Shown piece by piece: positions 1-64,000 of a stretch of 64,000 nt of DNA (its first letter is position 1; each line of letters begins with the position of its first letter). The DNA comes from Lepidostoma basale (Eukaryota; Arthropoda; Insecta; Trichoptera; Lepidostomatidae). The stretch covers positions 186,001 through 250,000 of the forward strand of contig JAHDVF020001334.1 of assembly GCA_022606425.2 (NCBI GenBank), written 5' to 3'. A program made the translations under genes and the position numbers. Below the pieces are notes generated by a model. It was not told the origin of the DNA. It ran no database searches and saw only the letters and a list, made by a program, of their open reading frames with translations.

Positions 1-445
1 TTAACAAAAGTAAATATTTATTTATTGTTTCTTAAACAATGATTTAAAACTCCGCGTATAATAATTAATAGGAATGAAAACGCATGTTTTCTATAAGTTT
101 AAGGAATGAAATGTTTCACCTGTCTAAGGCATTATCTTATATTTGATAATGCCTTAGACAAAGGTAAAAAATTATTTATTGTTTCTTAAACAATGATTTA
201 AAACTCCATATTTAATAATTAATAGAAATGAAAACGCATGTTTTCTAAAAGTTTTATTATGTGGTATTTTATTATTTCAGCTGTTAAAGGCATTATTTTA
301 TATTTGAAAATGCCTTAGACAGGCGAAAAATGTCATTCCCATATAATATAATAAAAATTCTAGAAAACAGAAGTTTTAATTCGTGTTAATTATTAAATAT
401 GGAGTTTTGCATCATTATTTAAGAAATAATAAACTACTTTTATGT
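1..445. repeat. Foldback repeat family F1 (hammerhead-like, degenerate)
   Basis: The left part (about 13-135, duplicated at 170-300) reads as the reverse complement of the right part (about 300-440). At the centre are inverted GATAATGCCTTAGAC blocks (about 105-165 and 280-325). The block GGCGAAAAATGTCATTCCC with an AATATAATAAAA flank marks the family. Related copies lie at 12150, 18480, 23150, 32330, 32870 and 62330. The order 'UUGAUAA, GCC stem, GGC, GAAACAUGUC' resembles a hammerhead with C3 and G8 changed, so it should be inactive. No coding seen. Confidence 0.7.
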
Positions 446-835
446 ATTTTTATTTATATAATATAAAAATAAACAACATCCCTTTACAGTGAAAACATTT
501 ATCACCTATACAAAGGGCGGGTTTAATATAAAAAGAGTGAAAGCTTGTGTACCTAATGATAATGGTGTGGTCAGTAATATATAGCTAGCTCCATTTTATT
601 TCTCAAAGAAAGTGTAATGGTGATTCGCCACTTTTAAACTTTTTTCCTCAAACAATCCGGTTAAAGATATTACCCCAAAAAAACATGATGCCGAGCTTTT
701 ATATTTTATAGAGGTAAAATGGATAACGTCTTTATTTTCCTGTTCATACTAACGAAGTCACAATCACAACGCTTATCCAGAAGTGAATGAGTCATTGGTA
801 AGATGCCAATACTAGGTGGTTTGACATATTTAAAA
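446..835. other. No recognisable feature (intronic or intergenic)
   Basis: AT-rich sequence without a convincing open frame, splice-site pair or repeat match elsewhere in the window. Confidence 0.4.
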
Positions 836-837
836 AT

Positions 838-985
838 TGAATAAAACACTTTGTATAAAACCACTTTATTTTTAAGTAAGAAGTGCTAACCGGTTTGTGT
901 ATAGCCCTGACAGAGTTACAGAGTGAAACCAGTTGGCGCTCCTTACTCAAAAATAAAGTGGTTTTACAAAAAGTGTTTTAAAAAA
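838..985. repeat. Foldback repeat F6 with GAAACC-type motif
   Basis: The left arm (AAAACACTTTGTATAAAACC...) pairs with the right arm (...GGTTTTACAAAAAGTGTTTT), about 58 bp per arm with mismatches. The right arm contains CUGACAGA, a short spacer, then GAAACCAGUUGGCGCU. The left arm, read on the minus strand, ends in AAACCGGUUAGCACU. These resemble a decayed hammerhead core with stem I AGC/GCU. Confidence 0.5.
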
Positions 986-1074
986 AGTGTTTAATTCAAT
1001 TATTAATTAATATAATTCTTAGGCAACTTAAATACGAGTATTTCCCGTTTATGTAATTAATCACGGAACCCAGC

Positions 1075-1270
1075 CAGCATCGCTTAGGGCGCACTAGAAT
1101 GGTCCCCTAGGGGTGGAAAGAGGAAGCGAGGCAGACCTAAAGCCACCTGACGAGGTTAAAGCAGCAGGCCTTACTTGAGATGATATTAGACATCAGGCAT
1201 GCGAAAAAGTCGCATGGAGAAGGCCCCTTGAGGCCCGACGCACCGCGGAGGTGTGACAGGACAAGAAGAA
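1075..1270 (+). mobile_element. RTE-type LINE 3' fragment, GAA tail (degraded)
   Basis: One frame reads KRGRPKAT, the 'GRP(R/K)xTW' motif typical of the C-terminus of RTE-like reverse transcriptases. Other frames show decayed remnants, and the fragment ends in an AAGAAGAA tail. It abuts the tRNA-SINE that follows. Confidence 0.45.
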
Positions 1271-1317
1271 GTCAGAGCTCGTAACCACGTGGCAGAGTGG
1301 TTACGAGCTCTGACTTC
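1268..1317. repeat. Perfect 21-bp hairpin at the SINE 5' end
   Basis: Positions 1268-1288 are the exact reverse complement of 1297-1317, with an 8-base loop. The right arm belongs to the SINE A-box region, so the left arm is an inverted copy of the same tRNA-like segment. Confidence 0.85.
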
Positions 1318-1500
1318 CATGCCGAAGGTCGTGGGTTCGATTCCCGGCGATGGCAGTGTTATTGTCACACTGTCTTTGGTCTGGTGTAGAATTCAAGTGA
1401 CAATAAAATGGCGATAGATTGGCTACCTATCACATGTCACGAGAATCAATATAATAGCTAAAAAATAAAAATTGTATACAGTAATTGGGTCCAAACGACC
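1289..1500 (+). mobile_element. SINE1 copy (tRNA-derived)
   Basis: The A box TGGCAGAGTGG is followed about 45 bp later by the B box GGGTTCGATTCCCGG. Then comes a body shared by all copies (TTGTCACACTGTCTTTGGTC, ACAATAAAATGGCGATAG, CCTATCACATGTCA) and an A-rich end. Other copies are at 39187-39372 (-), 42613-42870, 47902-48050 and 51398-51590. It is non-coding and would depend on a LINE for movement. Confidence 0.85.
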
Positions 1501-1504
1501 TGTT

Positions 1505-1580
1505 GTGTACATAAAAAAAAAAAAATAAACAAAAAAAAAAATAAAAAAAAAAAAAGAAGAAGAAGAAGAAGAGAAGAAAT
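1505..1580. repeat. A-rich and (GAA)n simple repeat
   Basis: A run of A with scattered T passes into GAAGAAGAAGAA. It is probably the decayed tail of the SINE or of an older GAA-tailed LINE. Confidence 0.8.
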
Positions 1581-2060
1581 TATTTTCTATTATTCTATCC
1601 GGAAATTCATATAGTATTTAGAAGTGAGAATTATGTAAATGAGTTTATTGTGTAAATGAATTACACAAACATAATGCTGAATTAAATTCCACACTTGTGA
1701 AGGAACTTTCATATACAAAGCAGAAATATTATAATACAAACTAGGCCATTTCTACTGTAAATAAGGTGGTGTGTCAAAATTTCAGAGGGCAAACAAAAGA
1801 ACACGGATCGTGTCTCCTGACACCGGTCTGTTTGTCTAAGAAAGCTTAGAAATACGTCCGCAATCCTATTAATATGCCCTTGGTTGAGCCTCCGACCTTA
1901 CCCTAATTTGTAAAGCCTTTGTGTTCCACGAAAAATCTAAATAAACATTATTAAATTAACAATTGTTGTATGAGCATGAAGCATGTGATTTTGTGCTTTC
2001 ATTTTATACGTAGAGATATGTTTTTTCTACACTTTCTTATTTAAGATACACCTTGTAACT
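1581..2060. other. Low-copy sequence, no gene seen
   Basis: The part around 1760-1930 is richer in GC than its surroundings and has no match elsewhere in the window. No paired splice sites with an open frame were found. Confidence 0.35.
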
Positions 2061-2615
2061 AAAAACTAACTAACTTTCTTAACCATCACGCCGTCTCTCT
2101 GGAGGAGTAGGCAGAAATGGACCGCCACACTGTTTTTTCCTGACATACTTCTCTCGCTTCCTCTACATTCATACATCTTGTCATGCACGCACGTCGATTT
2201 CTCTGACTACTCACGTGACCGATATGTAATATTTGATTGATTTGATCGTGCCACGTTTTCCTCGATCTTCCTCTATTTATAGCTCCGTTCACGTCGTTTA
2301 CATATATCTTCTTCACTATTCGGTCCTTACTCATTCTTTTCATGTGTCCAAACCATCTTAACGACCCTTTCATTATTTTGTTCTTAACACTTTCATTCGC
2401 ACCGCACTTACTTTTTATACTTGCATTTGACACTCTATCGTATACAGATTTACTACACATTCGTCTTAGAGATCTCATTTCTACTGCATTTATTCTACTT
2501 TCATCCTTCTATTGCCAGTTACATGCTTCACTTCCATACATAAGGGTCGGCACAAGAACACCATTCTACACTGCCATCTTAGCTATTTTGGATAGGCTTT
2601 TTTGCGATGACAACT
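2061..2615 (-). mobile_element. RTE1 LINE 3' end, 5'-truncated
   Basis: On the minus strand an open stretch of about 130 codons (2478-2086) has the family's C-terminal signature: MRSLRRMC, YDRVSN, GSLRWFGHMKRM, RGRSRKTWHDQIN, then NRRACMTRCMN. Known RTE-type reverse transcriptases end this way. The RT catalytic domain is missing. The element ends with the conserved CGGCGTGATGGTTAG block and a GTTA repeat (read as TAAC on the plus strand). It is one of about 19 copies. Confidence 0.85.
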
Positions 2616-3180
2616 TTAAGTGCACCATTTACTCTGTTGCCTGCCACAAAATAATCGTGATATCTTATTTTGCTCTATTTTTAAACCTCATAAATATGAA
2701 TATGAGATCTAGAAAATACGAATATTGTTAATAAGAAAACGTTCTAACTTATTGGAGGGAAAATACGGTGTATTAAAAAGATCGCTTTAAATTTTAAAAC
2801 GGTTTTTCTTCAATGGCTAAAACGTAAATGTGTACATATATTTTAAATGAACACCAATCTATAGTGTACAATATCCCCCGCTTAGATTCTTAAACCAATT
2901 TCGATTTTTGTTTCTCTTGTATCGATTGTTTTACCTTTCTCGACCCAGTTTACAAGGGGAATTTATATGACGGGACATAGCGGACTTTCCTTCCCTGCAT
3001 TAAGGATGCCCTAATCCCAGTGGACACGTGGACCACGCCGTGGGTAGGATTATTTATATTTCAGGGAGCTATCACAAAAATTCATGAATCAATTATTTTC
3101 CCGCAAATTGAAAAACTAATTTTACACACTCTTATGTTGGGGACACAATAAAAAAATTGCGTTTTATGAATTATACGTTA
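2616..3180. other. Low-copy sequence, no gene seen
   Basis: AT-rich first half. A GC-richer block lies around 2935-3065, without an exon-like frame or repeat match. Confidence 0.35.
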
Positions 3181-3184
3181 TTTT

Positions 3185-3600
3185 AATTGTATCTCAATAG
3201 AGACGAAGACGTAAACTGGAAACTGAACATGGATGATCAAGGTGTTTACAGGACTTATGACCTGTCATTGGTTGGGTTAAGCGCACGCTTTATGTAATTA
3301 CAACATTCCCCATTCCACCTTTGTTATTTGTGATCATGCATGACAAATTTTTGGAAGATGTATATATACTTCAAAATCCATATTTATCTTCACGTGGCAG
3401 TTTCAGTCAGCCATCTATGTAGATTTGGTTGCACTAGTGAATTTTTTCAAGAATTAACCTATACAACCGACCCACTAACGCCATCTATGGAGAATGATTT
3501 TCGGCATTTAGCAAACTACCTTATTAACACAATGTGAAGGCTGTTGACCAACATATTGTTAGAAGCCGCTAGGAGTATTATTCCATTCTATATGCCAAAG
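3185..3600 (+). repeat. Interspersed repeat R5
   Basis: Begins ATTGTATCTCAATAGAGACG. It contains GGTGTTTACAGGACTTATGA, GTTAAGCGCACGCTTTATG, ACAACATTCCCCATTCC and ACTAACGCCATCTATG. Other copies are at 3966-4125, 11741-12032, 35503-35850 and 56462-56858 (-). No coding seen; one copy has terminal inverted repeats. Confidence 0.75.
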
Positions 3601-3965
3601 AATTTTGACCAGAATATTTGAAGACCAAATATTTGTGAATGTATACTTATACCTGTATACAAATCCTGGATTTACACCAAAGGGTGGTTAATTCAAATTA
3701 AATTGATTATTTGTTCAAGTGACATATTTTTTATGGATTTTTTAAAAATATGTTAACAAAATCTACATCTATAGTAGAATGATATGAAAGTTAAAATATA
3801 TTTTCTTCAAAATAAATACTAAACTTATATCAGAATTAAATATAATGAATGCCTACTCTCAGATCTAATTGCATCTCATTATTCCAGCTAAAACGATTTT
3901 CTAATGTTTATTGTTAAAGTTTATACCGGTGAAGCTTAATCTTAATAGTATAAAACAAATTTAAA
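3601..3965. other. No recognisable feature
   Basis: AT-rich spacer between two R5 copies, without ORFs or repeat matches. Confidence 0.35.
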
Positions 3966-4125
3966 TTTTTAATTGTATCTCAATAGAGACGAAGAAACAA
4001 ACTGGAAACTGAATATGGATGATCAAGGTGTTTACAGGACTTATGACCTGTCATTGGTTGGGTTAAGCGCACGCTTTATGTAATTACAACATTCCCCATT
4101 CCACCATTGTTATTATGATCATGTA
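3966..4125 (+). repeat. Interspersed repeat R5, 3'-truncated copy
   Basis: Nearly identical to 3185-3335, from the TCTCAATAGAGACGAAGA start to CATTCCACC, and then stops. It is in the same orientation as the copy 780 bp upstream. Confidence 0.75.
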
Positions 4126-4435
4126 AGTATACATTTCACAAATATTTTTAAAACAAATTTGTAATAAAAATGTTTTAATACAGTATTTTAAATTTATTCA
4201 TGGTTTATTGAACAGTGATGTAAATCGCACAAAAAACAAAGTATTTTATGGGAGTTACTTATTTATTTTATTACGGTAAAAACTATTTTAAAATATTTTC
4301 TTGAATGACTGAAATAAATCTTTTGGTGTTTTAGTAGTGTCCTGTTTTTTCGAGTCAAACTATGAACTTGATTGATAGAAAGTTTTCAAAGTGATTACTA
4401 AGATAATTTTATTTTTATTTTTATAAGCGATAAAC
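4126..4435. other. No recognisable feature
   Basis: AT-rich, no frames or repeats recognised. Confidence 0.3.
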
Positions 4436-4555
4436 ACCTAAGATTTAAATCCATGGTATTAAAATTGATATTATAATCTCCAATATAAGTAGAAAATAGC
4501 TCATTATTATGAAGAATGAATCGAGTAGTGGGCTTGAACCCAAGCCTCAAATTGA
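4436..4555 (-). mobile_element. SINE2 copy (tRNA-derived), partial
   Basis: On the minus strand the B box GGGTTCAAGCC is followed by TTCTTCATAATAATGAGCTA and a 3' body ending near ATGGATTTAAATC. This matches the copy at 51133-51330. The A-box half is diverged. Confidence 0.65.
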
Positions 4556-5738
4556 GTATCATAGTGTAATGAAAAAATTACAATAATGTAAACGCTAACA
4601 ATACTATAAAAACAGTTTTATCATTAAATATTTCACGTAAGATGATGTCAGATAAAAGTAACAAAATATATAAGATTATATTTAAAAAACACGAATTCAG
4701 CGTTATTCAGCAAAATCGGCCGAAGACACAAACATCAGTGGATTTTAACTAAATATATATTTTAAAAATATTTTTTTATATTTTCGTTATTTTCAAATAA
4801 AACATGTTGTTGCGTATAATAAATAAGATCATTCGTTGTAATAGTGTGTTTAATATAAAAAAGCTTTGTATTAAGTATTATACATATCTTGAAAGAATAT
4901 TGAAAAGTAAGTAATGTCGTCTGGACTTGAAAATTCTCGTGTCCGCAAAAGTAACCCTTCTAAATTTTTAAATTCTGGTTTCGGTTCATAAATCTAACGT
5001 CAGAGGGCGGAAAAGGACCACGATTTGATGGTTCTGCGGCGAATACAACATTCAACCCGTCACAGCATCCCCTACAGGATAAAAAGATACCCCAGCAAGA
5101 TCACTCCTAGTCAAAAAGTATTAACCAAATGAAAATAAATATAAACAAACGAATTGTTCTTTCTACTCAAATCTCTGCTTTTACTAGTTATTTTAATAGC
5201 TCTTTTTATTGCTGGAAGGGTTTTGATTTTCGACGTGTTTTGCTTTAAAATCTGGACAAATGGGGTTACTTATTTGGTCAAAGTTTAAGCTTGACAGCTA
5301 GCCAATTGGACAGTGAGGTAATTTTTTTGTGGGGAATAAAATAACCAGTCCATCGTTTTTTTGCTGTTTTTGTTTGTCTGAGTTTTCGCTTATTTATTTA
5401 CGCCAGAATCGATTGATTAAACTTTGAACAAGGGTTTAAATTAAATCTTGTTCACCATATTTGTATAGGGCGTTGATATCAAATGTCTGTCGACAAGAAT
5501 ACATTTCTGTGTTCAATTATTGAGTTGATTGAAATTGTTTTTAACTGGTTAAAAATATCCTACTTCGTTCTACGAGGTTATTGAAAAAAAAATGTGATGG
5601 AATGAATATCAGTATTCAAAATATTATTCTCTCTCAAACAAATTTTTAATTCAATCAGAAAAAATAAATAAATAAATAATATTTAAATCTCATATTTTTG
5701 GGATCTTGGGTACGCCTGAGTATCCTAATCGTCCAATA
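4556..5738. other. Low-copy sequence with one GC-richer island
   Basis: Mostly AT-rich. The island at about 4910-5110 has a minus-strand open stretch of about 36 codons after an acceptor-like CCTGTAG, but no donor or phase match to the host exons, so I do not call an exon. Confidence 0.3.
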
Positions 5739-5740
5739 TA

Positions 5741-7022
5741 TTAGGTCCTTACATATGAAATTGGCGTTTTGCCGTACTGGCAACTTTGATCTCAAATATC
5801 TTCTCTTTGGTTAAGAATTCCAAATTCAAATTTATACAGCTATTTACTCAAGTATTTGTATTTCGAAAATTATAATTAATTTGTTTTTCCTTTGTTTTTT
5901 TCTTTGCGTCACTCAGTTTACAAAATGGAAAACTTGAAATATCGCGTTATTTACGAGTACAAGTTCCACCGTGGCACCAGTGCTGTAGAAACGGCTCGAA
6001 GGATAAATGATGTGTATGGCGACGGTGCGGCAAAAGAAAACACAGTGCTTTTTTGGTTCCAACGTTTTCGTTCTGGAAATTTCGACCTGCAGAACATGCC
6101 CCGTGGACTGTCGGAGACCAAAGTTGATAATGAAGAATTGAAGGCTATTGTGGAAGCGGATCCATCGCAAACCACGTCCGAGTTAGCTACAGGCTGCGGT
6201 GTTAGTTATAAAACTGTTTAAATCCACTTGAAGCAAATTGGGAAGGTGAAAAAGCTTGAAAGGTGGGTACCTCACGAATTCAGAGAAGCAAATCAACAAA
6301 CGCGCGTTGACTGCTGCGTTGCATTACTCAACCGGCACAATAATGAAGGGATTTTGAATCGAATCGTTACCTGTGATGAAAAGTGGATCCTGTATGATAA
6401 TCGGAAGCGCTCATCGCAATGGCTGAACCCAGCCGAACCAGCCGAACCATGCCCCAAGCGAAAATTGACTCCAAAAAAGTTACTTGTGAGCGTTTGGTGG
6501 ACTAGTGCTGGTGTCGTTCACTACAGCTTTCTTAAATCTGGCCAGACGATTACGGCAGATGTCTATTGTCAGCAACTGCAAACCATGATGGAAAAGCTAG
6601 CTGCTAAACAACCGAGGCTGGTTAATCGCTCTAGGCCACTGCTGCTTCATGATAACGCTAGACCACACACTGCACAACAGACGGCTACCGAATTAGAAGA
6701 GCTTCAATTGGAATATCTAAAACATCCACCGTACTCTCCGGACCTTGCCCCAACAGATAACTATTTTTTTTCGAAATTTGGATAACTTCTTGCAAGGAAA
6801 AAAATTCAACTCCGATGGGGCAGTCCAAACCGACTTCAAAGATTTTATTGATTCCCGTCCGAATGTTTTTTTAGTAAAGGGATCGATGAACAACCTATGA
6901 GATGGCAAAGGTGCATAGATAGCAATGGTACATACTTTGATTAAATAAATATATTATATTTAAAAAAAATCAACTTTATGTTCCTCCCATACAAAACGCC
7001 AATTTCATATGTAAGGACTTAA
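5741..7022 (+). mobile_element. Mariner transposon A, both ends present (1282 bp)
   Basis: The left end at 5741-5771 starts TTAGGTCCTTACATATGAAA. The right end at 6992-7022 is its reverse complement with one difference, giving 31-bp terminal inverted repeats. A TA duplication flanks it at 5739-5740 and 7023-7024. The length is normal for a complete mariner. It lies in low-copy sequence just downstream of the likely exon at 8001-8099. Confidence 0.95.
5925..6944 (+). pseudogene. Mariner transposase pseudogene (element A)
   Basis: Mariner transposases cut and paste the element at TA sites. The start ATG is at 5925, preceded in frame only by non-family residues. The N-terminal helix-turn-helix region runs through FWFQRFRSGNF and ADPSQTTSELA. 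An in-frame TAA at 6219-6221 replaces one codon, and the frame continues directly with GKVKKLERWVPHE. The catalytic D,D34D motif is visible as TCDEKW, LLHDNARPHTA and YSPDLAPTDNY. A frameshift near 6775 follows, then NFLQGKKFNSDGAVQTDFKD in another frame. A further shift restores the usual C-terminus, ending at TAA 6942-6944. It is inactive, but only one stop and about two indels separate it from an open frame, so it is fairly young. Confidence 0.93.
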
Positions 7023-7024
7023 TA

Positions 7025-8000
7025 TTAGGAAATAATTAATACGAATAAAAAAATATTATTTTTAATGATTTAATGTAATTGAAACACTATTTTATACACT
7101 TTGAGATTATTTATCTTAATATGTTTCAAAGTTTGATTGCTTCTATCAATAGGTGAACGTTGTTTCGCCTTGCCAAGGCAAACATATTTGTCATATCAAT
7201 TACAAAACATATTTGATAACAATAAAGCAATCGATCATGGTATATAGCAACTAATGGATTTAAAAACTTTGATAAAATTAGGTTATTTCGTAATGAGGTG
7301 TATTGTAAAATGTATAAAATTGTAGAGTTGTGCACATTCTTCTATTTGCTAATAAAATAAACAATGAAAAAAAACAACCAATTAAATTAAATTTCAATTC
7401 CCATGTTCGAAATGCTCCAGTTACCCCTCCCCCTTCCTAAATTCATATTATACCCCCTCCATTTTTATACATAAATCCACCCCTTTTTAATATATTAGTG
7501 ATATCCATGTTTCATTATATTGTTAAAATTTGTACATCGAAAAATATTGGGTCACAACCGATACATGTCTATGAAAAGTGTTGTGAAAGCGAATGATAGT
7601 TATATAATATTTATTCGAATTGTGCATTTTCGTTCAACAAATCGTACAGTTGTACATATTCGTTCAAAAAATTATAACAAAAGTGCAAACTACATCAGGT
7701 GAACACACTACTTAAAACTCACACAACTACACACACGTTTTTATTTAAAAAAATCTACAGGTATCTGTTTTTGGGACTTGAAAAAATTAGGAGCTTGTTC
7801 CAATGAAATTAATTAAATTTAACAAAGAAATACTATTTAGTTATTTTATTCTAACTGAATGGTGTTTCTCATCGAGTTTTTAAATATTAAATTGCTTAAC
7901 CTATTTGGCTTTCTTCTAAATTTGAAAAAAAAACTATTGATACTAGTTAATTATTGCTAAGGGGAAAACCGGCAAACTGTAAATCAAATTGAGAACATAC
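7025..8000. other. Host intron or downstream sequence, no feature
   Basis: AT-rich with a short pyrimidine-rich patch (about 7410-7490). No exon-like stretch or repeat was recognised. Confidence 0.35.
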
Positions 8001-8099
8001 TGAATTTTCTTTTGTTACACAGAATGGCACCTTTGCGGGAGCTTTTGTTTGGGGTGTGCGTTTGTCTTTCCGGAGATACGGTTGTGGTTGTTTCGTGAG
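8001..8099 (-). CDS. Likely exon D of the CUB-domain gene (Thr-rich linker)
   Basis: Read on the minus strand, an acceptor with a T-rich tract and TTTACAG precedes 8099. A GTATGT donor follows 8001. The 99-bp exon opens with two bases (CT) that complete a codon with the single A left over from exon C, and again ends one base into a codon. The frame reads HETTTTVSPERQTHTPNK and then basic residues with one Cys (CNKRKF). Such Thr/Pro-rich stretches are common as linkers outside the cell. Phase 1 on both sides matches exons B and C. Support is splice sites plus phase only, since the linker has no recognisable domain; the donor choice is the weaker end. Confidence 0.55.
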
Positions 8100-8257
8100 C
8101 TGTAAATAGTTTCAAATAAGTAAACAAAAAAAAAAAAAAAAAAAAATTATATTGCACATGTACAAACATAAATAAAACGATGTTTTTAAAAACTTATTTT
8201 GTCTTCTATATTCGCCATAACTTTGTGTTGTAGATTTTTAATGTTTTTTTTTTTTAT
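8100..8257. other. Intron of the CUB gene with poly-A/T tract
   Basis: On the minus strand this is the polypyrimidine tract upstream of exon D, with a long T run at about 8129-8147. Nothing else is visible. Confidence 0.4.
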
Positions 8258-8676
8258 ATAGGGTGTTTTTTTTAGAGGTTTGGTTTTTAAACGGCAACAT
8301 TGTTTCTACAGACTGACAATTTGACAGTTGATTTGTAGTCAATACGTTTTGCCATTTTAGCATGAATAGACTGACGTCAGAACAGCGTTTGCGAATTGTG
8401 AAAAATTATTTTGAAAATCATGGTTCGGTTCGCAAAACTTATCGTGCGCTACGTCCATTTTACGGTCGAAGTAATCGTGCATCCGAGCTAGTTCTTCAGA
8501 AGGCCATGGATCTTTTTCGCACCACGTGCACTCTAGTGGATAATACGCATCCACAAAGACGACAATTGTCGAAAATTGGACATTATGATTGCGCTTCATT
8601 CGAGACCCGAAATCATATTTAAACAATAATGGCATAAAATTATCGAAAGCCAATATCATGGACATTAACATTATTT
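8258..8676 (+). mobile_element. Internally deleted Tc1/mariner-type transposon
   Basis: The left end TAGGGTGTTTTTTTTAGAGG with flanking TA matches the ends at 48974 and 49474. Reading in, 8362-8575 encodes MNRLTSEQRLRIVKNYFE and RKTYRALRPFYG, the N-terminal helix-turn-helix of this transposase group. It then jumps to a C-terminal scrap around 8575-8670. The catalytic middle is gone. The right terminal repeat is lost where the RT fragment begins. Confidence 0.8.
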
Positions 8677-8689
8677 AAATGTATTATTT

Positions 8690-8990
8690 TTATTTTTATG
8701 CACATATTATGGGTCTTTTTGTGTGTTTTAAAATGCATGATGTTACATTTTTTGCGTTTAAGGTAGTTTTGGTTGTCCAGTTGGTCAGTGCCTCTATATC
8801 TATGTTAATTTGTTTACAGGTCTCTTTGTCATTGTCATTTTTGTTAGCAGGGTCGTCTGCATACATAATTATTTTCCCAGTAATGTTGTATCTTATTATG
8901 TCATAGATGTATAGTATATAAAGCAATGGTCCTAGGATAGATCCTTGTGGCACACCAAATTCTGTCGACCCTGTTATATGATATTAGTAT
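8690..8990 (-). mobile_element. Non-LTR retrotransposon RT fragment (CR1/Jockey-like)
   Basis: The minus strand encodes [20 protein letters not shown] and then MYADDPA, the RT palm motifs B and C (the YADD catalytic box). It is open for about 85 codons, with neither the rest of RT nor the endonuclease. It abuts the truncated transposon. Confidence 0.85.
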
Positions 8991-9595
8991 TATTTTTTTT
9001 CATCTTACATTCATATTTTCGTATAAAAGTTATGATAAAAAAATCTTTGATTAATAATGATATTGACTAGTGTGACGTCATTAAATTCGATTTTTATGTT
9101 AAAATCAAAAACACGATAAAGGCAATTGTCAAAAATTTAAATTTTAACGCCCCACTCAAAAATGGCTGAAAATTTTGATTTTGGCGCTACCAATATTTTA
9201 ATAAATTTACATGCTCCTATTGATTAAATATATAAAAAAAAAAATCGATGTTATTCTAAATAATTTCCAATATATATTAAAAATACACCCTTGGATCTTG
9301 GATAGGTACGTGCCACATATCACGGAGATTGCACTGACCTGACAAGATCAAAAAGGTTCATAATTGAATTTGATTGAAATAAAATTAGATAAACATTTAT
9401 TTTTAAGAAATTAAAATAAAAAGTTAAATCAAAACCCGTGTGAAATAAATTAAACATTTATAATGTAGTGATTCGTAGAAATATTAATGTTAACATATCT
9501 ATATAAACGAAATACTTAGTCATATTGTATACGTGATTACGTAAATATATTGACTTTAAAAACTTATGGATATTTTTATTAAAAAAATCACTTAC
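8991..9595. other. Intron of the CUB gene, no other feature
   Basis: AT-rich, low-copy. No ORF or repeat match was recognised. Confidence 0.35.
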
Positions 9596-9670
9596 TTGTT
9601 GCGCTGACTTCCGGTCCAATTACAGTGTAGGTCTTTTGATTGGCTAACAGCTTTTGATTTTTCTCTGCAT
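9596..9670 (-). CDS. Exon C of the CUB-domain gene (linker)
   Basis: Minus-strand 75-bp exon: acceptor TTTTTTCAG before 9670 and donor GTAAGTGA after 9596. The leading AT joins the last G of exon B to give GAT (Asp). The frame then reads AEKNQKLLANQKTYTVIGPE and VSAT, leaving one base for exon D. The phase fit and both consensus splice sites make a chance match unlikely. It follows the CUB domain directly and has no recognisable domain itself. A second frame is also open over this exon, but it does not continue from exon B. Confidence 0.78.
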
Positions 9671-10525
9671 CTGAAAAAACATAAAATTTGAGAAATTTAA
9701 TTTGAATTAAGAAAAGCTAGCTACCACTGCCATCTCTGTTCGATTTTCTTTACTTACAGCGGGGGCGCAAACCAAAAGGACGAAACTTTAGTTTCGATTT
9801 TTACTGATAGATGCAGTTTTTATAATTTAAAAATAATATTATTACAAACAATTATTACTAACATTTGATGTGTTACAGTAAAATATATCATTTTATTTGT
9901 GTTAAATATAAGGACAGATAATATAAAACAATAAAACAATATTTTATGATGACAAAACAATATGATGAAGAATTTGGGAAATTACGTAGGATCAAGTCCG
10001 CTTTCTTTCGTTTTTTTTCGAAGAGTAATTTTTTATGTAGGTATACATATAGTATTTCGGTAATAAATAATTATAATATCTCAAAAACAATTTATAAACA
10101 AAAATTCTGTTTATATATCTGACACAAATTGATTATGTATTGATTAAAAAAAAACATTATAACAAACCTTTTTTAGAAACAGAATAATCAAATTAACTCA
10201 TACACACAGGTAGGTTACACACACACAAACACTGAAAATCATGTAAAATTTATTACATTGGTTTAACTCCCCGTCTTCGATTAAGCCATATAAATTGTAC
10301 AATCTAATTAGGTCTGAGAGGTTAGTCTCCGGTGAACTGGGCTTGGGTGATATTGTGTTCTTGGAACTATTTTATCACTAGGAGCTTTCTGTACTAATTA
10401 AGTCACACAGTGGAGAAAGGTGACAATTTATTTTTCATCAGAAACAGAGAATATTTCTTTGTATTAAGATTTCAGAACAGTATCAAAATTGGGAAATAGT
10501 TACTTGATATTTGGATATATCATGA
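9671..10525. other. Large CUB-gene intron, low-copy part
   Basis: Start of the roughly 22-kb intron (9671-31915). A palindromic GAAACTAAAGTTTC and an exon-like patch occur at 9756-9800 (see rejected items). The rest is AT-rich with no repeat match. Confidence 0.4.
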
Positions 10526-10529
10526 TATC

Positions 10530-10790
10530 TATAATTTTTCTCTACGGGCGTATGTAGTTGAACTCCTCCTAAACGGATGGACCGATTTTGATGAATTTTT
10601 TTATGTGTGTTTGTTTAGATTCAAAATAGATGGATCCGGTAGGTAATCGTGAAGTGTCAAATGTCATTTCGATATATTATGTAGTTTATAGAAAATTCGA
10701 ATATCGAAAAAATTGTTTGCTGAACCAGATAATAGCAGGCAAGCCAACGTTTGGGCAGGGCAACGTCTGTCGGATCCGCTAGTCGTATAT
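10530..10790 (+). mobile_element. Helitron-like non-autonomous 3' end
   Basis: Contains ACGGATGGACCGATTTTGAT, a motif common in insect Helitron-derived repeats, and ends GGCAACGTCTGTCGGATCCG followed by CTAGT. Helitrons end in CTRR and insert before T. The 16400-16464 copy ends the same way (GCCGGGTCAGCTAGT). The 5' end is not identified. Confidence 0.55.
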
Positions 10791-10872
10791 AAATTTGTAT
10801 TTCCGAAGTGTGTATCCTTAAAAAATCAACATTAAAACATATTTCCTTTATTTCCTTAAATTAATATTATTA

Positions 10873-11370
10873 TAAACGTCGGTACAAGAAAACATATTTT
10901 TGTCAGTATTGCCTGTATGAAGCGAAGCATGGAAGTGGCAAAATAAATGTGCAAGTAGAATAAATGCAGTAGAAATGAGACCAACTGTGAAACAACTGTG
11001 ATGTGACATATTATGATAGAGTGTCGAATGAAAGTTTTATGAACAAAATAATGAAAGGAACATTAAGATGGTTTGGTCACATGGAAAGAATTTATGAAGA
11101 AATAATGGTAAAAAAAGAAAAGGAATAGTAACGATGCAAATGGAACTAGAAATAGAGGATGACTGAGGAAAACGTGACACGATCAAATAAATCAAATATT
11201 GAATGTCGGGCACGTCAGGAGTCGGAGTAATCGACGTGCGGTCATGACACGATGAATGAATGTTTAGGAATCCAGAGAAGTATGTCAGGAAAGACAAGGG
11301 TGGCAGTCTGTTCTTTCTGCCTACCCCTCCGGGAAAACGGCGTGTTGGTTACTTAGTTAGTTAGTTTAAT
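10873..11370 (+). mobile_element. RTE1 LINE 3' end, plus strand, decayed
   Basis: Contains GGTTTGGTCACATGGAAAG (the WFGHMER codons), AAAACGTGACACGATCAAAT, and then CTACCCCTCCGGGAAAACGG with CGTG and a TTAGTTAGTTAG tail. Stops and indels break the frame. It lies antisense to the host gene. Confidence 0.85.
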
Positions 11371-11740
11371 ATTTTTTTATTGTTTTCGAACAATAACATA
11401 CAACTCCATGTACATTATTTAACACTGATAGAAAGATCTATTTAAAAAATTCTATTTTATTTTATACAGTGAACCATTTTTCTTTTTCATATTTAAAATT
11501 AAGCGCTTAAAGCAATATTTTCTCAAAGCTCTCTTTGAGTTTTCTTAGTAATATAATTTTAATGAATTCCGCTTAATGAATGATAACGTTTGATTTCTGG
11601 AAGCTTCTTTATTGACATATTTCACCGAAAGATGTCGCTCCCATAAATAAACGATAAGATTTAAACATTTTCATTTGTATTAATCACCACTGAATATAAT
11701 ATTATTAAAAACAGCATTGTACATGTACAGCTTAATATGT
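11371..11740. repeat. F1-like fragment and left arm of a long inverted repeat
   Basis: Positions 11391-11450 resemble the end of F1. Positions 11570-11695 are the reverse complement of 12240-12365 with few mismatches, including GGTGAAACATGTC-type sequence. The two arms are about 545 bp apart. Confidence 0.65.
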
Positions 11741-12032
11741 TTTTTATAAGGATTAATTGTATCTCAATAGAGACGAAGATGTAAATTGTTTTCTGGGAAC
11801 AGAAGATGGTGGCCGAGGCGCTTACAGGATGTATGACCTGTCATTGATTGGGTTGAGCGATCGCTTTATGTTTAACAACATTCCCCATTCCGCATTTTTT
11901 CCTTATTACCACCACGTCTGACAAATTTTTGGAACTTGTATATATGGTAGGATTCCACGCCTATCTTTACATTTTTAAGTTCACTCTACGCTAGCGTCAT
12001 CTATTATGAGATACAATTAATCCTTATAAAAA
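11741..12032 (+). mobile_element. R5 copy with terminal inverted repeats (MITE-like, 292 bp)
   Basis: The left end TTTTTATAAGGATTAATTGT continues ATCTCA, and its reverse complement closes the element at 12005-12032. The inside matches the R5 family (ACAACATTCCCCATTCC). This suggests R5 is a DNA-transposon derivative, though other copies do not show the right repeat. Confidence 0.65.
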
Positions 12033-12139
12033 CAAAAATAATTTATTCGCAATGGGTGAAATTCAGTATTTGTCTACAAGAATTTGTATACATTCAAAAT
12101 GTTGTTGCTTAATATGTTTGTTTGAACTTTTGTTAGTTT

Positions 12140-12530
12140 ATTAGAAGTATAATTATATTTTATGGGAATGACATGTTTCGCCCTTCTAGGGCATTATCAA
12201 ATTTTTTTTTAATAATGCCTTAAAAGGGCGAATATGTATAATGATATTCGGTGGTGATTAAAACGGATGAAAATGTCGAAATCTTATAGTTTTTTTTTAT
12301 ATGGGAGCGACATCTTTCGGTGAAACATGTCAATAAAGAAGCTTTCAGAAATCAAATGTTCTCATTAATTAAACATTTTTGATAATGCCTTAGAAGGGCG
12401 AAACATGTCATTCCCAAAAAATATAATAAAACTTCTAGAAAACGTATACGTAAAAAAAAGTATTAAATATTTGATATGGAGTTTTACATCATTGTTCAAG
12501 AAACAATACATAAACATTTGTTCTAAAAAA
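12140..12530. repeat. F1 foldback interrupted by the right arm of another foldback
   Basis: An F1 left arm (GACATGTTTCGCCCTTCTAG), a short loop and a broken right arm run to about 12236. Positions 12240-12365 carry the inverted partner of 11570-11695. From 12366 the F1 right arm resumes (GATAATGCCTTAGAAGGGC, then GAAACATGTC). Confidence 0.65.
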
Positions 12531-14080
12531 ACATAATTCTTATTTATGATATATTTCTCCATCGTTGGAGTGTAATTAATTTCTTTAACGAATTTAGCAA
12601 TTAAGCATTTGCCCTATGTCTTAAAAAAATATTATTATTTATTTTCCTGACTCAAAATCAAAAGCATTGACTGGTGTAATAAATTACTTACAGACGCTCA
12701 TTACAATTTTTTAGAAACCTTTTTTTCTACATCTACATAAAATCTACATCTACATCTACATATCTACATCTACATATAAATAAAACGCAATCTGGGTTGT
12801 GTGTGTCTCCTTTTTTCTCGGTGATTCCTCAACAGATCCTTCTGAAACTTGGAGAATGGACTAAGTGGAATTCAGCGGTCGTCATAGGCATATTTTTGTT
12901 ATTAATCGAGCTCTAATTAACTTTATAAATTAATCAATTAATTGAAAATTTTCGTAGTGCAAACGAATATAGACCTTAATGTTCGTATCACCTGAGTATC
13001 AATCTTTTGAGTCTATATTCGTTTGACATGGTCTGGAGAGAATTCAGTCTCCATGTAATTTTGTGTAGTGGCAACAATGTGTTTTTCTTTCTGACAGTCC
13101 AATATATTGCGTTTTACTTTGGGATGTATAATACTTAATACGTTTTACTTATTACGTACTAAAATAATTGGTTGTTTAATTGGTACAGTCTATTTTATTG
13201 GTGTTATTTTAATGTACATTAATGCAGACAGGTAATTATGCTTCTTAATTTTGGCGAGTATAATTTTTACGCGTCATTTTGAGGTTATGAACGAAATTTT
13301 ATTTTTTCGTGTGGCTGAAACTTATTCGTTTCTCTTACGTTCGACGGTGATTACTTAATGATAATCTTCCAACATTAATATGATAAATCAATTGAGCTGT
13401 GAGTTATATATTATTATAATTTCCATTTTCACATGATATTAAATATTACTCGCTTGAACGTTTGTGAACATATTTTAATTTGTTTTCTAGAATTCTAGCC
13501 GTTCGATTGGTCACGTGGTCTCTGAACTGTCAATCTGGTACGTCGTAATATTATTTTGTAGGTATATTTATATTTCTAATTCATATATATCTTCAAGTTA
13601 TTCTATTTTGCCGTTGAAATGAATACATATATTATATTTCCGCATTACATATTTCAATGTTATAGTTCTAAATAATATCGAATAGAGAAGAAATTATATA
13701 TCGTTTTACTTACATATCATATCTATGTAATTTTAGGTTATGAAGTTTCTGGGATTAAAAATATTCAATGATAATTAAATTGCTTTCAGGTTATTTCAAA
13801 GGATGATATCGAAAATATAAAATATTGGACTTCGAGGCTCTCTAAAAGAATGTGAAGAAACTTGCTTCCGTAAGTATAATATAATATTTATATTTCTAAT
13901 TCATAAATATATTTTAAGTTTATTCTATTTTGCCGTTTTCTTTATACGCATACTTTCGTCAGGGAAATTGTTACATTACCACAGCAACGGTAAGAAAGTT
14001 CTAATGATATACAATATGAATTACAATATGAATGAATGACACAATTCTTATGACTTTTTCCGTTTTCTAGGAAAATAAAG
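12531..14080. other. Low-copy intron with minor repeats
   Basis: A (TACATC)n simple repeat lies at 12721-12775. A 15-bp-arm hairpin (CAAACGAATATAGAC and its complement) spans about 12961-13024. A direct duplication of about 60 bp (ATTTATATTTCTAATTCAT... to ATTCTATTTTGCCGTT) occurs at 13560-13615 and 13883-13935. No coding sequence seen. Confidence 0.55.
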
Positions 14081-14084
14081 TAAC

Positions 14085-14210
14085 AGATCAGAGATGGGAC
14101 GAAAATTACCAATGCAGCGTGCAGAATAACTTCGTTAAAATGGAATTAGATCAGTCAAACAACGGATGATCAGTGAATTAGATGTACCCTGGAGTGGCGA
14201 ATGAGAACCG
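14085..14210 (+). mobile_element. RTE4 LINE fragment
   Basis: Shares AATGCAGCGTG, AAATGGAAT and CTGGAGTGGCGAA with 15770-16030. In the better copies this encodes a SGLEWRKR-type segment upstream of WSDDIKRVARGQWRRAARD. Several stops; very short. Confidence 0.6.
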
Positions 14211-14339
14211 GCTCATTTTCACATTACACATAAGCTATTTTTAGTAGTTTTCATTCATATATGAAAATTCCATTGTTAATTTCAGGTAAGGTTTTTAAAT
14301 TTACAGTTTATAGACAATAATTAAGCACATTCCCAAACG

Positions 14340-14520
14340 TGCCACCTATATATCTGAATTTTGTGTTGCTCGGGCTTTCACAGTAGCAGGTTCGTCCGCC
14401 TGAAATATGCTTCCTGCACGCCTCAGATGCATTGACAATCCGACAAACTTTAAATCTCACCTAAAAACCTACCTTTTCAAATTATCGCATAAAATGTTAA
14501 CAACGGTTGTCTGTATATCA
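14340..14520 (+). mobile_element. Non-LTR retrotransposon C-terminal fragment
   Basis: One frame reads FCVARAFTVAG, then NMLPARLRCIDNPTNFKSHL and KTYLFKLSHKM. This is the usual C-terminal end of CR1/Jockey-type ORF2 proteins (WNSLP... FKxxLKxYLF). Upstream domains are absent. Confidence 0.65.
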
Positions 14521-14640
14521 ATAAACAATATTATATCACATTTGCACAAAACATTCATATGTTTAGAGAAACAAAATTCTTGATTTTGTTGTCCATGAAA
14601 TTCACATCAGAGCCAATAAAGTAAGTTTCTACGATCGTGA
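14513..14640. repeat. Left arm of a 125-bp inverted duplication
   Basis: Reverse complement of about 16070-16200 with few differences (TACGATCGTGATTTCG against CGAAATCACGATCGTA). The arms enclose about 1.4 kb of nested retroelements. Confidence 0.75.
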
Positions 14641-14742
14641 TTTCGCTGTTGTCACGTGCACCTTTCATGACTAAAAACAATGTCAAAGCGCCCTTGAGGT
14701 GAGCAATTCACGAAAACGGCGATTATACAAATTAAACAAACA

Positions 14743-14910
14743 AACAAACCATCACGCCGTTTCCCCACAGGGGTAGGCAGAGAGAATGGACCATAACACT
14801 ACTCTATCCTGGCAAACCTCTCTAGCTTCCTCCACATTCATACAACGAGTCATACACGCATGTCGATTCCTCCGACTTCTAACATGACCAACCTTTAAAA
14901 TCTGATTAGT
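14743..14910 (-). mobile_element. RTE1b LINE 3' end with (GTTT)n tail
   Basis: Minus strand: the CGGCGTGATGG terminus is followed by GTTTGTTTGTTT rather than GTTAG. Coding remnants correspond to VGHVRSRRNRRACMTR, as in the 39951-40285 copy. Strongly 5'-truncated. Confidence 0.8.
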
Positions 14911-14944
14911 TTAATTAATTTGACAAATTAATCAAATTAATCAG

Positions 14945-15545
14945 ATTAAAAGGTTTTATTTGTTTTATCGTTTTTGTAAAGAATTTTGACAGGTGTAGAA
15001 ATACATTTTTCATTTGTTCCAATAACAATTTGAATAATTTCTTCAATATTATTTTTAAGTTCTTGCTGGTTAAGTGCCTTATTACAGATAATTTAAAAAA
15101 TGGTGGATACGTGTAACATAAATTAAATAAACACAAAAGTCCGGATCGTCCAAGTCAACATGCGCAACATCGAAAAAAACATTATGTGTTATTACATTAT
15201 GTGCTAAATCAAAAAACAGTGGATACGTGGAACATATTATAAATTAAATAGACAATATGTGCACCGTCTAAAAATAACATTTTGTGTAAAATTATTTTTA
15301 TTTTGTTATTTTATTTTATATCATTGTATTTTATATTATTTGTTTGAGATTTATTTTGTGGGTGTTGGACGATCGAAGTGTGCGCGGGAGATGCCTATTG
15401 GTGGCGATGAGGTTCGCAACCCATCACACCGCGCCTCCCGCGGGGCGAAAAGAGAAGGATGGAGTGCCGCATCAGTAAAAGTGTGACAGTCCATTCTCTC
15501 TGCTTACACTTTCGGGGAGACGGCGTGATGGTTAGTTAGTTAGTT
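14945..15545 (+). mobile_element. Non-autonomous retroposon NR1, near full length
   Basis: About 600 bp without a long frame. Landmarks are AGAATTTTGACAGG, GTGCCTTATTACAG, GGTGGATACGTG (twice), TTATTTTGTGGGTGTTGGAC and GATCGAAGTGTGCGCGGGAG. The last ~55 bp (TCTGCTTACACTTTCGGGGA, then GACGGCGTGATGGTTAGTTA) are those of RTE1, including the GTTA tail. A sister copy is at 26630-27186; shorter ones are at 32641, 42512, 48214 and 53925. It is inferred to borrow the RTE1 machinery through the shared 3' end. Confidence 0.75.
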
Positions 15546-15769
15546 AGTTAATTTGACAAATTAGCCTAATTATTATTATTATTATTATGCATATAGCATG
15601 AACTGCCTTTTATATGAAGAATATCTTCAGCAAACAAGTGAAAAACAGTTGTAATTCATTCATTGTATGGAAATTTAAATTTTGCCTTATGCGCCTCTTC
15701 GGTGTCCGCCTTATGGCAATTAAATTTTTTTTTTTTTAATTCCAGGGCCCAAAATTGATGAATCAAAGA

Positions 15770-16030
15770 TCGGACCAAAGTTGCCGATGCAGCGTGTAAA
15801 ATAACTAATGTTTAAATGGAATGGGATCGGTCATAAAGCAAGGACAACGGGTGATAAGATCTTCTGGCCTGGAGTGGCGAAAGAGAAACAGCTACACAAA
15901 TTCTCACAAGCAAATTCTTCAATCACAAGCAAGATGGTCTGATGACATTAAACGAGTGGCAAGAGGTCAATGGCGCAGAGCGGCGAGGGATACAGTTGTG
16001 GAAGTCGGGAAGGGAGGCTTTTGTAGTATT
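15770..16030 (+). mobile_element. RTE4 LINE C-terminal fragment
   Basis: An open stretch reads LEWRKRNSYTNSHKQ, then ARWSDDIKRVARGQWRRAARD, typical of the last ~100 residues of RTE-like RTs. No RT core. A related scrap at 52014-52200 has WSDDI- and QWHRAARDRELWKS-type residues. Confidence 0.75.
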
Positions 16031-16069
16031 ATCATCTATATTACTATTCCACGCCAGCGGACTCGCAGT

Positions 16070-16200
16070 GCCGAAATCACGATCGTAGAAACTTACTTTA
16101 TTGGCTCTGATGTGAATTTCATGGACAACAAAATCAAGAGTTTTGTTTCTTTAATATAATGAATGTTTCCTGCAAATGTGATATAATATTGTTTATTTGA
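16070..16200. repeat. Right arm of a 125-bp inverted duplication
   Basis: Partner of 14513-14640 (CTTACTTTATTGGCTCTGAT, TTTCATGGACAACAAAATC). Confidence 0.75.
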
Positions 16201-16399
16201 TTATTAAATTTCATATAAAATATTCAAAAAATAGTTTTTCAATTACATTAGTAATATGTATTCAAGTTTATAATTCACAGCGAGTTTGCTTGGATTGAAA
16301 CTTTGTTTTAAAGATATAGACACATTTTTGCATCCATACACATGGCATTTAATCCAATAAATAAACGAATTGTTATTGAACTTTAATTGTATTTGTTGA

Positions 16400-16464
16400 A
16401 TATATATTGGGTTTATTTATGTACTCGAATTTAGCAATAGCGAAGCGTTGCCGGGTCAGCTAGT
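16400..16464 (+). mobile_element. Helitron-like 3' terminus
   Basis: AGCGAAGCGTTGCCGGGTCA followed by GCTAGT, a typical insect Helitron 3' end. Only the terminus is recognised. Confidence 0.5.
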
Positions 16465-17445
16465 ACATATAATATAATAATAGCCCATTTAACTTTTGTC
16501 ATATTCTGCCGGATTAAAATTGCACATGTTATATATTTTGTTATAGTTTTTTAATTAAATAATATTTTTCAGTTTATACTGTTCTCCCGATGATGCACTT
16601 GTAATATCTTAATAGAGAAACATACGAGTATTTAAATTTCGAGAAAAATGAAGTCAAAGGTGATTTTTTTTAATTTCCCAATAAAACACCTGGACCGTAA
16701 GAGTGCTAAATAAATGAAAATTCAGACACAAACGAATTTGTTTCATTTTATTATCTGACGCCCTAGATTTATATTGTCCTAACTCTATTTCGGACCCAAA
16801 CGTAAAAGATATACCTGGCGGTAATAAGGGTAAATAATTAAAGTTGGACGGTGAAAGTGTCGCGGCAGTAACACCCCTACGAACATTCCACTTCAGCCCT
16901 TAACATTCATTTGACGTAAACACATTTAGTCGAGATCATATGTTATTTATACAAATTATAAAATTAAACGAATTAGAAATAAAATTCAACTATATTAATA
17001 AATTAGTATCTAAATAAAAAGCATGACCTAACACAGACAAATTGGCAATGGTTGTATGAATTTATCATAAAAGCACAACCTGCATTAGACATTTCATCAA
17101 GTATTCACATTGCATGTAAAACTGTCATAAAAAGTTTTTTATTTATTTTTTTATTTAATTTATTTTTTCAAAAACCCAATTGGGTTATATGGTTACATTT
17201 TTAGATCTAACTATTCATTATGTATTTTTTCAGATATTTTTTATGTTGAGTTGTAGTGAGATTCCTTGTGTCTTTAGGTAGTTCATTGTAAAGTTTCAGT
17301 CCATTGTTCAATATCCTTGATTGTTAATTTACATGTTTTGGAAAGAAAGATTGTTTTGGTTTTCACATGTTTTGGAAAGAAATTTCATATTTGAAAAAAG
17401 CAGAAAGCGAAAGAAAATGGTGTGGTGTTTGATTTTCAGCTACGA
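16465..17445. other. Low-copy intron; one degenerate F7-like motif
   Basis: CCCGATGATG ... GAGAAACATACGAG at about 16588-16640 resembles the F7 repeat at 22920. Positions 16790-16930 are GC-richer and unmatched elsewhere. No exon seen. Confidence 0.35.
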
Positions 17446-17451
17446 AATATA

Positions 17452-17860
17452 GGGTGTTTAAGAGCTTGAGAACTTTAAATAATAATATAAGACAAACATA
17501 TTGTTGAAATGAATTTTTTATTATTATAATCTAGTAGATAATTTTATGGCATTTATTTTTTAAATATGATCCGATCAATAACTGCACGAATTGCTTGCTC
17601 ACTAGGTCCATTATGTTGACCGTAAAATGGACGAAGTGCTCTATGAACTTGGCGAACAGATTTATTTTTTTCAAAGTAAATGTCTACAATTTGAAATAGT
17701 TGTTCTGGTGTTAAACGATCCATGATGAATTACTTAACCTTACTAAACAGAAATGTCAACACAATTTGACATTCTCAACTGTCAAATCATAGACAACAAC
17801 CATCGAAACTTCTCATGTAGCTAAAAAAACATTTTTTTATATACGAGTACACGGGTTGAA
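17452..17860 (-). mobile_element. Tc1/mariner-type transposon remnant
   Basis: The minus strand from ATG 17723 to the stop at 17553 reads MDRLTPEQLFQIVDIYFEKN and then SVRQVHRALRPFYGQHNGPS, an intact helix-turn-helix of the same group as 8362 but a different subfamily. The rest of the transposase is missing. TATAGGGTGTTT at 17451 may be one end. Confidence 0.75.
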
Positions 17861-17879
17861 TCACATATATTATTTTATT

Positions 17880-18410
17880 TAAACTCGTATACAGTGGTTG
17901 TACAAGCCCAAGTGAACAAAGCAACGGCAATCTGTGGTGCTCTAAAATCCACAATATGGAAAAACAAAAACATGGCCTTTAAGAGTAAGATCAGAATCTA
18001 TAAAGCATGAGTAAGACCAATAATAACATATGGCGTCGAAGCAAGGGCAGACACAGTAAGGACCAAATAAGTTTTGAGGACTTCCGAGATGAAGACACCG
18101 AGGACGATAGCAGGCAAGACACTGAGAGATCGCACGAGGAACACCAGAATTAGAGAGTTATGTGAGGTTGAGGATATTACAAGATGGAGCAGACAGCGAA
18201 GAAGGGACTGGTACGTTCATTTTCAAAAAATGGACACCACCAGACCCCCCTATATTGCACTACATAATCAGCCTCATGGGACTCGTCCCCGTGGAACATC
18301 TCCTAAAAGATGGAAAGACAGCTGGGAATCTACCTCACAGGAGGAGCAACACTCTGGAGAACAGACCACATAGGTCTACAACAAGGAAGAAGAAGAAGAA
18401 GTATACAATG
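17880..18410 (+). mobile_element. RTE3 LINE 3' end with (GAA)n tail
   Basis: Frames give KATAICGALKSTIWKNKN, a VRPIITYGVEA motif (the RTE 'TLIRPVLTYG' region), RRRDWYVHFQKM and GTRPRGTSPKRWKDSWE. It ends in an AAGAAGAAGAAGAAG tail. In-frame stops are present. Related copies on the minus strand are at 24655-24985 and 47186-47740. Confidence 0.8.
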
Positions 18411-18479
18411 GAACCTTTCATAACGAGACTCAAAATTGTTTCGCTTAATAAACGAATGAAAACGTTTGTTTTTAGAAGT

Positions 18480-18640
18480 TTTATTCCAATTTATGTGAAT
18501 AACATGTTACGCTTATCTAAGCCTTGATCAAATGTCAACATTTGGTGCCTTAGACGGGCAAAACATGTCATTCACATAAAATATAATAAGACTTCTAGAA
18601 AACAGACGTTTGATTACAATATATTCGTATTCATTAACAC
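18480..18640. repeat. F1 foldback copy
   Basis: AACATGTTACGCTTATCTAA and its partner GCCTTAGACGGGCAAAACAT flank a short loop; AAATATAATAAGACTTCTAG follows. It matches the F1 consensus. Confidence 0.75.
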
Positions 18641-18642
18641 TT

Positions 18643-18712
18643 CCTATCCTTCGGGGAGACCTAGACGGTGGGATGGTTGTCAAGTTAGTTTGTTTACAAT
18701 ATATAACTTCAT
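18643..18712 (+). mobile_element. RTE1 3'-terminal scrap
   Basis: CTATCCTTCGGGGAGACCTA, GACGGTGGGATGG and a GTTAGTTTG tail: only the last ~60 bp of RTE1 or of NR1. Confidence 0.55.
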
Positions 18713-18734
18713 TTTATTCACTGTTCAATTGAAA

Positions 18735-19145
18735 ACACTGTTTTAATATCAAACATTTTTAGTTTATTTTTTATAAAATCGTCGCGACAGCTGTTTCAGT
18801 AACCGATGTTACCATCGTCAGGTGTTACAATAAACTAAAGATAAATACAGAAAGATTTCATTTCTATAGTAAACATTAAAAAGTATAAACATTTACTTAA
18901 TTACTCAATTTACTTAATAATAACTGTTACTTAATTACTGTGTTTTTCCATCTTAATTGCTTATATTATTGTGTGTAGTTTCTTCCCCTATTAATAATCG
19001 TGTTTACTATATACATGAAATCTTTCTGTATTTATCTTTAGTTTATTGTAACACCTGACGATTGTAACATCGGTTACCGAAACAGTTGTCGCGACGATTT
19101 TATAATAAATCTCAATTTTTGATATTAAAACAGTGTTTTTAATTT
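18735..19145. repeat. F2 foldback: two hammerhead-like motifs in inverted orientation
   Basis: The arms (about 18735-18890 and 19010-19140) are reverse complements, with an AT-rich middle. Each arm carries a core: 18821-18786 on the minus strand (CUGACGA, stem II GUAAC/GUUAC, GAAACAGCUGUC) and 19055-19090 on the plus strand (CUGACGA, GUAAC/GUUAC, GAAACAGUUGUC). The flank AAAACAGTGTTTTTAATT is shared with other F2 and F7 copies. No ORF. Confidence 0.8.
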
Positions 19146-19375
19146 AATAGAGAATAATGTTAAAATATCAAAGTGTTTCCGTGAAAACAATGGATTACCT
19201 AACTTCATTTTATTCAATTCTTGTTATATACTAGTTTAACATCAATTTCGATTAACTAGTATGTACTGTTAACTCTTCTTCTCTTTTACATTTGTGGTAA
19301 CATATAATTGGCCTTATTCTATTGTTTCTGTGTGTTTTAATTACGTACTGTAATCGATGTTTGTTACCCCAAATA
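19146..19375. other. No recognisable feature
   Basis: AT-rich spacer between F2 and an RTE1 copy. Confidence 0.3.
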
Positions 19376-19895
19376 AATAAATAACTAACTAACTAACTAA
19401 CCATCACGCCGTCTCCCCGGAGGGGTAGGCAGAAAGAATGGAACGCTACACTGTTCTGTTCTGACATACTTATCTCGCTTCCTCTACATTTATACATCTT
19501 GTCATGCACGTCGATTTCTCCGACTCTTCACGTGACCGACATTCAATATTTGATTGATTTGATCGTGCCACGTTTTCCTCGGCCTTCCTCTATTTCTAGC
19601 TCTACCGTTTACATATATCTTCTTCACCATTCTGTCTTCACTCATTCTTTCCATGTGTCCAAACCATCTTAATGACCCTTTCCTTATTTTGTTCATAACA
19701 CTTTCATTCGCACCACATTCAATTCTTTTATTTGCATTTGTCACTCTATCATATACAGATTTGTCACAAATTCGTCTTAGAGATCTCATTTCTACTGCAT
19801 TTATTCTACTTTCATCCTTCTTTTGCCAGTTCCATGCTTCACTTCCATACATAAGGGTCGGCACAAGAACACCATTATGCACTGCCATCTTAGCT
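19376..19895 (-). mobile_element. RTE1 LINE 3' end, well preserved
   Basis: The minus-strand frame 19888-19502 reads LMYGSEAWNWQKKDESRINA, EMRSLRRICDKSVYDRV, KGSLRWFGHMERMSEDRM, then GRPRKTWHDQINQIL. The GTTAGTTAGTTAG tail is intact (TAACTAACTAAC on plus). The copy is 5'-truncated just upstream of the LMYGSEAW motif. Confidence 0.9.
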
Positions 19896-20439
19896 AAATA
19901 AAATAAATAAATAAATAAATAATAATAAGTCTTACACCATTACTCAAGAAGAAATAAATAAATATGTTTGATAGGTTATACTGCTAGAGGTTTAACGCAG
20001 TATTGGAGTGTAAGTTCTTTTATTAAAAACAATAATTGAAAAATGATTTCTATTTTTATATTTAACTTTACCAATTTTTCCACGTACTGTTAAAAGCCAA
20101 TTCTCGCCATCTTTCGGCATTACACCCCCTTGACTAAAGCTCGTGTTTTCTTAAGGTTCGTGTCCTCTCACCTATCTATAAGCCCTCGGCTGGAGATATA
20201 AAAATACGTTTAAGTTTTCTCGTCACTGACGGGCCTTATTCCCCTTGACGTAACTACTATATTTAGGGCTCGGCTATAACTAAGCCAGACATTTTTCGGT
20301 ACATTTCACGTGTTTCTTCCTCCATATTCCAGAGACGTACTGTCATGAGTATGTGTAGGGACGAGGCCATTTCGATTACTAACAATACTCTAATCGATAC
20401 TCTTATATAGGGAAAATACAGAGGAACGAAATACGGATA
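19896..20439. other. Low-copy intron with GC-richer island
   Basis: Positions 20080-20400 stand out as richer in GC and unmatched elsewhere in the window. No exon with paired splice sites was found. Confidence 0.35.
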
Positions 20440-20882
20440 TTAATATAAGCTTAGAAAATTGAAAAACTTTTTTTAATCCACTATTTAAACAAAAATATTA
20501 AAAAAAACACGACATGTTTCGGAGGATACCTACATCTTCAGGTGTAAAAATATAATAATAACTAAATAAAGAAAGACTAGTAAAAACGCATTGAAAATTT
20601 AATACAATAATTCAATTTAAAAATTAACCTGTGCTATTTGTTATAAGTAGGTACGAACAATTATTTTTTAACAGTAAGAAATAATTAATAATATTAAATA
20701 ATAATAATAATACATGATGATAAAATAAAAAAAGAATAAAAAATTGCAATATAGAAAAAAAAAATACATATGAAACGATATAATTTATTTAGAAATTAAT
20801 AAATTATTTATTTGCATTTGATTGGAAATGGGAGCTTGGGAGATTAAATATAGACAAAGTATTTAAGGAGAAAGGAGGAATC
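20440..20882 (-). mobile_element. Penelope-like element 3' end with hammerhead motif
   Basis: On the minus strand 20882-20807 encodes the conserved C-terminal tail PPFSLNTLSIFNLPSS. After about 270 bp comes a hammerhead-like core at 20541-20511: ACAC, CUGAAGA, stem II AGG/CCU, GAAACAUGUC, GUGU. The tail is shared with 59340-59990. It is truncated at 20882 against a Jockey fragment. Confidence 0.8.
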
Positions 20883-21310
20883 TAATTATTAATTATGTTT
20901 TCAATGAAAACATTAACAGAATTCCATAGTGTTAATGCTTTAGCGTTCAATACGGATAAATATTTTTGTGGCTCTATCCCAGGGCATTTTTTTGGTATGC
21001 TGGGGACGAACTCTCTGCAGCTTCGAAGAGGTGAGCATCTCATAACCCATTTCGTTAGATTAATCAGGAAATATTTAAAGAACTCGGCTATGCTGGAGGT
21101 CTTTTTGTTATTGATAGATATCTCAGACAGCGATAGCATAGATTGTTTTACTAACCGGCTGCCAGAACCAACCTGCCTCTGGAGACACCGATGGGAAGAG
21201 CAATGAGTCAGCTGAACGCGGTCTCATCAGAGATCAAAGTTTTTGATATTAGTGAAAGAACGTTCAGAATACAAATACACTTGAATTTCGAGAGTATCTT
21301 GTTTTATTAA
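20883..21310 (+). mobile_element. Jockey-like LINE C-terminal fragment and 3' UTR
   Basis: Encodes GMLGTNSLQLRRGEHLITHF, then decayed text matching the 58554-58186 copy (LPEPTCLWRHRWEEQ corresponds to nucleotides for NLPLVTPVGR-). Frameshifts prevent a full reading. The RT core is missing. Confidence 0.75.
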
Positions 21311-21500
21311 CATCGAATTAAAATAATTATAAATCTTTAGATATTATAAAATCTGTCAAAACTGATCATATTTGTAAACAATTTTATAATATTTTAAATA
21401 TGTATCTTTGTAATATCACTGAGGAAGGACCGGTCGTCCGAAAAATATCTGATATATATATTTTTTAAAGTTATTGTTGTATATACAAAGTATATAAAAA
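21311..21500 (+). repeat. F4 repeat with hammerhead-like motif
   Basis: Core at 21419-21449: upstream AUAUCA pairs with downstream UGAUAU (stem I, 6 bp). CUGAGGA, stem II GGAC/GUCC, then GAAA and the palindromic AAUAU-type stem III ending in C. It closely matches 37940-38110. Confidence 0.75.
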
Positions 21501-22135
21501 AGAAAAAGACAAATAAATAATATAATATATTTTTTTAATGTATAGAAATCAATAATAAGTAAGTTTATATTTTGATCATGCATATTATAAAATTGAATAT
21601 TTGTTAAATTAAATAAGATTAAATTTTTATTATAATATAATACAAGGCGATTTACATTTGTAAATCGCTGGGTAATTCCAAAAATATTTACTCGAAATTT
21701 CTATATTGATAAAATGTATATTTAAAATCGATACCTGCGGGTACCTGGGTACCTGCGTCGATACTCGAGACGGGACATCCTTTCGTCGTGTATTATTCCA
21801 GGCACATCACCCGTCACGAGAGCTTTTGTTATGTAGAGACGGACGCGGGGAAATTTACCGATTAAATGTCAATTTTGGAGCGTAAAACAAATTTGTTAAA
21901 AACCTGAGCGAAAATTTGAGATCCTTGGAGCATAGTTTTATAAAAACATATTTTACTCTCCATTATGATATTCTTACATGTCACTTTGTTGTCAAATCGT
22001 TACAATTTATGTTCTTAGGAGAATTTTATGATTCCATATTGAATATTTATTTTTAGAAATGTTTTTAGCTATTAGCTTGTAATGGTATTGGACATATGAA
22101 ATACAATCTAGTTTAATAACGCAAAACGATATGTG
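21501..22135. other. Low-copy intron, no feature
   Basis: AT-rich with a GC-richer patch at 21730-21860. No repeat match or exon seen. Confidence 0.3.
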
Positions 22136-22139
22136 AACG

Positions 22140-22755
22140 ATATTATAATATCCTTCGTTAAAAAAAGAAATGATGTCAGTGAAGAGATTGGAAAAATATG
22201 CTGTGGATATTCACAGCAAACATATGTTACTTTGGTTTCAATAAGCACCTCAAGTCGCGTTTATTGTCCAGAAAGACAAAGACCGCACTGTATAAAACGT
22301 TGATTAGACCAGTTCTAACATATGCCTCAGAAACTTGGACACTCACTAAACGTGATGAAATAAAGATGAACTGCTTCGAAAGGAATCTTCCTCCGTAGAA
22401 TCTTCGGACCCATTAAGGATGGTCAGACGTGGAGAAGGAGATACAACACAGAGCTCTACAATCTATACCAGAACGTCAGCGTGGTTAAGTTTTTAAAGAT
22501 TAACAGACTGCGCTGGCTAGGGCACTTGCATTATATCTGGAGCTCTCCAAAAGAATGTTGTTTGAAAATCAAGTAGGGCGTAGTAGCGTCGGTAGCCTAA
22601 GGCTGCGATGGTTGGATGGTACCGTGGCAGACTGTCAGGCTCTGGAGCAGCAAAACTGGGAGGTGGCGGCCAGAGACAGGACGGGATGGATACGTTTCTT
22701 GGAGGGGGCTAAGACCCACCAAGGGTTGTAGCGCCGGAGAAGAAGAAGAAGATTA
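22140..22755 (+). mobile_element. RTE5 LINE 3' end with (GAA)n tail
   Basis: Reads LSRKTKTALYKTLIRPVLTY and ASETWTLTKRDE, then after a frameshift VGRSSVGSLRLRWLDGTVAD and DRTGWIRFLEGAKTHQGL, ending at a stop followed by AGAAGAAGAAGAAG. These are RTE-type RT C-terminal landmarks. No RT core. Confidence 0.85.
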
Positions 22756-22829
22756 TTAAATAATGTAAAAACAATATTTAGAATATTGTAAATAAATTTA
22801 TGGCGTTTGGAATTCCATAATGACGAATT

Positions 22830-23025
22830 GTTTTATGAATTAAAAACACTGTTTTTTTTTCCAACTTTTGAGCTTACTTTTCTCGAAATGTTTATATCGT
22901 TGTTGTCGTATGTTGAGTTAATATCGCTTTCCCGATGATGAAGGTGTAAGCCTTAGAAACATGTTGAGAAAAATAAACTCAAAAGTGGAAACGACAGTGT
23001 TTTAATTCATAAAAAAATTACAATA
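22830..23025. repeat. F7 foldback with degenerate hammerhead-like motif
   Basis: Left arm ATGAATTAAAAACACTG ... ACTTTTGAGC; right arm CTCAAAAGTGGAAACGACAG, TGTTTTAATTCAT. Between them lies CGAUGAUGAAGG ... CCUUAGAAACAUGUUGAG, where stem II AAGG/CCUU and GAAAC are kept but C3-U4 are altered. Confidence 0.65.
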
Positions 23026-23035
23026 TTTTGAAAAT

Positions 23036-23330
23036 AATTTTATAATATTTTATGGGAAAACTAGGGGAAGAAGGATGCCTGGAAGAGCCCCCAAAATATG
23101 GAATAAGTCCACATCGTGCAATGTAGACACAAGGAATTAAAAATGTCGCCTTGATAAGGAGTAATCAAATTTATGCCATTTGATAAGGTCTAGCCAGACA
23201 AATCACGTTATTTCCAAAAATATTATACAATAAAACTTCTCTAAAATAGACGTTTTCATATTTAATATTTTTTATATTTTAAAATTATGTTTTCCGCATT
23301 TATTTTAATCGACATGTTTCTAAAGTTTTA
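23036..23330. repeat. F1 fragment in low-copy sequence
   Basis: ACAATAAAACTTCTCTAAAATAG at 23225-23250 and a TTTGATAAGG block nearby are F1-like. The rest is unrecognised. Confidence 0.45.
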
Positions 23331-23334
23331 TAAA

Positions 23335-23990
23335 TAACTAACTAACTAACCATCACGCCGTCTCTCCGAAGGGGTAGGCAGAAATAATGGACTGCCACAC
23401 TGATTTGATTTTCTTTCCTGACCTATTTCTCTCGATTTCTCAACATTCATACAGCGTGTCATGCACGCGCGTCGATTTCTCTGACTCCTCACGTGGCCGA
23501 CATTTAATATTAGATTTATTTGATCATGCCACGTTTTCCTCGGTCTTCCTCTATTTCAAGTACCATTAACATATACATTTTTTACCATTCTTTCCAAACC
23601 ATATGTCCAAACCATCTTAATGATACTTTCATTATTTTGTTCATAACACCATCATTCGCACCGCATTCACTTCTTATATTTTCATTTGACACCATATCAT
23701 ACACATAGTATCTCCACATTCGTCTAAGAGATCTCATTTCCACTGCATTAATTTTACTTTCAACCTTATTTTGCCAGTTTTCATTGATTTGTTCATAACA
23801 CCATCATTCGCACTGCATTCACTTCTTATATTTTCATTCGACACTCTATCATACACAGAGTATCCACACATTCGTCTAAGAGATCTCATTTCCACTGCAT
23901 TTATTCTACTTTCAACCTTATTTGGCCAGTTCCATGCTTCGCTTCCATACACATGGGTCGGTAGAATAACACAATTGTGCCATTTTAGCT
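23335..23990 (-). mobile_element. RTE1 LINE 3' end with internal tandem duplication
   Basis: The tail and terminus start at 23335 on the plus strand as TAACTAACTAACCATCACG. The segment for CSAND... to RINAVEMRSLRRM occurs twice in tandem (about 23635-23780 and 23790-23930), with the junction near TTTTCATTGATTTGTTC. Frames include MYGSEAWNWPNKVESRINAV. Confidence 0.85.
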
Positions 23991-24004
23991 TTTTTTGGTT
24001 TTAT

Positions 24005-24100
24005 ACCTTCATCTTTACATGATTCTTTGGGTGATGAAGGTATTAAATGTTCGAAGCATGCCGAGAAATATAAAAGCAGTATTTTAATTTAAAAAACTAT
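24005..24100 (+). repeat. F7-like motif fragment
   Basis: GGUGAUGAAGGU ... GUUCGAAGCAUGCCGAGAAA followed by AGCAGTATTTTAATTT, which parallels the F7 copy at 22920-23010. Confidence 0.45.
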
Positions 24101-24104
24101 ATTT

Positions 24105-24620
24105 CTATTGAAATAAACGAGCTTTCGGAATAACATATGCATTAGAACTATCACAAGTCAGTTTGCTGCAAATATATATACCGCAGTTTCTAAAACTTTC
24201 ATGCACAATGACTCTATGTTTGATGTTCTCAATTGACTGTACACAAGAAGCATTTGAAAATTTGAATATCACGGGAGAATCGTATAAGACTTGTACAGGA
24301 TGGAACAAATTCAAATGTCAGTTAGGTGAACGATCTTTTCAAATTGAAACAACATCTTCTTCCTTTGCTTCTTCTTCTGTCTATTGTGGCCATCCACTCC
24401 TGTTTCGAATCTGACCATAGTTTAGAGAGAAAATACAGAATATTTCTACACAACTAAAAACAGCAATAAATTTAACAAACTAAAATCTTTGGAAATCCTC
24501 AAGTTGGTAAAATTGGGAGAAAACATCAATAATTATCAGATTTCTCCATTTACTCCTTTCTCCTTAAATACCCTTTCTACTTTTAGTCTTTCGAGCTCCG
24601 ATTCCAAATAATATTTTCAA
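24105..24620 (+). mobile_element. Penelope-like element C-terminal remnant
   Basis: 24395-24615 corresponds to the tail KLKSLEILKLVKLGENI, then QISPFTPFSLNTLSTFSLSS, in shifting frames; compare 59339-59593. An upstream GERSFQ-type stretch may be a decayed GIY-YIG region. The 3' part continues past an inserted RTE3 to the hammerhead motif at 25211. Confidence 0.65.
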
Positions 24621-24654
24621 CGCAAATTAATCAATTATCTAGGCAAAAGATGTC

Positions 24655-24990
24655 TTTTCTAATTTTTCTAATTCTTCTTCTCCCTTGTTGTAGACCTATG
24701 CGGTCTGTTCTCCAGAGTGTCGCTTCTCCTACGAGGTAGAATCCCAGCTGTCCTTCCATATTTTAGGAGGTCTTCCACGAGGACGAGTCCCATGAAGCTG
24801 ATTATGTAGTGTAATATATGGGAGTCTGGTGGTGTCCATTCTTGGGACATGAACGTACCAGTCCCTCTCTTCGCTGTCTCCTCCATCTTATAATATCCTT
24901 AACCTCACATCTCTCTTTTTTATTCTGGCGTTTCTCACGTGATCTCACAGTGTCTTGCCTGCTATCGTCCCAAGTGAATATTTTCCAAAT
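24655..24990 (-). mobile_element. RTE3 LINE 3' end inserted in a Penelope-like element
   Basis: Minus strand: RGTGTFMSQEWTPPDS, SFMGLVLVEDLLKYGRTAG, RRRSDTLENRPHRSTT, tail (GAA)n. It matches 17880-18410. It splits the Penelope-like coding tail from its 3' hammerhead. Confidence 0.75.
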
Positions 24991-25009
24991 TACAGTTTAT
25001 ATCATCACT

Positions 25010-25300
25010 TATAATTATTATGTATTATTTCTGTCAAATATTACTTATTAGGTTAAATTAATAAAAAGTTTTTAATTCTTACTGTTTAAAATGAATAACT
25101 GTTAACAAATATATTAGTACTTACAGCAATTAGTCCAGTTTATTTTTTCAAATTCTTCTTAAAAGTTTTAATAAGCCTTTTTTGTTTAGTTTTTTGTTAT
25201 ATATTTGCACCTGAAGATGGAGGTCACCTCCGAAACATGTCATGATATTTAATATTTTAGTAGATAATAAAATACGTAATTTTTCAATTTCCAAAAATTT
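25010..25300 (+). mobile_element. Penelope-like element 3' region with hammerhead motif
   Basis: The core at 25211-25241 reads CUGAAGA, stem II GGAGG UCA CCUCC (5 bp, perfect), GAAACAUGUC. Upstream CAC and downstream AUG allow only a weakened stem I. The flank TAATTTTTCAATTTCCAA is shared with 20450 and 59985. Confidence 0.75.
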
Positions 25301-25520
25301 ACAGACATCTGACTCATCTAAGCATAAGCATTTATTCATTTTAGTTATTTTATACACTTGTCCACTTATGAAATCCCCCCCAGACACCATCCACCTGGTA
25401 AACCACCTAAGGGATGTAGGGATAGTTGATCCTCATCATCCCAGGAGATATGATTTAGTAATATTAAAAGAAAAAAAAGTAGGTATCACATTATTCAAAT
25501 AATAACGTACGCATATGTAT
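25301..25520. other. Unassigned stretch
   Basis: Contains an open frame of modest length (25242-25502) that I do not recognise. It lacks splice sites that would fit the host gene. Confidence 0.25.
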
Positions 25521-25522
25521 TC

Positions 25523-26055
25523 TTAAAATTTAAATACCTTGGCAGCATTATCACTTAAGCGCTTGACCCGGACATTGAAATAAAATGCAGAATTGAAGTT
25601 GCACGAGCTGCATTAAATAAAATGAGAACATTCTTTTGCAACGACAATCTTAACTTGAGACTCCGACAAAAATGATTAAAGGTTTATTATATGGCTGTGA
25701 AACCTGGACTCTGAAAGTGAATGTAATGAACCGGTTGAAGCGTTCGAGATGTGGATATATCGCAGAATGCTCCAAATACCGTGGACCGATAGGGTCAGTA
25801 ATGCAGACGTACTGCAGAGAAAGTACATTCTCTGCAACGAGAAATACGATCTGCTGCATCTCATTATAAAATGGAAGATCGAGGGTAGGGGCGGTTTGGG
25901 AAGACCCCAAATGTCCTGGCTCGAGAATATCAAGGAATGGATCAGAGTTCGGAGGGTAGGGGAGTTGTTCCGTCTGGATCAGGACAGAGAGGCCTACGCC
26001 AGGGTGATAGCCGACGTCTGGGGGACCTGACATGGCACTCGAAAAAGAAGAAGAT
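25523..26055 (+). mobile_element. RTE2 LINE 3' end
   Basis: Frames read FKYLGSIIT, EVARAALNKMRTFFCND, LLYGCETWTLKVNVMNRL, then MWIYRRMLQIPWTDRVSNAD and GRGGLGRPQMSWLENIKEW, ending at DVWGT. It closes with AAAAAGAAGAAG. A shorter-decayed sister at 45003-45650 retains the RT YADD box. Confidence 0.88.
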
Positions 26056-26625
26056 ACTATACAATTCCTAAACATAAGCAATCTTAGGTTTCATAATTAA
26101 TTATATTAAATACATTTTAATAGAATTAGCTACACACAACATCCTGTATATTCTATTGACCGCAACTCGAGGGGATCTAAAGTATGATTTTCCATAGAAT
26201 GTGAGACGGTATTTGCATACTTGAGAAATATTTTGTATTGGTTTTGGTACAAGACTTATTCAAATAGCAATATTCGTAGTCTCATGGAGTTCGATGTTAT
26301 AAATACCGAAAGCAAATAACCACAATATTTCAATATAAATTCTTGCCACGCTAGCATGTTGATTGAGAATTTCTGAACAGCGTATGAAAAATTTGTATTC
26401 CATATTATAGGTAAAATACACCAACATATTTGAACCTAATCAACTGTGTTGAAGAGAATCTACACATGGCCAAACATTTAGCATTTTTCTTTTTCATCTC
26501 TATTAATAAGGATATTTCGTGTATAAGTGAATTATTTTAGTCAATTTGATTGTTGCCACACTTTATAATAGTTAATTGTGACACGTAATACGTTTGTACT
26601 GTTTTGATGTTATAATTATATAAGT
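26056..26625. other. Low-copy intron, no feature
   Basis: No ORF or repeat match was recognised. Confidence 0.3.
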
Positions 26626-26629
26626 TTTT

Positions 26630-27186
26630 TCGTTTATATAAAGAATTTTGACAGGCGTTAATATAATTTTTTCATTTGTTCCAATGACGATTTGAATATT
26701 TTCTTCAATAATAATTTTTTACTGGTGTTTGATTGTTATATGTGCCTAATTACAGTGAATTAAAAAAATGGTGGATACGTGGAGTGATTACTTATATTAA
26801 ATTAAATTCTAAATTCTAAATTTGAAAACATTTTGAAGTTTTTGCTAGAGTTGTATTGTTTTAAGTGCCTAATTACAGTTATTTAAAAGAACAGTGGATA
26901 CATGGAATAAAATTGAAATAAACACAAAAGTCCCGTTCGTCCAGCTAACAACATTTGCACCCTCTAAAAGAACATTATGTGTTATATTATTTTCATTTTG
27001 TTATTTTATTTTATATCATTGTGTTTTATATGATTTGTTTAAGATTTATTTTGTGGACGTTGGACGATCGAAGTGTGTGCAGAAGATGCCTAATGGTGGC
27101 GTTGAGGTTCGCAATCCATCACACCGCGTCTCCCGCAGGGGCGAGAAGAATGTAGTGTCGCATTAGTAAAAATGTGACAGTCTATT
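26630..27186 (+). mobile_element. Non-autonomous retroposon NR1, 3'-truncated
   Basis: Same landmarks as 14945-15545 (GAATTTTGACAGGCG, GTGGATACGTGG, GATCGAAGTGTGTGCAGAAG, CACACCGCGTCTCCCGCAGG). It stops inside the RTE1-like end where the F2 repeat begins. Confidence 0.75.
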
Positions 27187-27187
27187 A

Positions 27188-27315
27188 TTTCCGCGACAGC
27201 TGTTTCATCAGGTGTAACAATCAACTGATGATGCTAACATTGGTTAGCGAAATAGCTATCGCGTCAATTTCGTGATAAATTAAATCAATTGTGATATTCT
27301 ATAACAGTGTTTTAA
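27188..27315 (+). repeat. F2 repeat with near-canonical hammerhead core
   Basis: Core at 27225-27260: CUGAUGA, stem II GCUAAC AUUG GUUAGC (6 bp, perfect), GAAA, UAGCUA, UC. Compared with the other F2 copies, stem III has changed on both sides and keeps its palindrome. An inverted partner lacking stem II lies at 27191-27218. Confidence 0.78.
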
Positions 27316-27691
27316 TTAAAGAGATAAAAAATATACATTAAAAAAATATATATTTTTAAAAATTTTTTCTTCTATATTCGCCATACTTTGTGTTGTAGAT
27401 GCTTTATTTCTCTTTTTATTTTTATATACTTTGTATATAAGACACATACATTTAACAAATTAAAATTAAATAGACATGTTTCGGACAAACCAGTTCTTCT
27501 TCTGGGATACATATTTAAACTATTATTAAATTATTTACATGATCTGACAGATGTTATAAAGATTTTATAAAATCTGTCAGATCACCTAAACAATTTTATA
27601 ATATTTTAAATATGTATCTTTATAATATGTATCAATGAAGAATAACTGGTTGTCCAAAACATGTCTATGTTATTTAAATTTTTTTAATGTA

Positions 27692-29008
27692 CGAGGTCTG
27701 TTCAAAAAGTATCACGAATTTTATATTTTTTCAAAAAGTATTTATTTATTCATGAATATCTATTTTGTCCCCTTCAAAGTAATTCCCCTCGGATATAATA
27801 CATTTATGCCAACGTTTTTTCCAATCCTCGAAGCACTTAAAAAAATCATTTTTGTGATCTTGTTCAGCTCCTCCTTCGATGCCGTCTTTATCTCCTCAAT
27901 CGTGGCGTAGCGTCGTCCTTTCATGGGCCTCTTCAGTTTTGGAAACAGGAAAAAGTCACAGGGGGCCAGGTCTGGGGAATACGGTGGCTGCGGCACCATT
28001 ACTGTGTTGTTTTTGGCCAAATATTCGCGCACAAGCAACGATGTGTGAGCAGGGGCGTTATCATGGTGCAAAAGCCAGTTTTTGTTCTTCCACAAATCCG
28101 GGCGTTTCTGGCGGATTGCTTCGCGCAAATTGCGCATAACTTGCAGGTAATATTCCTTATTGACCGTACTACCCTGTGGCAAGAACTCATGCACCACGCC
28201 CCTGCAATCGAAGAAAACTGTGAGCAAAACCTTCACGTTCGACCGAACTTGGCGCGCTTTTTTTGGTCTTGGCTCATGCGGCAGCTTCCATTGGGATGAT
28301 TGAGCTTTGGTTTCCACGTCATAACCATAAACCCATGATTCGTCACCAGTTATGACCCTCTGGAGCACATTTGGGTCGTCACGGACCGAGTCCAACATCT
28401 CCTGAGCAATGTTAACGCGATGCTGTTTTGGTCGAAATTGAGCAATTTTGGCACGAATTTCGCGGCGACCCGACTCATGCCCAAATCATTGGTTAAAATC
28501 GAATGGCACGAGCCAATCGATATGTTTAGGTCCTCAGCAACTTCTCTAACGGTGATTCGACGATTGGCTAATACTATTTTCTTCACTTTATCAATGTTTT
28601 CGTCTGTTGTTGACGTGCTCGGGCGTCCGGCACGCTCTTCGTCGTTCATATCTTCTCGGCCCTCTGAGAACATTTTGTACCACCGATAAACGTTGCTTTG
28701 GTCCAAGGTAGCTTCACCATATGCCACAGTCAACATTCGAAATGCGTCCGCGCACTTGATTTTGTTTTTCAAACAAAATTTGATACAGATTCTTTGATCC
28801 ATTTTTTGGAATAGGCAAAAATCGAAGACGAGCCAAAACACATCCAAGCAAAACAGCTTTCAAAAATTAACTAAACATTCAAAATGGCCGACCTTGTCAG
28901 CATAAGTAAGGGACATGAGTACCAACATAACGCTACAAAAAAATCAAAAATCAAATATACGTAGCCAGCGGAAATTCAAAATTCGCGATACTTTTTGAAC
29001 AGACCTCG
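27692..29008 (-). mobile_element. Mariner transposon B, both ends present (1317 bp)
   Basis: Ends begin CGAGGTCTGTTCAAAAAGTA on both sides (31-bp inverted repeats, one mismatch), flanked by TA at 27690-27691 and 29009-29010. The subfamily differs from mariners A and C. A half-copy of the same family lies at 61162-61908. Confidence 0.95.
27775..28802 (-). pseudogene. Mariner transposase pseudogene (element B)
   Basis: Start ATG at 28802 (MDQRICIKFCLKNK). The N-terminal DNA-binding half runs to about 28430 (SNVYRWYKMFSEGRED, VREVAEDLNISIGSCHSIL). A one-base loss in an A run near 28430 shifts the frame. It resumes as MLDSVRDDPNVLQRVITGDE. The D,D34D motif is visible: TGDESW, HHDNAPAHTS, SPDLAPCDFFLF. 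A codon is missing in the VVHEFLPQG segment, and the last ~30 residues are shifted by an indel in ITKMIFLS. Otherwise intact, so a recent insertion. Such transposases insert at TA. Confidence 0.93.
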
Positions 29009-29070
29009 TATGTGTTGTAAAAAAGACATACATTAAAAACAAAGTATATAAAAAATAAAAACAGAAATTT

Positions 29071-29585
29071 TTTCATTATTTAGACATATTATTTATTACT
29101 CATTACAAAACCATACTATACACGAAATGCTCTATCCTAAGAGAAGCACGGATCAGCTATCCGGGAAATTGCAATATAACGGACGGCTCGTCTGCCATAT
29201 TGTCTGCTGCAGAATTTTTATTTTACTCATAAAATGCCCAACCCATAAACAAGGACACCCGTATAACACGGAGTGGGTACTACATTAAGGGAATGTTCCA
29301 ACGGATAGTACCATTTTGCTGAATTTACAGCGCTATGCGAATACTCTTGCAGTAGGATTTTGCTTATTTTTTCCCTTTTACTGCAACATATAAAATACAT
29401 AACACAGCAATCAAGTCCGCTTCTACTAATTTGATTGCATATTGTACAATCAAATTACTTTGCTTTTATATAAATTTTTTACTACATATTAATACAAGTA
29501 TATCATTTTCAAAACATTTGGTGAACATGATTTTTTTTTGGATCTTGGGTATATTATATATAACAGCAAGGTCAAAATTTATAAG
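29071..29585. other. Low-copy intron, no feature
   Basis: A GC-richer patch lies at 29110-29330. No exon or repeat match. Confidence 0.3.
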
Positions 29586-29588
29586 ACC

Positions 29589-29752
29589 GCGAAGTTTTCC
29601 AGAAGGGCTAGGAAAAAATAATGAACTTCCATACTGTTCTTTCCTGAGATAATTCTCTCGCTTTCACAACATTCACACATCGTGTCATGCACGCACGTCG
29701 ATTTCTCCGACTCCTCACGTGGCCGACATTCAATATTTGATATATTTGATTA
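29589..29752 (-). mobile_element. RTE1 LINE fragment
   Basis: TCACACATCGTGTCATGCAC, GCACGTCGATTTCTCCGACT and CCTCACGTGGCCGACATTC are the RTE1 end in reverse orientation. The tail is lost. Confidence 0.75.
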
Positions 29753-30120
29753 AATTAAAACTTTTCGATTAAAATTCAAGTCACAATTTTCACTGATTGA
29801 TTTAATTTTTATTTTTTTGTAATCTTAAATTAAAATAAATGTTTGTTTTTTGTACTCTAAAAGAGCTCGTTTTATTAAATGTTTTATGTACTATTTAAAG
29901 TATTAAATTTATGTGTTTATATGGTATTATATCATTCATATCGAATTGTCAATAATAGAGCGCCTTTGAGGTTACTTATTCATGAAAACGTCGCTATACA
30001 AATTAGCCAAATTATTATTATTATTATTATAATATGTTTATACTCCAGAAACTATTCGAATATATACAAAAATATTGATTTGTCCGTGTATTCCATATTC
30101 TAATTCTTCGCGAAGTGCGA
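29753..30120. other. No recognisable feature
   Basis: AT-rich with a short (ATT)n run at about 30012-30030. Confidence 0.3.
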
Positions 30121-30124
30121 CCTG

Positions 30125-30410
30125 TCATAATGTAGGTATGTTGTAGAGACGCAGGCCGACTCTGTACGAATCAAGGGTTTGCTAAGAATATCTGAGATAA
30201 AGGCCCTAAGATCTATTACTGGAAAAACTCTTCGAGATCATGTCGAGAGATTCGAAATTCCCCCCGAATATCGTCGTGTAAGACCCAAACTAAGGTGGAT
30301 GGATGGCGAAGAGGGGGATCTCAGGGTGCTTAAGTTGTAAATTGGAGAATGCGGGGGATGAACCGGGGTAAGTGGCGAAAATTCTGGAAGAGACCATGAC
30401 TCATGAACTC
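30125..30410 (+). mobile_element. RTE-like LINE C-terminal fragment
   Basis: Reads QADSVRIKGLLRISEIKALR, SITGKTLRDHVERFEIPPE and RPKLRWMDGEEGDLRVL, an RTE-type C-terminal pattern. In-frame stops follow. Confidence 0.65.
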
Positions 30411-30616
30411 AAAACGGTAATTATCTGCAAGTCGGATGTGTATTGTGTAAGGCGGTGTCTAATCAACACTAAGCTGGGACTCCACGTTAGAGGTAATATA
30501 TAGTAAAATTAACCAGACTGTGTAGAGACTATGTAGAGAAAAGCATATGTTCATATTGAATACAAAATGATAAATTTATGTTGAGTGTTCAAAATGAAGC
30601 AGTTAAACAAGTTAAT

Positions 30617-31090
30617 GAAATTCATTCATTCATTCATTCATTCATTCATTCATTTCTCGGCGCTACATACCGGTGTGGAACTTGGCCTCCTCCTCAACGG
30701 TCCTCCACTGACTTCTGTCTTTGGCCATCTCTCTCCAGTCATCAGCTCCTTCCATTTTCTCCCAATCTTCTTCCACGCAATCCGCCCATCTTTTCCTCGG
30801 TCTGCTTCTTGGTCTCTTTTCGCTAGGCACCCATCTGGATATAATTTGTGGTGTTCTACCCTCTGGCATTCTTTCCACATGGCCAGCCCACTGTAGGCGT
30901 TGAGATTTACAGAAACTCACTACTGTTTCCTGGTGAATTAGTTCTTCAAGTTTCTTTTAATTCTGTAAGTCCCATCCTCCAGCGTGGCTCCAACATTTTT
31001 TCTCAGTATTTTCCTTTCAAAAACTGCCGGCCTGCCTTCCTCTCCCTGCGTTAGAGACAATGTCTCACAACCGCAGGTGACTACCGGTCT
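30617..31090 (-). mobile_element. RTE6 LINE 3' end with (ATGA)n tail
   Basis: The minus-strand frame gives TIIRPVVTCGCETLS, then RLQWAGHVERMPEGRTPQII, PSEKRPRSRPRKRWADCVEE. It closes in a tetranucleotide ATGA array (ATTC repeats at 30622-30653 on plus). A different tail unit from RTE1 shows a separate family. Confidence 0.82.
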
Positions 31091-31107
31091 TATGATAGTC
31101 TTATAAA

Positions 31108-31905
31108 ATGAAATGAATTATTTGGGAATAATTTTTGATAATACGAGTAGATTGAAATTTGTCAGGCACGCCGCATACGTGACTAAAAAAGTTGCTAAAA
31201 AGGTCGGTTTTCTAGGCAGAATTAGAAATAAATTGGACGGAGAACATGCACACCTGGTGTATAATGTGTTAGTTGCCCCTCACTTGAATTATTGTTCGAC
31301 CATTCTATATTTGATTAAAAAAACCGATACCCAAAAGATGCAAATAATTCAAAATAGAGCAATGCGAATTGTACTGAGGTGCACTTGACGCGCATGAATT
31401 AAGACGATGCTTGAAGATTTGAAGATGTTATCAGTTAGACAGAGGGTCACCTTTAATTCACTTATTTTAACTTACAAATTTAGGGGTAGGCTTCTACCAA
31501 AATATTTGTGTGACTAGGTTGCTTACAATTATGAAATACATGGGTACCCAACGAGAGACAAAACAAATTTCAGAATTAATAGAACATTTTAAGGGGTTCC
31601 GAAAACATATTTTTTACAAGGGTTTGAAAGTATTTAATAGCTTGCCGCAAGTCACGAAGGACTCAAACAATGTTCACGAATTCCGCAACCAATGTATAGT
31701 GTACGTCCGGTCAAATTTAAAGTTTTTAAGCTATTAATCTTTTTCTTGTTATTCTTTGTGTGTTTTGTGCCTATTTGCTTATTTTTTTTAAAATTTGTTT
31801 TCGTTATACATTTAAATATTATGTATTTTAAAATGTTATGTACTAGTTCTAAGAATTATGAAATTTTTATAACTAAATAAAGAAGTATAATATAAAAAAT
31901 AAAAA
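31108..31905 (+). mobile_element. CR1/Jockey-like LINE C-terminal region
   Basis: Encodes MNYLGIIFDNTSRLKF, KKVAKKVGFLGRIRNKL and YNVLVAPHLNYCSTILYLI, then after frameshifts KMLSVRQRVTFNSLILTYKF and FYKGLKVFNSLPQVTKDSN. This is the thumb and C-terminal part of a non-LTR ORF2. It ends with AATAAAGAAG just upstream of exon B and lies antisense to the host gene. Confidence 0.82.
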
Positions 31906-31915
31906 ATATATTTAC

Positions 31916-32038
31916 CTGTGCTGCCCGTTTCTTCTAGTGGTTGGAACTGAAAGCTCGCCTTAAAACCCTGTCCTGGCCAATCAGAATTGGCTGTGAACTC
32001 CACACAGAGATCAGACCCAGTTGAGAGGATCTCGATTT
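31916..32038 (-). CDS. Exon B of the CUB-domain gene (CUB C-terminal strands)
   Basis: Minus-strand 123-bp exon: acceptor with a T run and TTTCAG, donor GTAAAT. The last G of exon A plus AA gives GAA. The frame reads IEILSTGSDLCVEFTANSDW and PGQGFKASFQFQPLEETGST. CUB domains end with the pattern 'L.V.F.S(D) ... G(K/Q)GF.A.(F/Y)', which fits well. CUB domains are beta-sandwich, protein-binding modules of secreted and membrane proteins. It ends in phase 1 with G. The downstream intron is about 22 kb. The specific protein is not identified. Confidence 0.88.
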
Positions 32039-32325
32039 CTGAAAAAAAAAAGAATGAATTAGAATATAAAAAATCAACACTATCTTCTTTTTCTTCATGT
32101 CAATGGCAAGGTCTCGTAAGGATGGTATTAATAGAGTCTCATATTATATTTTTCTTGCCTTTGTGGTGGCAAGAGAAACACGATAAAATGTATGAGTAAT
32201 ACAACACTAAATACTCGTATATCCAGGGTCAAAAAATTCATTTTAAAGATTCAGATTAAATTTACAATCTGCCAGAATGTTTCAATAAATACGAGTATCT
32301 ATCACTATTGGTTGCCATTAATACG
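32039..32325. other. CUB-gene intron, low-copy part
   Basis: Short intron segment between exons B and A; no other feature. Confidence 0.4.
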
Positions 32326-32329
32326 AATA

Positions 32330-32640
32330 AAAAAGTCTGTTTTCTAGTAAATATATTATGGTAATGACATGTTTCGTAATGTTAAGGCATTATCAAATGA
32401 CTAATGATAATACTTTAGAAACGTAACAATCTTTTTCAAGAATGTAATATTTATGAAAAACTCAGTTTTCTAGAAATATTATATTTATTGGAAAATTTAA
32501 TAATGATAGACATTTGATAATGCTCCAACTACCGTAATAGAAAACGGACGTTTTCATTAATACTCGTACTATAATATAATAAAATCAAATGACTTATGAT
32601 AATAAGTAAGGCAAAAAATGTAATTCCGACATAAAAATAA
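32330..32640. repeat. F1 repeats, decayed
   Basis: GTAATGACATGTTTCGTAAT, AAGGCATTATCAAATGAC and later GACATTTGATAATGCTCC repeat the F1 pattern in both orientations. Confidence 0.6.
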
Positions 32641-32866
32641 CTAATAACTAACTAACTAACTAACCATCACGCCGTCTCCCCGAAAGGGTAGGCAGAAAGA
32701 ATGGACTGTCACACTTTATCCGATGCGCCACTCCATCCTTCTTTTTTCGCCCCGCGGGAGACGCGGTGTGATGGGTTGCGAACCTCATCGCCACCAATAG
32801 GCATCTCCCACTAGGCAATAGGCATCTCCCAATAGGCATCTCCCACTAGGCATCTCCCACTAATAA
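32641..32866 (-). mobile_element. Non-autonomous retroposon NR1, 3' part
   Basis: Minus strand: GGAGATGCCTATTGGTGGCG, ATGAGGTTCGCAACCCATCA, then the RTE1-like end and GTTA tail (TAACTAACTAACTAACC on plus). The GGGAGATGCCTA unit is repeated four times at 32798-32866, a small tandem array. Confidence 0.75.
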
Positions 32867-32869
32867 ATA

Positions 32870-33130
32870 CAATATATTCATGGTTTCTTGAAAATTATAA
32901 TATGTAAAAATCTTTTTCAGGTATAATATTCCTGATTTATACAATATACATGAAAAAGTAAAATTTTCTAGAAACATTTTATTTATTGGAAATTTTAATA
33001 ATGATAGACATTTGATAATACCCTGGAAGGGTGAAACATTTAACTGTCATAAAATATAATAAAACTACAGTAAAATAAAACGGACGTATAATATTTATTT
33101 ATACTATATTAAATTATACTATATTAAAAT
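32870..33130. repeat. F1 repeat, decayed
   Basis: ACATTTGATAATACCCTGGA, AGGGTGAAACATTT and the AAAATATAATAAAACTACAG flank are F1 landmarks. Confidence 0.6.
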
Positions 33131-33577
33131 TATAATTATAAATATTATAATATAATAGTATAAATAAATAATAAATAATTGCAAGGATTTTTAAAAATAA
33201 TACTGTAAAAATTATAATTTTAATCATTGTTGAGAGCTATAAATGAGTAGGAAATTATCAAATAAAGCGAATAATAATAGTGTTAATGAGCTATATAAAA
33301 ACTTAATTATGTACATTAATTAATTTTTGACACATGGACACAATGCTTCGAATTACATGCACAGACTTGATAAGGAACATTGAAGTTTCAGTGAAGAAAG
33401 CAGAGAACAATTTTACACTCAAATGCACTTTTGAAACAAAAAAAAACGAAAGATCGTAGGCAGAGGCAATATGTTGTAGCTACAAAACATGTATAACTGC
33501 GGCCATCTTGGCTGCCAAGTGACAGTCAAGGTCGGAGCAACTTTCATATTACGAATAAAAAAAAATGAGGTACTTAC
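33131..33577. other. CUB-gene intron, no other feature
   Basis: AT-rich part of the 1539-bp intron between exons A and B. No ORF or repeat match. Confidence 0.4.
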
Positions 33578-33666
33578 CCGATCCCTCATTACATAAAACT
33601 GTAATGACCGGCGAAAACGAACTTCTTCCATCGAATACTTTGATAATGTCCGCTCTGTTAAGGCAA
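33578..33666 (-). CDS. Exon A of the CUB-domain gene (CUB Cys3-Cys4 segment)
   Basis: Minus-strand 89-bp exon with acceptor TTGTTTCAG and donor GTAAGTA. One leading T completes a codon from an upstream exon. The frame then reads CLNRADIIKVFDGRSSFSPV and ITVLCNEGS, ending with G in phase 1, which joins exon B. CUB domains have 'C..(A/S)D.I.V.DG ... C' at this position, with the two Cys forming the second disulfide; the spacing of 23 residues fits. The N-terminal CUB half must lie further upstream and was not found with confidence. Confidence 0.88.
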
Positions 33667-33964
33667 CTGAAACAACAATAGAAAAATATTTTTTATTTAT
33701 CCGAAAATGAAAGGTTTTATTTGGTTTACTTTAAGGATTTAGGAGAAATATTCAATACTGATTGAAAACTATTTTACATAAATATAAAGAATTTCAGCGG
33801 TTAGAGTGAAACGAAGTAAAATATGGCAGTTTGCTTTAAGAAAGAATCAACGTTTATTTATCGTTATATACGAAGCACTTAAAATCTAATATAAATTGTA
33901 TAAAAAGCAAATCAATGTTTTCACTTAAAGATCTTGGTGGAAGTTCATAATGAATAACGCATAA
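33667..33964. other. CUB-gene intron, no other feature
   Basis: AT-rich, low-copy. Confidence 0.35.
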
Positions 33965-34186
33965 TTGTGTAACGTGCCACGTTTTCCTCGGTCTTCCGCT
34001 ATTTCTAGTTTCATTTATAATACATTAACATATACTTTTTCACTATTCTTTTTTCATTCATTCTTTCCATATATCCAAACCATTTTAATAATCCTTTCTT
34101 TGTTTTGTTCATAGCACCATCATTCCCACCGCATTCACTTCTTATATTTTCATTCGACACTCAATCATACACAGAGTATCCACACA
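33965..34186 (-). mobile_element. RTE1 LINE fragment, distal part split by Jockey
   Basis: CGTGCCACGTTTTCCTCGGT to CACACAGAGTATCCACACAT is RTE1 in reverse orientation. It breaks at 34186 and appears to continue at 34458-34520 (CTACTTTCATCCTTCC), so the Jockey piece between them is a later insertion or a recombination. Confidence 0.75.
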
Positions 34187-34458
34187 TTGCTACCGCCAGA
34201 ACCAATCTGCCTCTGGTGACACCGGTGGGAAGAGCAATTAGCCTGCTGAACGCGGTCTCCTCGGAGATCGACGTCTTTCATGTTAGTGAAAGTACGTTCA
34301 GGGGACAAATACTCTTGACTTTGGAAAGTATTTTGTCTTCCTAATGCGAACCACCACTGCGTTCCTGGTATTATGTTGTATGTGTATAATATCTTACCTG
34401 TACTCAATAGAGGCCTTACACATTTATGCTGTTTGTAATGGCTTTTGAGAAAATAAAA
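34187..34458 (+). mobile_element. Jockey-like LINE 3' end
   Basis: CTACCGCCAGAACCAATCTG encodes a LPPEPICL/NLPLVTPVG-type stretch in a shifted frame, matching the C-terminus at 58350-58200 (TPVGR, DVFHVSESTF). The 3' UTR TACCTGTACTCAATAGAGGC and an AATGATATGATTT end follow. Confidence 0.75.
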
Positions 34459-34525
34459 TGATATGATTTAATCTACTTTCATCCTTCCATACATAAGGTT
34501 CGGTACAAGGACACCATTGTGCATG
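34459..34525 (-). mobile_element. RTE1 LINE fragment, continuation
   Basis: CTACTTTCATCCTTCCATAC and AAGGTTCGGTACAAGGACAC continue the 33965-34186 copy on the far side of the Jockey fragment. Confidence 0.65.
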
Positions 34526-34536
34526 AATGATTCATG

Positions 34537-34725
34537 TAACTAACTAACTAACCATCACGCCGTCTCCCCGAAGGGGTAGGCAGAAAAAATAGACTGCCAC
34601 AATTTTCTTTCCTTCCTCAACATTCATACTATTTCTCTCGCTTCCTCAACATTCATACATGGTGTCATGTACGCGCGTCGATTTCTATGGCCTCACATGG
34701 CCGACATTCAATATTTGATTAATTA
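34537..34725 (-). mobile_element. RTE1 LINE 3' end, strongly truncated
   Basis: TAACTAACTAACCATCACGC, CCGAAGGGGTAGGCAG, then ACGCGCGTCGATTTCTATGG. Tail present; only the last ~180 bp. A TACTATTTCTCTCGC stretch is partly duplicated. Confidence 0.82.
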
Positions 34726-34856
34726 TAAAATGATTTATATAACATTTTATAATTAACACTAACCTGTATCTATAGGAACATGGATAATATCAAGTGGGAA
34801 ATATTTTCCTACTGTCCATTAAGGGTTAATTATGCATGCATTAGAACGCACTTACA

Positions 34857-35163
34857 AAATATTGCATAAGGCTGATACGAAGCTCAAAATAATCTTTCTC
34901 CCATATGCAATATCTAGTCGTAGATTGGCACGGACTGAGTTGTATGTAATGTCCAAACCATAAATACTTTCAGTAGCCGTTCCCCCTCTCGCGCACTCCT
35001 TTACGATGGCATAAAAGCATCCGGAATGCCGAGCTAATTCATTGTACATTTCCAGGAAAAACCCCCTTGGACTCCATCCAGAATTTCAGGTATATTTCTC
35101 CCGGAATCCTCGCGAGGGCCGAACACCGATCGTACATAGTATACTTTAGAGGAAGTGCTGACT
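34857..35163 (-). CDS. Tentative upstream exon of the CUB gene
   Basis: Minus strand: acceptor-like CATTCATTCTCAG precedes 35163 and donor GTAAGTGC follows 34857. The frame is open for about 100 codons and includes GFFLEMYNELARHSGCFYA, IYGLDITYNSVRANLRLDIA and YGRKIILSFVSALCNI. The two leftover bases fit exon A's leading T. 'GRKIILSF' resembles the strand before CUB Cys3, but the Cys1-Cys2 spacing of a CUB domain is not present and I do not recognise the rest. It could be a chance frame in a GC-richer island. Confidence 0.22.
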
Positions 35164-35500
35164 GAGAATGAATGCATTTGGGTCATTCATTATGGAAGCT
35201 AATCTAGCGTCGTGCTTAAACCGTAATGGAATGTTATCTTTTCAAGAAGCTGTGAGTTATAATAACTAAAGAAAATAAATTTGTGTAGCCACGATAATTA
35301 CAGATAAAAACATCAGTTTTCTTAAAATAATTATTTCTAAATATTATCTTTGTAGGTTAAGATTGTTCCATTAAGAACTTGTTTAAAATTATCTCTATTT
35401 TTGTTTTATACGAAAATTAAAGATTTACCATTTACGTTTTAAAGAGAATATCATGTATGTGACTACTTATTGAAGCTCTACTGATGGTGACTATCTTAAG
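35164..35500. other. Low-copy sequence, no feature
   Basis: No repeat match or exon seen. Confidence 0.3.
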
Positions 35501-35502
35501 GA

Positions 35503-35850
35503 TTGATTGTATCTCAATAGAGACGAAGATGTAAATTGTTTTTTGGAAACAGAATATGGTGGTCGAGGCGTTTACAGGACTTATGACCTGTCATAGGTTG
35601 GGTTAAGCGATCGCTTTATGTTAACAACATTCCCCATTCCGCCCTTCTTACGAACACATCACGTCTGACAAATTTTTGGAAGTTGAATATATGCTACTAT
35701 GTTGCACCATACTTCACATGTTATTAGTTCAATCTACACTAGCGCCATCTATTAATAATAGGTGTAAGCATTGAGCAGAAAATCTTTTATTAATGCAATG
35801 TGAAAGGCTACATTTGCTAGACAACGCCAGGAGAATACTTCTCCAATTTT
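35503..35850 (+). repeat. Interspersed repeat R5
   Basis: GATTGTATCTCAATAGAGAC, GCGTTTACAGGACTTATGAC, ACAACATTCCCCATTCCGCC and GCGCCATCTATTAAT match the other R5 copies; it is closest to 11741-12032. Confidence 0.75.
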
Positions 35851-35984
35851 TTTGCTTTTTGTTTAAAAAAGCACAGATGTTATAAAGATTTATTATATGG
35901 CTTTAAAATTTTGCACGTTAATAATAGAAATATATTATAATTAAAAATAATGAAAATATAATAAATAATCAAATAAATGACTGA

Positions 35985-37583
35985 AAATATCTGACTGAAA
36001 ATAAATTTAAATTCACCAGCATCGATGCCACAGAAATCATAAAAACGATCAATTCTTTAAAAAATAAATGCGCTTCTGGACCAGACGGACTCAACAAAAA
36101 GACATTGAAATACATCAAAGAAGAAGTAGCTACCCCTCTTGCACACATCATTAATTGCAGTATCACCTCCAATACCTTTCCGGATCACTGTAAAATTGCA
36201 AACATAATTCCAATCCATAAATGCAAAGAAAAAAACGACCCTTCCAACTACAGGCCAATCTCTCTCCTAAATGTAATAAGTAAAATTATCGAAAAAATCA
36301 TCAAAAAACAGCTGGTAAATTTTATAGAAAAAAATGAATTGTTATCGATTAACCAGTATGGATTCCGACAAAATAGAGGAACGCAAGACGCCATAGTAAA
36401 AATTACTGAATTAATTGCAAAAAATACAGATAACAAAAAATGCTGTATATCAATTTTCCTTGACTTGGCAAAGGCTTTCGATACAGTTTCCCACAAAATC
36501 CTCATAAAAAAACTTTCAGACATTGGAATCAGTGATGGACCCCTCGAATGGTTCAGAAGCTATTTATCTGGACGAGTTCAATCCGTAAAACTTGGAATGC
36601 TCCTTAGCGATACTCAACCAGTTACCTTCGGTGTGCCTCAAGGTAGCACACTCGGCCCATTGCTATTCCTCATTTACATCGATCCGCTGTGCAGACTTGT
36701 AACTGGAGGGGAAACGACCGTATTTGCAGACGACACGGTACTCCAGTTTGAGGCGAACACCTGGGAAGAAGCATTTGGGAAGGCAAACAAAGGACTCAAA
36801 CTTGTGAAATATTGGCTGGACAATAATCTTTTGACTTTAAATACAAACAAAACGACTTATTTAACTTCAACTATTGACAATAGACGACAACCATTAGGAA
36901 AAAATAATCTCATTATACATACATGTAATAATAGTAACTGCAATTGCCTGCCGCTGACTAAAGTTACTTCTACCAAATACTTAGGGATACATTTAGACGA
37001 TCACCTTAGATGGACAGACCAAATTGAAGCTGTCTCCAAGAGAATTAGAAGCCTTATTTACACTTTTAAAAATATTAGAAATATATTACCGTTAACCACA
37101 CTTAAAACAGTATATTATGCTTTCGTCCAATCCATCCTAAACTACGGTTTAATAGGATGGGGAGGAACTACAATAACTACACTAAACCCAGTCATTGTAG
37201 CCCAAAAGACAATAATTAGAGTCATTAACAAAAAACCATATCGAGTCCCCTCAGACCAACTTTACGATGAATTTCAAGTACCGGACATAATACAACTATA
37301 TATAAGAAATTTAGTCGTGCACTACCACAAGGACACCGACAGACACTTAAAAGCACAACAAACGTACAACACACGCAACAAACATAACCATTTTGTACCA
37401 AAAACTAAAACTTCTTATGCGCAAAGACATTTCTACTATCTTGGACCCAAACTCTATAACATAATTAACAAAACTATAAACGACCCACAAAAAATGACAA
37501 TGCACAATTACAAAAAACATGTAACTACGGAGACATTAAAAAAAGGACGGCTTGAATGTAGTTTAATTTTTAAAAATAAGTAA
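35985..37583 (+). CDS. Reverse transcriptase ORF2 (C-terminal 533 codons, open)
   Basis: Copies element RNA into DNA at a nicked target. Open from just after a stop at 35982 to TAA 37581-37583. It begins FKFTSIDATEIIKTINSLKN, CASGPDGL, the usual start of the RT fingers. Taking the TTG at 36105 as residue 1: NYRPISLLN at 48-56, FLDLAKAFDTVSH with catalytic Asp at 120 and 126, GVPQGSTLGPLLF at 176-188, and the FADD box at 207-210. Then NNLLTLNTNKT and TKYLGIHLDD (thumb), and a CUB-unrelated C-terminal tail ending SLIFKNK. All RT catalytic residues are present. The domain order fits CR1/L2/Jockey-group elements; the exact clade is not decided. No promoter or start codon is kept, so it is a truncated but undamaged copy. 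Confidence 0.92.
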   Translation, partial: KYLTENKFKFTSIDATEIIKTINSLKNKCASGPDGLNKKTLKYIKEEVATPLAHIINCSITSNTFPDHCKIANIIPIHKCKEKNDPSNYRPISLLNVISKIIEKIIKKQLVNFIEKNELLSINQYGFRQNRGTQDAIVKITELIAKNTDNKKCCISIFLDLAKAFDTVSHKILIKKLSDIGISDGPLEWFRSYLSGRVQSVKLGMLLSDTQPVTFGVPQGSTLGPLLFLIYIDPLCRLVTGGETTVFADDTVLQFEANTWEEAFGKANKGLKLVKYWLDNNLLTLNTNKTTYLTSTIDNRRQPLGKNNLIIHTCNNSNCNCLPLTKVTSTKYLGIHLDDHLRWTDQIEAVSKRIRSLIYTFKNIRNILPLTTLKTVYYAFVQSILNYGLIGWGGTTITTLNPVIVAQKTIIRVINKKPYRVPSDQLYDEFQVPDIIQLYIRNLVVHYHKDTDRHLKAQQTYNTRNKHNHFVPKTKTSYAQRHFYYLGPKLYNIINKTINDPQKMTMHNYKKHVTTETLKKGRLECSLIFKNK

Positions 37584-37830
37584 ATAGTTTAAATAGTGTT
37601 ATATAAGACAATATAGTGTTTGAATAGTGTTATATAATATATAAGTCAATTAATTTTAAGTTATACACTTTAGGATATATGTTGCTTCCCTTAACTGTTA
37701 CCTGAATTTGTAAATTATATTATATATTGAAATTATATAGAGTACTAGGAATGCCTCCCTAAAACGGGTTACCCCAGTTGGGAGGTATTAAAACCATGTA
37801 CTTGGTAAATGTTCAATAAATAAATTTAAC
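35985..37830 (+). mobile_element. CR1-like non-LTR retrotransposon, 5'-truncated
   Basis: Contains the complete RT and C-terminal region plus a ~245-bp 3' UTR with a TTCAATAAATAAATTT end. The endonuclease and ORF1 are missing. It is much better preserved than any RTE copy here, so a recent insertion. It lies antisense to the host gene. Confidence 0.88.
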
Positions 37831-37939
37831 ATCAAGTCCAATCTTTGATTTCTTTCCTTTGTTGTAAGTAATTATCTGAACCCCAATAAGAACTTTAAAT
37901 TGATTATAACAAAAGCATAAGCGTTCCAAGATAAATTTT

Positions 37940-38110
37940 TATATAGTACCATTTGTCAAAACTGATCATATTTGTAAACAATTTTATAATATTTTAAATT
38001 ACTTTATAATATCACTGAGGAAGGACCGGGTTGGCCGAAACATGTCTGATATTTAATAATTTTTTTTTTAATCGTTGTTGTATACAAAGTATATAAAAAA
38101 GAAAATATAA
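37940..38110 (+). repeat. F4 repeat with hammerhead-like motif
   Basis: Core at 38015-38046: AUAUCA upstream and UGAUAU downstream form a 6-bp stem I; CUGAGGA, a stem II with one extra base, GAAACAUGUC. The right flank ATACAAAGTATATAAAAAAG matches the copy at 21311-21500. Confidence 0.75.
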
Positions 38111-38600
38111 TTTAGTGTTTCAGTAAGATTGTATAAATAGTTATTTTTTGGCATTGGTTCGTGTTTACATTTTCAATATACTAGTATTTACATTTTTTGC
38201 CTTGCGTTCTTCGCGTCGTAGGGAAATATTTTATTTTTCAGTTTCATGAGGCATTCATTTTTAAACTTCTCGTAGCGGCAAGGTCCCAGGAGTCGCATTA
38301 TCGCTCCTGAGCATCGCTCGTCACTCTAAAAAGTACTCTAATCCAAAAATCAGGCGTCGATCCTTCACTCAAGGGCCGCGGTACAAGGCAGCAGAATCCG
38401 CCTTTCTATGGGCGGATGATCAATGATCTACTCGCGCCTCTCTTTAAAGATCTCCCGAGAGATAAGAAGAAATGATGGAAAAGCACTTTTACAAAGTTAC
38501 GGAATTGAGAACAAGGAAATGTTATCTCAATAATACAAACAGATACATAAAAACCAACTGAAGTGAATTTATTTTACAATAATATTGTTGATACACATTT
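38111..38600. other. Low-copy sequence with GC-richer island
   Basis: Positions 38200-38470 are clearly richer in GC and unmatched. No exon with paired splice sites was found. Confidence 0.35.
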
Positions 38601-38602
38601 GT

Positions 38603-38772
38603 TTAGAAATAATGATTAAATAAAACAATGTTTTTTATTACTACTTCCACATTTATCTTTATTTCGACAGCATATTAAATGAGTCCATCTGAATGTCCTG
38701 AATGAATCCATTTGAAAACGTTAAAATTTTACACACATGCCCAAAAAGCAAAAAACTAGATAAATTAGAACC
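38603..38772. repeat. F5 fragment and Penelope-like coding scrap
   Basis: 38603-38672: AATAATGATTAAATAAAAC, then ACTACTTCCACATTTATCTT TATTTCGACAG (F5 left arm). 38700-38772: GAAAACGTTAAAATTTTACA and AAAAAACTAGATAAATTAGAA match the Penelope-like tail at 57435. Confidence 0.55.
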
Positions 38773-38773
38773 A

Positions 38774-39190
38774 ACTAACTAACTAGCCATCACGATGGGA
38801 GAGGATGGATCGCCACAATGCTCTGTCTTGGCATACGTTTCGGGCTTCCTCTACACTCATACATCGTACCATTCACGCACGTCGATTATTCCGACTTCGA
38901 ATGCGGCCGCCTTTTGGTAATTGATTAATTTGGTCATGCCATGTCTTCCTTGGCTTTCCTCGACTTCTTTTCCCATTCACACTACTTGTATATATTTATT
39001 TTTAACCATTCTTCCCTCATCCATTCGTTCCATATGTCCAAACCATCTAAGTGACCCTTTCTTAATTTTATTTATCACGCATTCATCCGCCTTACATTCC
39101 TTTCTTACTTCATCATTAGATATTCTATCATACATTGTTTTTCCTCACATTCTTCTTAGTGACCTAATTTCTACGGCATTTATATAGCTA
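38774..39190 (-). mobile_element. RTE1 LINE 3' end
   Basis: Tail TAACTAACTAGCCATCACG on plus; then CACGCACGTCGATTATTCCG, GGTCATGCCATGTCTTCCTT and CATATGTCCAAACCATCTAA. It belongs to the subfamily also seen on the plus strand at 43270 and 44395 (LKGGHIRS). Confidence 0.85.
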
Positions 39191-39375
39191 GCATATTAAT
39201 TCTCTTGACATGTGATAGGTAGCTCATCTATCGCCATTTTATTGACATGTGAATTTTACACCAGACCAAAAACAGTATGACAATCACACTGTGATATGCC
39301 GGGAATCGAACCTGGGACCTTCGGTGTGGCTTACACAAAGCACTTGCCACTCGGCCATGAAGGTCGTCGTTATAA
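39187..39375 (-). mobile_element. SINE1 copy, minus strand
   Basis: Minus strand: GACCTTCATGGCCGAGTGG (A box), GGTTCGATTCCCGGC (B box), then the body with TTTTTGGTCTGGTGTAAAAT and CCTATCACATGTCAAGAGAA. Confidence 0.85.
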
Positions 39376-39394
39376 TATCGTACGTATAACAAAT

Positions 39395-39560
39395 TATTCA
39401 TTAATTTCAATGAAATTGTTGCGAGAGCTGTTTCGCCAACCTAGGAGTTGTATGTAACACCAGATGATGCCAGTATAGGTAGGCAATACACCTGTTGTGG
39501 CAATTTCAAAGAAATTAAATAATACACTGTTGTAATTGATCGTATTATAATAGTATTTGA
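39395..39560. repeat. F2 foldback, degenerate
   Basis: Left GTTGCGAGAGCTGTTTCGCC; right GTAACACCAGATGATGCCAG ... GGTAGGC ... CACCTGTTGTGGC, ending ATACACTGTTGTAATTGAT. The core is mutated (CAGAUGA; GAAA lost). Confidence 0.6.
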
Positions 39561-39950
39561 ACTTTAAAACAGTTAAGGATCATTACTTTTGTGTATCGTA
39601 ATATTAATATGCAAAAACTCATATGTAATCAAGAAAGAGAACGATACTATTATGAACACAATAAAGGGAGAGAGGAATACTTCGATTCTCTCCGAAAGTA
39701 ATTCAAAATGCACTTGATGCGCGTGTAAGAAAACGTTCTGGATTATTTTGAATTTTTTTCTGATTATTTTTTGTATGACAGTAGTGTAGAAAACAGAAGA
39801 GAAACAATTTAGTATTGAAATTTTTAACGTGTATAAATTTTTTTATTTATTCAAAATGAAAACTTCCTACTGATTACGATTGTACAGTAAAGTTAAATGG
39901 TAGAAAATCTTAAATCAGTGAAAATTTCTCGTCATTTATGGATTATGTAA
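39561..39950. other. Low-copy sequence, no feature
   Basis: AT-rich, no ORF or repeat match. Confidence 0.3.
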
Positions 39951-40285
39951 ACAAACAAACAAACCATCACGCCGCCACACTTCTCTTTCCTGGCAAACCT
40001 TTCATACAACGAGTCATACACGCACGTCGATTCCTCCGACTTCTAACATGACCGACCTTTAAAATTTGATTAATTTGGTAATGCCATGTTTTCCTCGGTC
40101 TGCCTCGACTCCCTACCCCATTTACATCATTAACGTATACTTTCTTAACCATTCTTTCTCCATCCATGCGTTCCATATGTCCGAACCAACGCAGCGATCC
40201 TTTCATAATTTTGTTCATAATACCTTCTTCCGCTCTACATTCCTTTCTTATATCAGCATTTGAGATTTTGTCGTATATGGATAAT
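39951..40285 (-). mobile_element. RTE1b LINE 3' end with (GTTT)n tail
   Basis: The minus-strand frame 40218-39967 reads MNKIMKGSLRWFGHMERMDG, then GSRGRPRKTWHYQINQILKV and SRRNRRACMTRCMKG. The tail on plus is AAACAAACAAACAAACC. The same tail variant occurs at 14743. Confidence 0.88.
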
Positions 40286-40850
40286 GATGTTATGGATAAT
40301 GTTAAACCCGTTAACAGTAATCAGTGGTTGAAACACAAAATAATTGACTTCATTTGGTGTATTAAAATACAGTATATAAAAATGAAGCTATTTACGTTTC
40401 CCTATACATCAAAACTTGCTCGTCATAACATGTGTTAAGCGATTCGGTATAATTTAATACCTTCGGAGTTCGTTTGGGGTCGTAAATCGGGGGTCAATGA
40501 CCCGCGGGAGATCGCAGTAAAGGTTGACGATGCCACAACTCAGAACTTCGCACTCGAGCGCACGTAATGTCCTAACTCCGCTGAATTTAAATTGATTCAT
40601 CTCGAGGTATCACGCCTCTCCTCGCTCAAAGGTAAAGTGTGATAAGTGCCTCTTACTCTGTTTTATAATCTTTTACTTTTAGAGTTGGGGGACTTATTGT
40701 GGCGAATCTGTAATCAAATCGAAGGGTGTAAAATCTTTAGAGGAAATGCAGGTTGTGACGGATTTTAGAATATGTAATGAAATTATAAAAAAATGTTCTT
40801 CATATTTGAAAGAAAAATTTTCTCTATGGGACGTGCAGAATTTTACGAGA
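40286..40850. other. Low-copy sequence with GC-richer island
   Basis: Positions 40440-40640 are GC-richer and unmatched in the window. No exon identified. Confidence 0.35.
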
Positions 40851-40852
40851 AT

Positions 40853-41065
40853 GAAGTTGATAATCGAATGATTTTACTGAAATCTCTCGAAAGATGTTTA
40901 TTTTAAATAATAATTAAATAAAACGATGTTTAGGACTTGCGTTCAAGCCTGGACACGACCATGTTTATTCTTTATAATATCTGCTCATATTGAAGATTGT
41001 AATAATAAATTCTAATACCATTGATTCAAATCCCTGGAGTTAGTTTTAAAAAAAATACTGAAAGT
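40853..41065 (+). mobile_element. F5 end joined to a SINE2 fragment
   Basis: 40853-40926 is the F5 arm (ATAATCGAATGATTTTACTG, AATAATTAAATAAAACGATG) on the minus strand. Abutting it, 40935-41065 is SINE2 from its B box (GTTCAAGCCTGGACACGACC) through TGAAGATTGTAATAATAAAT. Confidence 0.65.
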
Positions 41066-41084
41066 CGGAAATATCGATGAGCAT

Positions 41085-41210
41085 GCATATTACGATGTAT
41101 GAATATGAAGGAATCTAGAGAGGTATGTCAGGACAGAACGGTATGGCGGTTTATCATCTCTGCCTACCTCTCCGGGAATCGGCGTGATAGTTAATTAGGT
41201 AGATACTTCA
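41085..41210 (+). mobile_element. RTE1 LINE 3'-terminal fragment
   Basis: ATTACGATGTATGAATATGA, AGAGAGGTATGTCAGGACAG, GCCTACCTCTCCGGGAATCG, GCGTGATAGTTAATTAG. Confidence 0.8.
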
Positions 41211-41264
41211 CCCTCATTTGTTTCTTAGGAGAATATTTGTTCTGTTTAAACAATTATCATAAAT

Positions 41265-41820
41265 ACATTAATAACTAAATAGCCATCACGCCGTCTCCCC
41301 GAAGGGGTAGGCAGAAAGAATGGACTGCCACACTTTTCTTTCCTGACATATTTCTTTCGCTTCCTCAACATTCATACATCGTGTCATGCACGCGCGTCGA
41401 TTTCTCTGACTCTTCACATGGCCAACATTCAATATTTGATTTATTTGATCGTGCCACGTTTTCCTCGGTCTTCCTCTATTTCTGGTTCCATTTACATCAT
41501 TAACATATATATTTTTTTACCATTCTTTCTTTATTCATTCTTTCCATATGTCCAAACCATCTTAATGATCCTTTCATTATTTTGTTCATGACCCTATCAT
41601 TCGCACCGCATTCACTTCTTATATTTTCATTCGACACTCTATCATACACAGAGTATCCACACATTCGTCTAAGAGATCTCATTTCTACTGCATTTATTCT
41701 ACTTTCATCAGTCTTTTGCCAGTTCCATGCTTCGCTTCCAAACATAAGGGTCGGTAGAAGAACACCATTGTGCACTGCCATTCTAGCTTTTATGGATAGG
41801 TTTTTTAGACAACTTTAAGT
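41265..41820 (-). mobile_element. RTE1 LINE 3' end, well preserved
   Basis: The frame 41781-41500 reads LLPTLMFGSEAWNWQKTDES, RINAVEMRSLRRMCGYSVYD, KGSLRWFGHMERMNKERM; it shifts before NRGRPRKTWHDQIN. Very close to 55640-56048 and 23335-23990, so one recently active subfamily. Confidence 0.9.
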
Positions 41821-42511
41821 TAATATTGAAAGTTAAAAAAATAAATGATGAGGGTTGATAGGTTTAAGTGTGTAGGCTAGAGAACAATTGATATAAAAAC
41901 AATGTTATATAATATATGACTAAAGCTTGGCGTATATAATCCACGGTTATCTCACACGATATTAATTTCCTGGAACAATCATTCAAATACGATAGGAACT
42001 AATAAATCCGTTGTTACTTCAATCTTAAGCGATTCAATTTATTACAGCAATTAATACATCTTTCCCTTTCCGTTTGTCTCTCTCACCCCTTTGCCCGGCC
42101 ACGGGAATGTTAAATGGGTTAGAACGGAGAAGATACCGTAGATATTTGAATAGATCACGTCTTGGAAGTGCACTATTCACGGTCTTTTAGCCGTGAACTG
42201 TCCTTTGAATTATTAAAACATTAAGTGGTTCGAGACAGAGACCAGAGATGGCGCTTTGTTGTCGTAATAGACTTAAGTGGATCGTTCTATTCATCAATGT
42301 ACCCACTCCTTTAGGCGCTAGTGGTGTTGGAAGCCACTGTTTAGGGATTTTATGTACATATAATGATAAGGAGCTCTTTGTCAGATCAAAATTCACATGA
42401 AATATATATAATATCAACGAACATTTTATCAATGTTCACGTTTAATATTCAATGGCAATATTTGTATAAAACAATATTAAATGAAATATTTTTTTTTAAA
42501 TATAAATATTG
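41821..42511. other. Low-copy sequence, no feature
   Basis: A GC-richer patch lies at 42085-42330. No exon or repeat match. Confidence 0.3.
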
Positions 42512-42612
42512 AAACTAACTAACTAACCATCACGCCGTCTCCCCCAAAGGGTAAGCAGAAATAATGGACTGCCACACTTTAACCGATGCGACACTCCATC
42601 CTTCACTTTTCG
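42512..42612 (-). mobile_element. Non-autonomous retroposon NR1, 3'-terminal piece
   Basis: TAACTAACTAACCATCACGC, then ACACTTTAACCGATGCGACA CTCCATCC on plus. It is cut at 42612 where SINE1 starts. Confidence 0.72.
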
Positions 42613-42870
42613 ACCCGCAAGTCGACCTTCGTGGCAGAGTGGTAAGAGCTCTGACTTCCATACCGAAGGTCCCGGGTTCGATCCCCGGCGATGGCAGTGT
42701 AATTGTCACACTGTCTTTGGTCTGGTGTAGAATTCTCGTGACAATAAAATGGCGATAGATTGGCTACCTATCACATGTCATAAGAATCAATATAATTGCT
42801 AAAAAAATATATTGTATACAGTAACTGGGTTCAAATGACCTGTTGTACACAAGGAAAATAAAATAATTAC
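42613..42870 (+). mobile_element. SINE1 copy, best preserved
   Basis: GACCTTCGTGGCAGAGTGG (A box), GGGTTCGATCCCCGG (B box), then TGTCACACTGTCTTTGGTCT and AATAAAATGGCGATAGATTG, ending in an A-rich stretch after TTGTATACAGTAACTGGG. Confidence 0.9.
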
Positions 42871-42899
42871 ATACAACGTTTAATTACTAATACACAAAA

Positions 42900-43250
42900 T
42901 TTTAATGGGCACACTTCCCAAGAATTTTTAAGGAAGATAAAAACTAACCAACATGAACATCAATATGAAACAAGATAGAAAAATAAACTAAGGCTCCTAT
43001 TCAGAAAAAAACAAATCTTATAATTCCCTCATGTATAAAGCATTTAAAATTTATGAAAATATACCGGATGATGTCAAAAGTGTACAAAGCATAAAACAAT
43101 TTAGAATAGAATTAAATAAATATGTAAACAAAATGTAACTTATATTAATGTGAATGTGGATTATTATAATTGAATGTTTTATTGTTTTTATTAGAATATA
43201 TGTTATGTACATATGTACTATTTCAAGTAAATAAATAAATACTTAGCATA
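42900..43250 (+). mobile_element. Non-LTR retrotransposon C-terminal end
   Basis: Reads KNKLRLLF(R)K, then LMYKAFKIYENIPDDVKSV and QSIKQFRIELNKYVNKM with stop at 43138; a usual ORF2 C-terminus. The 3' UTR ends AAGTAAATAAATAAATAC. Confidence 0.72.
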
Positions 43251-43269
43251 ATTATTAAATTGTGTATAA

Positions 43270-43680
43270 TCACTAAGAATAATTTGCGGGAAACGTATGA
43301 TAGAATACCGAACGATGAAATAAGAAAGAAATGTATGGCAGATGACTGCATCATGGATAAAATTAAAAAAGTATCCCTGAGATGGTTTGGACATATGGAA
43401 TGAATGGATGAGAGTAGAATGGTTAAAAAATTGTACACAAGCAGCGTGAGTGGAAAAAGAAACTGAGGACGACCGAGTTAAACATGGCATGACCAAATTA
43501 ATCAATTACTAAAAGGCGGCCACATTCGAAGTCGGAATAATCGACGTGCGTGCATGGTACGATGTATGAATGTAGAGGAATCCCGAGAGGTATGCCAGGA
43601 CAGAGCGTTGTGGCGATCCATCTTCTCTGCCTACCCCTCCGAGGAAAAGGGGTGATGGTTAGTTTGTTAGTTAGTGTATA
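43270..43680 (+). mobile_element. RTE1 LINE 3' end, plus strand
   Basis: GAGATGGTTTGGACATATGG, GAGTAGAATGGTTAAAAAAT, AAGGCGGCCACATTCGAAGT, CGGAATAATCGACGTGCGTG, CTACCCCTCCGAGGAAAAG, tail GTTAGTTTGTTAGTTAG. Confidence 0.88.
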
Positions 43681-43729
43681 ATATGTTGGTTATCGAAATT
43701 TATTGGTAATAATTAGTTCATTGTAAATA

Positions 43730-44070
43730 ATGATCAATAAACCAGTCAATTATTTACCAGTTGGGTATCAAGGCAAGACCTTCGTGGATGTGCTCTCAGA
43801 GAGCGTTAAATATTTTGGACACATAGCCCGGAGAGATCAGGACAACATTGAAAAGCTCATCATCATGGGCAAAGTGGTAAGAAGGCGACCACAAGGACGA
43901 CCACCAAGCCTCAGCGGCTTGGATCAAATCAGGAATCTGACTGGTCTCTCATCAGCTGCAGCCTGGAGACTGACGGGTGGCAGGAGCACATGGTGTGCCA
44001 TGGTCAATAGTTTACAGGATGGATACGCCCCTTAATCATTAGGAATACGACTGCGAAGAAGAAATAATGG
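43730..44070 (+). mobile_element. RTE7 LINE C-terminal fragment
   Basis: Open over about 100 codons: VKYFGHIARRDQDNIEKLI, IMGKVVRRRPQGRPPSLSG, LDQIRNLTGLSSAAAWRLTG. A typical RTE C-terminus with the GRP motif, ending in CGAAGAAGAAATAATGG. Confidence 0.82.
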
Positions 44071-44074
44071 AAAA

Positions 44075-44390
44075 AAAGTCATTAATAAAAGTATTCCACT
44101 TTTTCCACTTCTAGGGCGGTTTCAGTTGCTCGCTTTCATCTTCTGCTATAAATATGATAGTATTTTAATTTAAAATTGTAGCGGGGGGTTGAATATTATT
44201 TATACTATTACATACAACTAAAAGTAATAAGTGTTAAGTGATTCTAACATTTGTAAAACAAAGGTTATATGCAAAAGTTATATCGAAATGTAATTAAGAG
44301 TATGACAATATCTTTTTCTTCTTCATCCTATTTTATTCCACTCCTGTACAAAGATTTCTTCCATTGCTTAGACGCCATTTTGTCATATGC
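44075..44390. repeat. Decayed F7-like motif and low-copy sequence
   Basis: On the minus strand AGCAGAAGATGAAAGCGAGC, AACTGAAACCGCCC, TAGAAGTGG echoes F7. The rest is unrecognised. Confidence 0.35.
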
Positions 44391-44394
44391 AGTG

Positions 44395-44700
44395 TGCATG
44401 TAGGTTTGGACATATGGAACGAATGGATGAGGGAAGAATGGTTAAAAAGATATATACAAGTATTGTGAATGGAAAAAAGAAGTCGAGAAAGGCCAAGGAA
44501 GACATGGCATCACCAAATTAATCAAGTACTAAAAGGCGGCCACATTCGAAGTCGGAATAGTCGACGTGCGTACATGGTACGATTTATGAATTTAGAAGAA
44601 GCCCGAGAGGTATGCCAGGACAGAGCATTGTGGCGATCCATCCTCTCTGCCTACCCCTCCGGGGAAATGGCGTGATGGTTAATTAGTTAATTAGTCAGAC
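44395..44700 (+). mobile_element. RTE1 LINE 3' end, plus strand
   Basis: The frame reads RERPRKTWHHQINQVLKGGH, IRSRNSRRAYMVRFMNLEEA, REVCQDRALWRSILSAYPSG; terminus GGCGTGATGGTTAATTAGTT. Confidence 0.88.
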
Positions 44701-44879
44701 TGGTTCAGTTTTTTGGTTCAGGCCATCGAAGTAGTTGCGGTTGCATTTCACTAATATTTACGGTCCACTCCAATTTACAAAAAATGTAAGAAAAATATGA
44801 AAAATAACAGTGAGAATATAGCACTCACTGGTGGCTTAGGCTTAGAGTATTAATGTCATTACATTATTATCCTTTAATT

Positions 44880-45002
44880 TTTTTGTTCAAAACACTTTTA
44901 TTTAACTGCATTCACTTCTTACAATTGCATTTGACACTATATACAGATTTACGACTCATTATTCTAAGAGATCTAATTTTACCGCATTTATTATACTTTC
45001 CA
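44880..45002 (-). mobile_element. RTE1 LINE fragment, split by RTE2
   Basis: CATTCACTTCTTACAATTGC, ATTCTAAGAGATCTAATTTT ACCGCATTTATTATACTTTC on plus. It continues at 45651 (ATTCTACTTTCATCCTTC), so the RTE2 copy between is nested with an 11-bp target duplication. Confidence 0.8.
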
Positions 45003-45650
45003 ATGTATTGAAAACTCCAGCCTGACAGAGAAGGTTAATGGGGTTATTGTTAATAACATCAGGTATGCGGATGACACAGTTATTTTAGCTGATAGTATAC
45101 CAAATCTTCAAGAATTCTTAGTTTCACCGCTGTATTTAATATAATGAGAACATTATTTTGCAACGATAATCTTAACTTGAAACTCCGACAAAGAATGATT
45201 AAATTTTATGTATGGTCTGTTCTACTATATGGCTGCGAAACCTGGACTCTGAAAGTGAATGTAATGAATCGGTTGGAAGCGTTCGAGATGTGGATATACC
45301 GCAGAATACTCCCTATACCGTGGACCGATAGGGTCAGTAATGCAGACGTACTGCAGAGAGCCAGAGCCAATAGAGAGTTGTTGTCAAGTGTGAAAATTAG
45401 AAAGGTCTCATATTTGGGTCATGTGCTAAGGGGAGAAAAATACCACTTACTTCGACTGATATTAATGGGTAAAATGGAGGGACGTCGGGGAGTTGGTAGA
45501 AGGCAGCTGTCCTGGTTGCAAAACATCAAAGAGTGGACAGGAATAACAAGAGTTCAGAACCTGTTCCAAGTGGCGCAGGATAGATATGCCTTTACTGTAG
45601 TAATTGCCAACGTTGGGGGGACCTGACACGGTACCGAAAAAATAAGATTC
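45003..45650 (+). mobile_element. RTE2 LINE inserted in RTE1, keeps RT YADD box
   Basis: Starts LTEKVNGVIVNN, then IRYADDTVILADSIPNLQEF (RT catalytic box), a deletion near 45120, then TLFCNDNLNLKLRQRMIKFY, VWSVLLYGCETWTLKVNVMN, RVSNADVLQRARANRELLSS, YLGHVLRGEKYHLLRLIL and GRRGVGRRQLSWLQNIKEW. The frame 45144-45626 is open for 160 codons. It ends near ACCGAAAAAATAAG. Target duplication ATTMTACTTTC on both sides. Confidence 0.9.
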
Positions 45651-45720
45651 TACTTTCATCCTTCTTTTGCCATTTTACTTCCATTTCATAAAGGTCGGTA
45701 CAAATATATAATACCCCATT
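45651..45720 (-). mobile_element. RTE1 LINE fragment, continuation
   Basis: CTACTTTCATCCTTCTTTTG CC, TAAAGGTCGGTACAA: the distal half of the copy that begins at 44880. Confidence 0.75.
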
Positions 45721-46190
45721 ACTTATTTATCTACGATTTTACAGCGCGATCTTACAAAGAATCGTACTAAGAAGACAATAAATAAAAGATAAATTCATTT
45801 GGTACCGTAAATCAAAGAGCAAAGCTACGTCGATGTTTTATGTGCTGTCTTTATCTACCGAGATGTTCCCATCCCTCGATTTACCCTTTCAAACCGTCTT
45901 ACAGTTGTCTTTTTGTCTTATTCCGTCTTTAACAAACAGACAGACAGACAAACAGGTTAAATCCAACCTGCTTCACTGAATAACATGTCTGTAATACATT
46001 GAAGGAATAGACGACCAACCCCACAATGTACGCCGTACTTTGTATTCTTATGAGACCCAAATCAAATTAATTCATTGATTTGTTAATAAATTTAAATAAA
46101 AATGTCTATTCATATATTCTTCCTAGTAGTAAATTGTAGTTGCAGGTGAATACAAAAATGTAATCAATAGTAGTAAAGTACTTCTTTCTT
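45721..46190. other. Low-copy sequence, no feature
   Basis: An (ACAG)n-like run lies at 45935-45950. No exon or repeat match. Confidence 0.3.
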
Positions 46191-46194
46191 TTAA

Positions 46195-46680
46195 ATGCGC
46201 GCCATTCAGTTGGTTGATGTTGTAGAAGAGCGCTAGTGGTCTCGTTCGAGAGGCAAAACTATAAAGTTTTGTCTCGACACAGTTTAGTTGGCATCATACG
46301 TTGGAACAGTGAGGAGCGTGCGTTTGCCGTTGAGACCTACTTTTCGAACGGATGTTAAAGGGTGCGGCAGCATAACTTACTTTTTACAAAACTAAATAAA
46401 ACCCATTGCATGAATCCAATTTTTTTTATTTGTTTTTTATAATGTAGAAACAAACATAAAGTTTTGTTTTACGTAGTTTTTGAAGATCAAATTAGGTAGG
46501 TTACGTCCCCCATTCTCCATACACTGAGTAAACCGATTTCCAGCGTTTGTCATGACTCTTGCCAGTATATCAGGCGTTATCTTGGCAATTTCTTCCTGGA
46601 TGTTGGTCTTCAAATCATAAAATATTTTAAACTTTAGCACATGCTTGCTTTTAACCCCAAACATGTATAGTTTTAATTCT
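46195..46680. mobile_element. Rearranged Tc1/mariner-type element (head-to-head halves)
   Basis: 46285-46345 on plus encodes WNSEERAFAVETYFSNG, the transposase N-terminus (its start codon is now ATA). From GGGTGCGGCAGCATAAC at about 46359, a terminal repeat, the minus strand encodes the C-terminus (46664-46437): YDLKTNIQEEIAKITPDIL, ARVMTNAGNRFTQCMENGGR, LPNLIFKN. The catalytic middle is missing and the two halves face each other. Confidence 0.8.
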
Positions 46681-47180
46681 AATAAAGTGTTATGTTACAC
46701 AAATTAAAAGATTATTCAATTCTAAACCACAACCTTAAATGATGGTGAATATTTAATAAATAATTGTTTTTTTAATTTCTTGATGTAAAAATTTTTGCAC
46801 AGGTGAAGAATGAAAAACATCCAAAATCAGCCTATATTAAATCGTGAAATGAATGAAAATTAAAATGAAACAACACAAAGTGAAGTTGAATACATAAGGA
46901 AATTATAGTTAAACGAATCGTTGAAATGTTTTGTTAAATTACTTACTAAATCCTGTTACACAGTATTCAATATTCGTAGTAAAATGTATCTTCAGATTAG
47001 TTTGTCCTATTAAGTCTGTTTCATATCCTTCCTAGTAATGTTTCCTGTTTCCCGGAAAGGTACTCACGCGCAGGATGGCTCGTGAAGTGTTATCACAAGG
47101 CTTTATCTCAGTGTTTAAATTTGGAACAAAGTTTACACGGTCCAAAACCGAAAATCTATGATCGAATTAATTTCGTTATT
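46681..47180. other. Low-copy sequence, one weak exon-like patch
   Basis: On the minus strand CCTTGTGATAACACTTCACG followed by a GTGAGTAC donor at about 47060 looks exon-like, but it has no convincing acceptor, domain or phase link. Not called. Confidence 0.25.
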
Positions 47181-47185
47181 CAATA

Positions 47186-47480
47186 TTTCGTATATTATCC
47201 TTTTTCTTCTTCTTCTTTGCTATAGACCTATGAAGTCTATTTTCCAAAGAGTTGCTTCTCCTGTAAGATGTATTCCCAGTTGTCCTTTCACTTTTTAGGA
47301 GGTCTTCCACGAGGACGAGTCCCGTGAGGCTGGTTATGTAAGACAATATAGGGGAGTCTTGTGGTATCCATTCTTTGGACATGACGTATCAGTCCCTTCT
47401 TATCCATTTAATCCATTTAATAAAATCATCAGCCTCACATATCCCTCTTATTATGTGGTTCTTTACGCTATCTCTTAGAG
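47186..47480 (-). mobile_element. RTE3 LINE 3' end, split by a MITE
   Basis: Minus strand: a SKEWIPQDSPILSYI, SLTGLVLVEDLLKSERTTGN, NSLENRLHRSI pattern, (GAA)n tail (TTCTTCTTCTTC at 47210 on plus). Continues at 47643-47740. Confidence 0.78.
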
Positions 47481-47642
47481 TACGGCCACACCGGAGTGCC
47501 AGGGTAGGAGCCAAGATGAATTCTTACCAAAACAACGTATGGCGTACTATGGGACCGGCCACATTAAACGCTTCGTGCCACAGTGCGTAATCATAAGCCA
47601 CATGTGTTTTGACTCCTACTCTGGTACTCCAGTGTGGCCGTA
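47481..47642. mobile_element. MITE with ~30-bp inverted repeats (162 bp)
   Basis: The left end TACGGCCACACCGGAGTGCC and the right end (reverse complement TACGGCCACACTGGAGTACC) extend to about 30 bp with a few mismatches. It sits inside RTE3. The target duplication is unclear, so the superfamily is not assigned. Confidence 0.75.
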
Positions 47643-47745
47643 TCTTTAGTGTCTTGTCTGCTATCATCCTCAGTGTCTCGTCAGAGATTGCAGCTGCTTT
47701 GTTGACTCGGGATTGTATTTCTTCACACAAATCAGCTTCTCCAAC
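47643..47745 (-). mobile_element. RTE3 LINE fragment, continuation
   Basis: TTTAGTGTCTTGTCTGCTAT and CATCCTCAGTGTCTCG resume the RTE3 sequence after the MITE. Confidence 0.7.
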
Positions 47746-47859
47746 CAGATCTGACTAGATATATGACGATATTCGATAATACTATCAGGTTTATGAACTG
47801 ATTAAACTAATCTCAACATGTAATGTAAGAAACATTTTATTTCTCTCATTTTTCCCCAG

Positions 47860-48055
47860 AACTCTCACACGATGAATGAATGTTGACGAATCAATCGATA
47901 GACGACCTTCGTTCGTTTTGACTGACACCCCTAAGGACCCGGATTCAATTTCATTACAGTGTTATTGTCACACTGTCTATGGTCTGGTGCAGAAAACACG
48001 TGAAAACAAAATGGCGATAGATGTCATAAGAATCAGTATGATAGCTATACCCTTT
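47860..48055 (+). mobile_element. SINE1 copy, decayed
   Basis: ACCTTCGTTCG (A-box region lost), GACCCGGATTCAATTTC (degenerate B box), TTGTCACACTGTCTATGGTC and AACAAAATGGCGATAGATGT. A scrap of RTE1 (CACGATGAATGAATGTTGA) precedes it. Confidence 0.7.
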
Positions 48056-48212
48056 ACATCGATTTGGTTCGCGCTGTTATGATATGTATATAGAGCTATT
48101 TAACAAAATAATAATACTAATAATGTTTCAAAACACAACGCCCTTCCTTTATGTAGAAATTTGAACTGATGGTGAATATTGAATAAAACCTAATTAAATT
48201 GGTTTAAACTAA
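48056..48212. other. No recognisable feature
   Basis: Short AT-rich spacer. Confidence 0.3.
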
Positions 48213-48213
48213 A

Positions 48214-48480
48214 CTAACCATCACGCCGTCTCCCCGAAAGGATGGGCAGAAAAGATGGACTGCCATACTTTAACCGATGCGGCACTCCATCAGAGATGCA
48301 GTGTGGTGGGTTGCGAACCTCATCGCCACCATTAAGCATCTCCCGCGCACACTTCGATCGTCCAAAGTCCACAAAATAAATCTAAAACAATTATATAAAA
48401 TAAAATTACAAAATAAAAAAAATTTAACACATAATGTTCTTTTATATGGTGCAATTTTTAATTTATTGGTTTAAGTTACT
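48214..48480 (-). mobile_element. Non-autonomous retroposon NR1, 3' half
   Basis: Plus strand: CTAACCATCACGCCGTCTCC, TTTAACCGATGCGGCACTCC, GGGTTGCGAACCTCATCGCC, CATCTCCCGCGCACACTTCG. The GTTA tail is short. A piece of the body is deleted. Confidence 0.75.
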
Positions 48481-48970
48481 GAGAAAAGCGTTTGACTTAA
48501 GAGAACATTTTCCCTTGCCATAACTGCGCTTTCGTATATAAAATACGAGCCAGGATTCGTAAAAAAACGACAGAAAATGTAAAATATTGCGGCCTCGTTC
48601 GAGGGGTGGTTATAAATAAGTAAGAATGCACTTGGAACATTTTGCTGCAATATCGCTGCAGAATAATTCCCCAGAGGACCCCGGCTGACCTTAGAGAAGA
48701 CTTTAAATACGAATAGCCATGTTCACAAAACGCGGCAGGTAATTTCAGCGCCATGAAATCATTATTTCACGGATTTCGAAACCACTGCACCGCTACCCAG
48801 GTACAGTACAGCTAAATTATTCCTGATTTTGTGCTCGATTTAATAATAACATTTTCATTGCCAAACTCATCTTTAAAGAATTTTGTAAATAAATTAAGGG
48901 ATTACCTTTAAAACAATGGCACTAAATACCACAAAAAAACGGTTTTTCCTTCATTTTTTGTTTGTTCCTC
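48481..48970. other. Low-copy sequence with GC-richer island
   Basis: Positions 48580-48800 are GC-richer, with an unrecognised 85-codon minus-strand frame (48754-48497) that lacks domain or splice support. Confidence 0.3.
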
Positions 48971-48973
48971 ATA

Positions 48974-49474
48974 TAGGGTGTTTTTTTTAAATGGTTTGGT
49001 TTTTAAACTGGCAACATTGTTTCTACAGACTGTCAATTTGACAGTTGATTTGTAGTCAGTACATTTTGACATTTCACCCAGTTGCTCGATAAAGTTGTCG
49101 AAAATTGGACTTCACGATTGCGCTTCATTCGAGCTAGCCGTGGCGCTTATATGCCCGAAATCATAACAAAACATTTGAACAAATTCAAAATGAAAAAAAA
49201 AACATTAAAATAATGTTGATGTCTATGATATTTGCTTTATTTAATAGATAATTTTATTGCGTAATTGTTTATACGAGTATATGATTATGGGCATATGAGC
49301 GCCACGGCTAGCTCGAATGAAGTGCAATCGTGAAGTCCAATTTTCGACAACTTAATCGAGCAACTGGGTAAAATGGCAAAATGTACTGATTACAAATCAA
49401 CCGTCAACTGTCAAATTGACAGTTGAAACAATCTTGCCAGTTTAAAAACCAAACCTCTAAAAAAAAAAACCCTA
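48974..49474. mobile_element. Palindromic MITE of the TAGGGTG Tc1-type family (501 bp)
   Basis: TA at 48972-48973 and 49475-49476 flank it. The left half (TAGGGTG, then GGTTTGGTTTTTAAACTGGC, ATTTTGACATTTCACCCAGT, GAAGTCC-type and CATTCGAGCTAGCCGTGGCG) is repeated inverted in the right half, nearly to the centre at about 49205. The arms hold the same 5' UTR and C-terminal coding scraps as 8258-8676. No transposase. Confidence 0.9.
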
Positions 49475-49625
49475 TATAAATCATTTACAAGGGAAATGGC
49501 ACGATAAAGCAACCAGAGTCGTCCACAGTTAAAGTAAGAAATCGCAATAGCTAGCCAATTTATTAGAAATAAGTCTCTAAAATTTTCACTGTTGCTTATG
49601 TATTAGAAATTTCACCACTAGTTTT
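49475..49625. other. Low-copy spacer
   Basis: No feature recognised. Confidence 0.3.
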
Positions 49626-49629
49626 AATA

Positions 49630-49715
49630 GCTATGTGGCTGAGAGGTTAACTGGCCTTCTCTTTTCTGCTAGCCGCTCGGTTCCCGGTTCAAATCCTGCA
49701 TCAGGCGTTTTTTTA
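49630..49715 (+). mobile_element. tRNA-like sequence (pseudo-tRNA or SINE head)
   Basis: GTGGCTGAGAGGTTAAC resembles an A box and CCGGTTCAAATCC a B box, about 45 bp apart. The T arm and acceptor stems do not pair well, so not a functional tRNA. Confidence 0.35.
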
Positions 49716-49943
49716 CTGATATATAATATTAGCAAAGGTGAATAGTTTTTTCTAGAAAATGGCTGGCTATTGTACTTTCTCACTTTGACAAAGAACGATT
49801 CTTAGGGGGCATTACAATCCTGTGAAATCCTATCCCGAAGTCAATTTCATATGCTGTGTCCTCCCTTGTTAGTACAGTTGTCACCAAACCGCGGTTCGCG
49901 AGGCTACTTTAGTGTGGCTATTCCAAAAATAACACGATTCAAA
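49716..49943. other. Low-copy spacer
   Basis: No feature recognised. Confidence 0.3.
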
Positions 49944-49945
49944 TA

Positions 49946-50494
49946 CAGTACACTCCCGATTTTCCGGGGTCGAGTTAACCGGGAAGCGGATTATCCGGGA
50001 CACTTGCGTCATTGAAAAAACATTTTAAAAACAAAAATATTTCACAGTAGTACTTATTATGCAAACAATAGCTCAAATCTGTCACAATGAGTGTTTAGTT
50101 CACATTAGCGCCACCGCCAACATACGTTTGTGCCTCTATAGTCGTGTCTTAAAGTTTCGAGTTTGCAATAAAGCACCCGCAGCGTAGTTCATATTCATAA
50201 AACATTGTCGTTAATTAAACCCCCTTTCAATGAACTTTTGGATGGTTGACGCGCTTTAAACAGAGATATATCTGACAAATTTCTATTCATGGCGAAAAAT
50301 AAAGGAAGTCAGTCAAAAAGTGTGACGCTGTCAACACGTGCGTCTTACTAAGCAAATATGTATACATAAGCGCATATAGCGTAGTTTTAAATTTCTCTTT
50401 GTTTACATTTTTTCATGTTTTTGGATTAACTGGTAAATCGATTTTACGGGATTTTCTTCCGGACCATCCATTCCGGAAAATCGGGAGAGTACTG
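49946..50494. mobile_element. Pogo/Tigger-like MITE (549 bp)
   Basis: Terminal inverted repeats CAGTACACTCCCGATTTTCC / CAGTACTCTCCCGATTTTCC plus GG, flanked by TA at 49944-49945 and 50495-50496. CAGT ends and a TA target are typical of pogo-group elements. No transposase inside. Confidence 0.85.
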
Positions 50495-50559
50495 TATGTT
50501 TAAAAAAAATAATAATGTCAATCAAATGAGATCTCGAAGACGAATGTATAGTGAAACTT

Positions 50560-50700
50560 TACATTACGCAGGGAGGATAGATCGCCACACCATTCTACTC
50601 TGAAATACCTTCCAAGTTTCCTTTACATTTATATACCGTAAAACGCTTGTTCATCGTTTTTTTTTACTTCAAACATGGCCACTTTTTACAATTGTAATTT
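50560..50700 (-). mobile_element. RTE1 LINE fragment, strongly decayed
   Basis: AGGATAGATCGCCACACCAT, TTTACATTTATATACCGTA and AAACATGGCCACTTTTT match the RTE1 end with many changes. Confidence 0.55.
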
Positions 50701-51130
50701 AAATAAATAAAGCAATATTTTTGCACTTTAGAGCCATAAAATCCTAAGAGTATTTTCAGACGAAATGTTTACTCATAACACACATAGTATTCATTATAGA
50801 GTAGAGCAAATCCAGTACACAGTTTATATAATAGTTTAGTAAGAAGTTACTGTTCTTACCATGGACGGAGTAATAACGTAACAAAAGTGTGACAGGGCCA
50901 TCATTACTCATTTCGACAAAAAAATCACTTAAGACATCATGGCTCTCAGGTAAGATTGTGATTTATATGTTACAAAATTATTGAAATGGTAAAATAAGTG
51001 ATATAATAATCGTGTTTTATATTTTTCTGGAAGCCGTTAATTATAAAATTTTATAGCAATAAATTATTTATGTTTATCTAAAACATAAAATTTGATAAAA
51101 AAACAAAATAATTATTGAAAATTGAAATTC
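50701..51130. other. Low-copy sequence, no feature
   Basis: AT-rich, nothing recognised. Confidence 0.3.
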
Positions 51131-51132
51131 AT

Positions 51133-51330
51133 ATTCGGGTCGTGGTCTAGGGGATAGAACGCTTGGCTCCTGATCCAGGGGACTTGGGTTCAAGCCTGGA
51201 CACGACCAGACTCCTTCTTCATAATAATGAACTATTTTCTGCTCACATTGAAGATTGTGATAATAAATTCTAATATCATTGATTTAAATCCTTGGTATAA
51301 GTCTTTTAAAAAAATATATATATTGAAAAA
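51133..51330 (+). mobile_element. SINE2 copy (tRNA-derived), best preserved
   Basis: The head GGTCGTGGTCTAGGGGATAG carries the A box; GGGTTCAAGCCTGG the B box. The first and last seven bases (GGTCGTG, CACGACC) still pair like an acceptor stem. The body TTGAAGATTGTGATAATAAA TTC and GATTTAAATCCTTGG is shared with 4436-4555 and 40935-41065. It ends in A-rich sequence. Confidence 0.82.
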
Positions 51331-51397
51331 AAAAAGTTTTTTCCTGATGTTACAATGTTCATTTTCATATTTTTTATATTCCGTTCAACCTGACAAT

Positions 51398-51590
51398 TGA
51401 TGACCTTCCTGGCCGGGTGGTAAGTGCTTTGACTGCCACACCGAAGGTCCCAGATTCGATTCCCGGTGATAGCAGTGTGATTGTCACACTGTCATTGGCT
51501 AGGTGTAGAATTTACGTGATTATAAAATGGCGATAGGTCAGCTACTTATCACATGACACGAGAATCAATATGATAGCTAATAATGAAAAT
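51398..51590 (+). mobile_element. SINE1 copy
   Basis: GACCTTCCTGGCCGGGTGG (A box), AGATTCGATTCCCGG (B box), TTGTCACACTGTCATTGGCT, CTTATCACATGACACGAGAA. Confidence 0.85.
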
Positions 51591-51944
51591 TCATATAATT
51601 GAATTTCATGACAAAGATACACAAAATCTGAAAAATCTTAGACCGTGATGAATAATCGGTTTTCGCCAAATAACCAATTAGAAGCTCTAAGCGTAATCTT
51701 CTCGAGACTTTCAAGAAATAGCATTTGTTTTTCAGCACTTATCCGCTTGTTAATTTTTTTAAGAGCACTTCCTCATTAAAATTTCAAAGTCCTTTGAATA
51801 TTAATGAATAAATTCTCCTTGAAATTATTTTATAAATTACTGATTCGAGTGCACTTAAAACAAAGCGAAAGAAGTGTTTCAGATAATTAAAAAAAAAGAA
51901 AATGTAAGAATATTTTTCTCAAATTTTTATTTTATTATATTCAT
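51591..51944. other. Low-copy sequence, no feature
   Basis: AT-rich, nothing recognised. Confidence 0.3.
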
Positions 51945-51947
51945 ACG

Positions 51948-52013
51948 TTGTCAAATTGACAGTCTGTAGAAACTATATTGCCAGTTTAAAAACTAAACCT
52001 CTAAAAAAAACCC
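51948..52013 (-). mobile_element. TAGGGT-family transposon terminal fragment
   Basis: TGTCAAATTGACAGTCTGTA, GCCAGTTTAAAAACTAAACC TCTAAAAAAAACCCTA is one end of the 48974-49474 family. The other end is missing. Confidence 0.75.
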
Positions 52014-52200
52014 TAACGAGGACAACGGATGATCGGTGGACAAGACGCACCCTGAAGTGGCGACCGAGAACTGGCCATAGAAATCCTGGCAGACCACAAG
52101 CCTGTGGTCTGATGACATCAGGAGAGTGGCAGGAGGTCAATGGCACAGGGCGGCGAGAGATAGAGAGTTGTGGAAGTCGGGACTATGATTATATATATGT
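52014..52200 (+). mobile_element. RTE4 LINE C-terminal fragment
   Basis: Reads TTDDRWTRRTLKWRPRTGHR NPGRPQA, then a WSDDIRRVAGGQWHRAARD-type run after a frameshift. Confidence 0.75.
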
Positions 52201-53024
52201 ATATTTAAACACATGTTTTTTAACAACCTGGCAAGACGGTCTAAGCCTCATTAACAATATACTCGTATGCTTGTGATCCTGGAAGAAATGCATCAAAAAT
52301 AAATAATTTAAACATCTGCTTTTTCATCTTCTTCTCCTGTACCGAAATAAATAAGTTAGCATCCTGTACATACATTATGTTGACCATCCTGTACACCACT
52401 AAATAATTCCATTTGATTACGACTTTCGTGGTACTAGGTACAGAACATAGCTGAAATTTCCGGTTTCGTTTTCTTTATTAAAATGTGTATGAAAAATTTG
52501 TGTTCTCGTATTTTTTTTGGCATAAGTATTCATTGAATGATTATTTTATTATTTTTATTATTATTGAGGGTAACAAACAGCGAACACAGTGTATAAATAC
52601 AAACACACACAGACAACAAAATAAGGTCAATTACATGCTACCACAAATAATTTAAGAAGAATAAAGTAATATTTTAATGAGTTAAAGAGAAAACTATAAG
52701 TACTAGTAATAACGAATAATTAAAGCTGAAATGTAATTAAAAAATGTAAAAAAATAAAAGAAAAACACAAGAAAAGAAAAAGTAGAGTAACTTGTTTCAT
52801 TCGCCCCGAAGGGTTGCTCCAACCATTTAAAAAAAATCACTTTCATAAATCATTTATTGTAAATGTCGCATGTCCGGTACACCGCCGCACTCTGAGCGTA
52901 ATTAGTCCGATAAGCAGGAAGGTAGAATATTTGGTTCTTATATATGGTTAATAAAAGAGAACGAATATTAAAAGAGTAAATATTGTTTTAACTTTGAACT
53001 TTTACATACTTTTAAAGCAGAGTA
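52201..53024. other. Low-copy sequence, no feature
   Basis: AT-rich, with an A-rich section at 52735-52790. Nothing recognised. Confidence 0.3.
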
Positions 53025-53115
53025 AAATTGGTTTATAGACAGCTGTTTCGTCAACCTATGTTGACATCATCAGGTGTTACAATAATATATCAAATATCAA
53101 ATTTTCGTGATTTTT
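53025..53115 (-). repeat. F2 repeat with canonical hammerhead core
   Basis: Minus-strand core 53073-53038: CUGAUGA, stem II GUCAAC AUAG GUUGAC (6 bp, perfect), GAAACAGCUGUC. Upstream UUGUAACAC and downstream UAUAAACC give no convincing stem I. Confidence 0.8.
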
Positions 53116-53212
53116 CGAACCTTTATGTGTATTTGTTCCTATGTCAATTTGAATAAAATCATTGATATAATTTTGAAGTTGAATTAGATAAACTGTTAAA
53201 TTGAAAATCTAT

Positions 53213-53400
53213 GTTTATGTATCACAATTGCATTTTTATTTTTCGCGACAGCTGTTTCGTCAACTTATGTTGACATCATCAAGTATTACAGGAATATTTT
53301 ATTTTGTAACACCTGATGATGTCAACATAGGTTGACGAAACAGATGTCGCGAAAAATAAAAATGCAATTGTGATACATAAAACAAAGATTTTTAATTTAA
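53213..53400. repeat. F2 foldback: near-perfect inverted pair of hammerhead-like motifs
   Basis: The left arm about 53213-53290 and the right arm about 53307-53392 are reverse complements around a short loop. Right core 53313-53348 (+): CUGAUGA, GUCAAC/GUUGAC, GAAACAGAUGUC. Left core 53282-53247 (-): UUGAUGA, GUCAAC/GUUGAC, GAAACAGCUGUC. AAAAATGCAATTGTGATACA is shared by both arms. Confidence 0.85.
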
Positions 53401-53920
53401 CAGTTTATTAGATTTATATCAATTAACGATATCAACAAAAAATGTCATGGAATTTTTCCATCATTTACGAAATTAGAAAGTAAAACCCACTTGTTAATAT
53501 ATCATTTAATACACGCTTATTTCTCGTCACCATTTATAAAACACACCCTTATGACATATGATACTTATAATCTATTATGTATTCTGCGAAGACATAAAAA
53601 CGTAGCTCAAACACTTCAGAAATGATATTTTATATGGCAGGGGCGAAGGATATTTATTTATAGAGGAAGAATTAAATATTTGATATCCGTGCTTAATGGC
53701 CCGAGATAATTTATGGTTGGGGGTGCATTTGAACGCTTGAAAGAGCCCGTGAAATATGTCTCAGGTGGAAATGTAAAGAAAAACAACCCCGCGGACACCC
53801 TTTCCATTTTCACCCTTGGACATTTGCATATGAAGTATATAACCTAACGTTCTGACCTTTTGTGGAGAGCTTATGGTATTTTCTTGTATAAACAGTGTGT
53901 TTAAAATAATTTGCCTTTTA
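53401..53920. other. Low-copy sequence with GC-richer island
   Basis: Positions 53640-53830 are GC-richer and unmatched. No exon identified. Confidence 0.35.
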
Positions 53921-53924
53921 GAAG

Positions 53925-54220
53925 CCGCATTTTATGATGTTTTTATCAGTACCTGTTATTATGTGCAATATTATTATAAATTGTATTTTATATTATTTGT
54001 TTTAGATTTATTTTGTGGACGTTGGATGATCGAAATGTGCACGGGAGATGCCTATTGGTGGCAATGAGGTTCGCAACTTATCAAACCGCGTCTCCCGCGG
54101 GGGCGAAAATAGAGAATGATGGAGTGCCGCATCGGTTAAAGTGTGGCTGTCCAATCTTTCTGCCTACTCCTTCGGGGAGATGGTGTGAAGGTTAGTAAGT
54201 TAGTTAGTAAGTTAGTTTGT
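53925..54220 (+). mobile_element. Non-autonomous retroposon NR1, 3' half
   Basis: TTAGATTTATTTTGTGGACG TTGGATGATCG, TGCACGGGAGATGCCTATTG, AAACCGCGTCTCCCGCGGGG, TTCTGCCTACTCCTTCGGGG, GTTAGTAAGTTAGTTAG tail. Confidence 0.8.
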
Positions 54221-54364
54221 ATTTTAAAATATGGTTTCAAAACTTATTGTAATATTATAATATATTATACATGCATAGATTATCATGGTTAGATAAAAAT
54301 GGATCCTGGAACAAGATGTAAATTAAAATAAATGTTGATAATACTTAGAAGCTGTATAACTTCT

Positions 54365-54510
54365 ACGGTGGAAGGATGACCTGAACAGACATGTCGGAAT
54401 AACTTGGATGCAATCTGCACAAGACAGAATGACATGGAAGCGAATGGAGGAGGCCTTTGTCCAGAAGTGGACGGGAATAGGCTGAGGATGAAGAAGAAGA
54501 AGAATAATGT
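54365..54510 (+). mobile_element. RTE-like LINE C-terminal fragment, (GAA)n tail
   Basis: One frame reads WKDDLNRHVGITWMQSAQDR and MTWKRMEEAFVQKWTGIG, a well-known end of insect RTE-type proteins. It ends GAAGAAGAAGAAG. Confidence 0.8.
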
Positions 54511-54519
54511 CTACAAAAT

Positions 54520-54750
54520 GACTCAAGCCTTCGATGCATGCTAGTCTGGGTAGATTAAAGTGGGTTGGACATTGGACACTGGGTAGATTAAGGTGGGTTG
54601 AGAAAATGCCGTCGTTTCGCCTTGAAGAAGCTGCACAACTACTGCAAATGAGACTTGAAAGCCATAGCAGGCGACAGAAGTGCTTGGAGGCGAGGTCTGA
54701 TGAAGGTCAAGGCTCGATATGAGCTGTAGAGCCCGGAGAAGAAGAATAAT
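54520..54750 (+). mobile_element. RTE8 LINE C-terminal fragment, (GAA)n tail
   Basis: GRLRWVEKMPSF in one frame and GDRSAWRRGLMKVKARYEL with stop in another, followed by GAGAAGAAGAATAA. A duplicated GGGTAGATTAARGTGGGTTG lies at 54547-54602. Confidence 0.7.
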
Positions 54751-54934
54751 AAATATCAGTTTTAAAATACGCATATCTAGAAAGTAAGTGTACTGAAGCT
54801 CTCACGGCCGGATGGATTTTATTTTCGACATGTTGGCTACACTCCAGTGTGGCCTGACCTTTCCCCTCCGCAACGAGATCGGTTCGAGGTCAGTACGTTG
54901 AGAAATGTCGAGGCGACAACACGTTTAGTGAAAA

Positions 54935-55520
54935 ATGTCAATTCAATCTCCCGCCAAGTGCGAAATACGCGGCGCCGGGCAAGAGTTTTTGAGGCGCTGC
55001 AAACTCCATAGAGATGAATTTCTCCGCTCCATCGTTACTGGAGATGAAACTTGGGTTGCACACTACACGCCTGAAATCAGAAGGCAGTCTCAACAGTGGC
55101 GTCACACCTCTTCACCCTCCGCCAAAAAGTTCAAAACCACAATTTCAGCCAAGAAAATCATGGCATCCGTGTTTTGGGACTGTCAAGGCATAATTTTAAT
55201 TGAATATATGCCTCAAGGAGAGACCATCAACTCTTCAAGATACTGTGAGACCCTAAAAAGAGGAGAGGCATGCTGACAAAGAGAGTCTGCCTGCTGCACG
55301 ACAATGCCAGAAGGAACTGCTCGCCTCGTTGAAATGTGATGTCCTGAACCCTCTCGCGCGTTCCCCTGACCTAGCACCTTTAGATTACTATCTCTTTACC
55401 TCCCTGAACCTGTACATGGGTGAAAAAAGGTTTTCAACCAACGAGGAGGTAAAGGAGGAGGTGGAGAAGAGGACGAAGGGGTTGGCGGGAAACTACTTCG
55501 AGGAAGCATCAAAAAGTTGA
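54935..55520 (+). pseudogene. Mariner transposase pseudogene (element C)
   Basis: The catalytic half is readable: LHRDEFLRSIVTGDETWVAH (first Asp), SAKKIMASVFWDCQGIILIE, YMPQGETINSSRYCETL. After a frameshift near 55260 comes RVCLLHDNAR (second Asp). Then a deletion removes the usual 'RPHTA' stretch. It resumes as ARSPDLAPLDYYLFTSLNLY (third Asp) and GEKRFSTNEEVKEEVE. The DNA-binding N-terminus is nearly gone. Clearly dead. Confidence 0.85.
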
Positions 55521-55634
55521 AACCCCGCTTCACTACCTGCATTGAGAGGAATAGCGACTATGTCGAAAAATAGCTTACATACTCGTATGTAGTTACGGGA
55601 ACCACGTTATTTTTATGTTTAAATAAAAAAAATG

Positions 55635-56050
55635 TAACTCACTAACTAACTAACCAGCACGCCGTCTCCCCGAAGGGGTAGGCAGAAAGAATGGACTGCC
55701 ACACCTTTCTTTCCTGACATATTTCTCTCGCTTTCTCAACATTCATACATCGTGTCATGCACGCGCGTCGATTTCTCTGACTCCTCACATGGCCGACATT
55801 CAATATTTGATTTATTTGATCGTGCCACGTTTTCCTCGGTCTTCCTCTATTTCTGGTTCCATTTACATCATTAACATATTTTTTTTTTACCATTCTTTCT
55901 TCATTCATTCTTTCCATATGTCCAAACCATCTTAATGATCCTTTCATTATTTTGTTCATGACACCATCATTCGCACCGCATTCACTTCTTATATTTTCAT
56001 TTGACACTCTATCATACACAGAGTATCCACACATTCGTCTAAGAGATCAA
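55635..56050 (-). mobile_element. RTE1 LINE 3' end nested in mariner C
   Basis: The frame 56034-55642 is open for 130 codons: MCGYSVYDRVSNENIRSECG, MKGSLRWFGHMERMNEERM, RNRGRPRKTWHDQINQILNV, RRACMTRCMNVEKAREICQE. Tail TAACTAACTAACC on plus. The flanks AAAAAAATGTAAC and AAAAAAATTAACC look like a target duplication. It is the most intact RTE1 coding end here. Confidence 0.92.
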
Positions 56051-56102
56051 AAAAATTAACCTAAAAAAATTCAGTACACTTACTTTCTGGAGATGCCTCG
56101 TA

Positions 56103-56460
56103 TCTTAGCGTAGTTTGATAATGCAAGCAAAGATGTGTCGATTGAATTTTTCATTTTCTTTTATAGAAATTTTATTAAAAAGAATAGAGTTGGTGTCTTA
56201 AGCATTACAAGTCAAGCGGAAGATTCGATAACGATTTATTCGAGTTACTTTTAGTGTAGATGGTACTAACACGGATACCCATTGTTCAATGAATTGTAAC
56301 GTCCGCTTCGGAAGTTGAATATGTAGCGAGAATTTACTTAATCCGACTCGATTGAGAGATTTATCGATTTAGCAGCTCACCCCAGAGGCGTGGGGACTAT
56401 TAGATCGGTGTGAATTAAGCACATTCCTTAAAAAAAACATTAAATATTTACAAATATTAC
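56103..56460. other. Low-copy sequence, no feature
   Basis: No repeat match or exon seen. Confidence 0.3.
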
Positions 56461-56461
56461 T

Positions 56462-56858
56462 CCAGGCGACTTCTAAAACAGTGCGCTAGGAGGCGGTAGC
56501 CTCTTCGCATTGTGTTAATAAAGTGGTTTGCTAAATGCTAAAACAATCATTCTTCATAGATGGCGTTAGTGGGTGGATTGTATAGATTAATCTTAAAAAA
56601 ATAATTAGTACAATCAAATCTACATAGATGGCTAACTGGAGCTGACACGTGAAGATAGGTATGGATTTGGAGTATATATACAACTTCCAAAAATGTATCA
56701 TGCATGATCATAATAACAATGGTGGAATGGGGAATGTTGTAATTACATAAAGCGTGCGCTTAACCCAACCAATGACAGGTCATAAGTCCTGTAAACACCT
56801 TGATCATCCATATTCAGTTTCCAGTTTGTTTCTTCGTCTCTATTGAGATACAATTAAA
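56462..56858 (-). repeat. Interspersed repeat R5, long copy
   Basis: Minus strand from TTGTATCTCAATAGAGACGA through ACATTCCCCATTCCACC, ACTAACGCCATCTATGAAGA, to CGCCTCCTAGCGCACTG. Together with 3185-3600 it shows the family is about 400 bp. Confidence 0.78.
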
Positions 56859-56919
56859 AAATTAACATTAAATATTCTTCATGGAAGTCGCCTTAGTGAA
56901 TATTTACTGTATATTTGTT

Positions 56920-57400
56920 CTAGACCCGACCCTTATGTATGGAAGTGAAGCTTGAAGTTGCCAGAAAAAGGATGAAAGTAGGATAAATGCCGTAGAAATG
57001 AGTTCACTGAAAAGAATGTGCGTAAAAACTATGTATGATAGAATATCTAATGATGAAGTAAGAAAGGAATGTAAGACGGATGAATGTGTGATAAATAAAA
57101 TTAAGAAAGGGTCACTAATATTGTTTGGGCTTATGGAACGAATGGATGAGGGAAGAATGGTTAAAAATATATATACAAATAGTGTGAATGGGAAAAAAAA
57201 TCGAGGAAGGCCAAGGAGGACATGACATGACCAAATTAATTAATTACTGAAAGGCGGCCATGTTCGAAGTTTCAAAGTCACGATGTGTGAATTTAAAAGA
57301 TGCGCGAGAATTATATCAGGATAGAACAATGTGGCGATTAATCCTCTCTGCCTACCCCTCCGAGGAAACGGCGTGATGGTTAATTAGTTTGTTAGTTATT
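56920..57400 (+). mobile_element. RTE1 LINE 3' end, plus strand
   Basis: CGACCCTTATGTATGGAAGT, frame MSSLKRMCVKTMYDRISNDE, KKGSLILFGLMERMDEGRM, KKNRGRPRRT; terminus GAAACGGCGTGATGGTTAAT TAGTTTG. Confidence 0.88.
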
Positions 57401-57424
57401 TGAATTTTTTGTATTATTTGTTTA

Positions 57425-57595
57425 ATAATACCATTAACTTGAAAACGTTAAAATTTTACATACATGCCCAAAAAACTAGATAAATTAGAAATCTTAGAAA
57501 TAAATAGGCTTAAATACAACACCCTGGACCAAGTAGTCCTTAATGACCAATTACTGTTTGTTAACTCCCCTTTGTTATATCCAATATAAACAAAT
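57425..57595 (+). mobile_element. Penelope-like element C-terminal fragment (second family)
   Basis: The frame reads MPKKLDKLEILEINRLKYN, TLDQVVLNDQLLFVNSPLL with stop, matching the tail pattern of Penelope-like ORFs. A shorter scrap is at 38700-38772. No hammerhead seen downstream. Confidence 0.6.
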
Positions 57596-58020
57596 AAAAA
57601 ATATTCCTGGAATTGATTACCGCCGAAAAATTGATTTGTTTGATTCCAGGCCTTAGCAGCTATATGGATGGTGAAAACCGAATAAGGCGATGCCAACCTT
57701 ATGGACCAAGAACAATAACATATTATATTTACATTCAGTAATAATAAAAACAAAAGTATTACTTTTTTAAACATCATATATAAATATGACAGCTATAATA
57801 AAATTTAAAATGAATTGTATTAAATATGAATCTTCTTGAATACCTGTAATACCAATAATTAAATTCAGTAAAATTTACATAAATATTTGAAGATTATTTT
57901 CGTATAGAATCACGTTTACCACTCCTGATCTGTATGTATATAAATAATTCGGTTTGTAGATATAAATAGTTCGGTTGTTCTCCCAATAATATAGTGTTAA
58001 ATCAAGTGAAATGTTTAGTC
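57596..58020. other. Low-copy sequence, no feature
   Basis: AT-rich, nothing recognised. Confidence 0.3.
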
Positions 58021-58021
58021 C

Positions 58022-58965
58022 TCCCGAGTTTGGCTATCAAATCAAATCAATCAAATCAAATCAAATCAGTTTATTTCATCAACAGACATTACAAAATTAA
58101 TTTTTAAGGCATCTATTGAGAACAGGTAAAATAATATATATTGTGTAAAGTATACTACCAGAAACGCATGAGAGATGGTTTAACATTAGGAAGACAGGAT
58201 ATTCTCCAGAATTAAGAGTATTTGCCTTCTGAACGTACTTTCACTAATATGAAAGACGTCAATCTCCGAACAGTTCAAAAGATTATTTGTTCTTCCCACA
58301 GGTGTCACCAGAGGCAGGTTGGTTTTGGCGGCCGGTAGGTAAAACAATCTATGCTGTCGCTGTCGGAGATATCTATCAGGGACAAATAGCCGAACACCCT
58401 CCGGCACGGCTGAGTTCTCGAAAAATCCCCTGAGTAATCTAAAGAAATGGTTTATGAGATGTCCATCTCTTCGAAGCTGCAGAGAGTTGGTACCTAGCAT
58501 TCCCAAAAGAAATGCTGTGGAATAGAGCCGTGGATAGCTACCATTCTCCCTCATGTAGATATACCTCAGAATATTTTTCTAAACCCTCTTCAGCATAACG
58601 GAATATCTCGCCTTTGAGGACTCCATATCACAGAACCACTTTCGAGTCTGCTCCAAACCAATGTGTTGTATAGGACTCTGAGCACATGAGGATCCCTGAA
58701 AACTCTGCCAGTCCGGACGATGAAGCCCAATATCCTCAGTGCAGTGTGACAAATCCTCTCAATATGTGCACGAAAAGTCAGCCTATCCGCTATCACTTAA
58801 GAGTAGGCGTCCCTGTCCCTGACAGCTCCTCAATGTTTTTGTTAACCAGTTCAGTCCCTTATATTGTGAAGCCAGAAGATTCGCCTCCTGGCAACACCTC
58901 GTCGACCCTGTACTAAGTCCTCAATAATCAGGCGCAGTAAAATAAGTGGCGTATTACTCTCTGCT
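58022..58965 (-). mobile_element. Jockey-like LINE 3' portion with (GATTT)n tail
   Basis: Minus strand from about 58960: EVLPGGESSGFTI-type thumb residues, then DRLTFRAHIERICHTALRIL, VFRDPHVLRVLYNTLVWSRL, LLGMLGTNSLQLRRDGHLIN, RLFYLPAAKTNLPLVTPVGR, then a 3' UTR and a TTTGATTTGATTTGATTGAT tail. Frameshifts occur near 58590. The RT palm is missing. Confidence 0.86.
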
Positions 58966-59095
58966 TCAAATTTCTTCTTAGGACTTATACTGTCAGCTGT
59001 CCTTTCATACTCGTATATTTGGTGGTCGTGCTTGAGGTCTGCATTCTCTAAGTAAATTGTCTCTTGCTGTAATCACGTTCCTTGAATCTCACATC
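58966..59095. other. Spacer, no feature
   Basis: Short low-copy sequence. Confidence 0.25.
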
Positions 59096-59099
59096 ATGG

Positions 59100-60005
59100 C
59101 ATGTTCATTCCAAAAACTTATTATAACAAAATTAAAAAATCACTTCCTCGTCACAACAAACCAGTATTATATACAAAAAAACAACCTTGGCCAACTCCTT
59201 TTAAATTCCAACCAAAAAAACAGACATTTGGCAAAAAAGTGGTGTATGTAAAATTACATGTAAAGATTGTGATGCTTTTTACATAGGCCAAACAGAACGA
59301 ACTTTTAAAACACGTATCTACGAACACTTTCACCAAACATGCTGTTTTTTTCTGAGATGGCTAACCATTGTATTGAATTTGACCATAGTTTCGATAAAAA
59401 TGACACAAAATTTCTACACACAGTTAACATTAGCAATAAATTAAACCAACTTAAAATTTTAAAAATCCTCAGGTCGGTGAAATTGGGTGAAAACATAATT
59501 AATAATCAGATTCCTCCTTTTACTCCCTTCTCCTTAAATACTTTGTCTACATTTAATCTCCCAAGCTCCCATTCCCAATCAAATGCAAATTAATCATGTA
59601 TATAAATAATCATTATATAAATTATGTCTTTTCAAATGTATGTTTTTTCTAAATTACAATTTTTATTTATTTATTTTTTATTATTTTTTAAAATTTTATT
59701 ATCATTTATTATTATTATTATTTTTTTATACATATAATCATCTTGTATTATTATTATTTAATTTTATAAATTTGTTATTACTGTTAAAAAATAATAGTTA
59801 GTACCTACTTATAACAAATGGCACAGGTTAATTTTTAAATTTGAATTATTGTATCAAATTTTAAATGCGTTTTTTATTAGTCTTTAGTTTAGTTTTTACT
59901 ATATTTATACACCTGGAGATGGAGGTATCCTCCGAAACATGTCGTGTTTTTTAATATTTTTGATCAAATAGTGGATCAAACAAAATTTTACAATTTCCAA
60001 GTATA
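59100..60005 (+). mobile_element. Penelope-like element 3' part: GIY-YIG end plus hammerhead
   Basis: The best copy in the window: coding remnants (59247-59593), a ~320-bp AT-rich 3' region, a hammerhead-like core at 59913-59943, and the tail ATAGTGGATCAAACAAAATT with TACAATTTCCAAG shared with 20440 and 25258. The RT domain is missing. Confidence 0.82.
59247..59593 (+). pseudogene. Penelope-like GIY-YIG endonuclease domain, frameshifted
   Basis: Penelope-like elements carry a C-terminal GIY-YIG nuclease that nicks target DNA. Here CKITCKDCDAFYIGQTERTF KTRIYEHFHQTC shows the paired Cys, the FYIGQTERTFKTR core (YIG and the catalytic Arg) and the EH motif. A frameshift near 59343 leads to MANHCIEFDHSFDKNDTKFL, NQLKILKILRSVKLGENIIN and the end SLNTLSTFNLPSSHSQSNAN. 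The first 'GIY' half is not clear. Non-functional because of the frameshift and missing RT. Confidence 0.85.
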
Positions 60006-60585
60006 TTACTATGGATTTCCAGTTTTAATGCCTTAGCGTTCAATAAGTTCGAAAACTTATTTTCTGCTGTTCCCATCTTGCAATATTCTAAACTTCGCCA
60101 AAAAACTTATTCAAGTTTCACGATATCAGATTTGATATGGAGTTAAACATCATTGTAGAAGTAACATTGAAGAAGGATTTAAGTCCCAATTTGTCAGCGT
60201 GTAAGCTACGCCCCTGGTAGCCTGGATTACTTGTTACCCGACGGGGTCGGTAAATATAAGGTTTCATATTCCCTTAACCCTTACAAGTATTTGGTTAACC
60301 TTTGTTATGCAAGACCTTCATTAACCCCTGCGGACCGGCCAACAGCGGAACAAGGGCGAGAACATCTGCCCGGCGAGAGAATAGCTGTAGGACGAGAAGG
60401 TGACACGGAATCTTATTTCACCTAAATTTCATTTATGCTCTATTGATTTCCTACGTGTCTAGATGCGGTGAGATCACCTTCCGATCTTCATTTAGAGTAT
60501 TCTATCGTTAATTTATTGTACATATTGAAAATTTAATATTGCGGACAAAAATTCTTAATAATTTATTAATTAGCGCGACCGCGAG
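60006..60585. other. Low-copy sequence with GC-richer island
   Basis: Positions 60200-60500 are GC-richer and unmatched. No exon identified. Confidence 0.35.
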
Positions 60586-60589
60586 TTAG

Positions 60590-60755
60590 GCAGCATCAGA
60601 CTGGTCCAGTCTGTCGATGCCAGCGAGTCTGATGAAACCGGTCGCTGTCTAAATAAAGACAAAAGTGGAAGTAGTTAAAAAACATCGTTTTATTTAATTA
60701 TTATTTAAAATGAACTTCCATCAAGAGATTTCAGTAAAATCATTTGATTATCTTA
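60590..60755 (+). repeat. F5 repeat with CUGAUGA and palindromic ACCGGU
   Basis: GCATCAGACTGGTCC hairpin, then CAGCGAGTCTGATGAAACCG GTCGCTGTC: the GAAACCGGUC box lies directly after CUGAUGA, as if stem II were deleted, and CAGC can pair with GCUG as stem I. The flank AAAAGTGGAAGTAGTTAAAA ends in CATCGTTTTATTTAA. Other copies at 38603, 40853, 62590 and 63600. Confidence 0.6.
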
Positions 60756-60930
60756 AAAAAATTCTTAATTCTGGAGAGTATCCTGTTTTCCTAATGTTGA
60801 ACCATCTCTCCTGCGTTTCTGGTAGTATACTATACACAATATATTATTTTACCTGTTCTCAATAGATGCCTTAAAAATAAATTCTGTAATGTCTGTTGAT
60901 GAAATAAACCGATTTGATTTGATTTAAAAT
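60756..60930 (+). mobile_element. Jockey-like LINE 3' UTR with GATTT tail
   Basis: TCTGGAGAGTATCCTGTTTT, CTGCGTTTCTGGTAGTATAC, CTGTTCTCAATAGATGCCTT, then GATTTGATTTGATTT. It matches the minus-strand copy at 58022-58220. Confidence 0.82.
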
Positions 60931-61035
60931 TCTGTCGTACATTATTTTACTTAAAATACGGCTAAGGGATCTCATATTTACTGCATTTATTTTGCTCTCA
61001 TCCTTCTTCAGCCAATTCCATGCACTAAATTTCCA
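60931..61035 (-). mobile_element. RTE1 LINE fragment
   Basis: Minus strand: SAWNWLKKDESKINAVNMRS LSRILSKIMYDRI. Only the middle of the C-terminal region. Confidence 0.75.
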
Positions 61036-61161
61036 ATATGAACGGCAATATTTGCTTTCATTGATAAATTTTGGTTTCCAATAACAGTGTTCCAAAAATT
61101 ATTTTAATTCTATAATTAGAATATATTTTTCTAGTGAAACCAGTTTTAGTGGAATTCTCCA

Positions 61162-61908
61162 TAGGACCAAAAACAGCATCGCGTTAACATTGCTCAGGAG
61201 ATGTTGGACTCGGTCCGTGACGACCCAAATGTGCTCCAGAGGGTCATAACTGGTGACGAATCATGGGTTTATGGTTATGACGTGAAACCAAAGCTCAATC
61301 ATCCCAATGGAAGCTGCCGCATGAGCCAAGACCAAAAAAAGCGCGCCAAGTTCGGTCGAACGTGAAGGTTTTGCTCACAGTTTTCTTCGATTGCAGGGGC
61401 GTGGTGCATCATGAGTTCTTGCCACAGGGTAGGACGGTCAATAAGGAATATTACCTGCAAGTTATGCGCAATTTGCGCAAAGCAATCCGCCAGAAACGCC
61501 CGGATTTGTGGAAGAACAAAAACTGGCTTTTGCACCATGATAACGCCCCTGCTCACACATCGTTGCTTGTGCGCGAATATTTGGCCAAAAACAACACAGT
61601 AATGGTGCCGCAGCCACCGTATTCCCAGACCTGGCCCCCTGTGACTTTTTTCTGTTTCCAAAACTGAAGAGGCCCATGAAAGGACGACGCTACGCCACGA
61701 TTGAGGAGATAAAGACGGCATCGAAGGAGGAGCTGAACAAGATCACAAAAAATGATTTTTTAAGTGCTTCGAGGATTGGAAAAAACGTTGGCATAAATGT
61801 ATTATATCCGAGAGGAATTACTTTGAAGGGGACAAAATAGATATTCATGAATAAATAAATACTTTTTGAAAAAATATAAAATTCGCGATACTTTTTGAAC
61901 AGACCTCG
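61162..61908 (+). mobile_element. Mariner B-family element, 5' half missing
   Basis: Begins inside the transposase (GACCAAAAACAGCATCGCG) and ends with the same inverted-repeat end as 27692-29008 (TACTTTTTGAACAGACCTCG), followed by TA. The left end and N-terminal coding half are gone. Confidence 0.92.
61165..61840 (+). pseudogene. Mariner transposase pseudogene, C-terminal half
   Basis: Reads MLDSVRDDPNVLQRVITGDE SWVYGYDV (first Asp), a one-base loss near 61280, then MKVLLTVFFDCRGVVHHEFL, WLLHHDNAPAHTSLLVREYL (second Asp). A lost C near 61625 (PYSQTW against YSPDLAP) shifts the frame again before the third Asp. The frame breaks differ from those of copy 27775-28802, so the two decayed independently. 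Confidence 0.9.
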
Positions 61909-61917
61909 TATATAAAT

Positions 61918-62245
61918 TCTTCTTATTTTCCTTTCTATCGGAGGTTAGAAAAAATTAGAGCTTTTTCATAGAATTTTGTAACAGATAAAGCAGCTCTAGA
62001 CAGGGATGTTGTGTTGCAAATTAACCATTCTCGAAGGTTTTCCAAACACGATTTCCTTCTTCTCCCAACTTCTTCGTTTTCCGTTAATTTTACCTTGAAC
62101 AATCAGTTGCAGCACTTTGTATTTATCGTTTCTCATAGTGTGCCCGAAGTATTCCAGTTTCCTGCGCTTTATGGTCTTGACAATTTCTTTTTATTTCTTC
62201 ATTTGCTGCAGTGCTTCCTCGTTCCTGACTCTTTCGTGAGTATAT
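61918..62245 (-). mobile_element. RTE9 LINE C-terminal fragment
   Basis: Minus strand: KTIKRRKLEYFGHTMRNDKY, KVLQLIVQGKINGKRRS, then after a shift ENLREWLICNTTSLSRAAL, ending SNLR; tail AAGAAGAA (TTCTTCTT on plus at 61918). Typical of insect RTE-type proteins. Confidence 0.82.
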
Positions 62246-62324
62246 AAAGTAATAAAATAAAACTTTTATGTTTCATAAATAAAATCCGTTTAAATAGTAT
62301 GCATTTTGATTAAACACGCATTTT

Positions 62325-62590
62325 TATTAGCTTCAAAAATCACGAGTACATTGTATTTATTGTTTATCGAACAATGATGTTAAACTCCATATTAAACAAT
62401 TAATACAAATGAAAGATCTATTTTCTTGAAGTTTTATAATAATTTATGGGAATAAATTTAAAAGTTATATAAGCACATTAGATAATAATTAAGACAAGCG
62501 AAACGTGTCATTCTCATATATTATAATAAAACTTCTAGAAAACCGACGTTTTCGAACGTATTGATTAATATATTTTATGTTATATTTAAC
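62325..62590. repeat. F1 foldback copy
   Basis: TATTGTTTATCGAACAATGA, TTAAACTCCATATTAAACAA, then ACAAGCGAAACGTGTCATTC TCATA, AATAAAACTTCTAGAAAACC. Confidence 0.7.
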
Positions 62591-62591
62591 A

Positions 62592-62765
62592 TAATCAAAT
62601 GATTTTACAGAAATCTCTTGATGGAAGTTAACTTTAAATAATAATTAAATAATACGATGTTTTTTTTAACTACTTCCACTTTTGTCTTTACAGCGACCGG
62701 TTTCGCAGGATGATTTTCGTGTAAGTAGTTAAAAAACGTATTTTTATTTAATTGTTAGTTATAAT
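62592..62765. repeat. F5 foldback copy
   Basis: Left arm AATCAAATGATTTTACAGAA, TCTCTTGATGGAAGTTAAC, ACTACTTCCACTTTTGTCTT, TACAGCGACCGGTTTCGCAG; a partial right arm (AAGTAGTTAAAAAACGTATT TTTATTTAATTG) follows. Confidence 0.7.
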
Positions 62766-63598
62766 ATATTATTTAATTTTATAACAGAGAAAATAAGTTT
62801 AATGCCATTTGAATTATGTCAATTTATTTCCATTTTTTACCAAAAAAAGCAAAATTTGTTAAATATTCAACAATATTACGTTGACTTTAATTTAAAATGA
62901 AATTAGCACAAACTTCTGAACACACACGAAACAAAAAAGGTTTTAAATTCACGTATATTTATTGCTTGTGTTTCTCTAGTGCTTTTTGAGATGGGCCCCG
63001 AGAAATTAGACACTCTATTAAAGGGCTCCCTGAAATTCAGATATTATCAGAGCTTTAAGCTCTACAGCGAGAGCTTTCCATCAGGAAAGCACTTTCTTGC
63101 ATCGCTTCGCTAATTGTTATTGCTTCTAGATTGTCTTTGTTTGCTCCGAACGTTTAAAGGGGACTCCCCTAGCGCCCTTTATTTATTTATCTGTTTTACA
63201 AATCACTTTGAACATAAATATGATGATTCTGATGCTTGTTATAAAATAAAACATTCAAATGTATTGATACGATATTGATTTGTTTACTAAAGTTTGTTTA
63301 CTTTCATATATTGTATAAAATTATTAATTTAACGTAAGTCTTGTGACATTTAAGAATAATGTCTAAACTCTTGTATTAGTGTTGTTTTAGAAACATATAT
63401 TTTAATATATTTTTCTATTTTAAATAATTTGTGTACAACACTCACTTAAATTAAATATCAAACATGTATCGGACTACCCAGGCCTGTTTAAGATTAGCAG
63501 GTTGGTTCTGCATGTTGAGAGATTAACAGTCGGTGCTGACACTGTCGATGATTACCACCCGGAAAATAAAGATGACGTGATTCTGAAAGAATTTCCTG
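62766..63598. other. Low-copy sequence with GC-richer island
   Basis: Positions 62990-63180 are GC-richer and unmatched. No exon identified. Confidence 0.3.
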
Positions 63599-63599
63599 A

Positions 63600-63765
63600 T
63601 AAGTCTAAAGAAATAATAATTAAATAAAACGATGTTTTTTAACTACTTCTACCTTTGTCTTTATTTCGACAGTGACCGGTTTCGCAAGGCTCGTTAATTA
63701 TTATTTAAAATGAACTTCCATCAAGAGATTTCAGGAAAATCATTTGATTATCCTAAAGAAATAAA
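63600..63765. repeat. F5 foldback copy
   Basis: Left AATAATAATTAAATAAAACG, ACTACTTCTACCTTTGTCTT, TATTTCGACAGTGACCGGTT TCGC; right AATTATTATTTAAAATGAAC, TTCCATCAAGAGATTTCAGG. On the minus strand the box is GCGAAACCGGUCACUGUCG. Confidence 0.7.
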
Positions 63766-64000
63766 ATTATTCTCCCCATAGCACACGACCAAAATATTAT
63801 ATTATATAAAACCTTATTGGTTTAAATGTTGGCAAAGAATTCCATATCAGTTCTGGATCTTCGGGGAATATTTATGTTGCTGACTTTATTGGTTAAAAAA
63901 ATGCGCAACATTTTGCGATGCAACCACATTTAAATTTCCTTCAGCCATGAAATTATACAAGATATGCTAAAATTACAAAAGCATTACTTTTGTAATATTT
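63766..64000. other. No recognisable feature
   Basis: AT-rich end of the window. Confidence 0.3.

Follow-up and report, generated by a model that had tools for sequence, protein, structure and literature searches.

We consider it likely that minimal type I hammerhead folds in the pseudo-LTRs (pLTRs) of several Penelope-like element (PLE) families form the 5'-terminal domain of an element RNA that is used uncleaved as a template, is reverse-transcribed from two sites and is inserted by head-to-head joining. The hammerhead fold in the repeated motifs is itself real; its association with the ends of Penelope-type elements is already known, and here it is found in tens of thousands of copies. All ten cores that a preliminary description had listed in the window (the whole analysed stretch of 64,000 nucleotides) were found with the same coordinates and strands, and its division of them into several families is supported. 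Six further cores or remnants, at 53247(-), 304(+), 12170(-), 12379(+), 22932(+) and 60611(+), were identified, and the features of the window are as follows.

304..334 (+): F7-type core UUGAAAA; stem II GCC/GGC; remnant
12170..12200 (-): F7 core UUGAUAA (C3U with G8A); stem II GCCC/GGGC; ACAUGU; head-to-head with 12379
12379..12409 (+): F7 core UUGAUAA; stem II GCC/GGC; ACAUGU
18704..18720 (no strand): 17-bp target-site duplication TAACTTCATTTTATTCA flanking a head-to-head insertion, left copy
18786..18821 (-): A2 hammerhead-type core; stem II GGTAAC/GTTACT; stem III ACAGCUGU; short arm of the pair
19055..19090 (+): A2 hammerhead-type core; stem III ACAGUUGU; long arm, partner of 18786..18821
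19200..19216 (no strand): right copy of the 17-bp target-site duplication TAACTTCATTTTATTCA
20511..20541 (-): F3 core; stem II GTAGG/CCTCC with one mismatch; ACAUGU; stem I ACAC/GUGU
21419..21449 (+): F4 core; stem II GGAC/GUCC; stem I AUAUCA/UGAUAU; stem III decayed
22932..22965 (+): F8-type core CCGAUGA (U4 to C), partly decayed
25211..25241 (+): F3 core; stem II GGAGG/CCUCC; ACAUGU
27225..27260 (+): A5 core; stem II GCUAAC/GUUAGC; stem III AUAGCUAU, changed on both sides
38015..38046 (+): F4 core; stem II partly decayed; ACAUGU; stem I AUAUCA/UGAUAU
53038..53073 (-): A1 core; stem II GUCAAC/GUUGAC; ACAGCUGU; family sequence stops directly after the core
53247..53282 (-): A1 core with C3 to U, absent from the earlier list; close head-to-head partner of 53313
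53313..53348 (+): A1 core; stem III ACAGAUGU with one mismatch
57441..57586 (+): P-family frame remnant, GIY-YIG end, 82-85% identity
59172..59473 (+): GIY-YIG remnant of Penelope type, split in two (44 and 48% to the 758-aa frame); the 59913 motif lies 440 bp downstream of it
59913..59943 (+): F3 core CUGGAGA (A6 to G); stem II GGAGG/CCUCC; ACAUGU; stem I ACAC/GUGU
60611..60643 (+): P core CUGUCGA (A6 to U); stem II partly decayed; ACCGGU; head-to-head junction before the core

More decayed remnants of the motif lie near 18525, 32998, 62465, 27482(-) and 32375(-). The nearest head-to-head partner of 53313(+) is 53247-53282(-), which is nearer than 53038-53073(-).

When a strict descriptor was applied (CTGANGA, one base, stem II of at least 4 bp, GAAA, 4-6 nt, TH), the window gave 6 matches, compared to 0.01 on average and never more than 1 across 200 dinucleotide-shuffled versions. 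Exact matches to five core types across the genome numbered 15,868 (CTGANGA..GAAACANNTGTC), 14,008 (CTGANGA..GAAACATGTC), 6,539 (family P), 5,257 and 1,240, against 0 for the patterns read backwards. None of the Rfam hammerhead families matched in the window, either at threshold or at E <= 10, nor in 13 small loci at E <= 10, where the hits were mainly microRNA models on the inverted hairpins.

The claim that stem II pairing is kept despite sequence change holds for the A superfamily. Among 57 distinct 36-nt cores of the CAGCUG type (out of 87 copies), the whole structure was paired in 92.1% of cells, and stem II had 42 cells with two-sided changes compared to 15.1 (sd 3.8) after shuffling, a count that tallies sequences rather than events and was reached by 0 of 500 shuffles, with slid controls giving 1-7 such cells. 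Two of the five covariation measures were not clearly above shuffles, namely the number of pairs with two-sided change (5 vs 3.0, reached by 28/500) and of further pair types (12 vs 11.4, reached by 219/500). The stem III palindrome varies by family, as had also been proposed (ACAGCUGU, ACAUGU and ACCGGU, with AUAGCUAU at 27225), a comparison made between families because the collecting patterns fix most of stem III in the CAGCUG-type set and within-family change is not judgeable there; its very short palindromic form is that of the PLE minimal type I hammerhead.

Per-family pairing counts are broadly in line with the earlier remark that stem I is clear in F4 and F3 and not in F2. A stem of at least 4 bp is present in 31 of 36 P copies, 9 of 19 F4 copies and 5 of 13 F3 copies (7 of 13 with at least 3 bp). 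The proximal stem I of the CAGCUG superfamily (n=94) pairs at positions 1, 3 and 6 in 84, 81 and 88% of copies and at positions 2, 4 and 5 in 13, 31 and 6%, so that there is no contiguous proximal stem. Distal stem I of the A superfamily has a mean duplex energy of -5.72 compared to -4.95 (sd 0.19) when downstream strands were permuted among 86 copies (0/2000 permutations reach it), which is weaker support than the stem II covariation. Single-consensus folding of A1 and A2 preferred a rod-like hairpin with the core CUG paired to the stem III CAG; covariation cannot tell this hairpin from the hammerhead since both strands are nearly invariant.

Some families keep the hammerhead fold while altering the catalytic core. 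An intact CUGANGA, GAAA and UH core is found in A, F3 and F4, while P (A6U), F7 (C3U, G8A) and F8 (U4C) lack it and are classed only as core-changed relatives. These substituted-core families are numerous genome-wide, with U6 in 97 of 100 P copies among the matches listed. The F7 changes exchange C3-G8 for U3-A8, which would preserve the core pair. One F7 triple with 269-bp spacing was also seen.

The preliminary description had noted that hammerheads occur in Penelope-like elements; such a source is supported here, and we found GIY-YIG frames upstream of them, also within the window. Linkage to a frame with reverse transcriptase (RT) plus GIY-YIG was seen for P, F3, F6 and A1, and not for A2, A3, A5, F4, F7 or F8. 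Family P has two open 758-aa frames. The 758-aa frame carries RVT_1 and GIY-YIG, and 1,341 of 7,995 scored proteins matched at E <= 1e-10, with a precomputed GIY-YIG annotation in 7 of 120 among the matches listed. At 20 GIY-YIG-anchored loci, the P motif lies downstream in 5 and the F3 motif in 4; at the anchored locus L074 the F3 motif was found by a laxer pattern. Two UvrC-like frames were met, at L072 and L073. At C740 the A1 linkage is clear (E 1e-13), at C855 it is weak (E 0.012) and at C739 it is absent.

Among 47 pairs of close neighbours, 37 are head-to-head, 1 is tail-to-tail and 9 are on the same strand. One long and one short 3' end are combined in 19 of 20 P pairs: 13/13 in a first set (those 8 of 11 listed head-to-head pairs that lie less than 100 bp apart, and 5 GIY-YIG-fetched loci) and 6/7 in a further one (L010, with L011 the same locus, L063, L140, L141, L144, L145 and L146), the exception being L141 with two short arms. 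Flanks of 10-17 bp are shared in 10 of 12 P pairs, compared to a mean of 5.4 and a maximum of 9 for mixed flanks (n=132). The 12 distinct A superfamily pairs comprise 8 long/short and 4 short/short, with a clear flanking duplication only for the A2 window pair 18786/19055 (17 bp) and L038 (13 bp). The Penelope-like arrangement of head-to-head pLTRs, a tail on one arm and a target-site duplication is seen in P and in part in the A superfamily. In these tallies L064 and L105 are one locus counted once, L001 (same place as the window) is left out, and L069 has its arms classified and is omitted from the duplication count for its microsatellite flank; the A pairs exclude window 26619/27225 (weak partner), window 53038/53313 (closer partner between) and L054, which belongs to another family.

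Inverted pairs could instead arise by self-priming on an antisense template, as proposed in the account of Adineta PLEs (PMC3846280), rather than by extension of both target strands. Some junctions are indeed palindromic, such as GGTCTAGACC in L132, but 19 of the 20 P pairs have unlike outer ends, and in 7 of 8 short P pairs the arms are separated by 4-31 nt of filler, partly copied from the arms (the eighth, L138, has one longer arm). Changes common to both arms number 0 in 7 of 8 pairs and 1 in L139, which also argues against self-priming, with most pairs too young to inform. We regard this origin as doubtful.

The ends of the copies bear on whether the RNA is cut. Short P copies have a sharp 5' edge ~6 nt before the core, and short A3 copies one ~15 nt before it, with a TATA box 28-32 nt above the edge in copies that have more sequence; the motif thus probably forms the 5' end of the element RNA, judging from these edges. 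The P edge was derived from 28 arms of a first set, 16 from pairs picked for closeness, and a second set contributed 30 arms free of that selection. A1 copies had no sharp 5' edge, and F3 and F4 copies mostly extend further upstream with no step. Many short P copies have a G at -7, which could be a trace of the cap or of junction repair, and P copies mostly end at two 3' sites. Of 69 copies located through their 3' part, no more than one has its start at the predicted cleavage site (L146+, ambiguous because of microhomology), and L188 starts 2 nt beyond it. This set holds 19 of 20 fetched A3 copies (L167, taken in the wrong orientation, left out; 41 matches listed), 20 of 40 listed A1 matches, and 30 of the first 33 listed P rows (three in L133 and L134 left out), the P copies being gathered by exact pattern.

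Ends of this kind disfavour cleaved RNA as the template for insertion. It is uncut RNA that seems to give rise to new copies, self-cleavage does not seem to precede insertion, and the present or recent self-cleavage inferred in the preliminary description stays putative. We accordingly find it unlikely that the motifs are active ribozymes whose monomer or dimer cleavage processes the transposition RNA, with insertions made from cleaved RNA: families A, F3 and F4 have intact CUGANGA, GAAA and UH, stem II covaries in A, and dimer cleavage of such PLE hammerheads is the subject of Lunse et al. 2017, but at most 1/69 copies starts at the cleavage position and P, F7 and F8 were amplified despite their substituted cores. 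Non-autonomous retrozymes, tandem short hammerhead repeats spreading as circular RNA, are very improbable. Many copies are short and frame-less, and retrozymes are reported for insects among other invertebrates (PMC7229834), but 9 of the 47 close neighbours share a strand, and PLE frames lie upstream of A1, F3, F6 and P. This alternative from the preliminary description was left unsupported and dropped, as the 47 close pairs did not have the pattern of tandem repeats of about 170-400 bp. Foldback (MITE-like) DNA transposons whose inverted arms contain the motif by chance deserve almost no credence, since head-to-head arms do lie within one duplication but the P arms have unequal outer ends with junction filler, and RT/GIY-YIG frames carry these same 3' ends.

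We return to the uncleaved 5'-terminal domain. Going by the copy edges and the TATA spacing, transcription would start ahead of the core, by ~6 nt in P and ~15 nt in A3, so that the fold would be the 5'-terminal domain of the element RNA, with its very 5' end forming one strand of stem I. Two internal sites, ~60 and 107 nt downstream, would be open to the element protein for beginning reverse transcription; where it begins near the RNA 5' end, synthesis would run on to that end and yield short copies. Each start site would serve one strand of the cut target, both strands would be extended, and the resulting cDNA ends would be joined head-to-head. If inserted copies come from uncleaved RNA, the fold would be retained for some step besides the trimming of that template; candidates are binding of protein, positioning of reverse transcription, the start of translation or protein-assisted cleavage now and then; cleavage may affect a minority of RNAs or follow reverse transcription. 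A bolder reading, possible but somewhat less likely than not, is that the hammerhead is maintained by selection as a 5'-terminal structural domain and not as a cleaver, marking the RNA 5' end for a protein that copies both target strands, one per start site, before head-to-head joining, with the substituted-core families as natural catalytic-loss variants still amplified by the thousand.

The genome holds thousands of copies each of intact-core and substituted-core families, and inserted copy ends record which RNA ends were copied; whether transposition needs cleavage can thus be addressed by a count of ends together with a simple cleavage assay. The near-strict long/short arm pairing (19/20) also limits any model of insertion by the Penelope enzyme.

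Compared with PLE minimal type I hammerheads (Cervera and de la Pena 2014; Lunse et al. 2017; reviews PMC7761336, PMC6155905), the motifs are alike in core and stem II, in a nearly absent helix III, in pLTR position and in thousands of dispersed copies; relative to what those reviews describe, substituted-core families are also numerous here and the CAGCUG superfamily is without a contiguous proximal stem I. Metazoan retrozymes, as presented in PMC7229834, likewise have a type I hammerhead within short non-coding repeats, but are tandem and circularising, whereas motifs here are single or head-to-head. In the Adineta vaga Penelope account (PMC3846280), head-to-head inverted pLTRs, an optional tail on one, target-site duplications, and a TATA box and Inr-like sequence in the pLTR are alike, whereas the word hammerhead is absent from the portions of that paper drawn on here and inverted pairs are ascribed to self-priming. 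According to the Anolis PLE study (PMC11167929), both target strands are cut and extended with two internal start sites, insertion is unchanged by hammerhead mutants, and no RNA ends were seen at the cleavage site; our main explanation fits this work. The Anolis Poseidon hammerhead is also alike in having AUG at the start of stem II, with the P AUG opening a frame of 11 codons only, and in lying upstream of two reverse-transcription start sites with the 'tail' between them, whereas the genomic pairs here have one start site per strand and the Anolis in vitro results, as given there, had no strand difference.

The hammerhead motifs of the window represent a genuine RNA fold, with covariation, that belongs to Penelope-like elements and is of a kind already known. 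All ten cores placed in the window by the preliminary description were found exactly where it had put them (10/10), and a strict descriptor (CTGANGA, one base, stem II of at least 4 bp, GAAA, 4-6 nt, TH) matched six times, against a mean of 0.01 in 200 dinucleotide shuffles. Searching the source genome (769 Mb, 1572 contigs), we obtained 15,868 exact matches to the CAGCUG-type pattern and 14,008 to the CAUG-type pattern, together with 6,539 matches for P (CUGUCGA with ACCGGU), 5,257 for F7 (UUGAUAA with ACAUGU) and 1,240 for F8 (CCGAUGA with ACAUGU), compared with 0 for each reversed pattern. These patterns overlap slightly, with a normal core in 7 of the 100 F8 matches listed. The family names (A1-A5 for the CAGCUG superfamily, F3-F8 and P) were coined in this analysis; the Rfam hammerhead models gave no detection in the window and none in 13 small loci.

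Stem II had been described as keeping its pairing despite sequence change, and covariation bears this out. Among 57 distinct CAGCUG-superfamily cores, 88% of stem II cells are paired, with two-sided change in 3 of 6 pairs, and the whole structure contains 42 compensatory cells versus 15.1 in shuffles (reached by 0/500); slid controls gave 1-7. Neither the pairs with two-sided change (5 versus 3.0 in shuffles, reached by 28/500) nor the further pair types (12 versus 11.4, reached by 219/500) were clearly higher. The superfamily comprises four subfamilies, distinguished chiefly by stem II:

A1: GUCAAC/GUUGAC
A2: GGUAAC/GUUACC
A3: GCCAAC/GUUGGC
A5: GCUAAC/GUUAGC

The stem III palindrome varies from family to family; within any one family the search patterns themselves fixed it. 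One extra base, usually U or A, lies between CUGANGA and stem II in all these families among the matches listed. Proximal stem I is interrupted in the A superfamily, where the outer strand nevertheless shows better pairing with its true downstream partner than with permuted ones. In P, proximal stem I reaches at least 4 bp in 31/36 copies.

The link to Penelope-like elements comes from the coding frames. Genome GIY-YIG matches led to a 758-aa open frame with RVT_1 and GIY-YIG (locus L069), which has 1,341 protein matches at E <= 1e-10 among 7,995 scored. Of 20 GIY-YIG-anchored loci, five have a P motif downstream and four an F3 motif, the latter ~370-410 bp past the GIY-YIG match; L074 has an F3 motif under a laxer pattern, and no downstream motif was seen in the remaining loci. 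Two of the 20, L072 (contig C102) and L073 (C729), hold open frames of >560 aa that read as bacterial UvrC-like, and these contigs of a eukaryote assembly look like symbiont contigs or transferred DNA. In the window, the F3 motif at 59913 lies 440 bp downstream of a GIY-YIG match (59172-59473). Locus L057 has two outward-pointing GIY-YIG arms, each followed by the same F6 motif. On contig C740, the end of a GIY-YIG frame (E 1e-13) directly precedes 356 bp conserved upstream of an intact A1 motif; on C855 the frame end is only weakly matched (E 0.012) and the A1 motif decayed, and no GIY-YIG frame was found upstream of the A1 motif on C739. Frame linkage thus covers P, F3, F6 and A1, leaving A2, A3, A5, F4, F7 and F8 without a linked frame. 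A 532-aa reverse transcriptase frame with RVT_1 at 35985-37583(+), in which no GIY-YIG was found, ends ~430 bp upstream of the F4 motif (38015).

The window also carries other repeats:

1302-1465: dispersed repeat
42643-42806: the same repeat
47957-48022: the same repeat
51421-51584: the same repeat
5880-6785(+): mariner-type transposase frame
27760-28859(-): mariner-type transposase frame
61170-61916(+): mariner-type transposase frame

A tRNA-like sequence (42625-42696, 29.5 bits) overlaps the dispersed repeat, making it a candidate tRNA-derived SINE; pieces of the last two mariner-type copies are 97-100% alike.

Substituted cores such as those of P, F7 and F8 are probably weak catalysts. Among 100 matches listed for each family, position 6 of P is U6 in 97, C6 in 2 and A6 in 1, position 4 of F8 is C4 in 92, U4 in 7 and A4 in 1, and F7 has U3 in 96, C3 in 0 and A8 in 92, so that its C3-G8 pair would be kept as U3-A8. 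PMC11167929 reports that C3G/G8C double mutants recover some activity. P looks young: it has two 758-aa open frames, and its inverted arms (L069-L071) are mostly 97-100% alike, falling to 93% in a single ungapped stretch. Of greatest interest is the natural comparison offered by intact-core and changed-core families in one genome.

Copies of several families begin at a defined edge upstream of the core. For P it lies at -6 (ACCAGT), with identity of 85-100% over -6 to -1, 57% at -7 and 42% at -8 in 28 arms, 16 of which belong to pairs selected for closeness; in A3 (n=26) and A5 (n=10) it lies at about -15. There was no single edge in A1 copies and none in F3 or F4 copies. Copies extending further upstream have a TATA box 28-32 nt above the edge:

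P: TATAAA at -34
A2: TATA box at -45
A3: TATA box at -47, in L106 and L118

From this we infer that the 5' edge is probably the transcription start. The 3' ends of P fall mostly at two sites, about +60 and +107 from the cleavage position.

For mapping 5' ends, copies were collected by their downstream part alone because this avoids bias. Of 19 A3 copies, 11 start at -15 to -12, one at -24, one at -7, two further upstream, four within the motif and none at the cleavage base. The 20 A1 copies start further upstream (8), at -19 to -10 (6), at -5 (1), within the motif (4) or two bases past the cleavage base (1), again with none at that base. Among 30 P copies, 14 start at -6 to -3, seven further upstream (including L196, apparently an internal deletion), eight within the motif and one, ambiguously, at the cleavage base (L146+). 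With at most 1/69 copies starting there, cleaved RNA is not the usual insertion template, and the positions of these ends speak against RNA being cut ahead of insertion. The recent self-cleavage proposed in the preliminary description stays a conjecture. For Anolis, PMC11167929 describes insertion in vitro unchanged by hammerhead mutants, cleavage only once protein was added, and no RNA ends at the hammerhead cleavage site.

The 300 matches listed include 47 neighbouring pairs no more than 1.5 kb apart, of which 37 are head-to-head, one is tail-to-tail and nine are on the same strand. P pairs consist of one long and one short arm in 13/13 cases and in six of seven further ones (L141 has two short arms), or 19/20 overall; the chance of at least 19/20 is ~2 in 100,000, assuming even odds and independence. 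Flanks of 10-17 bp are common to both sides in 10/12 P pairs tested, with 8 bp shared by the L135 pair and 6 bp by the L139 pair, against a mean of 5.4 and a maximum of 9 in mixed-flank controls (132 combinations). Filler of 4-31 nt separates the arms in 7/8 short P pairs. It is seen at the L137, L139 and L142 junctions, and in L137 and L142 it contains CTGTC repeats that look like copies of arm sequence. The 12 distinct A superfamily pairs comprise eight long/short, four short/short and no long/long, and a duplication is clear for just two of them, the pair at 18786/19055 in the window (17 bp) and L038 (13 bp). Three F7 matches on C1 (1464007, 1464276 and 1464545, all minus strand), at an exact 269-bp spacing, form a small tandem array of retrozyme-like arrangement.

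In the literature searched, which was without Cervera and de la Pena 2014 and Lunse et al. 2017, we found no large sample in which the one-long-one-short arrangement holds almost without exception, nor a junction coinciding with the presumed RNA start. Head-to-head Penelope pseudo-LTRs, one arm of which can bear a tail, were previously described in Adineta (PMC3846280), and the arm tail corresponds to the stretch between two reverse-transcription starts in Anolis (PMC11167929).
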